NCBI RefSeq assembly: GCF_029784135.1
Contig: NC_073745.1
Coordinates: 52,280,285-52,344,284 of the forward strand
Source of the DNA: Toxorhynchites rutilus septentrionalis
Taxonomy: Eukaryota > Arthropoda > Insecta > Diptera > Culicidae
Length of the DNA stretch: 64,000 nucleotides
Direction: 5' to 3'
Below the pieces are notes generated by a model. The model searched no databases. It had not been told where the DNA came from and worked only from the letters and a program-made list of their open reading frames with translations. Shown here piece by piece: positions 1 to 64,000 of the stretch (the stretch's first letter is position 1; every line of letters starts with the position of its first letter). Made by a program: the position numbers and the translations under genes.

Positions 1-960
1 AACGAAAAAGAGCGTCGTGAATTAATCCTGTGCACTCATTTCGAGAATCCGGAGTTGTCACATCGGGACATCGGTAAGATGCTGGGAATCGTCCAATCCA
101 CGGTCAGCAGAGTACTAAAACGATACTTCGAGAACCTAACCATCGACCGGAAGGTGAAGAACGGCAAAAATGGATGCTCCGTCAGTGAAAAAGATCACAA
201 GCGCGTAGTTAAGCAGTTTAGACGTGATCCGAGAAGTTCGGTCCGGGATGTCGTCAATAAGCTGAATTTGTCAAGTTCATTCGTCCAGTGGACCAAGCAG
301 TGGGAGGGCCTGCGTACATACAAGGTTCAGAAGGCTCCTAACCGCGACGAAAGGCAAAACATGGTGGGGAAGACGCGAGCCCGGAAGCTGTATACCGAAA
401 TTCTGACGAAGCCGCATTGCCTGGTAATGGACGACGAAACCTACGTCAAAGCGGACTTTCGTCAGCTGCCGGGCCTGTTGTTCTTCTCCGCAGAGGACAA
501 ATTCAGCGTTCCGGAGGAGATTCGCAAGCAGAAACTATCCAAGTTTGCCAAAAAGTACATGGTGTGGCAAGCGATCTGCTCTTGCGGAAAGCGGAGCGCC
601 CCCTTCGTGATGACTGGCACGGTAAACGGGCAGGTTTAAATTAAGGAGTGCCTACAGAAGCGCTTACTACCACTATTGAAGCAGCACGAGGGCCCGACCA
701 TCTTCTGGCCGGATCTCGCTTCGTGCCACTATTCAAAGGACGTGTTGGAGTGGTACGAAGCCAACGGGGTCACCTTCGTGCCAAAGGAAATGATCCCGCC
801 CAACGCGGGTTCCCAAAAAATTTCTCTATTGGGCGATTATGAAGCAGGCCCTCCGGAAGAACCCAAAAGTTGTCAAATCGGTGGCGGACTTCAAGAGAAA
901 ATGGATTTATGTTAAAAAAAACTACAACCTGACGTTGTACAGAACCTTATGGACGGGGTA
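1..960 (+). pseudogene. ITmD37E (DD37E) Tc1/mariner transposase relic
   Basis: The reading frame is already open at base 1, so the 5' end lies outside the window. The N-terminus has a helix-turn-helix (SHRDIGKMLGIVQSTVSRVLK). The first catalytic Asp lies in VMDDETYVKADF (about 427-462) and the second in FWPDLASCHYS (about 703-735). An in-frame TAA at 637-639 interrupts the protein. After about 806 the stretch that should hold the catalytic Glu, about 37 residues past the second Asp, is scrambled, and the frame recovers only as WAIMKQALRKNPK to a stop near 960. The layout matches the mosquito ITmD37E family by established knowledge. The copy is dead. A sequence ending GTGACACACCC near 1130 may be the 3' terminus, but the partner end is not in the window. 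Confidence 0.8.
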
Positions 961-2430
961 AAGAGGAAGGTGCGAGCATACGGGCTTGGGCTCGAAGTAT
1001 GAATATAAAGAAAATGCCAAAAGTTGTTCAATAGTTTTTATTTTACTGTCTAAAATTTTCAAAAGGATCGGTCTACTGGGCGAATTTCTACAGCGTTTTT
1101 TCCGTGATGCAATTTGATGTGACACACCCTTTATACGTTTGATGCAGAAATTTTCCAGAAACATTACCCTGCAAAATGATTTTTTCGGAATTGGTTTTTT
1201 GAACGCCCCTAACTTGGACCGCCCTAATCAAACTTTCTTCAAAATATCAAGAATATCTGTAAACTTTCCTGAAAACATGCATCTAAAACTAATTTTTGAG
1301 AATTTATGTATTTATTTGGCCAGAACATGTACGGCGTCGCCGCTGTGCAGCGGTTTCCCAGACTTCAATTGACAACACACACGCAAAAAAAAATCTCATA
1401 GAACGCTTCTTTCTATTCAGAGAATGTTTTCTTTGCACGAAACCAAGGATTATTTAATCAGACTTGCAAAATGTGCATGAACTCATAGCCTCTTAGTTCA
1501 TGCAATATTTGTAATGCAAACTAAATTTCAAGTTCGTTTCTGTGAAAAAGCATTCTACGAATGAATGTTTTAGGATGAATAATTTTTTTCCGTGCATGAA
1601 AAGAAACGAAACGAAAGCAATGAATACTGCGACATCGGGCGATATGTTTGTACATGATGAATCATGAATTATAAACATCGTGATTGTTTACACATGTTTA
1701 TGTTTGTGTATCATTGTGTTTGGGATAGACATTCAACGGTAGCGAAAATCATGTTCGAGTCGAACAAAAACATGGAATTTTTACATCGCGTGGACATGTG
1801 TAAATGTTTTACGGAAGACTGGCAGCCGGCCTTGGTTCGATCCCCGTTGACTTCGTTTGGATTTTTTTGTGCAATCCCAAAAGAGCTGAAATAGGGAAAA
1901 AAGAGAGAGATGTCTGCTGCCATACATACAAACATTTTTTAGGCTTTTGAGGCAGATTTTTTTTTCTCATGCGACGCTTCAGGACACGAAAAATCATATT
2001 TTCTGGCGAAGATGAAACACTACTATTGGTGTATATATATTTCAAGACATACATTGTGAATTTAAGAGAAAATTTATTTATCACATGCATTTATTACGTA
2101 CATTTAACACCACTAAACGTTCTCAATTTCTTACGATGAAAGTTGAATAAAGTATAAAGGATAACAAAAATTATCCTTTCCAGAATTATTCAATATTCTA
2201 CATATCACAATAAAGTGCTTATAATAAATTTCTCATGTAAGAAAATATGAAAAATAGCCAATTCTACGGAAATATGAAAAGTTGCCATCGAAGAAGACCA
2301 AACAAATTGGTATCACACTGGATAACTGATTACCAACCATTTTTTTTCACTGTACCGCTGTTACGTAGTATGCCGTATCAGTTTTCAAAGCCTTCCATTA
2401 AGGGAATAATTCCTGCGGTTTCTTATTTCA
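961..2430. other. AT-rich non-coding stretch
   Basis: This holds the transposase 3' tail to about 1137, then AT-rich DNA without a recognisable gene. A single B-box-like GGTTCGATCCC at about 1835 has no matching A box upstream, so no tRNA or SINE is called. Short reading frames here have no family hallmarks. Confidence 0.5.
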
Positions 2431-4206
2431 TCCGCTAAACACCCCCACCTATTAAGTGAAGCGGTTCTAATTCAATCGTTTCTTTGTCTGCTTCGTAATT
2501 ACTCATCCTCCTGCATTGGATCCACTCGGGGAAGCGTAGGCTGTAGCCGCATAGCAGCCGTCTTGTGTTTCCGCTGGTAACCGTTCGACGGAGAAAGGCT
2601 TGGAAGCAGACGTTCATTCTTCATCAGAAAGCCAGCCGTTTTCCGAGCTGCTGTCGGTCGGATTTTCTCTAAAATTGGTTACACTACCATGCCAGATGGT
2701 GGCAAGATAGACACGGTACAAGTTTTTGAGTTGATATGTACGGTTGAAACCTTGTAGGCAACCGTTTTCTTGCTGTATCAAGTTAATAGGATCAACTTAT
2801 CATGCTCAATTGTTATAGTGATCATGGTTGTGGTTAAGTGTGGAACTATTTTACGGTAGCATATGATGTGGCTATCATCACCAACAGTGATATTCAAACC
2901 AAACCGTGGCGGTTTTAGTATTTGCTGACAAAGTTGTTTTATGGCATATAACACCACGGGAGGACCTCACATTTCTTGAAGTAATTATCACGATGAAATA
3001 TAACTGCATTAGCGAATTTCAGCACCGGACGAGACTACGTGCCACAAATAGCTAATTGAAACCAATTCCCACAGCATCCTTCCGTCGGTCATATAAATCA
3101 ATTCATCCCACGACACGTCCCAGAAGAAAATCACCCGACCTCGTAGTCGCGCGAAGAAGAATCAATTGCTCCGTGCTCGTGACCATGTCTTCACTGCACA
3201 GGACAAACTTTCCGTCCGTTCGGTAGAAGAAAATGCGAGCTCAATCCGTCGTAATTACAGGGTCATCAAAGTAAAGAATGTGATGAGCCTTTATTTTTTA
3301 TTGTTGTTGGTCCTTAGGTGATTCGATTTTTCGTCACTGAATCCAGCAAACGATTTTTCAGCCGAAATAAATGCGATGCTGGAAGTTGTTTTCTCGGAGA
3401 CAATTTATCTACTGAGAAACATAGGCAATACCAACCTGGCATGTTTTCTGAAGAAACGCTCCCTAACATATGTAACCCTTCCCAGCCAGCCACTCCCTAG
3501 CGCCTAGCTTCGGCAGCTGCCAATCGACCCCACTCGATTAATTTCATTCTCGGGAAGCAAACTTTAAATTGAATTTGATCGCGACTCTGTTCGCTGTGTC
3601 GTTTTTTATCCGCTTCTTCCGTTCCGTTCACCGGTGCCTTCCGCAATGTTGAACTTCCATTAAAAATATCAACAGGAAAAGTTATCCAACATATCGTTCC
3701 GCCGGTGTGCCAACGCCCCGCCCCACCCCAAAGGCGGTGCTCCACGAGTGAATAAGTTATCTTGAATAATCGTTTATCAAAAGAACATTTGTGTGACGAT
3801 TTACTTTTTGGGAATTCGGTCTGGTTCATTCGGGCCATCGTTCCGTGTGGGAGGTAAAGCTCCGTGTGGAGCAACTGGAAGTTTGAATTGCTTGCATGTT
3901 CGCCGTTTGAACGTCCATTTTGTCCCGAGGTGAAGCAAAAGTTTTGCTTTGTCAAACCATTTTGGGGGTGGATTAAAGAGTGAAGTGTGCAATAGGAGAC
4001 CAGATTAGCCGAGTTTGTGTTGAAGGTCAATTGCTGGCGAGGAAGTTTTACGTTTTGATAATTACTTTTGTACACTTGTACAGTTTGGTGCTCGAAATTC
4101 ATGATTGTTGGTTCTTTTTCCTCATAGAAATTTGCCACATTTCAAGGAGGTAGATAGCTGAAAATATTGTGGTATCGCAGTACATATTTGAGAAATACAA
4201 CCGGGA
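2431..4206. other. Low-copy non-coding DNA with one long chance ORF
   Basis: Base composition is more balanced than in the surrounding repeats, and nothing here recurs in the window. A 213-codon open frame on the minus strand (3497-4138) has no recognisable domain, no plausible start context and a composition like read-through of non-coding DNA. I do not call it a gene. Host intron or intergenic DNA is the likeliest reading. Confidence 0.4.
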
Positions 4207-4590
4207 TCTTTTGACGTAGAACTACGTCTTTCATTAAGGGTGCCAAATCAGAAAACAGGTCACGTTTTTATGAAATAAAGTTAACGTTAATAACTATTGT
4301 TACCGTGAACGGATTTTGGCGAATTACATACTAAACGAATCGGAAATTCCCTAAGATTTGTTCAATATACTATACATTAGAATCCCTTGGTTTGTAAATG
4401 GTTAAAATTCATGAAAACTTTAAGCGTTTCTATTTTCCCATACATTTGTTCAGTCCATTTGTGTGCTTTCCCGAACAGAGCTGTCGATAACGAGCAACTT
4501 ATCGACGAGCAACGAAGGGGAAATCGTAGGATATAAAGTCACCGTGAAGAAAGGAAAAGAAGAAGAATGAAGGGGAATACTTGCCAAGAG

Positions 4591-4625
4591 TATAAACAGT
4601 GGATCTCGCTGAGGCAAACTTTCAT
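4591..4625 (+). promoter_or_regulatory. Candidate core promoter (TATA plus initiator)
   Basis: TATAAA at 4591-4596 is followed about 25-30 bases later by TTCATTCGG, which resembles an arthropod initiator. It lies about 190 bases upstream of an ATG opening a basic reading frame. This is inference from spacing only. Confidence 0.35.
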
Positions 4626-4811
4626 TCGGCATCGGACTGTTGAGCAATCCAGTTCACTTTGCCTTCACTGCGCTTCGATCTAAGATTGGACCCCACCAGT
4701 GGTAATTCAACTTGGATATCGTCGTGTGGTTTTTCCAGTTCGTTTTTCGCGTTATTCGTATCGTGTGTTTTTCTTTCTGCGTCATAAATTGAACGCTTTG
4801 CATAGTGTGTG

Positions 4812-5153
4812 ATGAGCAAGAAGAAGAGGAAGGCTGGCTCGAGCCCTGCAAAAAACGAACGCATTGCCGGGGGCAATAAAATTTCGAGGCAAGCGTCATC
4901 TTATGATGCACGCGATGTTGGTGCAGTGAAAAGCGCTCGCACTGAATCGAGCCTTCGCATCGAACAACAGCGAAGTAAGTGACTTCCACGCGGGGGTCGA
5001 AAATGTAAATGCCGTTACCCAGGCAGCAACCAGCTCCCCCCGCTGGTGGTGAACACGGTTGCTCTTGACAAACTCATCAGCGAAGTCGCATCGATGGGTG
5101 TTACAGCAGAGTACAAGCTGTGTGGCATAATTCAGTCTTTTTTCAAGCAGTGA
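4812..5153 (+). pseudogene. Frameshifted relic of an unidentified basic protein
   Basis: ATG at 4812 opens a Lys/Arg-rich frame beginning MSKKKRKAGSSPAKNERI and stopping at 4982. Coding-like sequence continues in the next frame (SEVSDFHAGVENVNAVTQAA) and then, after another shift, in a third (VALDKLISEVASMGVTAEYK) to a stop at 5151-5153. This is what a damaged single coding region would look like. I do not recognise the protein. GTAAGT at the first frame break could also be a splice donor, but the next AG acceptor is only about 45 bases away, too close for a normal intron. It may be a captured gene fragment, since it lies inside a GACGTAG-family element behind a TATA-like motif. Confidence 0.35.
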
Positions 5154-6340
5154 ACATTGTTTGTTTTCCGTCATCATAAGGGCTTCGATGGTGCTTTTGA
5201 CATTGCATGGATGTATTAAACTGACGTTATGGCGAAGCAGGTGTTAAGGTTGTGCGCCAACATTTGGGGAATACCAAGCATCTTGAATGTCGTACTGAAA
5301 TGTTATAAGTTATTTGGGCTCGCGTGCCAGTCGCAAAACTGCCTTCAACTACGATTGTATTTGCACTGGTCTTGATCATAATGAAGCAATGCTACTGTTT
5401 TCGAGGTTGTTGATATTAAAAAAAAGAGTTTATTTCGCTTGTTTAATCACCATGAAAGTGAATATCGTTCTGGAATTTTGTATGTGATTAGGTTTCGCTT
5501 GCCAGTAGCAAAACTTCCTTCACTAAGGGTGACAGCTGGGCTTATCTCGAGTATGAGAAAGTAATGCAACTTTTTCGGGGCCAGTAATATAAACAGAAGT
5601 GTTTCTTTTGAGAACAGCGCAAAATGATGAGAAGTGTTTATATTCCTAGTAGTTTCAAGCCACCAATGTATGGCTCTGTATGCATGCAATGGTGAACGCT
5701 CGTTTGGCGCTTGGTTTACGTTGTACGAACGATGCCTGGAGGTGCAATTCCACTGAGGCAATACTAAATAACATGTAGCATGATATTTGATACTTGCAAG
5801 TGTTGTTATTGTTGTAGTTTCCTCGCGGTGCCAAAGATATATTGATATAATCGACTGTAATCGAGTCTATGTCAATTGCGAAAAAGGCCACCGGAATAGT
5901 GTTCGAGGTAAATTTTCAATGCATTGAGATGAAATAAATTGCGACATACGATCAGCTAGTGTATTGCTCTGCGAAGGCAAGAATGAATCATCAGTCAATT
6001 ATCGTCAACTGATTCTACAATGAAAAAAACATTTCAAAGATTGTTCTACTAAGCAGTTGTTTCTAAAATTTCACAGCATTATAGAACAATATCCGAAGGT
6101 TTTAACAAGCGAGTTTTATAATATAACAGCGTAGTTCTACGTCAACAATGCGGTCGTATCTTGGACACAACCTCCTATAATTTTTTCCCACAGCTGGAAT
6201 TGCCAGCAATGTGTCGGCTGATTTTTATTGTGTGAACCTTGCTTGCAAAATTTTCCAAATTCGATGGCTATTTGTTCAGAGAAGACAAAATTCAATATCA
6301 ACTTGACTGTTATTTTCCGAAAAAGTTCGTGGCGATAATT

Positions 6341-6664
6341 GATTGTACTAAACAGATGTCTGAACAATTTGAAGATTAAATAGAAGATGTTTGATGTTTG
6401 AAATTGAAAATTGAAAATCGAGCACATTGGGAAAATTGTTCAATTTTAAACCCATATTGCTCAGTCAATTCATGATGGATTGATGAAATTTTTGCGTCAA
6501 TCGATTGTACTAAACAGATGTCTGAACAATTTGAAGATTAAATAGAAGATGTTTGATGTTTGAAATTGAAAATTGAAAATCGAGCACATTGGGAAAATTG
6601 TTCAATTTTAAACCCATATTGCTCAGTCAATTCATGATGGATTGATGAAATTTTTGCGTCAATC
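6341..6664. repeat. Tandem duplication, 162-bp unit, two copies
   Basis: The block starting GATTGTACTAAACAGATGTC occurs at 6341 and again at 6503, and the two units are nearly identical throughout. A third unit starts with GATT and is lost. The identity indicates a recent duplication. Confidence 0.9.
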
Positions 6665-6784
6665 GATTTCGGCACTCCATAATTTTTTATATTGAAGAAA
6701 ATAATATATATCATGAAACTAACTATCGAACAATTGAAAACGGAAATACCCACTTCTGATTGGTCGAAATTGACGACACATGCG

Positions 6785-7150
6785 ACGGGTCCCTAACAGA
6801 GACATCAGAACCAAGCTGCCTGGGGGAAATCGACATTCCAAATACATGAAAGTAGGGGGAACTTTTGTTCCTACTGAGATGTGTTCCCTAACAGAGACAT
6901 CAAAACCAAGATGCCCATGGGAAATCGACATTGCAAATACATGGAAGTAGGGGGAACTTTTGTTGCTACCGAGATGTGTTCCCTAACAGAGACATTAAAA
7001 CCAAGCTGCCTGGGGGAAATCGTCATTGCACAAATACATGAAAGTAGGGGGAACTTTTGTTCCTACTGAGATGTGCTCCCTAACAGAGACATCAAAACCA
7101 AGATGCCCATGGGAAGTCGGCATTGTAAATATATGCAAGTCGGGGGAATT
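6785..7150. repeat. Minisatellite, about 95-bp unit, four units
   Basis: CCCTAACAGAGACAT recurs at about 6791, 6886, 6981 and 7078. Each unit also holds AAGTAGGGGGAACTTTTGTT. Related units occur at 20900-21170, 29960-30680 and 38860-39260, always within or beside GACGTAG-family elements. Period drift between loci (about 91-97) argues against coding function. Confidence 0.85.
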
Positions 7151-7847
7151 TTTTATATTGCAAGTGAGGTGAGTGATACGATTAATTCTAGCAAATAAAA
7201 TTTAAATTTGGAATTTTTATGTTGATTGCTTCGTTAAATTTCATATCGATAACCGATCGTGTATTGCGAAAAATTTAGCACAATATTAGAAAAAGTGATT
7301 TCTCATATTCTCTACATATAGTATTAGGTGTTGTTAGTCCAATTAATAGCGAATTGGGTTGAATAAACACTCAGAAAGTAAAAGTCATAAAAGAAAATTA
7401 CCTTTTCCATTTCAAATATGTTTTTTTTCTATATTAAAAAATTATTACATGAAAGTAGGGGGAACTTTTGTTCCTACTGAGATGTGCTCCCTAACAGAGA
7501 CATCAAAACCAAGATGCCCATGGGAAGTCGGCATTGTAAATATATGCAAGTCGGGGGAATTTTTTATATTGCAAGTGAGGTGAGTGATACGATTAATTCT
7601 AGCAAATAAAATTTAAATTTGGAATTTTTATGTTGATTGCTTCGTTAAATTTCATATCGATAACCGATCGTGTATTGCGAAAAATTTAGCACAATATTAG
7701 AAAAAGTGATTTCTCATATTCTCTACATATAGTATTAGGTGTTGTTAGTCCAATTAATAGCGAATTGGGTTGAATAAACACTCAGAAAGTAAAAGTCATA
7801 AAAGAAAATTACCTTTTCCATTTCAAATATGTTTTTTTTCTATATTA
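7035..7847. repeat. Tandem duplication, 411-bp unit, two copies
   Basis: The block starting TACATGAAAGTAGGGGGAAC at 7035 recurs at 7446 and the two agree essentially base for base to about 7847. Each copy carries one terminal minisatellite unit and about 300 bp of AT-rich DNA. Confidence 0.9.
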
Positions 7848-8116
7848 AAGTAACATGTTTTATTGGTGCGAAAAAATGATAATTGTGTTCGGTATTGGTA
7901 ATTATCTTATATTACATTGGTGATTTTTTTTTCTCTATTTCATACAGGAGACATCTCGTCTAGGAGGATCACAGAAAGCGGTTTTCATCATATCTCGATC
8001 CACTTCGGTATTTTTCATCTGATACGCCTGTTTACGAATGTTTACCATCCTTCTGTCATCATCACTCGGTAAACACTGGTGGAGTGAACGAACAATACCC
8101 AACAACCAAACAAAAC

Positions 8117-8152
8117 GGCCCTTTTCAGAGCCACCAAATCATTATCAAAGAG
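8117..8152 (+). promoter_or_regulatory. Histone-type 3' stem-loop plus downstream element
   Basis: GGCCCTTTTCAGAGCC at 8117-8132, followed by ACCA and by TCAAAGAG at 8145-8152, matches the layout of a replication-dependent histone mRNA 3' end: six-base stem, TTTC-type loop, then a purine-rich U7-pairing element about 15 bases on. One stem pair is mismatched. I could not identify a histone coding region upstream, so this is a captured 3' end without a recognisable gene. Confidence 0.7.
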
Positions 8153-8204
8153 TTTAACGATGTAATTCTTCAAACATTTCCAAAATCAACAGAAAGCCTA
8201 ACGG

Positions 8205-8254
8205 AATCCTACGTCAACTATGCGGTCGTGTCTCGGACACAACCCTCCTGTGAC
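8205..8254 (+). mobile_element. Right end of a second GACGTAG-family element
   Basis: CCTACGTCAACTATGCGGTC followed by a GGACACAACCCTCC block and a T-run matches the right ends of the family. No separate left end was found between 6181 and here. The element is either left-truncated or shares the left end at 4213. Its body would include the minisatellite and the histone 3' end. Confidence 0.6.
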
Positions 8255-8269
8255 TTTTTTTTTCATTAG

Positions 8270-9137
8270 GGTGCTAACTTCCATTTTAGGGTGGTCCGAA
8301 ACTTTTTTATTAAATTCATAACTTTTGGACTACTGGACCGATAAAGACAATTAGTTGGTATATTTTTGAAAAATATTATACTTACAAATAAGTTGGATAT
8401 CGTTTTCGTAATTATTGATTGTATTTATTTTTGTATGTTTTCATGGCTTTGGCCATGAAAATGTTTTTTTCTTGAAACCTGAGGTTCTTTTACATAACAT
8501 ATAAAAAAATGAGAGATGTTATTTGTGTCGTTTTTAAGTTATGGGTTTTCAAGTTCAACCGAAAATCATTTTTGCCCTTTCTCCCAAAAATTACTTTTTC
8601 AAAAATTCATTACTTTTGAACTTCTGGACCGATTCATATAATCGATATATAAAATTGAAGCCACTGAGCAAGTCCTTTTTTAAAAAAAAGTATTACACTT
8701 GCGAAGAAATTGAACTCCAATCGCATAGATCTAGTCTAGTTGCATAAAAATATTGAACGAGTACTGGAAATTAAGGATGGTTCCAATCGTATCAACGAGC
8801 ACTCGTTGCATTTTCTCATTTGATTCATTCAACGCACACAATTATATGTTTAGAATCACTCATGAAACAGAAAGCTGACGTGTCAACGAAAACACAGAAT
8901 GAACCCAGCGTGAGAGTCATCGCTTGGTAACTGTGCGCGTGTTCATCGATACTCGCTTGTATCATTTTATGATTCGATCGTTGGTTTCTGCCGTCGCTTC
9001 ACTTTCGTTTTCTGATCCTAAGCCTTTGCTAAGTTTTTTTGGGTGCTAAGCCTCGAAGCTTTGGATCGAATCGCTTTGCGATAGAGTGGTGTCGCTCTCA
9101 GAAAAGAAATGAATCGCAAGGCAAAAAATTCTACAAG
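8270..9137. other. AT-rich DNA with a diverged direct repeat
   Basis: A block with AACTTTTGGACTACTGGACC (about 8320) recurs in diverged form near 8610 (ACTTTTGAACTTCTGGACC), with similar downstream bases. No gene is recognised up to the pogo-like element. Confidence 0.5.
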
Positions 9138-9139
9138 TA

Positions 9140-11096
9140 GGGGAAAGTAGGTAAAGACGGACACCCTAAGGTGTAATCTCAATTTTTACACATATATAGC
9201 TTTCATGATCGCAGTTGTTGTACAAATTGAAACTTCAGGTCCTTTTCTATCATAATTACCGTTGATACTAGTAAATTTATTCCAACATTGATGTATTCTG
9301 GGTCATTGAAAAAAATGCATCGAAATACTATTTCTTCACATGGTTTGGGAAAGACGGACATCTGGAATGGGTAAGATGGACACGATACGTATTTCAGTGT
9401 TTTCAGCATTGGGGAGTGTTCTTGAATTACGCTACGATTCGAAAAGCTACTCATGTTGTTCGTGGACAGCTTCATCCTTGGAAGGGAACGACAGAAGAGG
9501 TCAAATACATACACTCCATGCAAAAATTTCTGGATTTTTGCGGGCCATTGTCCTCGCAAAGGAAGGAAAAGGATCTGAAATAGCCAACAACCTGTCCACG
9601 CATATTTTAAATGACCTCCTAGGAAGACGATAATTCATTTGTAAAGTTTAATGATACACTTAAAAATATTTCAAAACGAAAGCTTTATAAAAGCATTAAA
9701 AACAATTCATCGATGTTTTAAGTTCATTTGAGTATTTAAATTAATTCATTTTTCAGTGGGAATAAAAAAACAAGAAAAAAAGAAGAATCAAGAGCAGTTC
9801 TGACAAATAGTTGCAGCAGAAATAAAGCATTCAGCGTGGAACCATGAAAGGCATTGTAAGCATATTGTCCAACCTGTCCCGAAATCTGAATCAGAAAACT
9901 GGCTTCCGCATTTCTCGCACAGATTATCAGATGAGGTGTCCCCTTTGCCCTTATTTTGCTTAGGCTTCTTCGAAGAGCGTTGTTTTTGTTCTTTTTTGAT
10001 GGATTTAATGTCTTTCGATGATTTCGCCTTCTTCAAAGTGTCAGCGTATTGAGCAGACGTTATGTCAGCTGCCTTTTCTGCTTGGCGTTTTCTCTTCGTG
10101 ACTCTCGGGATGACTATTTTCGGTAACGGAAGTATGATCGACGGAGATATTTCAAACACCGGGTTATTGGCCGTTGAGATGCTGTCCGGTTCTGCGAAAT
10201 TAGCCATGATGTGAGCTTCAGGTTTACGGAACGACAATTTGGGATTTCGTTTCAGAAAATTGCTTAGCCAAGCTTTTCCAGCCATCTTGGTAGACTTGTT
10301 GAACGGGTGTGGCAATCCATTTTTTTCGGCCAGATCAAAAGCAAGCTTTCGAACATTGGTCATCGTTATTCCATAGAACCTCTATTCCAAATCCAACAGA
10401 TGTTGTACCAGCTCCTCTTCTTGTTGAGAATTGAATACGGAATCAAGAGGTCCTAGCCGAGTTGATACAGTTGGACTTGTGAGGTGGCGAATCAGTGTGG
10501 ATCTTGGAATTGCGTTACTTCATGCTGCTGTCTTCACCGACTATCCTCTTTTTACAGCCTTAATGGCTTGTTCCAACTGCTGAGCGGTCCATGACTGCCG
10601 GTTACTCTTGCGCTTGTAATTTGTAGGCATCTTTATAGTAAAACCAAAAAGTTTTGTTAAATACCCTAGGAAAATACTAGTGTCCGTCTTTCCTCACTTT
10701 AATGTGTCCGTCTTGCCCGAACTGGCACCTTTTTTTTCGAATGACCGTAGCTCTTCCTATAAGCGTTGAAAAACCTCTGATTTATCACAGGATAGTTAAT
10801 GATGGACGTAATAAACACTTACCCGTTGGAGGAACACATAAAAAACAATAAATCACGAACTTTTCGCTATTTTCCACGGAGTAAAAATTACATCGAATGG
10901 TGCACCCGCGAAGATAATTTTTGTTTTGTTTACAAGCTTGACAGTTCGCTCGCTGGAAATCAACAGTGTGTCTCGAAAGTATTGATACACTTTTTTGAAA
11001 GTATTTGTATAACTAAAATATTTCAAAAAATTTTAGTTAATGAAATATTAAAAGTGTCCATCTTACCCGCAGTGTCCGTCTTTACCTACTTTCCCC
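9140..11096 (-). mobile_element. Pogo/Tigger-like DNA transposon, internally deleted
   Basis: Terminal inverted repeats of about 25 bp begin GGGGAAAGTAGGTAAAGACG at 9140 and end with its complement at 11096. A TA lies on both sides (9138-9139 and 11097-11098), the target duplication expected for the Tc1/mariner/pogo group. Copies of an AAGACGGACA/AAGATGGACA motif cluster near each end (about 9155, 9350 and 9370 on the left; about 10680, 10710, 11055 and 11075 on the right), all pointing inward as transposase binding sites would. The minus-strand transposase has lost its catalytic core, so this copy is non-autonomous. Confidence 0.85.
9788..10630 (-). pseudogene. Pogo/Tigger-like transposase, DDE domain deleted
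   Basis: The minus-strand start MPTNYKRKSNRQSW and a Psq-like region lead, after two in-frame stops near 10500-10545, into a CENP-B-type DNA-binding segment with GLPHPFNKSTKMAGKAWLS. After MANFAEPDSIS the sequence jumps to a basic tail with KRKRQAEKA. It ends in a cysteine-rich module (CEKCGSQF, then TICLQCLSWFHAECF, then CQNC) of the PHD-like kind found at the C-terminus of insect pogo-like transposases. The roughly 200-residue DDE catalytic domain that belongs between is missing. The gene is defective. Confidence 0.8.
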
Positions 11097-11098
11097 TA

Positions 11099-13430
11099 GT
11101 AGAACAAGTAAAGTGCGATAAAAATATAACTTTTCGATGTGCAGTGGGCATTGATGATGCTCGCAGGTGCGCATCTAACAGTTGTCCTCTAATAACTTTT
11201 AAAAGAAAAGCCAATAGAGGCCAGTTTGCTTACCAAATAGTTGCTATGTATAACCTTCAAAACGCAATCAATAGATACTTCGATTTTTACTTGTCTAATA
11301 TTTATTGTAATACAAACTGTCAAATGCGAACTTTTGTCCAATAGTGGGGGAACAAGTTCGCCGCCCATGGGGCAAAAGATCGCACTTATTGAAATAAACT
11401 TTTGAGAAAACTTGTAACAAAAATCAATGATTTATCATTAGTAGCGTGTGAAAACAAATCATTTGTAGCGTGTGTAGACATTATCTAAGAGGGGATGGGT
11501 TGTTGATTACTTGATGGCTAGACTGATTTGTTGTAAATTCTGAAAAGGCATACGGAGGAATAGTTTTTTAACCAGGTTGGATCTATATTATACTTTGATG
11601 GCTTTCGCAAAAACACCAAATATTTGAAGAAATCGTTTTGTCCAATTATCCGCAATGGATGATCAGTTTCTCAGACTACTCACTCTCGACTAAAGATGAA
11701 ACGGATATCCGGTAATTATCCGGTATCCGGCCTATCCAGCCAATATTTGCTATCCGGCCGGATACCGGATATTAGAAAAAAAAATCAACAATTTCTCATT
11801 AACATTAAATCTTTTTTTTCAAAATTGAACGTTTTGTTTATAGTTTGTATATTTGAAATATAGTTTGTATGTTCGAAAAATTCCCAAAAGTTATCGTGGG
11901 CCTCGCGTGTAAGATTTAATTAAATTTCGTCTTTTTTGTTTCTTTTAATTTGATTTGTGGTGAAGTAAGTGTATACTCTCTCTGAAAATCATCCCTAAAG
12001 ACAGTTCCTAGTTTTGTAATCTTGAATGAAAATAATTCTTCGATGTTCTTTATTTAGTTGAAATAGTAGTACAGGCCGACTCGATTATCCGGAATGTTGA
12101 TATTATTTTCACTCCCGATGATCGAATTTTCTGGATAATCGAATCATAAAAAAATTAAAAGAAAATGAACTCGGAAAACGTTAAATAACTATGATTTGCA
12201 CTGACTTATTTGTATATTGCAGTATCTAGTTACCACCAATTGATAAGCGCCCCATGTGGGAGGAGTAATGTTTTGAAATTCGAAAAAAAATTCATCGCCT
12301 TGTTACAGCTCATGGACCAAAATATTATTTAAACGATCAAGTCCAAATACAAGCAATACATGACTTTTAGGAATATCTCATCGCATTTAATCAATGTACA
12401 GTGTACAATGTACAAATACAGCATCGGTAAACAACAACGGCTTCGTGGAGGACTACTTATTGAGCTTATTCGATGTAGGAAGCCAAGGCGCCCTTGCCTG
12501 AATGAAACTGAGAATTTATCAAACGAATATTTGCTGTTTGTTCTGGTAAAGCTCGAAAATTGAGACAAAATTAAACTAGTCAAACTGTGAAACAAAGCCA
12601 GTGAAACAAGTCCAGCAATCCGCGTGTACTATGAACACAACTCATCACAGACTGTACGTGTCTCTGTAATATTGCTATTGTGTATTTTTAGGCGATATTG
12701 GTATTTATTTAAAGAAAAAAATATGATTGAAAGAATAAACTCCAGAAAACATGTGTTCTTCGCCTTCACTCAGTTTTTAAAGTCATTTTATTCATCCTCC
12801 TCAAAACAAAATTATTGATTGTCGGTCTGGAAGACCATTTACGCGAATATATTAGGGTTAAAAACGTTTTGTTGGGAGAAGTAATGGATACAATCTGGAA
12901 CGTAACGTTATTTGATTGTGTGAAATGTTCTATCGAATTTACATTAGCACCTCATTTCTTTCCTTGATTAACTGTATTTTAAAATAGCAACATTCCGCAA
13001 AAACTGAAATTTGTATATTCGGAAGATTACTGTATCGTATTCATTTTCCATCGATTGAGGAAACGTTACGAAAACTGGTTCTTATTGACCATCCGGATAA
13101 CAGCAAAATTCTCGCTATCAATTTCATATCACATCTGTGTGCATATTCGCATGCATGCACCATGCACTTTTCGATGTTTTCTTCTTTACGTTAGCCGTGT
13201 GGTCCTGATTTTTTGTCGCTAAAAGTTACCTGCTGGCTTTCCTTTAATGTTGCTATTCTTCGAAAACAAACTACTGTGCCACAAGCTTTTACAAAACATG
13301 ACATCTTTTATGGCATATACAATTAGCCCACATTGATTTAAAATGTGTAGTACACCTGATAAATTTGAAGAATAAGTAGGGGACATTCAAAACAACTGAT
13401 CGCAATATAAATCGCCGATTGGTTCCCTGC
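11099..13430. other. Non-coding stretch with TATCCGG repeats
   Basis: About 11340 holds GTGGGGGAACAAGTTCGCCG, which resembles a transposon terminus but has no partner in view. From 11700 to 11775 TATCCGG and CCGGATA alternate in a dense inverted cluster. At 12075 a CAGGCCGACTCGATTATCCG block resembles the one at 18180. No gene is recognised. Confidence 0.5.
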
Positions 13431-13433
13431 TTA

Positions 13434-13619
13434 GGCTGATGTCACATTAGGCGGATTCGCCGCCGCGGATTCCGCGAGTAAAACCGCAGCGGAGGATCTA
13501 CAGTGTATTGTGAATGAGCCATGTCACATAGTGCGGGGCGGTTTTGAAAGCGAATTTATATCGAGAAAAAAACCGTCGCGATATCCGCGGCGGCGAATCC
13601 GCCTAATGTTACATCAGCC
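13434..13619. mobile_element. PIF/Harbinger-like MITE
   Basis: A 186-bp element with terminal inverted repeats of about 37 bp. They begin GGCTGATGTCACATTAGGCG on the left and GGCTGATGTAACATTAGGCG (complement) on the right, with one mismatch. TTA flanks both sides (13431-13433, 13620-13622), the target duplication typical of the PIF/Harbinger superfamily. The ends are GC-rich (GCCGCCGCGGAT), unlike the surrounding DNA. There is no coding capacity. Confidence 0.85.
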
Positions 13620-13622
13620 TTA

Positions 13623-14227
13623 TAAATGTTTGTACGGTATGCATCACAATATACAGATAATTGCTGCATTGGTTCCTAAAACACTTGCTATCGGTATGAG
13701 AATTGTTCAAATGAGTGCAATCACGGGAGAATTTTCACTTGGCGATCCTTCTCTGTCTCATCCGCACACTAATCCAATCGATGAAGAGTGAATCATTGGT
13801 CGACAGAGCTGCTGTTCTTTCTACTTACGAGACAGAATGAACTTGTTACCACATGTTCGGATTCGTTCACTCACTGAGTGGTATCGTATGATGTGAGACC
13901 AACACATTGATTGAAGAAGCTGTTTTCACATGCTGAGAAAAGTGGGTTGCTTTCGTCGATTCTCTCGTCAATCACCAACATTGCTGAAAACAAGTTAAAT
14001 TTGTAAAATCATAACTCGAAAACTAAAAAAGACACATCTTTGATGTCGGTATATTATGTAACAAAGGAAAAATATAAAAAAATATAACGCCCACTATCTT
14101 TAACCGAGAAAACAATGAAAAACTAACACACTCAATAATTACTAATACAAAAATCGAAGTTTTTCGCAAATGTAATATGATTTAAATTGATTAAGATAAA
14201 ACTTATGATTTATTATGATTAAGAGAG
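13623..14227. other. AT-rich non-coding stretch
   Basis: No gene, RNA or recognised repeat is seen here. Confidence 0.4.
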
Positions 14228-14475
14228 AAAAAATGCCCCCAAACCAAATCGCCAGCTGTATAACAAATATTGTATAGAATATTAAATAAGAAATTTTGGC
14301 GGTTTATTTTATTTAAAATTTGAACTATGTTTGGTTTAACATGGTATCTACAAAGAAAAACTTTTTCGTTTATTTCACGCCATCTTCAAAAACTTCGAGA
14401 TAAAAATTTGAAAAATATAGATTGCGCATCTCACATCGATAAATATCTTCAAACAATTTTATCATCAAAAATTTT
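14228..14475 (+). repeat. Interspersed repeat R2, copy 1
   Basis: This begins near GCCCCCAAACCAAATCGCC and runs to TATCTTCAAACAATTTTATC. Related copies are at 16975-17270, 28330-28530 (minus), 43430-43659 continuing at 46371, and 46605-46900. The full-length copies start with a GGGTAAGGGAG block. No coding content or clear termini are seen. Confidence 0.75.
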
Positions 14476-14997
14476 TTTTGACGTAGGACTACGTCTAACC
14501 GGAAGATATAGGGGGTGAAATGGAAATCTAGGCACTGAACAAGTAGGAAAAAATGCAAGATTTGGAACGCTTATAACTCGAGCATTTCTCAATAGATCGC
14601 AAAGGTTTTTGCATCAATTGATAGGAAATATATCTACGCATCTATCATAACGAATAACATTTCATTTTTCTTGAGATAAATAAATGAATAATTGTGAAAT
14701 ATCAAGCATTGTCAAAATGCACTATGTGCCCATTTTTGATTGGCCCATTTTGTGCTCCTCAAATCGTACCGACCAAAACGGGCAACCAGAGCAGCAGCGA
14801 AATAGAATGAAGCACGATTGGAAAGGAAAAAGAAAAAAATGAACGAAACATTTGTCGCAGTCTCATACATGCGTTATTCTCGAGCCAGCCAGTCAGCTTA
14901 AAAATCCCCGCTCCGCTGCCGTAACGATCATTCTCATTCAAACCGTACACCACATCGGTTCGCATCACAACACATCAACAAACCAACCCAAGCAGCC

Positions 14998-15215
14998 ATG
15001 TCTGGACATGGTAAAGGAGGAAAAGTGAAGGGAAAGGCAAAATCCCGCTCGAACCGTGTTGATCTGGAGTTCCCCGCAAGGGTAGCTAGGCCGAGCGCGT
15101 TAGTACCAGTGCACCGGTCCACCTAGCCGGCGTTATATAGTTTCGGCCGCCGAAGTGATCGAGTTAGCTGGCAAAGCTGCTCGCGACGATAAGAAAACCC
15201 GCATTCGGAACAGAA
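14998..15215 (+). pseudogene. Histone H2A relic 1, copy A
   Basis: The ATG at 14998 opens MSGHGKGGKVKGKAKSRSNR, almost identical to the H2A N-terminus. About eight codons (VGRIHRLL) are then missing, which shifts the frame. The histone fold resumes as KGS, stop, AERVSTSAPVHLAGVI, with TAG where Tyr belongs in NYAERV. The helix corresponding to ELAGNAARDNKKTRI is readable near 15165-15215. H2A homology fades after KTRI. The 5' leader (CATCAACAAACCAACCCAAG) and a 3' stem-loop downstream indicate capture of genomic gene sequence. The gene cannot make a histone. Confidence 0.85.
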
Positions 15216-15384
15216 CACATTCGGTTCGGTGGACATCAAGACAACAGGCAGTTGCAGCGAGTGGCAAACGCAATCGCAAAACGGCATCAGGTAGCAGAAG
15301 AAAAAAGTTTGTTCTTTATACAAACTGCTTTGGTGGCAAATCCAGAACAAGGCGGCATCGAGGACGTTCGAATTGGTTTTTTTC

Positions 15385-15424
15385 AAAACCACGAGTACTA
15401 TGTTTTCTTAGTACTCGTGGTTTT
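15385..15424. repeat. 16-bp inverted repeat with 8-base loop
   Basis: AAAACCACGAGTACTA at 15385-15400 and its exact complement at 15409-15424 flank TGTTTTCT. Copies B and C keep only one arm, so the hairpin is specific to copy A or was lost from the others. Confidence 0.85.
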
Positions 15425-15445
15425 TGGAACCATTCCATAAAACAA

Positions 15446-15484
15446 GGTGCTTTTCAGGGCCATTAAACCTTCCAAAAAAGAGTT
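15446..15484 (+). promoter_or_regulatory. Histone stem-loop after H2A relic 1 (copy A)
   Basis: GGTGCTTTTCAGGGCC at 15446-15461 matches the histone stem-loop consensus except for mismatched stem bases. A purine-rich AAAAAAGAG follows at about 15475, in the position of the U7 snRNA-pairing element. Confidence 0.75.
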
Positions 15485-16032
15485 TAGGAAATACAGTTCA
15501 ATGCTTTCTAAAACATTATCCAAAATAATAATAAAACACAAATAGATTTTTTCATCATTTGTTTGCCAGGATCTGATGAGTATGTGAATTTGGCAGTTGT
15601 TCTGAGCTTATTGATAGTTGGGGACTTTCCTGATTATTCAATTTTCACCAATTCTTAAATTGTTTCCAGATTGAAAGTACAGTAATTTACAATTAGTTCG
15701 ACATTTAGCTAATTGGACGGACATGTAATGCGACTTATTTAGTTGGACATTTTTGTAAACATAGAGATCCAAATTATGACCCCACATTGAAAGTCGACAC
15801 TGTACCACTGTCATCGCAAATGTTCAATTACAGGTTAAAATTACCTCCAATCCGATACTGAGTGGTGGTAATGCGACATGCCATTGAATGTAATTTACTG
15901 TAAAATATGTCACAAGCTGGATGGGAAGAAATTTTCCAACTGTGAAAGCTGTGGCGAGTGGCAAATGCAATCGCTAAACAGAAAGGTTTAGCCGAACAAG
16001 ATGGGGATATCGAGTGATAACAAAACAATAAA

Positions 16033-16073
16033 CTCTTTAGATTGAAGATAATTTTGTGATCCTGAAAAGGACC
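16033..16073 (-). promoter_or_regulatory. Minus-strand histone stem-loop (copy A)
   Basis: Read on the minus strand, GGTCCTTTTCAGGATC (16058-16073) is followed by ACA and then AAAGAG (plus-strand CTCTTT at 16033-16038). It marks the 3' end of a gene transcribed leftward, of which only a promoter-like region and this end remain. Because it diverges from the H2A relic at 16309, H2B is the natural guess. No H2B codons can be read. Confidence 0.75.
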
Positions 16074-16233
16074 CTTTTTAGCCTGCATGTGAATCCAACG
16101 AGCGAACAAATCGTAATGAATGTATTTTTTTGCCATCGCTCCCTTTTAACGCTCATTCGTTCGTCTCGTTGGACTCGCCCCACTGGCTGAGTCTGCCGAT
16201 TTGTCTCTATCCTATGAGTGTGTACCGCTAGAG

Positions 16234-16240
16234 TATAAAA
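16234..16240 (+). promoter_or_regulatory. TATA box of H2A relic 2 (copy A)
   Basis: TATAAAA lies 75 bases before the H2A-like start. It is conserved in copies B (44397-44403, minus) and C (59687-59693). Confidence 0.7.
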
Positions 16241-16308
16241 CACGCGGACCCCAAAAAATATCTTATTTTCTTTCAAACCGTAAACCCGTGTGGTTGTACG
16301 GCATCTGC

Positions 16309-16540
16309 ATCGTGGACGTAACAAAGGAGGACAAGTTAAGGGAAAGGCAAAGTCTCACTCGAACCGTGCAGGTCTCCAGTTCCCTGTTGGTCGCATTCAC
16401 TGATTACTCCGCAAGGGTAACTAGGCCGAACGGATTGGTGCCGGAGCACCAGTATACCTAACAGCGATTATAGAGTTTCGGCTGTCGGAGTGCTCGAGTT
16501 GGCTTGCAAAGCTGCTCACGACAATCAGAAAACACGCATC
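16309..16540 (+). pseudogene. Histone H2A relic 2, copy A
   Basis: The original start codon is changed (ATCGTGGACG). The frame then reads [18 protein letters not shown] and [11 protein letters not shown], followed by a stop (TGA for Arg) and LLRKGN, then a second stop (TAG for Tyr) and AERIGAGAPVYLTAIIEF. After a frameshift it reads LELACKAAHDNQKTRI. This covers about 80 residues of the histone fold. H2A similarity ends after KTRI, and the following 230 bases up to the stem-loop at 16780 do not read as the H2A C-terminus. It shares with relic 1 the Tyr-to-stop, Met-to-Ile and Asn-to-Lys changes, so the two probably descend from one already damaged copy. Confidence 0.88.
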
Positions 16541-16779
16541 AAGAACAGAGCAGCTTCGGTTCGGCGCTCATCAAGGCAACAATTAGTTTCAGTGAGTGGC
16601 AAAGTGTTTCTCCGGCACGTCGCATTAAATGTAATTTACTGAACAACATGTCACAAGCTGGATGGGATGAAATTTTCCAATTGTGAAAGCTGTGGCGAGT
16701 GGCAAACGCAATAGCTAAACAGGAAGGTTTAACCGAACAAGATGGGAATATCGAGTGATAACAAAAACACAACACCAAA

Positions 16780-16815
16780 GGTTCTTATCAGAACCATCAA
16801 CATATTCATAAAGAG
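16780..16815 (+). promoter_or_regulatory. Histone stem-loop after H2A relic 2 (copy A)
   Basis: GGTTCTTATCAGAACC at 16780-16795 has a perfect six-base stem but one loop base changed (TTAT for TTTT). ATCAAC follows, and AAAGAG lies at 16810-16815. The same site in B and C has the canonical TTTTCA loop. Confidence 0.8.
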
Positions 16816-16974
16816 TAAACAGTAAACTAATCCATTTTTCAGGTAGATAGGTAGGTATTCACGTAGGAGAAGAAAATAAAACAATATATTTAACAAAAGC
16901 TGTCCCCTTTGTATAGTCCTACGTCACTCCGGTTATGTCCCCGACATTACCCACCCGTCTTTTTTATATTTCCA

Positions 16975-17270
16975 AAGGGTCTGTCTGGCTGGGTAAGGGA
17001 GCAGAAAGTGCCCCCAAACTAAATCACCAGCTGTATGGAAAATATTGTATAGGGTACTGAATAAAACATTTTGGCAGCAGTACCATTTATTTGAGTCCTT
17101 ATATGGTAAACCATAGGATCTATGGTGAAAAATGCACCTTTTTGTTTTTTTTCACGCCATTTTCAATAGCTTTGAGACAAAAATAAGAAAAAAAATACTG
17201 AAAGTACATCTTACTAAGGTGTATAGATTAATATCTTCAAAAAATGTTTTCATCAAAAAGTCTAATAATT
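16975..17270 (+). repeat. Interspersed repeat R2, copy 2
   Basis: It starts CCAAAGGGTCTGTCTGGC and GGGTAAGGGAG, and runs parallel to 46605-46900 almost base for base, including TATGGTAAACCATAGG. It immediately follows histone element copy A. Confidence 0.8.
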
Positions 17271-17279
17271 AAAAAATTA

Positions 17280-18030
17280 AATACGCGGTGCAAAATATTT
17301 TATATGATATTTCGAAACTTTGAAAAAACTTTGAGACCCACTTCTGCTCTATTTTTTATTTAATTGCATTCGTACGTGTCTTTTTATCTACATGTGGCGT
17401 AATTTTTTCCTTAATTTTCAAGAATATTGCGAGACACAAAACTAATTTTCTCCATCGTCTGCGTTATTATTTTTATTTTTTTGGAATCGATTATTTTATT
17501 GTATTTGTGGTTTTCAATTGTAAGATTAAAATAAGAAAAAATAATAATATGGATGTTTTAAGTGTTTTTCGCATTAATCCAAATAATCTTTCCACAAGGA
17601 CTTTGTTTTTTTCTTACAGAGCTCTATCGTACTGCTGACTCCTATGGATTTGGCAAACCATCTAAATACAATGTAAAGAAAATCTCATATTAGGATACGA
17701 GAGAAATTATCTTCGTGCAGCTCAATGCTCTAAATATACCGACAAAATTTGGACACATAAAATACAAAATATAAATAAATATGAGAGCAGTACTGGATCT
17801 CTAAATCAAAAATGAATTAAAAATGCCCAAAGGCCAAAAAAATACTTTTTTTTTAGTGCAATCCTCTTTAAAATTCAAGAATAATTACGCTACATGTGAA
17901 AAATCAACACATACGAACGCATTTAAATAAAAATTAGAGCAAAAGTGGGTCTCAAAGTAGTTGTTTTAAAAATTTCGAAATGCCTGAAAATATAAATAAT
18001 TTTGTTTTGTACCGCGAAAAACTTTCGAGT
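17280..18030. repeat. Long foldback (inverted repeat)
   Basis: The left arm (about 17283-17450) contains CATTCGTACGTG and CTACATGTGGCGTAAT. The right arm (about 17875-18015) contains their complements TACGCTACATGTG and CATACGAACGC in inverted order. The spacer is AT-rich, with no coding sequence. The left arm resembles 46920-47020. Confidence 0.65.
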
Positions 18031-18175
18031 TTGAATTCTGAAAAAAATCACATATACCTAAAATAGACGTGAGAACAAATTTGAATACAAACTAGAGTAG
18101 TACTGAGTCTCGAAATCAAAAAAAAATATTTAATTTGAAATTAAAATAAAAATAAATTTTAATTCTTTTTAGTGC

Positions 18176-18270
18176 AGGTCGGACTCGATTATCCGGAGAC
18201 TCGAATATCCGGGATTCGATTATCCGGAATTTTAGACTCGATTATCCGGAGTATTTTATTTGTGTTTTTC
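18176..18270. repeat. GATTATCCGG repeat cluster
   Basis: CGATTATCCGG or CGAATATCCGG occurs four times in 80 bases, starting from CAGGTCGGACTCG. The head resembles 12075. It could be one end of a pogo-like MITE, but no partner end was found. Confidence 0.55.
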
Positions 18271-18309
18271 GGAAATTTTGAATAATTTGTATAATAATTC
18301 CATATTGAA

Positions 18310-18630
18310 TAGCTTATATGGGTATCAAATGAAAGGGCTTGACTAGTAGAATACAATTATTTATGAAAAATGCAAATCCAAGATGGCGGCCACTACAAAA
18401 TGATGAATTACATATTTTCTCATAACCCCATCAATATGGATATTAAACGAAAGGGCTTGACTAGTAGAAAACAGTTATTCATGAAAAATGCAAACCCAAA
18501 ATGGCCGCCACCACAAGATATAATTATTTTTTTCCAAACCTCATTAGTATGGGTATCAAAAGAAAGTTCTCGACTAGTAGAACATAGCAGATAATGAAAA
18601 TCCAATTCCAAGAAGACAGTTCCCAAACAA
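18310..18630. repeat. Tandem repeat, about 115-bp unit, three units
   Basis: GACTAGTAGAA recurs at 18341, 18459 and 18572, each time preceded by an ATGGGTATCAAATGAAAG-like block and followed by AATGCAAATCCAAGATGG-like sequence. The third unit is the most diverged. Confidence 0.8.
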
Positions 18631-18651
18631 CTAATTACTTTTTAAATGGTT

Positions 18652-18687
18652 TCCGTCACGGTATACTCGTAAGTATACCGTGACGGA
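18652..18687. repeat. Perfect 16-bp-arm palindrome
   Basis: TCCGTCACGGTATACT and its exact complement flank CGTA. No purpose is evident. A cruciform-prone site or a transposon footprint is possible. Confidence 0.9.
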
Positions 18688-18699
18688 TATACGGAATGG

Positions 18700-19225
18700 C
18701 ATGCTGGTTTCGAGCGATGAAAGCGGTCAGCGGTTTGTACAATGGGAGGAATCCCGAAAGAGCCTATCCCTACAAAAATTAGGATAGTTTAAAGTACATA
18801 TTTGATCATGTATTCGACAACACAATGAACTATTTATCCCTGAGTTTCGATTTTTTTTTCGGAAGAGGGGTGATGTGTAGAGGGTGAATGTGATCCTTCT
18901 ATTACATCCAATGCATTTCACTTGCAATGCGTTGTCTTCCCTTTTATTTTATTACGCAGCACGAGCTCTCGCCTCCTCGGTATTTCTGGCAGCGGTGAAA
19001 GCTAGACCTGTGTACTGCGTAAAAAACAAAAAGCATCTCCGAAATGGCTGGTCTTTTGGTGGGTAAAATCACACAGACTGCACGATTCCGAGGTGTTTTC
19101 TCATGTGATGATGGTGATGAGTTGAGGAGTTCCAGGTGCTTGCGCAAAATTAAAATAAAATAAAATTAATTATCGAATTTGAAGAACCTACCATGTCCAT
19201 TTTGTTTATTGGCCCAAAAAAACTA
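18700..19225. other. Non-coding stretch
   Basis: No gene or recurring repeat is recognised here. Confidence 0.4.
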
Positions 19226-19480
19226 TGGATGGGTTATACCTATGATATAACCGTAAGGTTGACGTAGGACTGCCGTTGGATTAGTAATCAATTGTGTTTC
19301 TTCAATTAACAATAATCCCACCTCGGATGTTCCTCATTAGGTACGATATTGCCGCTGCGCAGAGTTATCTTTTGTGTGTATTGATTAAATTATTTATTAA
19401 ACTAGTGAATGAATGGAACTATTTACGAACTCAATTGCGAACAAATCCCAATTTAAGTTAATTCATGCATTATAGTAGTA

Positions 19481-20774
19481 CAGGGTTTTCCATTTCGGGC
19501 TTCCGAAAGTATACAGCCCTGCGCTGACAACCGTTTGACATAGCTGTCAACCAAAGCGTCATATCGTTAGTTGAATGTCTGCCATTTTACAATATGGATC
19601 GTTTTAGTATCACACAACGTGTTAATTTTGTTAAATTATACAATAAAAATGATGAAAAACCGGCAAATGTTTTTCGAGCATTACGGACGAATTTTGGTCG
19701 TCATGGACGGCCTACAGAGCACACAATCGCTAATGTAGTGCGTAAATTCGAACAAACTGGATCTGTAGCGGATATTTTGAAACCTGTACATCATCGTAAT
19801 GTGCGTTCGGCCGAAAATATTGCTGCTGTTGCTGCCAGTGTGGAGGATGACCCGAATGTTCCGATTTCACGGCGTGCTCAGCAATTGGGCTTGTCAAACA
19901 CATCATTGTGGTGAATTTTGCATTTGGACTTGCACCTACATCCATATGAAGTCCAACTGGTACAAAAATTAGAGCGTGGTGACCATGGAATGCGTCGGGC
20001 ATACGTCGATTGGGTGAACGAACAACAGCAGCATCAAATTTTCTTCAGCGATGAGGCACATTTCGAGCTCGGTGGCTATGTGAACACCCAAAATTTCCGT
20101 ATATGGGGCTCAGAAAATCCACACGTGATTGTTGAGAGGCCATTGAATCCGCCAAAAGTCACTGTTTGGTGCGCAATATGGTCTGGTGGAGTCATCGGGC
20201 CGTATTTCTTTGAAAATGAGGACGGCGAGACGGTAACTGTGAATGGTGTGAGCGCTATGGCTGCATGTTAACCGATTTTTTTTTTTTTGCCACAAATTGA
20301 AGATATGGAAACGGATGACATGTGGTTTCAGCAGGACGGCGCCACGTGCCACACAACACGACCGAACATGGCCATATTGCAAACGAAATTTGAGGGACGC
20401 ATAATTTCGCGTTTTGGTGATGCCAATTAGCCGTCCAGATCATGCGATTTGAACCCGCTAGACTTTTTTTTTTGTGGGGTTATGCGAAAGACCGTGTCTA
20501 TGCCAACTCTCCGCGAACTCTTGAACATTTGAAAGACAACATTCGTGAAGTTATGACCGAGATACCGCCCCATATGTGCCGAAAAGTCATCGAAAATTAC
20601 CTGTTCCGGATCAAGGTGTGCGAGGGAACCCTAGGTGGACATTTGAATGATGTTGTATTTCACACATAATGGCATAAACCAAACTTTAATTTGAAATAAA
20701 AGTTTCATCGAAATTCGAATTCTAAGTGTGTTTTATTTCAATTTACTTTCGGAATTTAAAGTTGGAAAACCCTG
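19481..20774 (+). mobile_element. Mariner-like element, DD41D type
   Basis: Terminal inverted repeats begin CAGGGTTTTCCA on both sides, with CTTCCGAAAGTA and TTCCGAAAGTA further in. TA flanks both ends (19479-19480, 20775-20776). It holds one broken transposase gene and is inserted in a GACGTAG-family element. Confidence 0.9.
19594..20669 (+). pseudogene. DD41D mariner transposase, inactivated
   Basis: It starts MDRFSITQRVNFVKLYNKND with a helix-turn-helix region ending around KFEQTGSVAD. The catalytic residues are in FFSDEAHFELGGY, WFQQDGATCHTT and CDLNPLDFFLWGY. I count 41 residues between the second and third Asp, which places it in the DD41D (rosa-like) group. Stops at 19915, 20269 and about 20430, plus a T-run with a frameshift at 20278-20290, inactivate it. 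All three catalytic Asp codons survive, so damage is fairly recent. Confidence 0.85.
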
Positions 20775-20899
20775 TAGTTATCGCAGCAAATAGTTATCAA
20801 CATTTTGCCTAATCATCAAACGGTATGCGTAAAAGTTCAGTGAGCTGGCGAAATGGAGAGATATCCCCCAATGCAGTCTTGAATAGTCGAGCCAAAGCG

Positions 20900-21170
20900 T
20901 TGCGTTTGTACCCGCTTATGTAGACCGCGTAAGCGGAATTCCGGAGTGTAAAAATGCACGGGGATATAAAAGTATAGCCGACTTGGATGTATCTGCAATG
21001 CCGATTTTCCCAACTTCTTGGTGCCGGAATTTGTAATGGGAATACACCTTCCGGTTTGCAAAAATGCAAGCGAGTACAAAAGTACCCCCCGCTTGCATCT
21101 AATTTGCTATGCCGATTTCAACATCCCCTGGCTCCATGGTTTTGAAGTCTGTGTTAGGAAAACATCCATC
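20900..21170. repeat. Minisatellite units in the 19226-21495 element
   Basis: Two to three diverged units with GATGTATCTGCAATGCCGAT-like and GCGAGTACAAAAGTACCCCC-like blocks match the units at 29960-30680. Confidence 0.65.
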
Positions 21171-21497
21171 CATTCCAGCGATCGTACCTCAATCGTTGCG
21201 CAACCATAACTGAGTGGATTTCCGAGCGGCACTCGCTTATATACCGATTGGTGTGATTTCAATGGCCTGTTTTGAAAGCAATTTTAAGGCTATTGAAACA
21301 AGTTTTTGGATCAAAAAGTAACAAGCATATAATGCTTAGACATTTTATCTTTCGAATGAAGTGTTTATCATACCATTTCGTTCAGTTGTTTAGGAGCTAT
21401 CAAGGCTCAAAATCTCGATCTCCAGCGTAACGCTTTCGTTTTCGAAACTTTGAAATTACACCCCAGTATAGAAATGAAAGACGTAGTCCTACGTCAA

Positions 21498-21835
21498 AAT
21501 GACTTGTGCAAAATTTCAGCTCAATCGGACATGATTTAGGGGTGCCTCAAAGCACTCAAAGTTTTGATTTTTTGGCCACTCAAGTCCCAAAAAAAAGGCC
21601 CAAAAGGTCGATTTTCGGGCATTTTTTTAAATAACTCCAGATCTCGACGTCTTATGCATTTTTAAGCCATTTGGCATCGAAAAAAAATCGATTTTCCAAA
21701 TTTCCTTTTATTTTCCCCTTGGCAGATTTTCGAGGATCAAAAAATTAAAATTTTGAGCGCTTTGAGGCACCCCTAAATCATGTCCGATTGAGCTGACAGT
21801 TTGCACAGGTCATTTTTTTGGGCCAATAAACAAAT
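21498..21835. repeat. Foldback with about 65-bp arms
   Basis: CAGCTCAATCGGACATGATT and GGGGTGCCTCAAAGC near 21515-21560 are repeated as inverted complements near 21760-21815. The centre contains a CATTTGGCATCGAAAAAA motif shared with the foldback at 27587-28330. Confidence 0.8.
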
Positions 21836-21899
21836 TTGACATGACCATTTTCGCTGCCACCCTAATGTATGGTATGATTATTAGTACAGACTTAAAGTT

Positions 21900-23880
21900 T
21901 ATTGAATCATAGATATTTTTTACACCTATGTTCACATTTATTTTCTACCCTGTCAACCCTACCCGGGAAAGTATTCAACCCATGGTTTCTGTCCGGACTC
22001 GTAGACAATGATACTCAGCTCATTCTTTTAGCGTGCATTATTTTCCTCCTGAACTCGCCGATGCAATATGCATATGAAGCTCTTATTCAATTTTTCTTTA
22101 TTCTTCTCCTCAAAGATTTTGTCATGAACCGGAGGAAGAAGATTCCCTTCCGCAGCCGGGAGCATTCTATTTCCTCGACAATACGAGAAAAAGATTTTCA
22201 CGCTTTCCAGCAGCAGCAGCAGAAGCAGCTCAGGTTAAGGAGCAGTCGAGATGGGGCTTCCTCGTCGTCGTCGACAACGGTTTCTCTACTTCACACAACC
22301 ATTCGCGTCTTTCTACTGTTTTCTTCTTCCCCGTGAGGGTGGCTTCTGCTGCCCCAAGTCGCTTCGCTGAGACCTTTTAACAAATTTGCATCGCCCAGCG
22401 CCATTGTGTGCTGGAAATGTGCAGCGTGTGCATATATCACCGTAATCACCGGCGTCGTCAACGTCGTCCTCCTGATATTAGCTACCATTCCAAATCCTAG
22501 CAGCTGTCCGTTGGCACTGTTATCAACCACACAACTGCAGGGGGAGATTCGATGAAGGTTGAGATTATTATATATCAGGAAGATGTCCTGGAATTGAACG
22601 ACGGGTTGCCGACACTGTGACAGACTTCTAATTTTGTGATAAAGTAGGAAATCTTCTCTAGAGGGAAAAAGTTTCCTACGACTGAAGACAGCACCATTCG
22701 AAGACGATAAAAGTTGGCCCATGTGACAAAACACATGGGCAACCCGAAAGTTTCCGCTCAAAAGTTTCCTCGAAGTGTGCGAGAAGTGCGTTTCCAGATG
22801 TTCTCACCTTATGTCGATATTAATTAAAACTGTCATCCGATTCGCAGCACGCAAGCAATCATCATTGGATTGGAAGGGGTACAGAATACAAACAAAAAGA
22901 AGCATTCCATGTTCATGACCTTTGGTGGCCCGACTGGCATTGAGCTGAGGACACTCCGTTAATGTTTCTTCTTAGAAAGTTTAATTAAAACCGGTTCCGT
23001 TAGAGTGCGACAGATGAGTGGAGACAGACATCATCAGGAAGCTCTAATTCAAGCGAGGATTTATGTGACACAAAGTCCGGCCACTTTCTTTTTCTATTTC
23101 CCATTTCATCCATCATCCCTCCTCTCTTGCCCCTTGTTTGCAGATGAACTGATTAAAAAGCAAACTCTAATTGACGCTTTTATCATTCCTCTTTCATTTG
23201 GAAAATGAATCAAATATATCTTCCCAGTGGAGAGAGGGGCACTAGGATCGGGGAATGTTTCCGGGATGCTGGGTCCGATTTCATCTGCAAATTTGCCGAG
23301 CACTTGTTGTTGTCGAACCGAAGCACACTGCAGTCGTAATTGGAAATTGTACATCTTCCGCTCGGTGAGTGGGGATTTTTGCGTAATTTTATAGCTACCA
23401 CTCTAAATCATTACGGATAGCTGCAGCGCCCAGTGTATGCGGTCGGCCACAAATGCAGCAGGAATGAGTTATAGGTTGGGTCTTTTTGGTGCGGCCGTTA
23501 CTTGTTTGCGGTTGGTTTTGGGTAAATGGTTAGACTACAATTGTTTGGTTGTTGTGAATCTATAGCACATGAGCACGCTTCATAGTTTTGATGCTATCAT
23601 TTTGAAATTGAGAAACTATAAAAGAATTTTACTCAGAATTTGTTTTTTTATTATATTGGATGGCTTTTTCTGCATATTTTCGCAGTTTGTCAACTCCAGA
23701 TTTTCTACTTCCACACCATAATCAAGGATTCTCAATATAATAGATGTACATCTTTAAGATTCCAACGGAGGACTAGGTTGAAAAGAAAGGGATAGAGTGT
23801 AAAATTAGAATCTTAAAAATGAGCGTGAAATTAAAACATCATGAAGACCTATTAATTTTTAAACAAACTAACAGTTTGGC
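21900..23880. other. Low-copy non-coding DNA
   Basis: A CAGCAGCAGCAG run at about 22210 and balanced base composition are the only features. Open frames of 144 codons (21902-22336, plus) and 156 codons (22291-22761, minus) overlap each other and show no domain. Host intron or intergenic DNA is likely. Confidence 0.4.
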
Positions 23881-24004
23881 TTAAAAGTTTATAAGACCAG
23901 ATCTGGAGAATACGGTGGATTTGCTGATCATTGGCGAGATACAAGATTGAAGGGCAGAAGTCTATGTGCGGTGATATCAGGGCTTTGTACAAGTGAATCA
24001 AACT

Positions 24005-26157
24005 TCACTGCGATAAATCTTGCTTAAGTCGACAAAGTACTCCAAACTTCTTAGCAATCTTTTTCACTGTGTGGGCAATATGGCTTTTGAAGCTTAGTTT
24101 ATCATCTATTATAACACCTAAGTATTTAATTTCACAAACACGTTCTAACAAACGATTATCAATCGTCACATTCATACTTTCACTATACACCGACTTATTG
24201 CTAATTATCAAGTACTTCGTTTTGTCAATGTTCAGCTTCAATTTCTTAAATTTCAACCATTTGGCCAAGCTTGAAAGATCATAGTTCAATTTTTCAGTAG
24301 CAGCAATAGCATTGTCGGAAGAAATGTATATCACAGTATCGTCGGCAAATAGGTTTATATCACAGTGTTTTTGTACTCTCTTTAAGTCGTTAATATATAA
24401 AATAAACAAAATAGGACCTAACACACTGCCTTGAGGCACACCAATATTTGTCTCTTTGGTATTGGATATCACAGAATTGTACTTGGTACTTGGAGTTCGA
24501 CTATCAAGGTAGGATACAAACCATTGTAGAACAGTATCAGTAATACCATACTTTTTAACACTCCTATACTCGCGCGTTGGTCTGTCAGACCGAGAAATCA
24601 ATAATTTGTTCATTTCTCAGAAAATATCAACACTACGACTTTGCAATTCTCTCTAGCTTCGTTATTCGTCGTTCGTCATCGTTTAGCGTATCGCATGTCT
24701 TGGTACAAAGGTGACGTGTGTCACTTTTCTAACACTTTCGGTCTGACACACCGACGCGAGTATAGGAGTAACTTTTTTGGACAAGTGCCTTTATTCATAT
24801 TCTAGAATATTGTTGAATGAAATGTATAAAATAATGTTAGTGACGTGAAATATTTATTGAATATAATGCATAAGATCATTACCGGACTATTCTTATTTGA
24901 CTTCAGTCCTATTTGTTACTGGATTGAACGGATCCATATATTAACTATTCGTTGATATATTAGTCGTTAGATACATATGTTCAAAAGCAAAATATATATG
25001 TTTGACTTTCGTATAATTATTCGCTAAATATAATGATCATACATATACACACTTGTGAACGAATTTCACTTGTGGAAGAATTGTAAACAGTAAACTATAA
25101 ACTAATCGGTGGCTTATAGTAATTTTTAACAGTTACAGTTTCGGGTATATTTTTTATAATGGACAATATCGACAAGAAAACAAGAAAAAGAAAAAGAAGT
25201 TCCTAGAAATCCTTTTACATAATCTTTTTATGCCCATCTATATCTTAGTTTCCCAAGAATACAGAGACAAAGATTATTAGAAATATGCAAACTTTATACT
25301 CCACAACCTTTATCATCTGGTAATTATCTAGAAGGGCGTTATACATTCTTCTCTTCGATAAAAGACCCGAAAAACACGCAACAACTGCATGAAATGTAAA
25401 AAATATGTTTGTTTCGAGCATGCAGTTATGCTATGTTCTGATTCCTACTCCAATGAAACCACAGTCGATTAATACGTTTTTATGTTATTTTATAGCTCTT
25501 TATACTTCCATGAATTATATTCAGTTGCTTACTTTTAATTAATAACAGTGAAAAATTCGAATTTCGTTATTTGTGTTTGAGTATCAAAAATTACTCTATT
25601 TTGAGGAGGCTGAATTAGATGACTATTAAAACATAATAAAGACGAAGAAAACATATTTTTTGGAGTTTTTTCATTCAATCATACCCTCTTCTTCAAATAA
25701 ATGCCAATAAAGCCTGAAAAATACACAATGGCAACATCACTGAGAATTTCAATTTTCGGTCTGTGACACCGTGCGCGAGTATACGTGTTATGATTTTGCA
25801 CGCGAGTACAGGAGGGTTAAGGGTGTTCAGTAGTTTTCTTCTCGATATCGTCTCAAAAGCCCTTTTCAAGTCCAAAAACGCCGCAATCACATTTTGCTTC
25901 TTCTCGAAGGTCTCTTTCCATTCTACAAGGACTAGATTCAAAGCGCTTTCACAAGAATGTTGCTCACGGTATCCAGATTGTTCAGGAACTAGAAGGTTGT
26001 TTACTACAATGTATTCCAGCAACTGTTCCTTGACGATTAGCTCCAACACTTTCTCGTACACTGGAAGCATGTTTATCGGACGATGCTCTTCTGCTTTCAC
26101 TGTTCCATTCACCTTCTCGATGGGCACTACCACCGATTCTTTCCACGATTCAGGCAC
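24005..26157 (-). pseudogene. LINE reverse transcriptase split by an insertion
   Basis: The upstream part (to 25821) shows PINMLPVYEKVLE and AAFLDLKRAFETISRRKLL, the first catalytic Asp. The downstream part (from 24555) shows GVPQGSVLGPILFILYINDL, LFADDTVIY (catalytic pair) and IKYLGVIIDDKLSF. Reading across the TTAA with the insertion removed gives NTL followed by KKYGITDTVLQWF without a frame change. Insertion into a then-intact RT frame is therefore clear. Confidence 0.85.
24559..25816. mobile_element. piggyBac-like non-autonomous element
   Basis: TTAA flanks both sides (24555-24558, 25817-25820). The ends are CACTCCTATACTCGCGCG and, complemented from the right, CCCTCCTGTACTCGCGTG: 15 of 18 positions agree. 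Subterminal CGGTCTG...GACACACCG and GCGAGTATA motifs recur near 24575, 24745 and 25765. The 1258-bp interior has no transposase. The TTAA duplication and restoration of the host frame on removal are diagnostic of the piggyBac mechanism. The family is not named. Confidence 0.85.
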
Positions 26158-26561
26158 ATTTCCGGTTCGCCAAAGAGTCGTTTGTTATATTTAACAGGTG
26201 TACTTCAATAGCTTCAAATGCATCCTTCAAGATTCTGAATTGATCTCATCAGATCCTGATGTTTCCTCCAGCGACCAAACCACCGTTTTGAGTTTTTCGA
26301 GAGTGATTGATTGAAACTTCGACAGCTTACTGCCAGTGAAATTTTCTGCCAGTTCTACTGGTTCTTCTACCTCATCTATTGAGTTACTGATATCCTCGAT
26401 GCTTCTCACAAAATATTCGTTGAACTTTTCAGCATAACCTGCTCGTCACTCACTTCTTCTCCATTAAAATTAATTGCTTGAAGGTGGACTAGTTTAGGTT
26501 CGATCATTTTTTTCAAGATCTTCCATAGCTCTTTGGTGTTATGTTTGTTTACTTCTATCGA

Positions 26562-27587
26562 TTACTGCACGTATTCATGCCTTGTTCTCCTCAGAGTACA
26601 TGCATATTCGTTCCGGTGGACTTTGTATGTTTGCCAAGCTTGGCCAGAGCGTTGTTGGAGGAATTTTCTATATGTAGCATCTCGTTTTCGCTTCATTCGC
26701 TGTAACTCTACGGTGTACCACTTGTTCGTGTTTTTCAATTTAACAAACTTGACATCCACTAGTTGATCAACACATATTTTCATTACTTCAATGAAGCCGC
26801 TAGCTTTCTCATGGAAGTTGCTTAAACTCACTACTTCTGACAATTCTTCCCTTAATAAATTCAAAAGGGCAGTACGGATGTAGTTTTTCCAACACTTAAT
26901 TTTCACGTCAGTTACATCAACTTTATCCAAGCTACCGTCAAGAGACACACACAAAGTTTCGTGGTCAGATATCTTAAAATCCGGTACAACACAAACATTG
27001 ATATCACAGTTCCAGAATATTAGGTCAATTAATGTTTGACTAGTACGGGTTATACGTGTGCATTGTTGGACTAGTTGCATGAGTCCTTGCGCTTCAGCCA
27101 CAAGCTTTAACTGGGAAGCATCTCGGGAATTGAACCAGTTGATGTTGAAATCGCCAGCAAGTAGTGTGTATTTGGACAGATCAACGATTTCTTCTAACCA
27201 CGAATCCTCCAAAATTCGCAGGAATATCGTATCGCTTGCTCCTGGTGAATGATATAAGACTCCATAATGACCGGGCTTCATACCATCCAGGATCTCAATC
27301 GCCACGATCCAGTTTTTGTCGGCTTGCGCTCTGAAGATTAGCCGATGTCTCAAGCTAGAATTGACGTACATCATGACACCACCGGTATGTCTTGAGTCTG
27401 AGTAGCAACTTATTATTTTGTATCCATTGATCTGTAAATGATCATCTCCTATGGTTTCAGTGACGTGTGTTTCATTGATCATAACCAGTTTGGGTTTCAG
27501 GGTTTCTACAAGAAGACGAACTTCAACGAAATTTGTAGATAATCCACCACGTAAACGAAAGGTAAACGAAAGTAAACGAAAAATCAC
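26562..27587 (-). pseudogene. LINE endonuclease domain (ORF2 5' part)
   Basis: This 341-codon open frame is an APE-type endonuclease. Visible hallmarks are MINETHVTE (catalytic Glu region), TGGVMMYVNSSL, LLAGDFNINWF (Asp/Asn pair) and ISDHETLCVSLD (catalytic His). A basic stretch with QRMKRKRDATYRKF leads toward the RT. The start is lost to truncation and the downstream link to the RT is broken by stops. Confidence 0.8.
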
Positions 27588-28330
27588 CGAAAATCGAGGT
27601 TTTAAAAAAAAAATTTTGATGCCAAATGTCTTAAAATTGCATTATTCGTCAAGATTTACAGTTATATCGAAATTTTTTTTACCAAAAAAATTTTTTTTTT
27701 GGCGCTTGGCCGTTTTTCGTCTGAAAAATAGATTTTTGAAAAAAAAATTTTTTTGAGAAACCTGTAAATCTCAACGTGTCATGCAATTTTAAGACATTTG
27801 GCATCAAAATTTTTTTTTTCAAAAACCCCGATTTCCGCTGATTTTTTTGTTTTTCGAAAAACTCAAATTTTAACGTCTACGACACAAGTAAATGAAGTCC
27901 GAATGAGCTAATATTCAGCACAGGGTGTATTATTGTGCAAATCAACGTTTCGTGTAGCAAGTTCCGAATGAAAAACCGAGATAACTATTTTTATTGGCAC
28001 CCTAAACCATACTTTTCGTTTCGCATGCCGAAAAAAAAGTCCCAGTGTCGATTTTTGACAAAAAAACAATTTTCCAGGTGACACTAGATCTCGACGTTTC
28101 ATGCCATTTTAAGACATTTGGCATCAAACATTTTTTTTTCGAAAACCCCGATTTCCTTTACTTCCCCTTGGGTGATTTTTCGATTTTCAAAAAACTCAAA
28201 CTTTGACCGCTTTGCGCCACCTTCCCTTAAGGCCGATAGAACTGAAATTTGGCATAGGGTGTTTTTTCGAGGTGGTGAACACTTTGTATAGGGTAACTTT
28301 TTGAAATTTTATGGTCAATTTTTTTCCATA
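27587..28330. repeat. Foldback with CATTTGGCATCAAA arms
   Basis: TTTTGATGCCAAATGTCTTA near 27615 is inverted near 27785 (TAAGACATTTGGCATCAAAA), and another copy lies near 28105. Poly-A/T tracts separate them. It is related to 21498-21835. Confidence 0.7.
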
Positions 28331-28530
28331 TATTCATTGGCACCCTAATGCACATTCAGTATTTTTTTCAAATTTTTATCTCGAATCTTTTGAGGATGGC
28401 GTGAAATAAACGAAAAAGTACGTTTTTCACTATAGATCCATTGTTGAACCACATAGGGGTTCAAATATTTGCCATACAGCTAGTGATTTGGTTTTTACTC
28501 CCTTACCCGGCCAGGCCCCTTGTTGCCATT
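28330..28530 (-). repeat. Interspersed repeat R2, copy 3 (minus)
   Basis: Read on the minus strand it gives GGGTAAGGGAGTAAAAACCA, then CAGCTGTATGG and GAACCCCTATGTGG, matching 43438-43650. Confidence 0.75.
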
Positions 28531-29142
28531 CTAAAGGTAGCTTTAAATGCCTCTCTCGTAGATGTCTTGGTTCTTATTGACGAAAAACTCTAGTAATATA
28601 TTTTTACAGTCTTCTCTTGATCCAAATTTTTTATCAGTTTGGAAGTATTGCAAGTATTGGAAGCATCTACCGTCCGAAACTATCACTGGTGAACGTTTGA
28701 ACACGAAGCTCTGAGAGAAAAATTATCGAGGTTGGATAATAGACACGACAGGGTAATTTCACAGCATGACAACGCCAGGGCACATGATCATGGATCTTTC
28801 AATAATTATATAGAAAGAGAAACTGGGAGGTTCTATCTCACTCAGACATTGCTTCCTCATATTCTTCCACTATTTGCACCGGCTCATGTAATCGGCTTGT
28901 TCTGAGGAATGGTTCCGATCTTGGGAAGAAATCAGACATTAGCTTAATTACTGGGTCGCTCAAACACAGTCAGACTCCTACCAGCGTGGAATTATTGTTT
29001 ATTGTCTGAAAGATGGGCCTAGGTAGTGGCTAGTTTTATGTTCCAAAAAATACCTTTTATAAAAAAAATTGAACCATTAAAGTCATACTTGTACACCTAA
29101 TATATAACAAATGAATCGATACCACTCGTTAAAACAACAGAA
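28531..29142. other. Non-coding stretch
   Basis: No gene or recurring repeat is recognised here. Confidence 0.4.
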
Positions 29143-29400
29143 GGGAAGTGGGGGCATAGTGGTCACCCTAAGGAACATGTCCATTTCCAGCGTCCACATA
29201 CCGATTTAATTCCCGTTTTTCGAAGAATATTATAGTTCAACTCATTGTTGTTCAAGACATCATTCGGCTTTCACTATAAAAATTCAAAATAGTACATTTT
29301 TCATCATTACAAAAAAGTAAAAATCGAACTTTTTTTTTTGCTTGGAGGTAAAGTGGTCACTCGCACATATCACGCTAAATGGGATAGATTTATGCGTTTT

Positions 29401-29700
29401 GACGTAGGACTACGTCTTTCATTTCTGTACCGGGGTGTAAGTTCAAAGTTTCGAAAACGAAAGAGTGACGCTGGAGTGCAAGGTTTTGCACGTTAATACC
29501 TCTTTACCGGCTGAATGGAGCGGTATAATAATCACTTCATCCGAAAGATAAAATGTCAACGAGTTATATGATGGGCACTTATTGGTCCAAAAAATCGTTC
29601 CAATAGCTTAAAAATTTCTTTGAAAGTAAGCTATTGAAATTGTTCGAGCATTCATTGAAATTTAAGGTTATTAATAATCAGCCTCAAACATCATCAATTT
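29401..29700 (+). mobile_element. GACGTAG-family left-end fragment
   Basis: GACGTAGGACTACGTC at 29401 is followed by TTTCATTTCTGTACCGGGGT and about 250 bp matching the left domain of the 19226-21495 element. No right end in this orientation follows, so it is truncated or interrupted by the next element. Confidence 0.7.
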
Positions 29701-29759
29701 CTGAATTTAATAGTTTTCTTTAAAAATCCTACGCTAGATTAAATTTAGAAGAAGAAAAA

Positions 29760-30947
29760 TGGGTGGGTTATATCTATGATATTACCGCAAGGTTGACGTG
29801 GGACTACCTTAGCTTAGTAATCATTTGTTTGTATTGATTAAATTTTTGATTGAATAAAACAATTTCCGAGTTCAATTGAATTCAATATATTTGCGTTGTG
29901 AGAAAAAATTTGGACAAATGCAATGTCTCTAGTGTCTGCACGATCTTACCAGGTACCTATGTTTAGAAGACCGTGTTAGGGAAACGCATTCTAGTCTGTA
30001 CAAAGGTAAGCGAGTACAAAAGTACTCGCAGTTTGCATGTATTTTCAATGCCGATTTCCCCAGACACCTTGGTTTAGAAGTTTTTATAGGTAATCAAATT
30101 TCAGTCGGAACAAAAATACTCCCGACCTGCATGAATTTGCAATCAATTTTCCTAGACACCTTGGTTTTGAAGCCTGTGTTGAGGAAACATATATTAGTCG
30201 GAACAAAAATGCCCTCGACTTGCATGTATTTGCAATGCCAATTTCCCCTCGCTCCATGGATTTGAAGTCTGTGTTAGGGAAACACATTTCAGTCGGAACA
30301 AAAATGCCCCCCCCCCCCCCCGAAAGCATGAATTCGCAATGCAAATTTTCCCAAGTTCCTTGGATTTGAAGTCTGTGTTATGGAAACACATTTCAGTTGG
30401 AACAAAAATACCCCCGACTTGCATGTATTTGCAATGCCAACTTCCCCACGCTCCTTGAATTTGAAGTCTGTGTTAGGGAAACACATTTCGGTGGGAACAA
30501 AAGCTCCCCCTACTTTCATGTATTTGCAATGTCGGTTTCGCCTATGCTGCTTGGTTTTGAAGTCTGTGTTAGGGAACACATTTCGGAGAGAACAAAAGTC
30601 CCCCTACTTTCATGTATTTGCAATTCCGATTTCCCTAAGGCTGCTTGGTTTTGAAGTCTGTGTTGGGGAAACCGTAAAGCGGGCCAATCAAAACGAGGCA
30701 GTACGGGCGTTTAGATAACGCTTAACATTTTACAGTTATTCAATTATTTACCTAATGGAAAATAACACTTTACTAATTGCGATAGATGCGTAGAAATATT
30801 CCCTATCAATTGATGCAAACATCTTTCCGATTCAGTAGAAAATGTTCGAGTTATAAGCATTCGAAATCTTGCATTTTTTCCTGCATGTTCAGTGTTTATG
30901 TTTTCATTTTACCCCCCATATATTCCGGTTAGACGTAGTCCCACGTC
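29760..30947 (-). mobile_element. GACGTAG-family element with minisatellite cargo
   Basis: On the minus strand it starts GACGTGGGACTACGTC at 30947, carries the approximately 280-bp left domain shared with the histone copies, then seven to eight minisatellite units. It ends with CCCACGTCAACCTTGCGG and ACCCACCCA at 29760. A-runs (T-runs in its own orientation) flank both sides. There is no coding capacity. Confidence 0.8.
29960..30680. repeat. Minisatellite, about 91-95-bp unit, seven to eight units
   Basis: AAGTCTGTGTTAGGGAAACA recurs about every 91-95 bases with CATGTATTTGCAATGCC-like blocks. One unit has a run of 15 C at 30307-30321 where others have three to five. Confidence 0.9.
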
Positions 30948-32246
30948 AAAAATTCACAAACATACGCTACCTTTGTATTATATAAATTTGTTTTGAACGA
31001 TAACTATATCGACCCTTGAACTACACACTCTACCCTACTGCTATGTACACACGCACACCATGACAACGAAATTGTACCAGACACCATATTCCTTTGTATT
31101 CACCTAGAAGTTAGAAGTTCTATTTAGTCCAATAAAGAACGTTGAAGAGAGCAGTCGAATTTCTCTTCCTATCCGAAACAGGAAAGTTTTGAGCGATCCC
31201 AATTCCGCCATTTTGTTCAAGTTGGTTACACGGTGCATAGCGTTCGCGAAATTCTGGCTGAGGCATAGCCGTCGAGAAATCCCTTCGCGTGCGGAAATAA
31301 AATCGCGCAGCTCATTGATAATGATTGGTGATCGCAATGTGTTTCCGAACACGGACGCAAAATCCAGGCACCTGGAGAAACCGTCATAGCGACTACATGC
31401 AAGCTGTGATTTCTTTTGCTCGCTTGCATATTAGTGTTTGGGAAGCCACAGGCAAGGCGTGAGTACTTTCACTCGCATCAGTTTCTGTTCTGCTTTCGCA
31501 TGGAACAGTCATGAAAAATTGTTTGCGTGTGAATGCGTCCAAGCGAAGGAATATTCGCATTTACGCATTCAAATTGGTGTTCCCGTAATGCAATCCAATT
31601 GACGAATATACGCAAAGCTGAATCAGCTCATGCGACACCTACATTAGAGTTCAGAACCTCAAAAATGATGATGTTTGTTTATTCTACGCACTGAAAAGCA
31701 AGATTCGGTCGAGATTAGTCATTTTATTTCTATTTAGATTCATTTCAACCATTAAATGTCTTCAGTATATGGTAAGAAAGCTAGGGTTTTGTATATTTAC
31801 GATGATTTCAACACGCGATTGGACCAAAGCCATTGATAATCTTCGAAAATTTTTAGTTTGATAATGCACATAGGTTATGAATGCTGTGGATAATGGTGAT
31901 ATGATCGATATCATATCAAGTTGGATTATATAATAGATTATGTAAGGGCCGATACAAGAAGGATTTGCAGTATTTTTAGCGCAACAAATGCTACTCATCG
32001 TTGATCTAGTTGAAGAAAAAAATAAAGTTACGACACTTATACCAAAATATACATACTACATTGTAAAATGGCGATTTTCTAACCTTTTTAGCGTAGAAAG
32101 AATACGTGAAACCGGGAAATTTGAAGATAAAATCTGATTTTTCTAAAAAATTTGAACGACCAAAAAAACAAAACATCATCATTTTACTCGCTGCGCAATC
32201 TGGTTGTAAATCTAACGTAAATTCGTCAAAAGCATCAGTTTCTGTT
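30948..32246. other. Non-coding stretch with a local repeat
   Basis: No gene is seen. A block with CAGTTTCTGTTCTGCTTTCG and CATGGAACAGTCATGAAAAA lies at 31483-31525. It returns at 32527-32570, just after the SINE, and in altered form at 32648-32690. Confidence 0.6.
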
Positions 32247-32525
32247 GTGTGCTCCCGTGGCCGAGTGGTTAGCGTCATAACTAACATGCCGGGTGTTCGG
32301 GTTCGATTCCCGTTTTGGTCGGGGGAATTTTTCGTCAAAGAAATTTCCTCCGACTTGCACTGTGATCACGCGTATTCTAGAGCTTGCCATTCAGAATGCA
32401 TTCAAGGCGTGTTAATTGGCATAGAAATCTCAACTAAGTACTAATAAAAAATGACGCAAGTAATACTACGCTGAGACGGCGAAGTTCCTCTAGGAACGTT
32501 AGTGCCATTGAAGAAGAAGAAGAAG
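32247..32525 (+). mobile_element. Feilai-like tRNA-derived SINE
   Basis: A polymerase III A box (TGGCCGAGTGG, about 32259) and B box (GGTTCGATTCC, about 32300) head a tRNA-like region. An unrelated body follows, then a (GAA)n tail at 32510-32525. A 13-bp target duplication ATCAGTTTCTGTT flanks it (32234-32246 and 32526-32538). tRNA head, unrelated body and triplet tail match the published description of Feilai from Aedes aegypti. The exact family name rests on that description, not on alignment. Confidence 0.8.
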
Positions 32526-33599
32526 ATCAGTTTCTGTTCTGCTTTCGCATGGAACAATCATGAAAAATTGCCACATCACGATAAAAACGAAATTAATTTT
32601 ATGCAAGGTTATATAGACATTATTTCGTTTTCACCGTGAAGTGGCGCCCTCAGTTTCTATTCTGCGCATGGAGTGATCATGAAAAATCTTGTGTTATTCT
32701 CACAAAAACAGAAATGAATCATGTATCAAACATCTTCAATTGCTTTTACAAGGTCAATCAAATTCCAACGGTTCGTTTCGGGACCACCAACAAGTTCGAA
32801 AGAGTTGAATTTTATGTTAATAACAATTCCATACTTATACTCATCCGACCACACATTAAAAAGAAAAGCTTTCAGCAATCTTTCATAATATTCATTCATT
32901 CATTCATGCGGTTATATCACAGATATAACTCTCTTCTTGTTTTTTTTTGACCAAATATGATCAAAGCATACTTGATATAGTAGGTACATGTATGAAATAA
33001 GCTTGGCCTATACACCTAAAGTCTCAATTTAATTTTTCTCATGCATACAAAAATGTTGTAAGAAACACATAACGTTCCGCATAATATGGCTTCGTTTAGT
33101 AGCAGTGGCATATTTTTCCAGGGTCAAAGCCACAAAAGGAACCTCTTCAAGAGCAGAATGTGATGAGGTATATCAGTTTTAGTAAACAGAACATTGTAAG
33201 TGAATATCACCTATGACCACTTTGCCCTCAAACACGAAAGAAATCTCTATGCTAATTAATCGCGGATATTGAACAAATGTCTGTTCACATCTACTAGAAT
33301 AGGTGAACAGTTGTCCAAACTGATGATTTGTCCATCATATCAGATTGAATATACTAAATTTCACGTGAAATTCCTTAGATACCCTACGCACAGAACTACG
33401 GCCCAATGGCTATCGAGAGAGCAATTTTTGTTTTTATTCATATTTTGACAGCTCTACTTAAGTACAGGGTGACTCAAAAGTCATTAAATTCTCCAAACAT
33501 AAGGTGACTATCAATACGGTTTTAATAGTCAATAGTTATACTACCAAACACGCAGGTGACCACTTTGCCCCCCATGATCAATTTGCCCCCACCACCCCT

Positions 33600-35754
33600 A
33601 CAGTGTTGTCATAACCTAAAGGAACCGTATAACCTTACTTCTAACTGAATTTTACCATCGACTGATTAGCTTCCATCAACGACTTTACGGAGGAGGAAGC
33701 ATGGTAACTTTCTCCTGTGTGACCATTCCCGGTTTGCCGCTCGGTTGCACGAAAATGAACGAATTACGCAAAGTTGGAAAATTGCGTTTTCAGACACTTT
33801 GTCAACCAAAGCGAGAAAGAAAGAACAAAACAAGATACGGAGAAAAAAAACAGAGCGAGGCCGGAGGAAACGTTGCACCTTTTCGAAAAGGAAAGTCAAA
33901 TAAAATTTCCGTTCGGTCGAAAATCTTATTGTGTTCCGGACCGTGTCGGAGAGGTGGACCCGTTTTCGGATTTGATAAATTGAATTCTTATTGCCATTTT
34001 GCCGCGGTGAAACTTTGGATTGAATTGATTATGTTGACTTTTTCTTGGAAAGTTTCCTTATTTAGAAGTGTTCATTTGGGAGAAGAAAAGAAACGAACAA
34101 TCCGAGCGGTGAAAAATTTAAAATCCCTTCGCTATTAAAGCGAGCACAGGCGAAGCATAAAATACTCCGAACGCCACAAGCAGTGCACCAAAATGATCAA
34201 TGGGTGGGTGGATGCAACAATGGAGTTGTGAATCGCTGCGCATCAAACGGCAGCGGGTGCTGTTTTCTTCGTTCCATTACCCTCACACACAGATATATTT
34301 ACACACACACACACAGACACACAAGAGAAGGAAGTTTAGCTGAAGAATTTTTCTCACTTGGGGATCAAAAATGGTGTTGGTAAAAGTGAGTGCTTTTCAC
34401 TGCCCGCTTCACCGCACTCTTTTTCGAGTGCATTCTCTGCGGGATAGTTATTTACGCCGTAGATGACTGAACTTTACGAAAGAGCAATAATAGCTGCTGA
34501 TGGACCGAGAAAAGCGAAATTACTGCATCCCCAGCATCGGCACCAGCAGAGAGAGAGAGTGATGCGAAATTTAGCGCCGCTCGGGGGAGTTAAATTTCAT
34601 CCACTTGGAGTCTGTGTGAATTGCACTTTTTAAAATACTTTACTCGTTCGAGTTTCCACCGGCGATGCGCTTCAGTTGAGTTCCTAATGGAGCATTTTGC
34701 TAAGAAGTTTAATATTTAATTGCTATGTAATAGCAATTAAATATTAAGAAAGTGAATTGAAATAATCGGTGATAAACATAGGAGAAAAAATCCCGGACAT
34801 TTGCGCTATGCAATCGGCATCACAATCCAACGATATCAACAGCGTGCAGAAGTAGGGTTTAATTTGTCACAAAATTCCCACCATAATGGAAACGTATTCC
34901 AAATTAGATCACGTACAGTGAAATACTAACTTGTCACGTTGCCACGCTTTTCCGACACTCCAACCGTTGGCCGTCGCCATAGGAATCATTCGGTAAATCC
35001 CCTCCAACAATGACACCGAATCCGGACGGAATCCTTGGGAGTCGGTCTGGCTCAATCCCACATTCTTATTTTTCGCTCGTTTCGCTCGACTGACTGTGTG
35101 CCACCGCTCTCCAGCTGGGGAACTTGTGGCAATGCAATTTTCATATCGTTTAATATTTTATTTAAATCCCTGATCAGCTTAACTTGCTGTCTGTAGCACC
35201 AAAGCAGCCGGATACTTGCCCCATTATAAGCTGCCCCACCCGGACGAATGAGGGAGGGGCAGGGAAGGAACTAAGCAGGGAGAAGGAAGACGACGCCGAT
35301 GATGTGGCGAGTCTCTTAAATTGAGAGGAAGAAGATGCGATTATGTCACATTTACCCAAGAAGTTATTGGTAAATAACGAATTTCGATATCTGCGGAGCA
35401 CCCGGAGAGATGCCTCGGAGTGGCGAGACCGAATTCACATCCTTTCTAACAGCTTTCGGAACGATGTTATGGGAATGGGAAGTTGCTCCGCTGGAAGAAG
35501 ATGGAATGAATTTATGCTGAATGACTCCCTGTGTATTACGGAACTTGTGTTGGCGATTGCTACGGGTGGGAATTTGCTCCTCCTACGATGGAGGCGGTGT
35601 AACGATCAGTCCAGATAATAACTCGAATTACTTGTTGTTTATACTTTGTTGATTCAGTAGTTGTGGTGGGGAAACACATTACGGAGATGCGCTCCCATCA
35701 AAATTTCAAATTGTTTCTGCAAAGTGGTTGGTTAAGCATAACATATATTTTGAT
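33600..35754. other. Low-copy non-coding DNA
   Basis: An interrupted CA microsatellite lies at 34284-34324. Frames of 145 codons (33701-34138, plus) and others lack domains. The stretch looks like host intergenic or intronic DNA. Confidence 0.4.
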
Positions 35755-35762
35755 AAGTTTGG

Positions 35763-36249
35763 CTAAGGGGGTCTCCGTAGCCACATTGGTTGCGCGTTCG
35801 CTTAGTAAGCGATCGATCGTGAGTTCAAAACTCAGGGCCCTCATTGACCATCTTTATGTTGTTACAGAATAGCTACGTCCACGCAACAATCATCAGCGAT
35901 GGAGATCGATCCACGGTCGAATTAAGATCGATTCATCCATACCAACTGCTCTGCTCTGCAAGACACATCGGGCTGCTGTTCTATAAATAACTCAATGATC
36001 AATCAACTGTCTCCGCTGTCCGGTCTAACTGGATAATGGAAGAACAGATAGAAAACTCTTACGCCCAAATGGCTACTGTGTAAATGTGTACCATATGCAA
36101 TGGTATAGAAAGGAATACTCTAACGCCGAAAAATGACAACTGTGTAATGTGCTAATTATAGATATGATAAACATGTGACATGTACACGATTAAAATTCGG
36201 CTCTGTTACAGCTAAAATGAGCTTAAAATAAAAAAAAGGGATAAAAAAA
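35763..36249 (+). mobile_element. tRNA-headed SINE with I-LINE-like 3' tail
   Basis: TAGCCACATTGGTTGCGCG (A-box-like) and GAGTTCAAAACTC (B-box-like) lie within a tRNA-like head at about 35770-35850. The 3' end (AATTCGGCTC, then GAGCTTAAAATAAA and an A-rich tail) resembles the end of the LINE that begins 23 bases downstream (AATTCGGCTC, GAGCCTGTAAAAATAAA). AAGTTTGG flanks it at 35755-35762 and 36250-36257. Aedes Gecko SINEs share a 3' end with MosquI LINEs, which fits. The family name is inference. Confidence 0.6.
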
Positions 36250-36779
36250 AAGTTTGGATAAACAAGTTAGATCATTCGCTATCCAACTCTTGACGAGTAA
36301 AGTTCAGTGTCGTTATTGTGCGTTGCCACTTTTACTATTGTGCGATTGGTATAGTGTACGAGTGAAGGTCATTGCTGTCCGCTTTCGAATTGACCTTTTG
36401 TGAAGTGGAACGAAGGAAGCAGCGCTCTTGCAGCTTGCAGCCCTTGGCGGCTGTTGAACATTGGCATAACGGGATCGCCATCGTGTGGCTGTCGTTAACG
36501 GGAATTATCATCACGTGACCGTGTGAGCTATTCTTGCGCTATTGTGTTGATCCATAGCGCGTAGCCTCTGTCTCTCCCTGGTTAGGGCAGTAGAGCGCAG
36601 TATCGGAACATCTTTTATATTAAGGTACACATATTTAATATTAATATTATTGGTCAACTCAAATGTTCATTGCTTAATATTATCGTCATAATTTTTTGTT
36701 TGTTTGTTTTGTTATTTTTTTTTTGAGATTATTGTTAAAATCAATAATAGATTAGAAATAAGACAAAATTTTTTGTAAA

Positions 36780-38342
36780 ATGGAGAATAGTGGAGGATCT
36801 CCAGAGATGGAGATCTCCGATAATGAATCCCATTCAAGATCTGGGAAAAAACATAAACGAGTCCCTCAAAAAGAAGATAATTCTTCTGGGGACGAATCTG
36901 CTCATCCTTCCAAGCCCCCCTCTAAGAAAATAGCAAGCCTCCCTTCTGAACCCACTGTTACTTCCACTCCCCCTCTCCCATCATCGATTTCGCTTCCCCC
37001 TTCTGATGTTTCCGATCCAACCCAATCCTCGTCCTCGTCCTCGTCCTCGTCTTCTCCCTCTGTTGTCTCCGCTCCACGTGTCAGAGTTTATCCAGAAGAT
37101 GCACCTGGAACTGGCCCTTGGGTTGTTTTCCTCCGGCCAAAACCGAAAGGAAAAAACCTTAACGTGATTCAGATCATGAAAGATCTGGCCAGATACACTT
37201 CTGTATCTGAAATTCGCAGGGTTAGACCGAACAAATTGCGAGTTGTCGTGAATGAACGGAAACACGCAAACGAGATTGTTGCTGATCAACATTTCACTCT
37301 CGAATATCGAACATTTATACCCTCCCATAACGTAGAAATTGAGGGGGTGATAACTGAAACGGGTCTGACGAGCGAACAAATAAAAGCAGAAGGAAAAGGC
37401 AAGTTCAAGAAGCTCCCCTCAATGGAAGTGAAAATCTTGGACTGTCGCCAACTCGGGAAACTTTCCCATGATGGGGACCAAACTAAATTTACGCCGTCCG
37501 ACTCGTTTCGAGTCACCTTTGCTGGTGCCGCCCTCCCTGACTACGTTATGGTGGACAAATTGAGACTACCTGTGCGACTCTTCGTGCCAAAGCCCATGAC
37601 TTGCAACAAATGCAAGTCAGTTGGTCACACTTCAGATTATTGTGCCAACAAGGAGCGCTGTGCCACTTGCGGAGAGCAACATGAGGGGAAATCCTGCAGT
37701 GCGACTGAGCATAAGTGTCCATATTTCGGAGGATCCCCACACGCGCTCTCAGCTTGTGAAACTTACAAGAGTCGCTGGGAGAAACAGAAGCGCTCTTTAA
37801 AGGAACGCTCGAAGCGCACTTTTGCGGAAATTTTAAAGGGCGCTCCTCCACTGGCCCAACAACAACAACAACCAATCTCAACATACAATATCTTTTCCAC
37901 GTTGCCAGTTGATGAAATGGAAGCGGACACAGCTAGCGGGGGCACACCGTTCATTTTCCAAGGGAATCCCCGGCGCAAAAATGTGACCACTCCCAAAGTT
38001 CAAGAACAAGTCCCCCCAGTTAGCTTGCCTAAAAAATCGAGTGCAGCGGACAAGCAAAATCAGGTTCCTCCTGGCTTCCGTGGGAATAGTTCACCTTCGA
38101 ACGACCCAGCACTCGAGGGGACATCAAAAACCCCAACTGTCCCTGTTTTTCCGTCCAGCTCAACTTCCCAATCGGGATTTATAAAGTTGTCTGACCTTTT
38201 GGATCAAATCTTCAAGTGTTTTTATGTTTCCGACTCCATCAGAACCCTTGTCATCTCAATGCTTCCAGTATTAAAGACAATTTTACAGCAATTGATGCAA
38301 ACATGGCCCCTCCTTGCAATGATTATCTCTCTTGATGTCTAA
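36780..38342 (+). CDS. LINE ORF1, gag-like nucleic-acid-binding protein
   Basis: This 520-codon frame is intact. The first 110 residues are low-complexity, with a run of ten Ser encoded by repeated TCC/TCG codons. Residues about 115-270 form the conserved I-factor-type region (GPWVVFLRPKPKGKNLNVIQ, RPNKLRVVVNERKHANEIV, PSDSFRVTFAGAALPDYVM). Zinc knuckles follow: CNKCKSVGHTSDYC and CATCGEQHEGKSC, then a decayed CPYFGGSPHALSAC in which the second Cys is Phe. After KRSLKERSKRTFAEILKG the tail is Pro/Gln-rich. ORF1 proteins of this clade bind element RNA and assemble the ribonucleoprotein. Its stop overlaps the ORF2 start (ATGTCTAA), suggesting coupled reinitiation. Confidence 0.85.
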   Translation: MENSGGSPEMEISDNESHSRSGKKHKRVPQKEDNSSGDESAHPSKPPSKKIASLPSEPTVTSTPPLPSSISLPPSDVSDPTQSSSSSSSSSSPSVVSAPRVRVYPEDAPGTGPWVVFLRPKPKGKNLNVIQIMKDLARYTSVSEIRRVRPNKLRVVVNERKHANEIVADQHFTLEYRTFIPSHNVEIEGVITETGLTSEQIKAEGKGKFKKLPSMEVKILDCRQLGKLSHDGDQTKFTPSDSFRVTFAGAALPDYVMVDKLRLPVRLFVPKPMTCNKCKSVGHTSDYCANKERCATCGEQHEGKSCSATEHKCPYFGGSPHALSACETYKSRWEKQKRSLKERSKRTFAEILKGAPPLAQQQQQPISTYNIFSTLPVDEMEADTASGGTPFIFQGNPRRKNVTTPKVQEQVPPVSLPKKSSAADKQNQVPPGFRGNSSPSNDPALEGTSKTPTVPVFPSSSTSQSGFIKLSDLLDQIFKCFYVSDSIRTLVISMLPVLKTILQQLMQTWPLLAMIISLDV

Positions 38343-38582
38343 TTTAGATAGAGAGGTCGGAGATATCACTGTTTTTCAGTGGAATTGTCGTAGTCTTATC
38401 CCTAAATTGGATACATTCAAATTTTTAATTCATAACTTCAATTGTGATGTTTTTGCTCTGTCCGAAACTTGGCTTTCTTCGCGAGATGATATCTCTATCC
38501 ACGATTTTAATATTATACGCTTGGACCGCGATGACAGATACGGAGGGGTACTATTGGGGATCAATAAGTGCCACTCATTTTT

Positions 38583-39468
38583 GACGTGGGACTACGTCTA
38601 ACCGGAATATATGGGGGGTAAAATGAAAACATAATTACTGAACATGCAGGAAAAAATGCAAGATTTCGAATGCTTATAACTCGAACATTTTCTACTGGAT
38701 CGGAAAGATGTTTGCATCAATTGATAGGGAATATTTCTACGCATCTATCGCAATACATAAAATGTTGTTTTTCATTATATAAATAATTAAATAACTGTGA
38801 AGTGTTAAGCGTTATCTAAACGCCCTAACTGTCTCGTTTTGATTGGCCCGCTTTACGGGTTCCCCAACACAGACTTCAAAACCAAGCAGCCTTGGAGAAA
38901 TCGACATTGCAAATACATGAACGTCGGGGGTATTTTTGTTCCGGTTAATATGTATTTCCCTAACACAGACTACACATCCATGGAGCGTAGGGAAATTGAC
39001 ATTGCAAATTCATGCAGGTCGGGGGTATTTTTGTTTCGACTGAAATGTGTTTCCCCAACACAAACATCGGAACCAAGGTGTCTGAGGAAATTGGCATTGC
39101 AAATTCATACGAGTTAGGGGCATTTTTGTTCCGAATGAAACGAGTTTCCCTAACACAGACTTCCAACCAAGATGTCTTGGTTAATGGGCTTTACAAATAA
39201 ATGCAAACTGCGAGTACTTTTGTAGAAGTTGAAGTTGTTGATTCATGCAAGCCGGTGGTACTTCTGCACCCGCATGTTTTTTTTTGCACTCCGAAAAGTG
39301 TTTTCCTAACACGGATTACAATAATGGGTACGAACATAACGCTTTGGCTCGGTTATTCAAGATTGCATTGAAGGAAATGCCATCATATCTTCTGCTCACT
39401 GAAATGATTGCTAAGCTTAGGTAATCCCACGTCAACCTTGCGGTTATATTATAGATATAACCCACCCA
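38583..39468 (+). mobile_element. GACGTAG-family element inside LINE ORF2
   Basis: The left end is GACGTGGGACTACGTC after five T. The right end is CCCACGTCAACCTTGCGG through ACCCACCCA before six T. The first 270 bases match the left domain of the histone copies and of 30947-30680. Minisatellite units lie at 38860-39260. Removing it joins KCHSF to the next LINE residues at a T-run, so the boundaries are well defined apart from the T-run itself. Confidence 0.88.
38860..39260. repeat. Minisatellite units in the ORF2 insertion
   Basis: Four units with CCCTAACACAGAC-like starts and GTCGGGGGTATTTTTGTT-like ends, in the opposite orientation to 29960-30680. Confidence 0.8.
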
Positions 39469-42400
39469 TTTTTTCGAATTGACCTTCCACCTATTGGAGG
39501 GATCGAAGCTGTTGCTTGTCATGCAAACATCAGAGGTAAAGACCTCTGTATTGTCAGCTTGTATTGGCCTCCGAGAGCTGCGGTTAGCCGCAAACAACTT
39601 GATGACATGTGCTCACTTCTTCCTGAGCCACGATTGATCTTGGGAGACTTCAACTCTCACGGAACTGCCTGGGGGGAACAGTACGACGACAATCGTTCAT
39701 TGTTGATATATGACCTTTGTAACAACTTCAATATGACCGTTTTGAACACTGGGGAAACAACACGTGTGCCTAAACCTCCTGCTAACCCAAGTGCTCTTGA
39801 CCTCTCGCTTTGCTCGAATTCACTATCGTTAGATTGCAAGTGGAATGTAATCCAGGACCCCAACGGTAGTGATCACTTGCCAATCAAAATTTCCATCACC
39901 ATTGGGTCGAATTCTTCTGAATCTATAAACATGGCATATGACCTCACAAGACACATTGACTGGAAAAAATATGCGGACGCGATTGCTCTAGCCATCAATT
40001 CCAGAGATGGTTTACCTCCATTGGAGGAGTATAACTTCCTTTCTCGTTTGATCTATGACAGCGCGGTTCGCGCTCAAACGAAACCTATCCCAGGTTCCAC
40101 TATTCGTCGAAGGCCTCCCAATCTATGGTGGGATAGCCAGTGTTCCAAGCTTTATGTAGAAAAATCGAATGCATTTAAAGCTTTTCGGAAACGTGGAACC
40201 CCTGAAAATTTTCAGACGTATTTGGACATTGAAAATCAATTTAAAAACTTGATCAAAGGGAAAAAACGTGCTTATTGGCGAAATTTCGTGGGAGGTTTGT
40301 CACGAGAAACGTCAATGAAAAAATTATGGAAAGTGGCTCGAAACATGAGAAATCGCTCTTCAACGAATGAAAGCGAAGAATATTCACATCGATGGATTTT
40401 TAATTTTGCACGGAAGGTTTGTCCTGATTCTGCTCCTGTGCAAAAAATTGTTCGAGATATACCACAAGATAGGTGCGATCTTGATTCCGAGTTTTCGATG
40501 GTAGAATTCTCTCTTGCTCTCCTTTCATGTAACAATTTTGCTCCGGGATCGGATAGAATTAAGTTCAACTTGCTGAAAAATCTCCCTGATGTGGCGAAAC
40601 ATCGCTTGTTGAACTTATTCAATCGGTTTCTGGAGCATAATATTGTTCCAGATGATTGGAGACAAGTACGAGTTATAGCTATTCAAAAACCCGGAAAACC
40701 CGCGTCCGACTTCAATTCTTACCGCCCAATAGCAATGCTGTCTTGTATACGGAAATTGTTGGAGAAAATGATCTTGTTTCGCCTTGATCGATGGGTTGAA
40801 ACGAATGGCCTACTCTCAGATACACAATATGGGTTCCGCAGGGGCAAGGGGACGAATGATTGTCTTGCGTTGCTTTCTTCAGAAATTCAAATGGCTTACG
40901 CCGAAAAAAAAACAAATGGCTTCAGTATTCTTGGACATAAAGGGGGCCTTTGATTCTGTTTCAATAGAGGTTTTGTCAGACAAATTACACTCTCGGGGTC
41001 TGCCGCCTCTATTGAATAATATGTTATATAACTTGCTTTGTGAAAAACATTTGAACTTTTCTCACGGAGATTCGGCAGTAAGTCGGGTCTCTTACATGGG
41101 ACTCCCCCAGGGCTCATGTTTAAGCCCCCTTTTGTACAACTTCTATGTAAGCGACATCGACAATTGCCTTACACAAAATTGCAGCCTAAGACAACTTGCA
41201 GATGATGGAGTGGTGTCTGTCGTAGGATCAAACGAATCCGACCTGCAAGGACCCTTACAAGATACTTTGAACAATTTTTCAACCTGGGCCATTGGGCTAG
41301 GGATCGAATTCTCCACGGAGAAAACAGAGATGGTGGTTTTTTCTAGGAAGCATAGACCAGCAAAACCAAAGCTTCATCTTTTGGGTAAACCGATCACTCA
41401 TGCTATGTCATTCAAGTATCTTGGGGTCTGGTTCGACTCCAAATGTACTTGGGGGGCCCATATTAGGTATCTGAGTAAAAAATGTCAACAAAGAATAAAC
41501 TTTCTCCGTACAATTACCGGCACCTGGTGGGGAACCCATCCCGAAGATCTTATTATGTTGTATCGAACAACTATTCTCTCAGTGATGGAGTATGGCAGTT
41601 TCTGTTTTCAATCAGCTGCCAAAACACACCTCATTAAACTCGAGCGAATTCAGTATCTTTGTCTCCGTATTGCGTTGGGATGTATGCCCTCAACGCATAC
41701 CATGAGTCTCGAGGTTTTGGCAGGCGTACTCCCACTAAAAGATCGCTTCAATTTATTATCTCTTCGGTTCCTCATCCGGTGTAAGGTTATGAATCCATTG
41801 GTGATCGGAAATTTTGAGCAATTGATCGAGCTAAATTTTCATTCTGGATTCATGAATTCATATCATGAATTCACCTCTATGCAGGTTGTTCCTTCTTCGT
41901 ATATTCCCAACCGTATTTGTTTTCCTGACTACATCAATTCCTCTGTACATTTCGATCTGTTCATGAAGGAGAAAATCCATGAAAATCCAGATTATCTTAG
42001 ATTGGGGTTCGTTCCTACAATCTTCAATGCAAAGTATGGGCGTATCAATTGTGATAATATGTACTTTACTGATGGGTCCTCTATGAATGAGTCCACAGGA
42101 TTTGGAGTGTTCAACGTATTTTTTAGCACCTCACACAGTCTTGCTCGGTATATATTGCTGAATTGGCAGCGATATACTGGGCGCTGGACAGCGTCGCCTC
42201 ACGACCTGTTGAACACTATTACATTGTAACGGATAGTCTTAGCTCTGTCGAAGCTATCCGTTCAGTGAGGCCGGAAAAGCACTCGCCGTACTTCCTTGAG
42301 AGAATACGAGAAATTTTGAGTGCTTTATCCAGACGCTGTTATGTCATTACCTTTGTCTGGGTCCCTTCACATTGCTCCATTTCGGGTAATGAGAGGGCTG

Positions 42401-43255
42401 ACTCATTGGCAAAGGTAGGTGCAATTGAAGGCGATATTTATCAGCGTCAAATCGCCTTCAATGAATTTTATCCTTTAGTCCGCAAAAATACCATCGCTAA
42501 CTGGCAACGCAAGTGGAACGAAGATGAATTGGGTCGGTGGCTTCACTCGATTATCCCTAAGGTTAGCCTCAAACCGTGGTTCAAAAGTCTAGACTTGAGT
42601 CGGGACTTTATCCGCACCTTCTCCCGACTCATGTCCAATCACTGTTCGTTAGATGCACTACTCTTTCGTTTCAATCTTGCCAGCAGCAATCTCTGCGTTT
42701 GTGGCCAAGGTTATCACGACATCGAGCACATTGTTTGGTCGTGCGAGGTGTATCTGGTCGCCAGATCGAATTTAGAAAACTCCCTTCGGGCCCGAGGAAG
42801 ACAGCCCAATGTGCCGGTGAGAGATGTGTTGCCTCGGTTAGACCTTGATTACATGTCCCATATATATGTTTTCCTTAAAGCTATAGATCTTCGTGTGTGA
42901 TTGCCCCTACATCCTTATACCCTCCTTTCCTTCCTTTGCGGGTAATTCGTCCCCTTGCTATAAATAGTAGAATAAGTAGAAATGTAAATAAACTATTGAT
43001 ATACGAATAGATTTAAGTATTGAGTGCTCATCAACATTGTTACAATTTCCTTATATCCCATCCTTCTCCTAAAAATATGTCACCCTTCTAAACTCGAGTA
43101 CACCGCGAGTAATCGGTTTTCCACCTTACTAACCATAGATGTAAGAAAATTGTTTATATATATAGTTTTAAAATTATATTTAAGAATTCGGCTCCTTTAA
43201 ACTTAAGTAACTGAGCCTGTAAAAATAAACGAATTAAAAAAAAAAACAAGTTAGA

Positions 43256-43429
43256 GTACAATTTTACTTCTTACAATGTATTGGATATACATATCGGCCA
43301 AATATTTCCACTGGAACCGTTATATTCAAGTTTTATTATTTTTTCTTCCACAATGGCTATAAGGTACATCGAGAAGTGTCTACAAGTGAATGCATTTTAT
43401 TAATTAAACTTGATGTGCAATTCACTTAA
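43256..43429. other. Short non-coding gap
   Basis: Unassigned DNA between the LINE target duplication and repeat R2. Confidence 0.4.
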
Positions 43430-43659
43430 AAGGCCTGCCGGGTAAGGGAGTAAAAAGTGCCCCCAAACCAAATCACCAGCTGTATCGCAAATATTATATA
43501 GGATATTAAATAAGAAATTTTGGCTGCTTTTTGAACCCCTATGTGGCTTAACATATGATCTATAGTGAAAAACGTACTTGTGGCCAAATTGGATAATGGT
43601 TTTTTCGTTTATTTCACACCATCCTCTGAAGCTTCGAGATAAAAATTTGAAAAAAAAAA
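43430..43659 (+). repeat. Interspersed repeat R2, copy 4 (5' part)
   Basis: GGGTAAGGGAGTAAAAAGTG begins near 43440. The repeat breaks off in an A-run at 43659 and resumes at 46371 (TACTGAATGTGAATCTTAC). It therefore gives the empty site of histone element copy B, as judged from the uninterrupted copy at 46605-46900. Confidence 0.85.
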
Positions 43660-43830
43660 GGCGGGTGGGTAATGTCGGGGACATAACCGGAGTGACGTAG
43701 GACTATACAAAGGGGACCCCTCTATATATATTTTAAATATATTGTTTTATTTTCTTCTCCTACGTGAATACCTACCTATCTACCTGAAAAATGGATTAGT
43801 TTACTGTTTACTTTTTATGAATATGTTGAT

Positions 43831-43846
43831 GGTTCTGAAAAGAACC
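43831..43846 (-). promoter_or_regulatory. Histone stem-loop after H2A relic 2 (copy B)
   Basis: On the minus strand GGTTCTTTTCAGAACC has a perfect stem and canonical loop, followed by ATCAAC. The downstream element has drifted to AAAAAG from AAAGAG. Confidence 0.8.
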
Positions 43847-44085
43847 TTTGGTGTTGTGTTTTTGTTATCACTCGATATTCCCATCTTGTTCGGTTAAACC
43901 TTCCTGTTTAACTATTGCGTTTGCCACTCGCCACAGCTTTCACAGTTGGAAAATTTCTTCCCATCCAGCTTGTGACATGTTGTGCAGTAAATTACATTTA
44001 ATGCGACGTGCCGGAGAAACACTTTGCCACTCACTGAAACTAATTGTTGCCTTGATGAGCGCCGAACCGAAGTTGCTCTGTTCTT

Positions 44086-44317
44086 GATGCGGGTTTTCTG
44101 ATTGTCGTGAGCAGCTTTGCAAGCCAACTCGAGCACTCCGACGGCCGAAACTCTATAATCGCTGTTAGGTATACTGGTGCTCCGGCACCAATCCGTTCGG
44201 TCTAGTTACCCTTGCGGAGCAATCAGTGAATGCGACCAACAGGGAACTGGAGACCTGCACGGTTCGAGTGAGACTTTGCCTTTCCCTTAACTTGTCCTCC
44301 TTTGTTACGTCCACGAT
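44086..44317 (-). pseudogene. Histone H2A relic 2, copy B
   Basis: It has the same architecture and stops as 16309-16540: lost start, [23 protein letters not shown] for Arg before LLRKGN, TAG for Tyr, then AERIGAGAPVYLTAIIEF and LACKAAHDNQKTRI after a frameshift. It is preceded by TTTATA at 44397-44403 (a TATA box on the minus strand). The lesions shared with copies A and C mean the gene was already broken when the element spread. Confidence 0.85.
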
Positions 44318-44554
44318 GCCGATGCCGTACAACCACACGGGTTTACGGTTTGAAAGAAAATAAGATATTTTTTTGGGGTCCGCGTGTTTTATACTCTAGC
44401 GGTACACACTCACAGGATAGAGACAAATCGGCAGACTCAGCCAGAGGGGCGAGTCCAACGAGACGAACGAATGAGCGTTAAAAGGGAGCGATGGCAAAAA
44501 AAATACATTCATTACGATTTGTTCGCTCGTTGGACTCACATGCAGGCTAAAAAG

Positions 44555-44595
44555 GGTCCTTTTCAGGATCACAAAATTATCTTCAATCTAAAGAG
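44555..44595 (+). promoter_or_regulatory. Opposite-strand histone stem-loop (copy B)
   Basis: GGTCCTTTTCAGGATC at 44555-44570 is followed by ACA and by AAAGAG at 44590-44595. It is the 3' end of the gutted gene that diverges from H2A relic 2. Confidence 0.78.
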
Positions 44596-45167
44596 TTTAT
44601 TGTTTTGTTATCACTCGATATCCCCATCTTGTTCGGCTAAACCTTTCTGTTTAGCGATTGCGTTTGCCACTCGCCACAGCTTTCACAGTTGGAAAATTTC
44701 ATCCCATCCAGTTTTGTGACATGTTGTACAGTAAATTACATTCAATGCGACGTGCCGAAGCGCCACTCAGTGTCGCATTGGAGGCGATTTTAACCTGTAA
44801 TTGAACATTTGCGATGACAGCGGTACAGTGTCGACTTTCAATGTGGGGTCATAATTTGGATTTCTATGTTTACAAAAATGTCCAACTAAATAAGTCGCAT
44901 TACATGTCCATCCAATTAGCTAACTGTCGAACTAATTGTAAATTGCTGTACTTTCAATCTGGAAACAATTTAAGAATTGGTGAAAATTGAATAATCAGGA
45001 AAGTCCCCAACTATCAATAAGCTCAGAACAACTGCCAAATTCACATACTCATCAGATCCTGGCAAACAAATTATGAAAAAATCAATTTGTGTTTTATTAT
45101 TATTTTGGATAATGTTTTAGAAAGCATTGAACTGTATTTCCTAAACTCTTTTTTGGAAGGTTTAATA

Positions 45168-45183
45168 GCCCTGAAAAGCGCCT
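45168..45183 (-). promoter_or_regulatory. Histone stem-loop after H2A relic 1 (copy B)
   Basis: On the minus strand it reads GGCGCTTTTCAGGGCT, a diverged but recognisable stem-loop. AAAAAAGAG follows. Confidence 0.65.
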
Positions 45184-45417
45184 TGTTTTATGGAATGGTT
45201 CCAATTTAGAAAACTTAGTACTCGTGGTTTTGAAAAAAACCATTTCGAACGCCCTCGATGCCGCCTTGTTCTGGATTTGCCACTAAAGCAGATTGTATAA
45301 AGAACAAACTTTTTTCTTCCGCTACCTGTTGCCGTTTTGCGATTGCGTTTGCCACTCGCCACTCGCTGCAACTGCCTGTTGTCTTGATGTCCACCGAACC
45401 GAATGTGTTCTGTTCCG

Positions 45418-45626
45418 AATGCGGGTTTTTTTTATCGTCGCGAGCAGCTTTGCCAGCTAACTCGATCACTTCGGCGGCTGAAACTGTATAACGCCGGCTA
45501 GGTGGACTGGTGCACTGGTACTAACGCGCTCGGCCTAGCTACCCTTGCGGGGAACTCCAGATCAACACGGTTCGAGCGGGATTTTGCCTTTCCCTTCACT
45601 TTTCCTCCTTTACCATGTCCAGACAT
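45418..45626 (-). pseudogene. Histone H2A relic 1, copy B
   Basis: It starts MSGHGKGGKVKGKAKSRSNR at 45626. The same internal deletion after EFP, the same TAG for Tyr, and the readable ELAGKAARDDKK helix match 14998-15215. The 5' leader continues to 45694, where the nested 217-bp element interrupts it. Confidence 0.83.
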
Positions 45627-45703
45627 GGCTGCTTGGGTTGGTTTGTTGATGTGTTGTGATGCGAACCGATGTGGTGTACGGTTTGAATGAGAATGATCGT
45701 TAC

Positions 45704-45920
45704 GAAAGCAAGGAAGGTATTGTATTATAGAGACTTTAAACTTTTGCAGTTCATTCGTCTCTAGCCTTGAGAAAGGCCCTTTGAAAACTCTACTCTACTC
45801 TATTACTCTACTCCAGCGCTACCACCTCCACCCTCTTGCCTTGAGAAAGGCACTCGATCCCTCGCCGTCCAGCTCGTCCAGCAACGATGTTGTCCAGTCG
45901 GTGTCCACACAAAGAATGAG
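45704..45920 (-). mobile_element. 217-bp SINE-like element in copy B
   Basis: A 9-bp duplication GATCGTTAC flanks it (45695-45703, 45921-45929). In its own orientation (minus) it ends with AAGTCTCTATAATACAA and a short CCTTCC-type tail. The same element lies at 58524-58740 (same site in copy C) and at 52333-52547 (a different site). Copy A has the uninterrupted target. I see no clear polymerase III boxes, so the class is uncertain. Confidence 0.75.
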
Positions 45921-46370
45921 GATCGTTACGGCAGCGGAGCGGGGATTTTTAAGCTGACTGGCTGGCTCGAGAATTACGCATGTGTGAGACTGCGACCAAT
46001 GTTTCGTTCATTTTTTTCTTCTTCCTTTCCAATCGTACTCCATTCTATTTCGCTGCTGCTCTGGTTGCCCGTTTTGGTCGGTACGATTTGAGGAGCACAA
46101 AATGGACCAATCAAAAATGGGCACATAGTTCATTTGGACAATGCTTGATATTTCACAATTATTCAATTATTTATCTCAAGAAAAATTAAATGTTATTAGT
46201 TATGATAGAGACGTAGATATATTTCCTATCAATTGATGCAAGAACCTTTGCGATCTATTTAGAAATGCTCGAGTTATAAGCGTTCCAAATCTTGCATTTT
46301 TTCCTACTTGTTCAGTGCCTAGATTTCCATTTCACCCCCTATATCTTCCGGTTAGACGTAGTCCTACGTC

Positions 46371-46604
46371 AATACTGAATGTGAATCTTACAACGGTGTA
46401 TCAAGAAAAATTATCAAAAAAAAATCATCAAAAGTTGAAGTACTAAAAAAATATTGAAATTTTGAAAAAAAATTGTTTGGGATTTAGATATTCAGTACTA
46501 CTCTAATTCATATTTAAATATGTTCCGACGGCTTTTCTAGATATGTGTGGTTTCTTTCAGATTTTCTTTCATTGTTGCGCGATACAAAATTTTTTTTTTA
46601 TATT
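46371..46604 (+). repeat. R2 copy 4 (3' part) and AT-rich tail
   Basis: This continues the repeat interrupted by histone element copy B, then AT-rich DNA. Confidence 0.7.
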
Positions 46605-46900
46605 TCCAAAGGGCCTGGCCGGTTAAGAAAGTAAAAATTGCCCCCAAACCAAACACCAGCTGTATGGAAAATATTGTATAGGGTACTAAATAAAGCATTT
46701 TGGCAGTAGTACCATATATTTGAGTCCTTATATGGTACACCATAGGATGATCTATGGTGAAAAATGCACCTTTTAATTTCTTCACGTCATTCTCAATAGC
46801 TTTGAGACAAAAATATGAAAAAAAAATACTGAAATTACATCTTACTTAGGCGTATCGATAAATATCTTCAAACAAATTTTTCATAAAAAAAAATGTGGTA
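46605..46900 (+). repeat. Interspersed repeat R2, copy 5
   Basis: It is an uninterrupted copy parallel to 16975-17270, starting ATTTCCAAAGGGCCTGGCC. It serves as the reference for the empty site of copy B. Confidence 0.8.
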
Positions 46901-47037
46901 CAAAAAATTGTAATAAATTTTCTGGCATTTCGAAATTTTGGAAAAAAATATAAGTTTGAGACCCGCTTCTTCTCTAATTTTTATTTAAATGCGATCGTAT
47001 GTGCATTTTTTTCTACATGTGGCGAAATTTGATCTTG

Positions 47038-47187
47038 AACTAGCTGACCCGGCAAACTTCGTCCCGCCCAAAATTTGTTTGTGTTATTTATTTATTTATT
47101 TAATTATTCATCTGACTTTTTACTGTCTTAATGAAATATGAAATGTGACAAGACAAGGGAAGGCGTAAAAACCCCACATGATTTACA

Positions 47188-47253
<66 letters not shown>

Positions 47254-47545
47254 CTGAGTGGGAACTGAGCCCTTGTCCTCGTTGTCAGTGGTACCTATTC
47301 AGTTCCTGGAGTCGGTGGTTAAATGCAGATGCCAAATTAGGTTTCGTTTGCTTGATTAATTCTCGAGTAATGCAGAAATTTGTGTTTCATTTGTATGGCA
47401 GCCCACCCTTAGAGAGGAGGGAGGGGTCTCAAACTGTCATGAAAACCTTCGCCGGCCCCAAAAATCCCTACATACCGATCGGCTCAGTAGTTTACGAGCC
47501 GATAAGAATCAGACAGACAGACAGACAGAAATCCATTTTTATATA
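47038..47545 (+). repeat. Interspersed retroelement-like repeat, copy 1
   Basis: It starts TAGCTGACCCGGCAAACTTC and ends with CAGACAGACAGACAGAAATC and a TA-rich tail. A related copy starts at 63660. The layout (conserved head, short tandem CAGA tail) resembles a widespread arthropod non-LTR retroelement or SINE tail. It has no ORF. An uninterrupted (TA)n tract lies at 47192-47252, and a mariner is inserted right at its 3' end. Confidence 0.6.
47192..47252. repeat. (TA)n microsatellite
   Basis: About 30 uninterrupted TA dinucleotides. Confidence 0.95.
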
Positions 47546-47547
47546 TA

Positions 47548-48805
47548 GGGTTGGGGACAATGAAATGTCGTACATTGTTAATATATGGTAACACTTAAAC
47601 ATATCTTGTGTTGTACTTATCGCATCGGGGCATACTATACGGCTATTTAAAGACGACAATCTGTGCTGCAAGTGTCGTTTTGACAGTGTTGTTATTGTCC
47701 TTTTCAGTCTCAAGTTATAGCGCGTCAAAGATGGAGTACACCAAGCAAGAAATTCACAATATTTTACGTTTTTACTACCTGCGAGGTAAAACTGCAACGA
47801 AGGCGGCCGAAAAAATTCGTGTAGTTAATGGACCCGATATTGTAACGATTCGCACAGCACAGCGTTGGTTTGATCGATTTCGTTCTGGTGTAGTGGCTGT
47901 CGAAGATACACCCCGTACTAGTAGGCCAATCGTCGTGGAAACCGATAAAATCGTTGAAATCATCGAGCACTCGCTCGATTGGCCAGGAACTGGGTATAGA
48001 CCATAAAACCGTTTGGAACCATTTGCAGAAGATTGGATTCCAAAAAAAGCTGTATGTATGGGTGCCACACGAGTTGACGCAAAAAAATCATTTAGACTGA
48101 ATCAACGCCTGCGATGCACTGCTGAAACGGAACGAACTCGACCCATTTTTGAAGAATATGGTGACTGGTGATGAAAAGTGGATCACGCATGACAACCTAA
48201 AGCGAAAAAAGTCGTGGTCGAAGCGCGGTGAGCCGGCCCAAACCCAGATTGACGTCAAGGAAGGTTTTGCTATGTGTTTGGTGGGATTGGTTGGTAATCA
48301 TCCATTATGAGCTGCTCAACCAGACCAGACCAGACCCTCAACTCGGTTCTCTACTGTGAGCAGCTTGACCGTTTGAAGCAGGCGATTGACCAGAACGGCC
48401 AGAAATAATCAATAGGAATGGTGTTGTTTTCCACCAGGACAAGGCTCGGCCTCACACATCTTCGATGACCCGCCAGAAGCTACGGGAGCTCGGATGGGAT
48501 GTCCTATTGCACCCACCGTATAGTCCGGACCTGGTTCCAAGTGATTACCATCTCTTCCGGTTCATGCAAAACGCTCTTGGTGATACTAAGTTGGCCTCAA
48601 AAGAGGCTTGCGAAAACTGGCTGTCTGAGTATTTTGAAAATAAGAAGGGGGGTTTTATATGGGGGGGATAATGAAGTTGCCTTCTAAATGGCAACAAGTT
48701 TGTGAACAAAACGGCGCATATTTGACTTAAATTGAATAATTTTAAGTATGTTAAATAAATCGTCAAATTTCGATCAGAAATACGACATTTCTTTTTCCCC
48801 AATTG
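47548..48805 (+). mobile_element. Mariner DD34D element
   Basis: The ends are GGGTTGGGGACAATGAAATG and, complemented, CAATTGGGGAAAAAGAAATG, both continuing TCGTA. TA flanks both sides (47546-47547, 48806-48807). One broken transposase gene lies inside. Confidence 0.85.
47731..48730 (+). pseudogene. Mariner DD34D transposase, inactivated
   Basis: MEYTKQEIHNILRFYYLRGK opens a standard mariner N-terminus with the second helix-turn-helix around TAQRWFDRFRSG. Catalytic regions are MVTGDEKWITHDN, VFHQDKARPHTS and SPDLVPSDYHLF, with 34 residues between the second and third Asp. Frameshifts near 47990 and 48300-48420 and a gap near 48650 break the frame. The C-terminus ends KWQQVCEQNGAYLT at 48730. 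It resembles the cecropia/irritans side of the family, by eye. Confidence 0.85.
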
Positions 48806-48819
48806 TATATATTCGCCGT

Positions 48820-49430
48820 TGCTGTTTACCTCTTCCACAACCTTTACAACCTATCGGCCAATTTGTTGATGCCGTTCCATCAAAAACCGGTTGGTCAGGT
48901 GTCAAAGAAGTTGTTGAGCCAGTTTTTAAGGCCCTCTTTGTTATCGAAGGTAACGCCCTTCATATGGTTTGACAGGAAGCAGAAAAGATCGTAATAGGTC
49001 GGTGCGAGGTCCGGAGAATGCGGCGCATGCTGCAGGACCACCCATTCGAGCTCTTGGAGTGCGACTTTGACTGCTAGTGCAACGTGAGGCCTGACGTTGT
49101 CGTGAAGGTGTATGGTTTGACCATGTCGATCATGTCTTTTCAATCGAATAGCCTCATTTATGAACCGTTTAATGATCGTAGTTCATTTTTCGCCAATTTA
49201 CGACTGGCTTGGCGACCGTTCTCCTTCAAAAGTGATTTGAGACGTTCTTCATCGAATTCATATGGGGCGTGTCATCGACGTCAAAGTCGCCATTTTTGCA
49301 CTTTGCAAACCATTTCCGTGATGTAAACCTTCTCCATACACGTCGCAAATGTCCCGGGCTGCTTAGACAGTTTTTTGACCTCGATGAAAAGCAATGAAGA
49401 GTAGGTGTCGAAAATAGAGTCGGCAAAGAT
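48820..49430 (-). pseudogene. Second mariner transposase relic, minus strand
   Basis: FAKCKNGDFDVDDTP (about 49310) is the end of the N-terminal domain. LHDNVRPHVALAVKVALQEL and SPDLAPTYYDLF (about 48950-49090) are the second and third catalytic regions. The third catalytic Asp, expected in the SDYHLF position, is Tyr. The middle of the protein is missing. No inverted repeats were located. It belongs to a different lineage from the mariner immediately to its left. Confidence 0.75.
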
Positions 49431-49433
49431 TTT

Positions 49434-49821
49434 TTTCGGACACTTCGTTCTAAAATCTTGAAATGCTTAATGCACTGATGATATAGCTATCAAATTAATA
49501 TCACAATTGCTTCTTTGGAGTAATCCCTTGGCTTCTCTATCATTTCACATGAGAACTACATTTGAATTATCGGCAAAAATTTGACAACACTACTAATTAT
49601 CGTTTGTGTTTGACGTTTCCTTAGCGTGAGCACGTAGAATTTACCTGTTCATAAATATTAAAATTTCTCCCGTGTTTCATCTGTTCTCATCATCGTTAAC
49701 AGTTTACTGTGATTGCTTGGTAAGTGTATCGCAGTCGACTATAAAATGCAATCAAGTGGAATGTAATTTTCGTCCAAAAAAGTAAGTTGTAAGTAAAAAG
49801 TAAAAAATAAAGTGTCCGAAA
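49434..49821. mobile_element. Possible small TIR element
   Basis: TTTCGGACACTT at 49434-49445 is matched by its complement at 49810-49821. Further TGTCCGAAATTTGA copies follow at 49834 and 49850. The short repeats and lack of an obvious target duplication keep confidence low. Confidence 0.35.
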
Positions 49822-50089
49822 TTTGAGTTCAATCTGTCCGAAATTTGATTTAGTGTCCGAAGTTTGATTCTTATTCGCTTCATTTGAAAAGCATTTTATT
49901 CGATAATGTTTTTATGTTTTCAATCAAATAGATACCAAAGTAGAAAGCTTAAAAGCATATTGAAGTAATTTATTATAAATATCAACCAAATAATACCTGT
50001 GCATGAAGTTTAGATCTGTTTTTTGCATCATATGCCTTAAGCATCCGAAATATGATTCAGAACGGTATAAACATTCAAAATCTTGCGCT

Positions 50090-50166
50090 ACCAACGTATC
50101 GCTCTCGTTTTCGAAACTTTGACTTTACACTCCAGTACAAAAATGAAAGATGTAGTGCTTTCTCAA
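50090..50166 (-). mobile_element. Degenerate GACGTAG-family left-end fragment
   Basis: TTTTCGAAACTTTGACTTTA and ACTCCAGTACAAAAATGAAAG match the left domain at 21425-21480. The palindrome has decayed to GATGTAGTGCTTTCTC. Confidence 0.6.
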
Positions 50167-50169
50167 ATA

Positions 50170-52320
50170 CACACCCAACAGAATTTTACCGAATCCGCGT
50201 AAACGGAACTCAAATGCACACACAGAGCACCACAGACGCTGCTGTTATGCCAAGATCCAAGGACAAAAATTCAGCGGTTTCAGAACTTGAACATTCAATC
50301 CTTGGGTCAAACATTTTATCACAATCACCACCGTTCCTCCACCGCGCACACACTCATCCGAGATTATCTGGATTGACACGATTAATACTCAAAATTCGAT
50401 TAATTTTCCGCCCCTGTGTGTCTTAACAGGAAGCATTCCGACAAAAGCAGACAGGCATTTGCCGACTCATGAAGCCGGAGGAGCAGCTCGGAAAAACCCC
50501 GCGTCAACGAAAAATTCAACAAGCGGCCTACCCAAACCAAGGGCAGACTGTAAGCCGTAAGCCCAGACGGTGGGCTTTCGGGATGCTGCTCGGCTTAATT
50601 GATTAGTGGTTTTCGGCAAAAGCCAACCATTTTCGGGAGAATAGGGAACAAAGCCAACAGCAAACAGCATCATTAATCAGGCAACTTTTGAGCGCGGGAA
50701 ATAGAGATTCATTAGATTAATTGCAAAACGGCTCATTTGGCTGATCTTTTTTCTCTGAAGCGAAACCATGTCCCATTCAGAGAAATAGACGAAATGTTGC
50801 TTTGAGTTGTGAAGTAATAGCACTTCGTAGAACGGGATTGTAGCACGATCGGCAAGCTGATTTTGATTGGATGTTGAACTCAAATCAATTTACTAATTCA
50901 TTATATTTTCATTAGGATTGGATTTTGTTCCGTTCTGTTGACGATTACGCAAACGAGAAGATGAGATGTTTCGATTTGATTATCTTTCCCATTCAATTTG
51001 TATTAATTTTGGATCAGTATTACTGAGAAGGTATAATCCTTGTCTACAGTGGGGATTAACAGTTTGTAATACACCGGAGTTACTGACTGAAATTTCAATC
51101 TGCGCCATTTAAAAGGTATACGTTTAAACGAATTTTTCAACAGCCTGCCGCTGGAATTGATGGCAAAATGTCGAGCCACCCGCCTGCAGCACTAAGTAAT
51201 CACTCAAAAATACGTAATTCAAACCGGTTTTCCCCATTATGCGCGGATACCTTCCGCGATCCATTGTTGGCCCTGCTGAATGGGAGCGCAAAAGCTTCGC
51301 CTCCATTGTAATCCAAAATTTAAATGTTGCGTCATTGTGGTAACAAAAGCCGCTTTTTACTCACTTTTTGTAAATCTGTGAATTGTCGTTCGTTTGCTTG
51401 CAGTCAGTGTGGCAGTGGCAGCTCTAACTGTTTGCCAGATGTTGAATAACCTTCGGAGGGGGTTGGAGAGGGGGTTGGTGCACCAACATACGCGAACCGT
51501 CATTTCGTTGGCTTCGGAAGGGAATAAACCTAAAAAATAAAACGGGCTGTGTGAGCCGTTGCAAAATATGTGTCACGCAACCACAAACAGGAGCCTGTCG
51601 TCGTCATCGCCATCAGCTAGTGCATAAAACAAAATGTCCATTCTTTTGTGTGCCGGGATTACCCACACAGAATGGCATCTAACCGGCATTTTAGAGGTGA
51701 GCGTTGTCCGCGTTCCACGCAAACGGGCTGCAGTGCTGATAATCAGATGCAGTTATATAATTTGATGCTGACGTGAAACTTGTTTTTTCTTCAAAGTATC
51801 AAACAAAATTTTTCACAACGATTCCAAATGAAATCGACAAATAACAAAACATGAGCCTTTTTTGATTCGAATGAATGAATGTATTCCGTTTGGGTTGGAG
51901 GAAATATGAAGCATCCACAGCATTTAGGATTTTTTTGACGAAAGCGTAACTTTTGAAAAAGGCGTATGGATTTTGGTAAGAGAAATCCTTGATAAATTAT
52001 ATCTCAAAAACTATGAGTCGTACCGAAATAGTGGGCCTGATCACGAACGTCACTTCACGGTGAAAACGAAGTGAATTGTATACAACGTTATTACGGCTGC
52101 CACCGTGTGTGTGTAAAATCCGGAAGAGTTCATCCGTCGTGAGAACTTTGATGAACTCGGTGTTATTATGAATATCAAGATACTGTCACGTCACGGGGAA
52201 AAACAGGTATATTTGTCACTTGTGTTTTAGATGGTGAAAGCTAGTCACGCGGAATGGGGTAAGTTTAATTTCGTATTTATTTTGCTTTTTTGCTAATATT
52301 TTGAATCATGTTTTGTCTTG
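50170..52320. other. Low-copy non-coding DNA
   Basis: No gene, RNA or recurrent repeat is recognised. Short frames on both strands lack domains. The balanced composition suggests host DNA. Confidence 0.4.
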
Positions 52321-52332
52321 TTTAGGAAAGAA

Positions 52333-52547
52333 GGAAGGAAGGAAGGAAGGTCTTGTATTATATAGACTTTAAACTCTTGCAGTTCATTCGTCTCTAGCCT
52401 TGAGAAAGGCCCTTTGAAAACTCTACTCTACTCTATTACTCTACTCCAGCGCTACCACCTCCACCCTCTTGCCTTGCGAAAGGCACTCGATCCCCGTCCA
52501 GCTCGTCCAGCAACGATGTTGTCCAGTCGGTTTCCACACAAAGAATG
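52333..52547 (-). mobile_element. SINE-like element, independent insertion
   Basis: This is the same 215-217-bp element as in histone copies B and C, here flanked by its own 10-bp duplication TAGGAAAGAA (52323-52332, 52548-52557). The distinct target shows that the sequence is mobile by itself. Confidence 0.78.
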
Positions 52548-52674
52548 TAGGAAAGAAAAGATAAACAAACAGCAATATACCCGCTTGGTGGCATTTTTGG
52601 AGAAAATCCTGACGTATCCATAGGACGTAAATTTGTTTATTTAGACTCGGACGATCATTATGGTTGATTATGTA

Positions 52675-52947
52675 AGTTACACGCAGATACACATGGCACC
52701 AAAAATAATATTGCTGACCCGATTAACTCATCGCACGAGTGCACCAAAGTACACATTTAGTGCTGAGTTAGGCAAGCGCAACCGATCGTCCGATCGACTT
52801 GTCGCCAGGTGTAGGTTTTTGTAGAATAAGCATTTTATTGTAAATTCATTTCGAGCAACAAATAAAGTCAGTTCTGATTTAGACTCCCTTGACAGCAGGT
52901 GTGATTCCCTTTTTTAAAAAGAAACTCCACCAGCTGGAATTGTAACT
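52675..52947 (+). repeat. 5' LTR
   Basis: It begins AGTTAC and ends GTAACT, an inverted pair. AATAAA at 52861-52866 is a candidate polyadenylation signal. Confidence 0.92.
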
Positions 52948-52966
52948 GGCGCCCTCACACGGGACC
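52947..52966 (+). promoter_or_regulatory. Primer-binding site
   Basis: TGGCGCCCTCACACGGGACC overlaps or directly follows the LTR end. The TGGCGCC start is typical of Ty3/gypsy tRNA primers. The priming tRNA was not assigned. Confidence 0.7.
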
Positions 52967-53473
52967 TTTACATTTGGTAAGAGTATAAGCTCAAGTTCGA
53001 GCAAAGCCACGCTGAGCATCCTGACACGAAGGAAGGAACCTCTCATCCCGGACCAAGAGCCATCCACTGTCAACCAGAGGATTCGAGGGTGAAGGCGCGA
53101 AGCAGTGCACCAGATTAAAGGAACCTACCCGGAGTAACTGAAATAGGACCAAGGACCAAGGCGTTGTCCCGCGACGTTATCTTCATGAAACGTTTCCTGC
53201 TAACTTTTCTGTGAGTATTGGAACAACCAGAAAGAAAATAGTTTTAAGAAGTGCAGTGTGAACGATAAATTCTAAACAATAAAACCAAATAATTAAACCA
53301 ACAACATAAACGCGAATCGCATACTAATTACGAGCGTCTAGACCGGAGCACCTGGGTGCACCCGTAATCGAAACGCTGAATATCACAAAAGTGCTCAACT
53401 AACACTAATTAAACAAACTTTAAAAATAGACGAATTGATTAATTCATTAAATTCCCTCCATTTAACAACCACA

Positions 53474-54285
53474 ATGGCAAACCCGATCCCGGATCCCGAA
53501 CTAATTCCCTCAACTTCAAATTTTTCTCCACGTTTCGTGGTTGACACCTCTTTATCATTTCATGAGGGTCAGTTCAGCAATTGTTATGGACGAAGCGTGG
53601 AAAGGCCACGAATCAACTTTAATAAAATTATACAATATGATCGCGCTAGACACTTTCATAAGAGATCTAGGGGAACCGCTTTCAATGTTTTGTAAAAATT
53701 TTAAACCAGAAAGTCTCGCAAGAGCATACCATTATTGCATAGTCTACCAAAATTTGGATGCAAGAAATGCTCCTCTCAAAGGACATCCAAGATCCCGCTC
53801 CAAGATCTAATATTCCGCAACCGCTTCCACCACCACGGCCTTCAAAGCCATTCCAAATAATAAACCAAAGAAACTTTCAACAACCTATGAACCAAAGGAA
53901 TTTCCAACATCCCACTAATCAAGGAAACTTTCAACAAAAGCCAAATCTTCCTCCCAAGTTAAACTTTCCCAACAAATACAACACCCAACAGCAGAAAGTA
54001 GAACCGATGGACGTTGATCAGTCCATACGCTCTAGAATGGTTGATTACGGTAATCGGCAAAAATTTTCTAGGCCCTCATCAGCCTCGATGCAATATCAGT
54101 TACCGGAACCAAAACGAGTAGCGCATCAATTAGAAGAATTACCAACAGAAGAAGAATATCTTCTTCAAACTGAAGATGTGAAAACTGATTATGATCAAGA
54201 AGAAGTTTCCAACGAATCAGAAGATGAAAACACTGTCAATTTTTTAGAAAGAGACATGAAATGGATGAGCAAATGGTGCGATTAA
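53474..54285 (+). pseudogene. gag, shortened and frameshifted
   Basis: MANPIPDPELIPSTSNF at 53474 opens the first frame. The sequence shifts to a second frame near 53570 (LDTFIRDLGEPLSMFCKNF, the capsid C-terminal region with the usual GL-EPL pattern) and to a third near 53750. The tail, rich in Asn, Gln and Pro (QRNFQQPMNQRNFQHP, then KVEPMDVDQSIRSRM), runs to 54285. The usual capsid N-terminal part is missing, so there is an internal deletion as well as frameshifts. The last frame overlaps the protease frame by 25 bases in the -1 direction, consistent with gag-pol frameshifting in intact relatives. It cannot yield a normal capsid. Confidence 0.75.
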
Positions 54286-54740
54286 GAACACAAGTTTCTC
54301 CGCTACCTTACATAAAAGTGCCCACGACAAGAGGTGAAATTAAACTTCTCGTCGATAGTGGCGCTAACATAAATTTAATCTCTAGAAAATGGGCTTACAA
54401 TTCTGGAAAAATCGTACATAAAATTCCAAATGAACCAGTAAAGGGTGTAACAGGTAAAGATTACGTTTCCGAAGTAGTTAAATTAGACATTTTTCAACCT
54501 ATCGTAGACAACGAATTTGAATTTCTAGTCTTCGATTTTCATCCCTTCTTCGATGGTTTAATCGGAACCGAAATAATCTTCAATGAGAGTTTTAACCTCA
54601 TGACAAATAAAAAAAATTTATCTGTTTCAGGAGAAAAACAAAATTTGAAAATTCCTCTATACTCTTATTCCCCAACTCTTTCACAAAGAAGATTAAACAA
54701 TGTCAACAATTTGAGTACAGTTGTTAGAACATCACATTAA
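54261..54740 (+). pseudogene. pol protease domain, cut off before RT
   Basis: The aspartic protease motif LLVDSGANINLISRKW (about 54348-54395) is intact, and the flap-region and second-lobe segments DFHPFFDGLIGTEII follow. The frame ends at 54740 where RT should begin. The open frame is short but otherwise undamaged. Confidence 0.85.
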
Positions 54741-55987
54741 CACCGACGCAACACTCTGCCGATGATGATGATAATAATTATATCATCTCAACAGAAGCCC
54801 CTTTGAATGCCTTTCGCCTACAAATAATTTTAGAAACAACAGACACAGCACCCGACGTAATAACCACTAACCCCTTTCCCGGTTTCACAAGAATAACGAT
54901 AAAAAGGACTAGATACGACGAACCAATTTTAACAGCTTTAATGAAAGAATTTTTTGCACCTTCAAAACTGATTGGTTTACACACAACCGAAGCAATCTTA
55001 GGCCAACAACAAGAAATTTACAAAAAGTTTTTCAGCCGATCCGGCCTTTTGAAAATTCGATTCACGCAAAACATTCTTCAAGACATAACCGACCCGGACG
55101 TACAACAGAGAATAATACAGGAGACACATGAGAGAGCACACCGTGGTATCGACGAAAATAAACAAATTTTGAGGAAATATTATTTTCCGAAATTAACTGA
55201 TAAAATTCGTCAGTATGTGCGTGTTTGCGATCTCTGCAATGAAACCAAATATGACAGACAGCCTCTTGTGATTCCACTTCAAGAAACACCAACACCTAAT
55301 CTTCCATATGAAATTCTTCACATAGACGTTTTCCAAATCGAATCCAACTACTTTTTATCAAGCCTTGATAAATTTAGTAAGTTTGGACGAATGATCCCCA
55401 TCAAATCCCGACACGCTGTCCATATTGTTCAAGCAATATGGGAAACAGTAACAACCTTCATAGTCCCAAATGCAATCGCTGTTGACAACGAACGTGCTTT
55501 TCAATCACCCGATATTCGTGGAAAATTGATAGATTTAAATGTAAGGGTATACCTAACTCCCAATAGTAAATCCGAAGTAAACGGACCGGTAGAAAGATTT
55601 CATTCTACCATCATCGAACTTTACAGAATCCAAAAACAACTAACCCCCCGTCTACCTCCCCGTAACATAATTCACATAGTTGTGGAAAAGTATAATAACA
55701 CGATCCACTCAGTTACTTTAAAGAAACCTAAAGAAATTCTATTTGGAAAAAGACAAGACTCAGACGTACCAATCGACCCAGATCGACTAGAACAAATTAG
55801 ACAGAAAATGTACGACGAAACTATAGTAAAAATCAAAGAAGCCCAAACAAAACAATTAGAAAAGTTCAATAAAAATAGAAAATCCGCCCCACAGTTAGAA
55901 GTAGGTCAAATGGTTTACACTAAGGATAAAATTATAAAGCCGAAACATAAAAAATTGTTTAAAAAAAACCCATGTGCAAGAAAATAA
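54740..55987 (+). pseudogene. pol integrase domain, without upstream RT/RNase H
   Basis: A spacer with an acidic DDDDNNY run and EAPLNAFRLQIILE corresponds to the segment after RNase H in errantiviruses. The HHCC zinc domain follows (HERAHRG, then VCDLCNE). The DDE core is in EILHIDVFQIE, AIAVDNERAFQS and NGPVERFHSTI. The C-terminal region ends at 55987 with KKLFKKNPCARK, slightly shorter than usual. The catalytic residues are all present. Without its own start and RT it cannot be made as part of a normal pol. Confidence 0.88.
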
Positions 55988-56069
55988 CGAAATCACCTTC
56001 AAAAATGTGAGAAACTCCAAATTACACAAAACGAATGTAAAAAAATATTAGTTTGAAATCTTAATCTTT

Positions 56070-56075
56070 CAGGGT
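56070..56075 (+). promoter_or_regulatory. Candidate env splice acceptor
   Basis: A pyrimidine-rich TTAATCTTTCAG ends at about 56072, after which the env frame is open for 87 codons before the first internal Met at 56335. Env of gypsy-type elements is made from a spliced RNA, so this is the expected layout. Confidence 0.5.
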
Positions 56076-57564
56076 TCAAGCTGCGCTTGGAAATATTATT
56101 ATCAGGAATGTAAATCAAGACCATGTAGCTGTTGTCCATCTAGAAAATTGCAAGATTATAGAGGGCTATAAGAAGATAGTTCATGAGATAAATACCACTT
56201 TCATACAACAAACACTACTGGACATAAAAGACCAAGTACTTATTCGACAAGACAATGATAACGAGATAACAACCATACTAAGACGAAAAATCCTCGAACT
56301 CGAGAACAACCTGAAACAAATCAAACCCGGACGAATGAAACGATGGGATGCACTTGGCAGAGCCTGGAAATGGATGTCCGGCTCCCCAGACACTGACGAC
56401 CTCAAAATTATAAATAAAGATTTAAATGATATCTCGGACAACAACAACAAACAAATCAATATAAATGACGAACTGTACCAAGGGGTAGATAATATAACGG
56501 ATAGCATCAACAAATTGATTATTTCTAACGAAAAAACGAATACAGCAATAGATCTTTTGAACATTATAATGAATTTAGACATTCTAAATGAAGAATTCAG
56601 TAACATTCACGATGCAATACTACTAGCAAGACTAGAAATAATAAACAGAAAACTGCTCAACTCTAAAGAGATCGATTTGATAGGTCAGATTCTTAGCAAG
56701 CAGGGAATCTCCCCAGTACTTTTGGATGCGGCACTCGGCTTTGCGACCACCACCATTGGAACCAACGGAGAGATCATCTTGTACATCATCAACATCCCCC
56801 ACTTTGGAAACCTAACGTACCAACATCTTAAAATTGAACCCGTAATATCCAACTCGAAACGCATAAAACTGGATGGCAACGAATACCTCTACGGTGACGA
56901 TAAACTCTACATTAAAACTGATATTTGTCGTAAATTAGGCAATTGGAGCCTATGTAATCTGTCTGATCTTGAAGACGTCCCAGAAAACAGTTGCATTTTT
57001 AACATAATATCTGGCAAAAACAGCAGATGCAATTACGAACAAATTTTACATCATCCAATAGTAACCGAAATGAGTCAAACAACTCTGTTATTGAATGAGG
57101 TGAATGACACATTACGAAACACTTGTGGAATATCGAACAGAAACCTAACAGGATCATTTTTGATCACTTATCAGAATTGTTCGGTATCAATAAGAAACTA
57201 TTCGTTCACAAACCAAGTGATCGAAACAATAAACCAACCGATCTACCTACCCTCTATAGGTTTAGAAATCTCTCAGCACCACATCGATTATCCCATGGAT
57301 ATTCATACATTGAACAAGTTGCACCACAAGAATTTGGAACGTTTGGAAAAGCTGCAATTGACATCGGAGACACATCATTGGACACTCATTGGAGGATTAA
57401 CCTCCTCATCAACAATAATGCTTCTGTTTACTTTTTATGTCTTATTCAGGATCAGACGTCAGTCAGCTACAGTTATCATAACAGAAACCAGAGCAGACGA
57501 ACCGGAGATGGCTAGCAACAATAAACCTACTTTTTTATTCCAACCCCAGTCGTTAGGAGTCTGA
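56074..57564 (+). CDS. env: Errantivirus-type envelope protein
   Basis: The frame is open from the candidate splice acceptor at about 56072 to TGA at 57564, about 496 codons. RMKR at about 56332-56343 is a furin-type cleavage site, directly followed by the conserved WDALGRAWKWMSGSPD segment that marks insect gypsy-group Env. A coiled-coil-prone region follows. A membrane anchor lies near the C-terminus (SSTIMLLFTFYVLF) with a basic cytoplasmic tail. Insect errantivirus Env is related to baculovirus F proteins and acts in membrane fusion. No frameshift is seen in this part. The initiating ATG would come from the 5' exon, which I did not identify. Confidence 0.8.
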   Translation, partial: VQAALGNIIIRNVNQDHVAVVHLENCKIIEGYKKIVHEINTTFIQQTLLDIKDQVLIRQDNDNEITTILRRKILELENNLKQIKPGRMKRWDALGRAWKWMSGSPDTDDLKIINKDLNDISDNNNKQININDELYQGVDNITDSINKLIISNEKTNTAIDLLNIIMNLDILNEEFSNIHDAILLARLEIINRKLLNSKEIDLIGQILSKQGISPVLLDAALGFATTTIGTNGEIILYIINIPHFGNLTYQHLKIEPVISNSKRIKLDGNEYLYGDDKLYIKTDICRKLGNWSLCNLSDLEDVPENSCIFNIISGKNSRCNYEQILHHPIVTEMSQTTLLLNEVNDTLRNTCGISNRNLTGSFLITYQNCSVSIRNYSFTNQVIETINQPIYLPSIGLEISQHHIDYPMDIHTLNKLHHKNLERLEKLQLTSETHHWTLIGGLTSSSTIMLLFTFYVLFRIRRQSATVIITETRADEPEMASNNKPTFLFQPQSLGV

Positions 57565-57606
57565 CCATTGACCCTTCGGACCGTTGAACCAGGAGGATCA
57601 ACACTT

Positions 57607-57617
57607 AGGAGGAGGGC
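57607..57617 (+). promoter_or_regulatory. Polypurine tract
   Basis: AGGAGGAGGGC sits directly before the 3' LTR, the normal position of the plus-strand primer. Confidence 0.8.
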
Positions 57618-57891
57618 AGTTACACGCAGATACACATGGCACCAAAAAGTAATATTGCTGACCCGATTAACTCATCGCACGAGTGCACCAAAGTACACAT
57701 TTAGTGCTGAGTTAGGCAAGCGCAACCGATCGTCCGATCGACTTGTCGCCAGGTGTAGGTTTTTGTAGAATAAGCATTTTATTGTAAATTCATTTCGAGC
57801 AACAAATAAAGTCAGTTCTGATTTAGACTCCCTTGACAGCAGGTGTGATTCCCTTTTTTAAAAAGAAACTCCACCAGCTGAAATTGTAACT
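57618..57891 (+). repeat. 3' LTR
   Basis: It matches the 5' LTR except for one inserted G (AAAAAGTAAT for AAAAATAAT) and one G-to-A near the end. AATAAA lies at 57805-57810. Confidence 0.92.
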
Positions 57892-58523
57892 TGTATAATA
57901 TTGATTTGTTGATATTTTGAGTATTGAATATTAATCGTGAAGTTTTTCCAACATTGTAGAGCAGGTTTTTGTAATTTCAACAATCGCACGATAGTTATAA
58001 CGGACGATTAAATACGATTAAAGGACGATTAAATATAATTATAAAAAGTAAGGCCATTATTTTTTTTTCTTTTGACGTAGGACTACGTCTAACCGGAAGA
58101 TATAGGGGGTGAAATGGAAATCTAGGCACTGAACAATTAGGAAAAAATGCAAGATTTGGAACGCTTATAACTCGAGCATTTCTCAATAGATCGCAAAGGT
58201 TTTTGCATCAATTGATAGGAAATATATCTACGCATCTATCATAACGAATAACATTTCATTTTTCTTAAGATAAATAATTGAATAATTGTGAAACATCAAG
58301 CATTGTCCAAATGCACTATGTGCCCATTTTTGATTGGTCCATTTTGTGCTCCTCAAATCGTACCGACCAAAATGGGCAACCAGAGCAGCAGCGAAATAGA
58401 ATGAAGCACGATTGGAAAGGAAAAAGAAAAAAATTAACGAAACATTGATCGCAGTCTCACACATGCGTAATTCTCGAGCCAGCCAGTCAGCTTAAAAATC
58501 CCCGCTCCGCTGCCGTAACGATC

Positions 58524-58740
58524 CTCATTCTTTGTGTGGACACCGACTGGACAACATCGTTGCTGGACGAGCTGGACGGCGAGGGATCGAGTGCCTTTCT
58601 CAAGGCAAGAGGGCAGAGGTGGTAGCGCTGGAGTAGAGTAATAGAGTAGAGTAGAGTTTTCAAAGGGCCTTTCTCAAGGCTAGAGACGAATGAACTGCAA
58701 AAGTTTAAAGTCTCTATAATACAAGACCTTCCTTCCTTCC
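58524..58740 (+). mobile_element. 217-bp SINE-like element in copy C
   Basis: It is flanked by GTAACGATC (58515-58523) and GCAACGATC (58741-58749), the same target as in copy B. The 3' end is AAGTCTCTATAATACAA with a CCTTCCTTCC tail. Confidence 0.78.
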
Positions 58741-58817
58741 GCAACGATCATTCTCATCCAAACCGTACACCACATCGTTTCGCATCACATCACATCAACA
58801 AACCAACACAAGCAGCC

Positions 58818-59011
58818 ATGATTGGATATGGCAAAGGAGGAAAAGTGGAGGGAAAGGCAAAATCCCGCTCGAACCGTGTTAGTCTGGAGATCCCCGCAAG
58901 GGTAGCTAGGCCGAGCGCGTTAGTACCAGTGCACCAGTCCACCTAGCCGGCGTTATATAGTTTCGGCCGCCGAAGTGGCAAAGCTGCTCGCGACGATAAG
59001 AAAACCCACAT
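58818..59011 (+). pseudogene. Histone H2A relic 1, copy C
   Basis: It reads MIGYGKGGKVEGKAKSRSNR and shows the same internal deletion and TAG for Tyr as copies A and B, plus an extra deletion before the AKLLATIRK helix. It is more diverged at the N-terminus than the other copies. Confidence 0.8.
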
Positions 59012-59511
59012 TCAGAACTGACCACATTCGGTTCGGTGATCAAGACAACAACAGGCAGTTGCAGCGAGTGGCGAGTGGCAAAAGAAATCGCAAAACGACA
59101 ACAGGTAGCGGAAGAAAAAAGTTTGTTCTTTATACAATCTGCTTTGGTGGCAAAACCAGAACAAGGCGGCATCGAGGGCGTTTTTTTCAAAACCACGAGT
59201 ACTAAGTTTTCTAAATCGGGGTCCAAATTATGACCCCACATTGAAAGTCGACACTGTACCACTGTCATCGCAAATGTTCAATTAGAGGTTAAAATTACCT
59301 CCAATCCGACACTGAGTGGTGGTAATGCGACGTGTCATTGAATGTAATTTCCTGTACAATATTTCACAAGCTGGATGGGAAGAAATTTTCCAACTGAGAA
59401 AGCTGTGGCGAGTGGCAAACGCAATCGCTAAACAGAAAGGTTTAGCCGAACAAGATGGGGATATCGAGTGATGACAAAACAATAAACTCTTTAGATTGAA
59501 GATAATTTTGT

Positions 59512-59527
59512 GATCCTGAAAAGGACC
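59512..59527 (-). promoter_or_regulatory. Minus-strand histone stem-loop (copy C)
   Basis: On the minus strand it reads GGTCCTTTTCAGGATC, followed by ACA and AAAGAG, identical to copies A and B. Confidence 0.78.
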
Positions 59528-59686
59528 CTTTTTAGCCTTCATGTGAATCCAACGAGCGAACAAATCGTAATGAATGTATTTTTTGCCATCGCTCCCTTTT
59601 AACGCTCATTCGTTCGTCTCGTTGGACTCGCCCCTCTGGCTGAGTCTGCCGATTTGTCTCTATCCTGTGAGTGTGTACCGCTAGAG

Positions 59687-59693
59687 TATAAAA
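59687..59693 (+). promoter_or_regulatory. TATA box of H2A relic 2 (copy C)
   Basis: TATAAAA lies 75 bases before the H2A start, conserved in all three copies. Confidence 0.7.
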
Positions 59694-59761
59694 CACGCGG
59701 ACCTCAAAAAAATATCTTATTTTCTTTCAAACCGTAAACCCAACCACACGGCATCGGCATC

Positions 59762-59990
59762 ATGGACGTAACAAAGGAGGACAAGTTAAGGAAAAGGCAA
59801 AGTCTCACTCGAACCGTGCAGGTCTCCAGTTCCCTGTTGGTCGCATTCACTGATTGCTCCGCAAGGGTAACTAGACCGAACGGATTGGTGCCGGAGCACC
59901 AGTATACCTAACAGGGATTATAATGTTTCGGCCGTCGGAGTGCTCGAGTTGGCTTGCAAAGCTGCTCAAGACAACCAGAAAACCCGCATC
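59762..59990 (+). pseudogene. Histone H2A relic 2, copy C
   Basis: ATG is present (ATGGACGTAAC), then the same histone-fold segments as in copies A and B follow, with the same TGA for Arg and TAG for Tyr. The helix reads LACKAAQDNQKTRI. The stem-loop follows at 60231. Confidence 0.85.
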
Positions 59991-60230
59991 AAGAACAGAG
60001 CAGCTTCGGTTCGGCGCTCATCAAGGCAACAATTAGTTTCAGTGAGTGGCAAAATGTTTCTCCGGCACGTCGCATTAAATGTAATTTACTGAACAACATG
60101 TCACAAGCTGGATGGGAAGAAATTTTCCAACTGTGAAAGCTGTGGCGAGTGGCAAACGCAATAGCTAAACAGGAAGGTTTAACCGAACAAGAAGGGAATA
60201 TCGAGTGATAACAGAAAACACAACACCAAA

Positions 60231-60266
60231 GGTTCTTTTCAGAACCATCAACATATTCATAAAGAG
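60231..60266 (+). promoter_or_regulatory. Histone stem-loop after H2A relic 2 (copy C)
   Basis: GGTTCTTTTCAGAACC at 60231-60246 has a perfect stem and canonical loop. It is followed by ATCAAC and by AAAGAG at 60261-60266. Of all copies, this signal looks the most intact. Confidence 0.85.
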
Positions 60267-60423
60267 TAAACAGTAAACTAATCCATTTTTCAGGTAGATA
60301 GGTAGGTATTCACGTAGGAGAAGAAAATAAAACAATATATTTAAAATATATATTTAACAAAAGCTGTCCCCTTTGTATAGTCCTACGTCACTCCGCTTAT
60401 GTCCCCGACATTACCCACCCGTC

Positions 60424-63360
60424 TTTTTTATTAAAGAAAACATAAAAAAGTTGTTGTTAGAAATACTTTTTCCTTGTAAAAGTGCCCATCTTCCAATGTA
60501 TGAACGACTTGTTGGAAATTGTAAGGGCTATTCATATATATATTTTTGGGAATTTGGAAAAAATATGTTTTCGAGAAAAATGAATTTTTATTTTTAAAAT
60601 AATTTTTTTTTCAACGAAATTTTTTCCAAAATTTTTTTTGTATTTTTTGTGAAAATTTAAACAATTTCCTACATTTCATTCTCTGACAAGAATTTTGTAG
60701 GTATCATAGTTTTTAAGTTATAATTTTTTGTAAAAAATTAGGAAAGAAATCTTGGCTTCTTTCATAAAAGTAGTCTAATTATTTTTCGAATATTTCAAGT
60801 ATGCAAAGTTGCTTAAATGACACATGTCTTTACACCAACAACGTTTCACTCCTATCTGAGATAGTGCTGCCAACAGCCAGTCCAGTTGGCATGAAATGCG
60901 TCTATAGTTTGAGGATTCATTCAAACTAAAAAAGACAAGTTGTTTAAATAAGTTGGTCGTGAAATATACAGAAATTGTCATAGATGACAAGTTTAAGCCC
61001 TATCAAAAGAGCAAAAAGAACTTGAAAAATGGTAAAAAAAACTTTATTGTCATGTATAATTGCTGGAAATATTTTTAATTTTTCAAAACGCTCTGAATCG
61101 CTTCGTCGCAGCAATACTCTTCAGAATATGTTAGTGTAAACCTAAAACTTGAAAAAAAAGGGCTCGACTCGCGAAATTATGATTTTCATTCTCATTTTCT
61201 TTTTCCTTATGATTAATCATCATATTTTCATCTATAAAGCCAATTAATCACAAGTTTTTCGGAAAGCCTAAACGATTACGTTTATAAGAATATGATATAC
61301 TTATAAGTTATTCTGTTATTATGATAAAAAAACAAAATTCGCTTTTTTAAGAAAAACCTTTTTTGTATTCATCATTTTTTTTTGTTATCATAATTTTTTT
61401 CATCATCATTTCTCGATACCTCAGGTATAGTAGCTGCTACAGTCCTGAAATTTTGAACTTTTCTTAGTTAAAGTGTCTACTTTCTATAGGAAATATAGAG
61501 AAACAGATCGGTGACAGTCACTTCTCCGATTTTCGTCCGCCTGAAATCTCACAGTGTTTTCGTAATCCCCCAAAAAGTGTCAAATCACACATTCTTAGTT
61601 GTCAATATACAGGTCAAAAACCGGAGATTTATTGCTCGATCAAGATATCAATTTAAGCCGTTGACGAACCAACGCAAGATAAAAAAAACCGTTTATAAAT
61701 TTTCTATTTCGTAAACATCACATTTCACAGATAGTAAAATTGCTTCGTGTTTTCATTTTTCACTTGAATAAAAAAAAATGTTGGCACTTTTTCAACATTA
61801 AAAAAAAAATGCAGCCATAAAATGCTTGTTTCAAATGGGATAAAATTATAAGATTGAAGTGTAAATAAGTGTTCGAGAAGACTGCACTTCCGTTATCAAT
61901 GGTAAAATGTTGGGATTTGTTTGCAGGGCGCCGGGCTGGGATTCCAGTTCTTTTTGGCGCTATGGTCGACATGAGGTAATAATCATAAATAACAAATCCT
62001 TTGAACTGTAATCGAGAATCCATGGGCACTTGACCCGAGGATACATACATTTATCCCGTCAAAAAAGAGCAAACACGAAAAGATGAATTTTCCAAGTCAC
62101 CGTTCGTTCGTTCGTTCGTCACGAGCCATAAAGAATCATGAACCCAAACCGGTCGCTTTCACTCCTGAATTCCATACGAGCCCAGAAAAATTTTCTTTTC
62201 TCTCGATGACCACGTCTCGGCCGTCGGTCACGATTTTCGTTTACTATTTCAGTGCCCTCAATCAAGCAGCAACAACAGTCCATCATCATCCGGGGGTGGG
62301 TAATATGATCAAGCATTTGTGCGATGACCATGCCCACGTCATGACGTTGACTTTAATGTGCGGTACACACGAGTGGGCATCGTCCTCCTGGCCAGCCATC
62401 CTGCGTGTCCGGAAGCCACGCTTCGTTACGGCGAAAGTGGAACTAGTCAATGGGCAATTTGTCAAAAGACAAGTCGCCATAAGCCGGGAAGCGTACATCT
62501 TGTCCGTCACGTAACGTTCATAAGAAATGGATGTATTACTAAATCCACAACGTTTCCTTTCTTGTGATGCAAGAAACAGGCATTGTTTGAAGAACCAAGT
62601 ATTTTTTTGAGATGAGTAAATTTTCATTCCGGTGAAAGTCGAATAATGATAAGGATACGTATGTCAATCCATTCCATTTATTACACAAAGCAGAAACCGA
62701 CTCAATTCGTCATGCAAGTTGCCGGGTATTTTTTTCACGAGTTCACCCTTCCCATGGTTGGTATGGCATTGAGTGTACGATACGTGTTCTTATTAAAACG
62801 CTCTATGGTGCTTCTCACGTTACTTTGCGGAAATATTTTCCTTTCATTTCACTTTCAGAAACACAAGTCACGTTCACGGCTTTTATGATAGTAATCACTA
62901 CCGAATGGATCCAATTTCTCATCCAGGACTGCTCACTTCCTTATTGTGCTCAGGTTTGCATTCGAAAGCGAAAATAGTCCAATCGCTCATAACCTGGCGA
63001 TCCCGAATTTGATTAGTTTTTCTTTGAGGATCGAACGCTTCCGTCCACCAGTTTTTTTCTTCAGTTCAGGGAAATATTTCGATATGTGCTACTGCTTCCC
63101 AGTTGAAAACGTTGAGCCGTTGTGTTTGTTATTGAATGTTTTACCTGTTTAAGGATTTTTTTCATTTATTTCATACAGAATTTATAGAAAAATATGTTTC
63201 ATTATTAGATATGATTTGATGTCAATAGAATTTCTCCCATCTCACCAATTTAATTCAGATAGAATTTGAATCAGTCTGGATGATAATCATTTTGGCATTC
63301 ATATGTAGAGTGATGTCCTGCTTTTTCATTATCGATATGTGGTGAAAAGATGCGAAAGTC
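60424..63360. other. AT-rich, then low-copy non-coding DNA
   Basis: 60424-61850 is very AT-rich with long A and T runs. From 61850 on the composition is more balanced. A 143-codon frame (62083-62514, plus) shows no domain. No RNA gene was recognised. Confidence 0.4.
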
Positions 63361-63374
63361 TGTGTCATCGGAGG

Positions 63375-63440
63375 AGTGTTGAATTATAGAGGTTTTAAAC
63401 TTCTTAGTTCATTTTAGTTCATTTTAGTTCTCTAGAGTCA
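63375..63440 (-). repeat. Tail fragment related to the SINE-like element
   Basis: On the minus strand it reads AAGTTTAAAACCTCTATAATT, similar to the 3' end of the elements at 45704, 52333 and 58524. It is preceded by a tandem AACTAAAATGA. Confidence 0.55.
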
Positions 63441-63659
63441 TTGGGTAGCGTTAGAATGAATGAATAATACTGTTTACATATTTCTTTATAAAGCACAGTG
63501 AATGTGAATTTCAAAAATATTCTTGTTTCATCTGAAAAAAAAAATATTCGATGCGTTTTATCGTATCGTTCTCAGGAACATATGAAGATACAAAACAAAA
63601 CCTAAATATCGGCCGCATCGCGAAAATTTTCCAATTTGCTCAGATATTTTATGTGGGAC

Positions 63660-64000
63660 TAGCCGACCCGGCAAACTTCGTCTCGCCCAAAATTTATGTT
63701 TCGTTATCACATCCACGGTTTCTTACTAAGCGCACGTTCATGGGTCCAGCAGCCCTCATGCGTTTAGAGAAGAGGTAGGAGTGTCGAACCATCAGAGAAA
63801 CGCTTCGTGACCCCTAAAACCTTCAGTTGCCAAATATGGATCCATTTGCTTGATTAGTTCACGAGTTATGCAGAAATTAGTGTTCCATTTGTATGAGAGC
63901 CCCCCTAAAGAGAGGGGGGAGGAGTGTCGAACTACCATAGAAACGTTTATCGATCCCTAAAACCTTTATATCCTAAGTTTGATTCTATTTGTTTGAACCT
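63660..64000 (+). repeat. Interspersed retroelement-like repeat, copy 2
   Basis: TAGCCGACCCGGCAAACTTC matches the head of 47038. It continues to the window end with GAGAGCCCCCC and AGAGAGG blocks, also seen near 47400. Confidence 0.6.

Follow-up and report, generated by a model that had tools for sequence, protein, structure and literature searches.

Three parts of the window (the whole 64,000-nucleotide stretch of DNA analysed here) are very probably copies of one non-autonomous Helentron (HINE) that carries captured, dead histone genes as a passenger. These copies, c1 (14480..16962, + strand), c2 (43657..46370, - strand) and c3 (58074..60426, + strand), have exact ends in common, with the fixed termini GACGTAG and ACCCACCC, and are 95.7-97.0% identical to one another (2390/2464, 2010/2099 and 2238/2339 aligned bases; c1 is 97.0% identical to c2 and 95.8% to c3). 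The final three bases of each are T residues of the adjoining T-run, and 16959, 43660 and 60423 are equally valid ends. The directly adjacent flanks of the three copies do not align with one another, and c1 and c2 both lie amid copies of one flanking repeat (D12, D13). As H2A relics lie within the element boundaries in 3/3 copies, the proposal of the first-pass annotation, a mobile element family of three copies with common ends that carries H2A relics, is borne out. That annotation named no class of element; by their structure, the copies look like a HINE.

Each copy begins with the palindromic subterminal repeat (subTIR) GACGTAGGACTACGTC, which has 7-base arms (14480..14495, + strand, in c1; the same at 46370 on the - strand and at 58074), and the 3' end of c1 (16911..16962, + strand) contains an inverted partner of the subTIR with 12 matching bases, the palindrome GGTtATGTC-CCC-GACATtACC, ACCCACCCGTC and a T-run. 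Across the seven elements in the window with both ends, the partner has 9-14 matching bases (12 in c1-c3); it stops 34-36 bp short of the end given here in c1-c3 and in the relatives e38, e30 and e19 described below, and 27 bp short in e6. As described in PMC4067079, HINEs have palindromic subTIRs, a palindrome that lies 8-35 bp before their 3' end, a T-rich target without target modification and, in some copies, tandem repeats; in mite HINEs one subTIR is close to the 5' end and the other is 38-60 bp away from the 3' end. The form of the subTIRs matches this description, and the distance of the partner is slightly below 38-60 bp unless the terminal T residues of c1-c3 are counted, which brings it to 37 bp and more. 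The 3' palindrome of c1 ends 8 bp before 16959, and across nine HINE tails 90.1% of 81 pair cells are standard, as opposed to 33-42% in slid controls. When the palindrome was shuffled, its covariation score was reached by 6 of 500 shuffles and its percentage paired, unexceptional, by 85 of 500; further pair types were fewer than usual, with 499 of 500 shuffles at least as high. Pfam recognised no Rep or helicase in 8 of the 16 listed open reading frames of at least 150 amino acids. As an exact pattern, the 5' end had 0 matches in viral contigs and 0 in genome contigs, collections of viral and prokaryotic DNA that are uninformative on mosquitoes.

T-runs adjoin c1, c3, e38, e30 and e19, and c2 is bordered by a T-run at one end and by TT at the opposite end. 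Relatives of the repeat that c2 entered are uninterrupted at 17139-17277 and 46781-46876 and provide its empty site, and the empty site for e19 is found at 21843-21738; for c1, c3 and e30, the window yielded no continuous empty site. The flanks of e38, which is inserted in a LINE endonuclease ORF, read ...KCHSFFRIDLPP... when joined across a T-run of six, and two LINE relatives (KSHSFYRINLP and KCHSFYRIL) are unbroken at this point; when T-run lengths of 3-12 were tried, the frame was open at 3, 6, 9 and 12 T. At the c2, e19 and e38 sites, neither duplication nor loss was seen beyond extra T residues. Together, the two flanks of e38 exceed the inferred empty site by ~5 T, and a duplicated T-run is thus not distinguishable from T residues carried by the element. 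A LINE reverse transcriptase ORF in the window has its best identities with Toxorhynchites rutilus (89% over 51% and 94% over 17% of the query) and a match of 67% over 86% with Aedes albopictus; the best identity of a LINE ORF1 is also with Toxorhynchites rutilus (76% over 98%). These similarities point, without amounting to proof, to a host closer to Toxorhynchites than to Aedes, and an Aedes host is not supported.

The first 267 positions of the copies (14480..14746, + strand, in c1) form a head that is shared, at 78-80% identity, with two histone-free HINEs, e38 (38583..39470, + strand) and e30 (29757..30947, - strand), the latter being of the same family as e38 (86.6% over the first 589 bases). 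Beyond the head, no histone match is present in e38 or e30, where 95-bp tandem repeats stand in place of the histone DNA; the histone block of c1-c3 is therefore cargo. The tails of c1-c3 and of e38 and e30 are alike at the profile level only, and blastn at E 0.001 joins only the heads. Another HINE, e6 (4213..6176, + strand), with its head at 4213 (1 mismatch) and a tail, has no recognised histone signal.

Histone stem-loops near the 3' end are also present in two further HINE lineages, e8 and e32. The first of these (6190..8254, + strand; tail 8192-8261) has 95-bp repeats, and its start is arbitrary, as its 5' end was not found; ~100 bp before the element end, it contains a stem-loop with AAAGAG (8112..8156, + strand) that scores 28.9 bits with the Rfam Histone3 model (gathering score 34) and matches our stem-loop pattern with 0 mismatches. 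A tblastn match to H2B in e8 (7948-8094, E 5.2) was equalled by 5 of 60 shuffles and is not claimed. In e32 (32765..32935, + strand), a degenerate stem-loop (32765-32810; 20.4 bits, E 0.59) precedes a HINE tail that is likewise degenerate (32905-32936; E 4.2e-5); its 5' end was not found, and no core histone was seen above shuffles (as high, of 60: H2A 24, H2B 14, H3 28, H4 46). Finally, e19 (19223..21495, - strand), with an exact head and a tail at E 4.9e-12, has a U4 snRNA-like piece (19366-19297) just before the tail, matching at 44.6 bits (gathering score 46).

The cargo of c1 includes two H2A relics, both on the + strand. Relic A (14998..15290, end approximate) has frameshifts, a Tyr39 to TAG change and an internal deletion, and relic B (16311..16757, ends approximate) has stops at Arg32 and Tyr39, both common to c1, c2 and c3, and a frameshift past the VMEY region. 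With H2A as query, tblastn detects both relics in c1, c2 and c3, in each case interrupted by stops and frame changes, and neither has an intact open H2A reading frame in any copy. In a frameshift-aware alignment to H2A, relics A and B of c1 score 217 and 287, where the best of 60 shuffles score 60 and 55, and the relic B part of c1, its two stops entered as X, matches PDB 2pyo_C, a Drosophila-type H2A, with E 5.9e-26; the H2A identity reported by the first-pass annotation thus holds in all three copies. A 56-residue piece of relic B fell into no Pfam family at E 0.001. As H4, relics A and B were equalled by 1 and 2 of 60 shuffles, which we attribute to the similar glycine-/lysine-rich start and do not take as an H4 identity. 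The block ending relic B (16617-16766) is duplicated at 15876..16025 (+ strand; 91-92% identity), and by eye this duplicate reads as degenerate H2A C-terminal sequence.

Histone 3' processing signals accompany the relics. Relic B of c1 is followed by a histone stem-loop with a downstream AAAGAG (16775..16819, + strand) that scores 37.1 bits with Rfam RF00032 (Histone3), and the gathering score of 34 is exceeded at 60226 and at 43851 on the - strand as well. Relic A is followed in c1 by the stem-loop GGTGCTTTTCAGGGCC and an AAAGAG element (15446..15482, + strand; element at 15477-15482), identified by pattern match. Allowing at most 2 mismatches, the pattern GGYYCTTWTCAGRRCC has 13 matches in the window, one stem-loop being counted on both strands, where 0.56 are expected and 100 shuffles give 3 at most; 11 fall in c1-c3, and one each in e8 and e32. 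A stem-loop, as described earlier for the copies, is thus seconded by Rfam in all three; the relic A stem-loop of c3 was removed together with the 3' end of relic A by a 350-column deletion. A divergent, gutted gene had also been proposed, and its 3' end can be seen in c1 as the stem-loop GGTCCTTTTCAGGATC with a downstream AAAGAG (16032..16078, - strand; Histone3 18 bits, under the gathering score); its body contains no core histone readable by frameshift-aware alignment, with as many as 32, 38, 20 and 54 of 60 shuffles scoring as high for H2A, H2B, H3 and H4, respectively.

Compared with what we take to be the intact H2A codons, three lesions recur in both relics: the Tyr39 stop, the loss of one base (TTTCTGGCC -> TTTCGGC) and altered sequence past TRI. 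Because of these shared lesions, two independent H2A captures were rejected, and the relics would instead go back to a single gene that was damaged beforehand or to a pair in which the damage was already present. Since all three copies also share the relic B stops, the cargo appears to have been dead before the element spread. A putative TATA box of relic B (TATAAAA, 16234..16240, + strand, assigned from motif and position), leader-like sequence and the AAAGAG downstream of the stem-loop indirectly support the earlier suggestion of capture at the DNA level, as judged from the promoter-side and 3' elements of the copies. In the sequence of events that we favor, an ancestral HINE with this head and tail type would have taken a segment of a histone cluster into its interior. 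This segment would have comprised H2A sequence with promoter-side DNA before it and the 3' stem-loop and downstream element after it, together with the 3' part of a histone gene running the opposite way. The stops and frameshifts of the captured genes would predate the three copies. The element would have spread by rolling-circle replication, with the Rep/helicase/endonuclease of an autonomous Helentron acting in trans and with T-runs as insertion sites, taking the histone sequence along as passenger DNA.

Two other origins for c1-c3 can be weighed against a HINE. That a divergent histone 3' end accompanies the H2A relics, and that c1 and c2 lie amid copies of one flanking repeat, might be expected of decayed histone cluster pieces spread by segmental duplication or inversion with no transposon involved. 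We consider this extremely improbable: the ends are identical while the adjacent flanks fail to align, c2 interrupts a repeat that has uninterrupted relatives in the window, and the same head occurs on elements without a histone match. An ordinary TIR DNA transposon, MITE-like rather than a Helentron, would account for inverted repeats at both ends and for T-run junctions, which are compatible with a short T duplication, and MITE-like repeats can be seen nearby by eye. However, the inverted repeat is asymmetric, with its 5' copy terminal and its 3' copy set 34-36 bp inward, a palindrome lies beyond the 3' inverted repeat, and the c2, e19 and e38 sites lack target duplication except for possible T residues, so that this too is very unlikely.

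A different question is whether the histone 3' ends are more than passenger DNA. The stem-loop and AAAGAG might have been retained as useful to the element, for example as the end of a non-polyadenylated, replication-phase transcript. A stem-loop lies at most 180 bp from the end in 5 of 9 HINE tails, representing 3 of 6 families by our own grouping, its stem is able to pair in c1, c2 and c3, and e8 and e32 have a recognisable signal with no readable core histone upstream. Yet three of the nine tails (e38, e30 and e6) have no stem-loop, e19 has a U4-like piece instead, c3 has lost its relic A stem-loop and the e32 signals are weak, which makes such retention distinctly unlikely. We regard as rather unlikely the joint proposal that HINE lineages of the present mosquito repeatedly acquire histone and snRNA 3' ends just before their 3' terminus and that capture or retention from replication-phase, non-polyadenylated genes is a habit of mosquito Helentrons, possibly tied to S-phase transcription or replication.

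The HINE assignment of c1-c3 places them close to several known systems. Like HINE/DINE-1 elements, they have no protein of their own and possess subTIRs, a 3' palindrome and a T-rich target, with tandem repeats in e38, e30 and e8; they differ in their histone cargo and in a subTIR partner a few bases closer to the 3' end. Canonical Helitrons, some of which carry captured genes in maize and bats, integrate between A and T and have no subTIRs of this type. The resemblance to these lies in DNA-level capture of host gene segments and a presumed rolling-circle spread, whereas T-run insertion and subTIRs set the present elements apart. Canonical Helitrons with captured genes are also mentioned in PMC4067079, and the first-pass view that no mosquito element of this kind had been described is refuted by Helentron-Cq-32A of Culex quinquefasciatus, described there. 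According to that paper, two histone genes, given as H4 superfamily and H15, are represented by fragments with a premature stop, a frame shift and indels, eight copies of the element carry these fragments, and an autonomous form exists (Thomas, Vadnagara and Pritham 2014, PMC4067079). Compared by that description, both elements have palindromic subTIRs, a 3' stem-loop, T-run insertion and broken histone fragments; unlike Helentron-Cq-32A, the element here is non-autonomous, carries H2A twice with 3' processing signals and apparently resides in another mosquito. H15, for its part, is the linker histone.

The copies would thus add a second Helentron-type lineage to those with histone cargo in mosquitoes; in this case the cargo is H2A accompanied by its 3' processing signals, and the same window contains relatives that share the head but have no histone DNA. 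If histone 3' ends proved to be over-represented close to HINE tails genome-wide, it would be a testable hint of non-random Helentron capture from histone loci.

Copies c1 (14480-16962, + strand), c2 (46370-43657, - strand) and c3 (58074-60426, + strand) have identical ends. In an alignment that took in 700 bp of flank, their agreement begins at GACGTAGGACTACGTC and ends at ACCCACCC, and the flanks themselves do not align. Among aligned bases, pairwise identities are 97.0, 95.8 and 95.7%. A 226-column block is present in c2 and c3 and absent from c1; because the stretch at 52337-52552 is 95% identical to it, this block is itself a dispersed repeat. Copy c3 is missing a 350-column stretch that includes the 3' part of relic A, one of the two broken H2A genes (relics A and B) within each copy. 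By eye, c1 has a MITE-like insertion with inverted ends between its relics (15678-15905), part of whose end seems repeated in relic B.

Both relics are detected by tblastn in all three copies, interrupted by stops and frame changes. The H2A chain 2pyo_C of the PDB matches a piece of relic B in which X stands for each of the two stops (E 5.9e-26); a 56-residue piece of the same relic returned no family from Pfam. With frameshifts allowed, the H2A scores are 217 for relic A of c1 and 287 for its relic B, and the best of 60 shuffles gives 60 and 55. Judged from these comparisons, the cargo is H2A, and the common ends and the relics together uphold the first-pass annotation's proposal of a mobile family carrying H2A genes. 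Relic B has stops at Arg32 and Tyr39 (Met = 1) in each copy (tblastn); the stop at Tyr39, the loss of one base and an alteration of the segment that follows are common to A and B. Given these lesions, the H2A gene was already dead when the copies spread, and those common to both relics mean that A and B either arose by duplication of a single damaged gene or came from a pair that had been damaged beforehand.

The Rfam Histone3 model exceeds its gathering score 3' of relic B in all three copies, and a stem-loop pattern has 13 matches in the window, with 0.56 expected. Histone3 accounts for 11 of the 24 Rfam matches listed when the threshold is relaxed to E 10, and all 11 lie within c1-c3, e8 (6190-8254, +) or e32 (32765-32935, +), the last two being further non-autonomous Helentrons (HINEs). 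The promoter and leader of the relics are putative, named by motif and position. The AAAGAG element is located past the cleavage site of histone mRNA, and its presence in the copies favors capture at the DNA level, as had been argued from the raw sequence.

The 5' end of c1-c3 is a palindromic repeat whose inverted partner, with 12 matching bases (9 to 14 among the seven elements with both ends), is followed at the 3' end by a palindrome and then a T-run. A profile made from seven tails (3' end regions) recovers those seven plus the HINEs e19 (19223-21495, -; E 4.9e-12) and e32 (4.2e-5), the next match being at E 0.003. Of the palindrome's 81 cells over nine tails, 90.1% are paired, compared with 33-42% in a slid control; its covariation score is matched by 6 of 500 shuffles and its percentage paired by 85 of 500. 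The partner of the subterminal repeat (subTIR) lies 34-36 bp from the 3' end, terminal T residues left out, slightly below the 38-60 bp given in the accessible text of PMC4067079; the present elements are otherwise built as that text describes Helentrons and HINEs, uncertain T number included. An exact HINE subTIR head at 29401 (+) adjoins e30, a histone-free HINE (29757-30947, -), and has no recognized tail of its own.

With c2 taken out and its flanks joined, matching unbroken repeats are found at 17139-17277 (72%) and 46781-46876 (74%), and the joined flanks of e19 match 21843-21738 (86%); no full-length paralogous empty site was found within the window for c1, c3, e30 or e38, a second histone-free HINE (38583-39470, +). 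The latter interrupts the endonuclease ORF of a LINE. When its flanks are connected by a single T-run (lengths 3-12 tried), they keep the frame open with 3, 6, 9 or 12 T; with six T they encode KCHSFFRIDLPP, where the LINE relatives P0024 and P0053 have KSHSFYRINLP and KCHSFYRIL. The alignment was made with three T and therefore shows a gap at that residue, and the two flanks jointly hold about five T beyond the six-T joined site.

The non-LTR retrotransposon broken by e38 (36780-42900; ORF1, and endonuclease, RT and RNase H matches) is closest to Toxorhynchites proteins. Its ORF1 has 76% identity to T. rutilus across 98% of the query, among 7990 candidates scored (those sharing most words). 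T. rutilus proteins match the RT-domain ORF at 40787-42229 with 89% (over 51%) and 94% (over 17%) identity; the values are 73% (over 73%) for Uranotaenia lowii and 67% (over 86%) for Aedes albopictus. By these identities the host is more probably a mosquito close to Toxorhynchites than an Aedes. The stretch 53758-57564 holds LTR-retroelement ORFs, with integrase domains at 54803-55984, and after them another long ORF.

Histone 3' ends may recur near HINE tails, which we regard as a lead rather than a result. Matches to Histone3 below the gathering score occur on the strand of the tail in e8 (8112-8156, 28.9 bits) and e32 (32765-32810, 20.4 bits), each at most 150 bp from the end of the tail, and no histone coding sequence was established in either element by frameshift-aware score against shuffles. 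A chance estimate, made after the fact from six non-c tails of 180 bp over 128,000 strand-bases, puts a single match at about 0.008 and the two together at about 7e-5. The signal is found in five of nine tails, c1-c3 included, and in three of six families, counting e38 and e30 as one. A U4 snRNA-like fragment of e19 (19366-19297, -; 44.6 bits, gathering score 46) stops 74 bp short of the element's end, just before the tail. At the loose Rfam threshold neither Histone3 nor U4 matches e38, e30 or the HINE e6 (4213-6176, +). By eye, a mariner-like transposon seems nested in e19 (20770-19480). A short ATG reading frame lies near 4812 in e6, which also has TATA-like sites.

Over their first 267 bases, c1-c3 have 78-80% identity to e38 and e30. 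The bodies of these two elements contain 95-bp tandem repeats and have no histone match; related repeats are present in e8 and e19. A same-strand blastn at E 0.001 joined c1-c3 to no other element past base 267, and their tails resemble those of other elements at the profile level only. The same head thus bears either repeats or a histone block, a swap that, from the sequences compared, could be a trace of interior capture by a rolling-circle element.

The first-pass annotation knew of no described mosquito element of this kind; a histone-carrying mosquito Helentron, Helentron-Cq-32A of Culex quinquefasciatus, with pieces of two histone genes present in eight copies, had in fact been reported by Thomas et al., according to the accessible text (PMC4067079). 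Beyond that paper, no report of a histone-carrying Helentron was recognized in literature covered as titles and abstract openings, with few subscription journals. To the histone-carrying Helentrons, the present element adds an H2A cargo.
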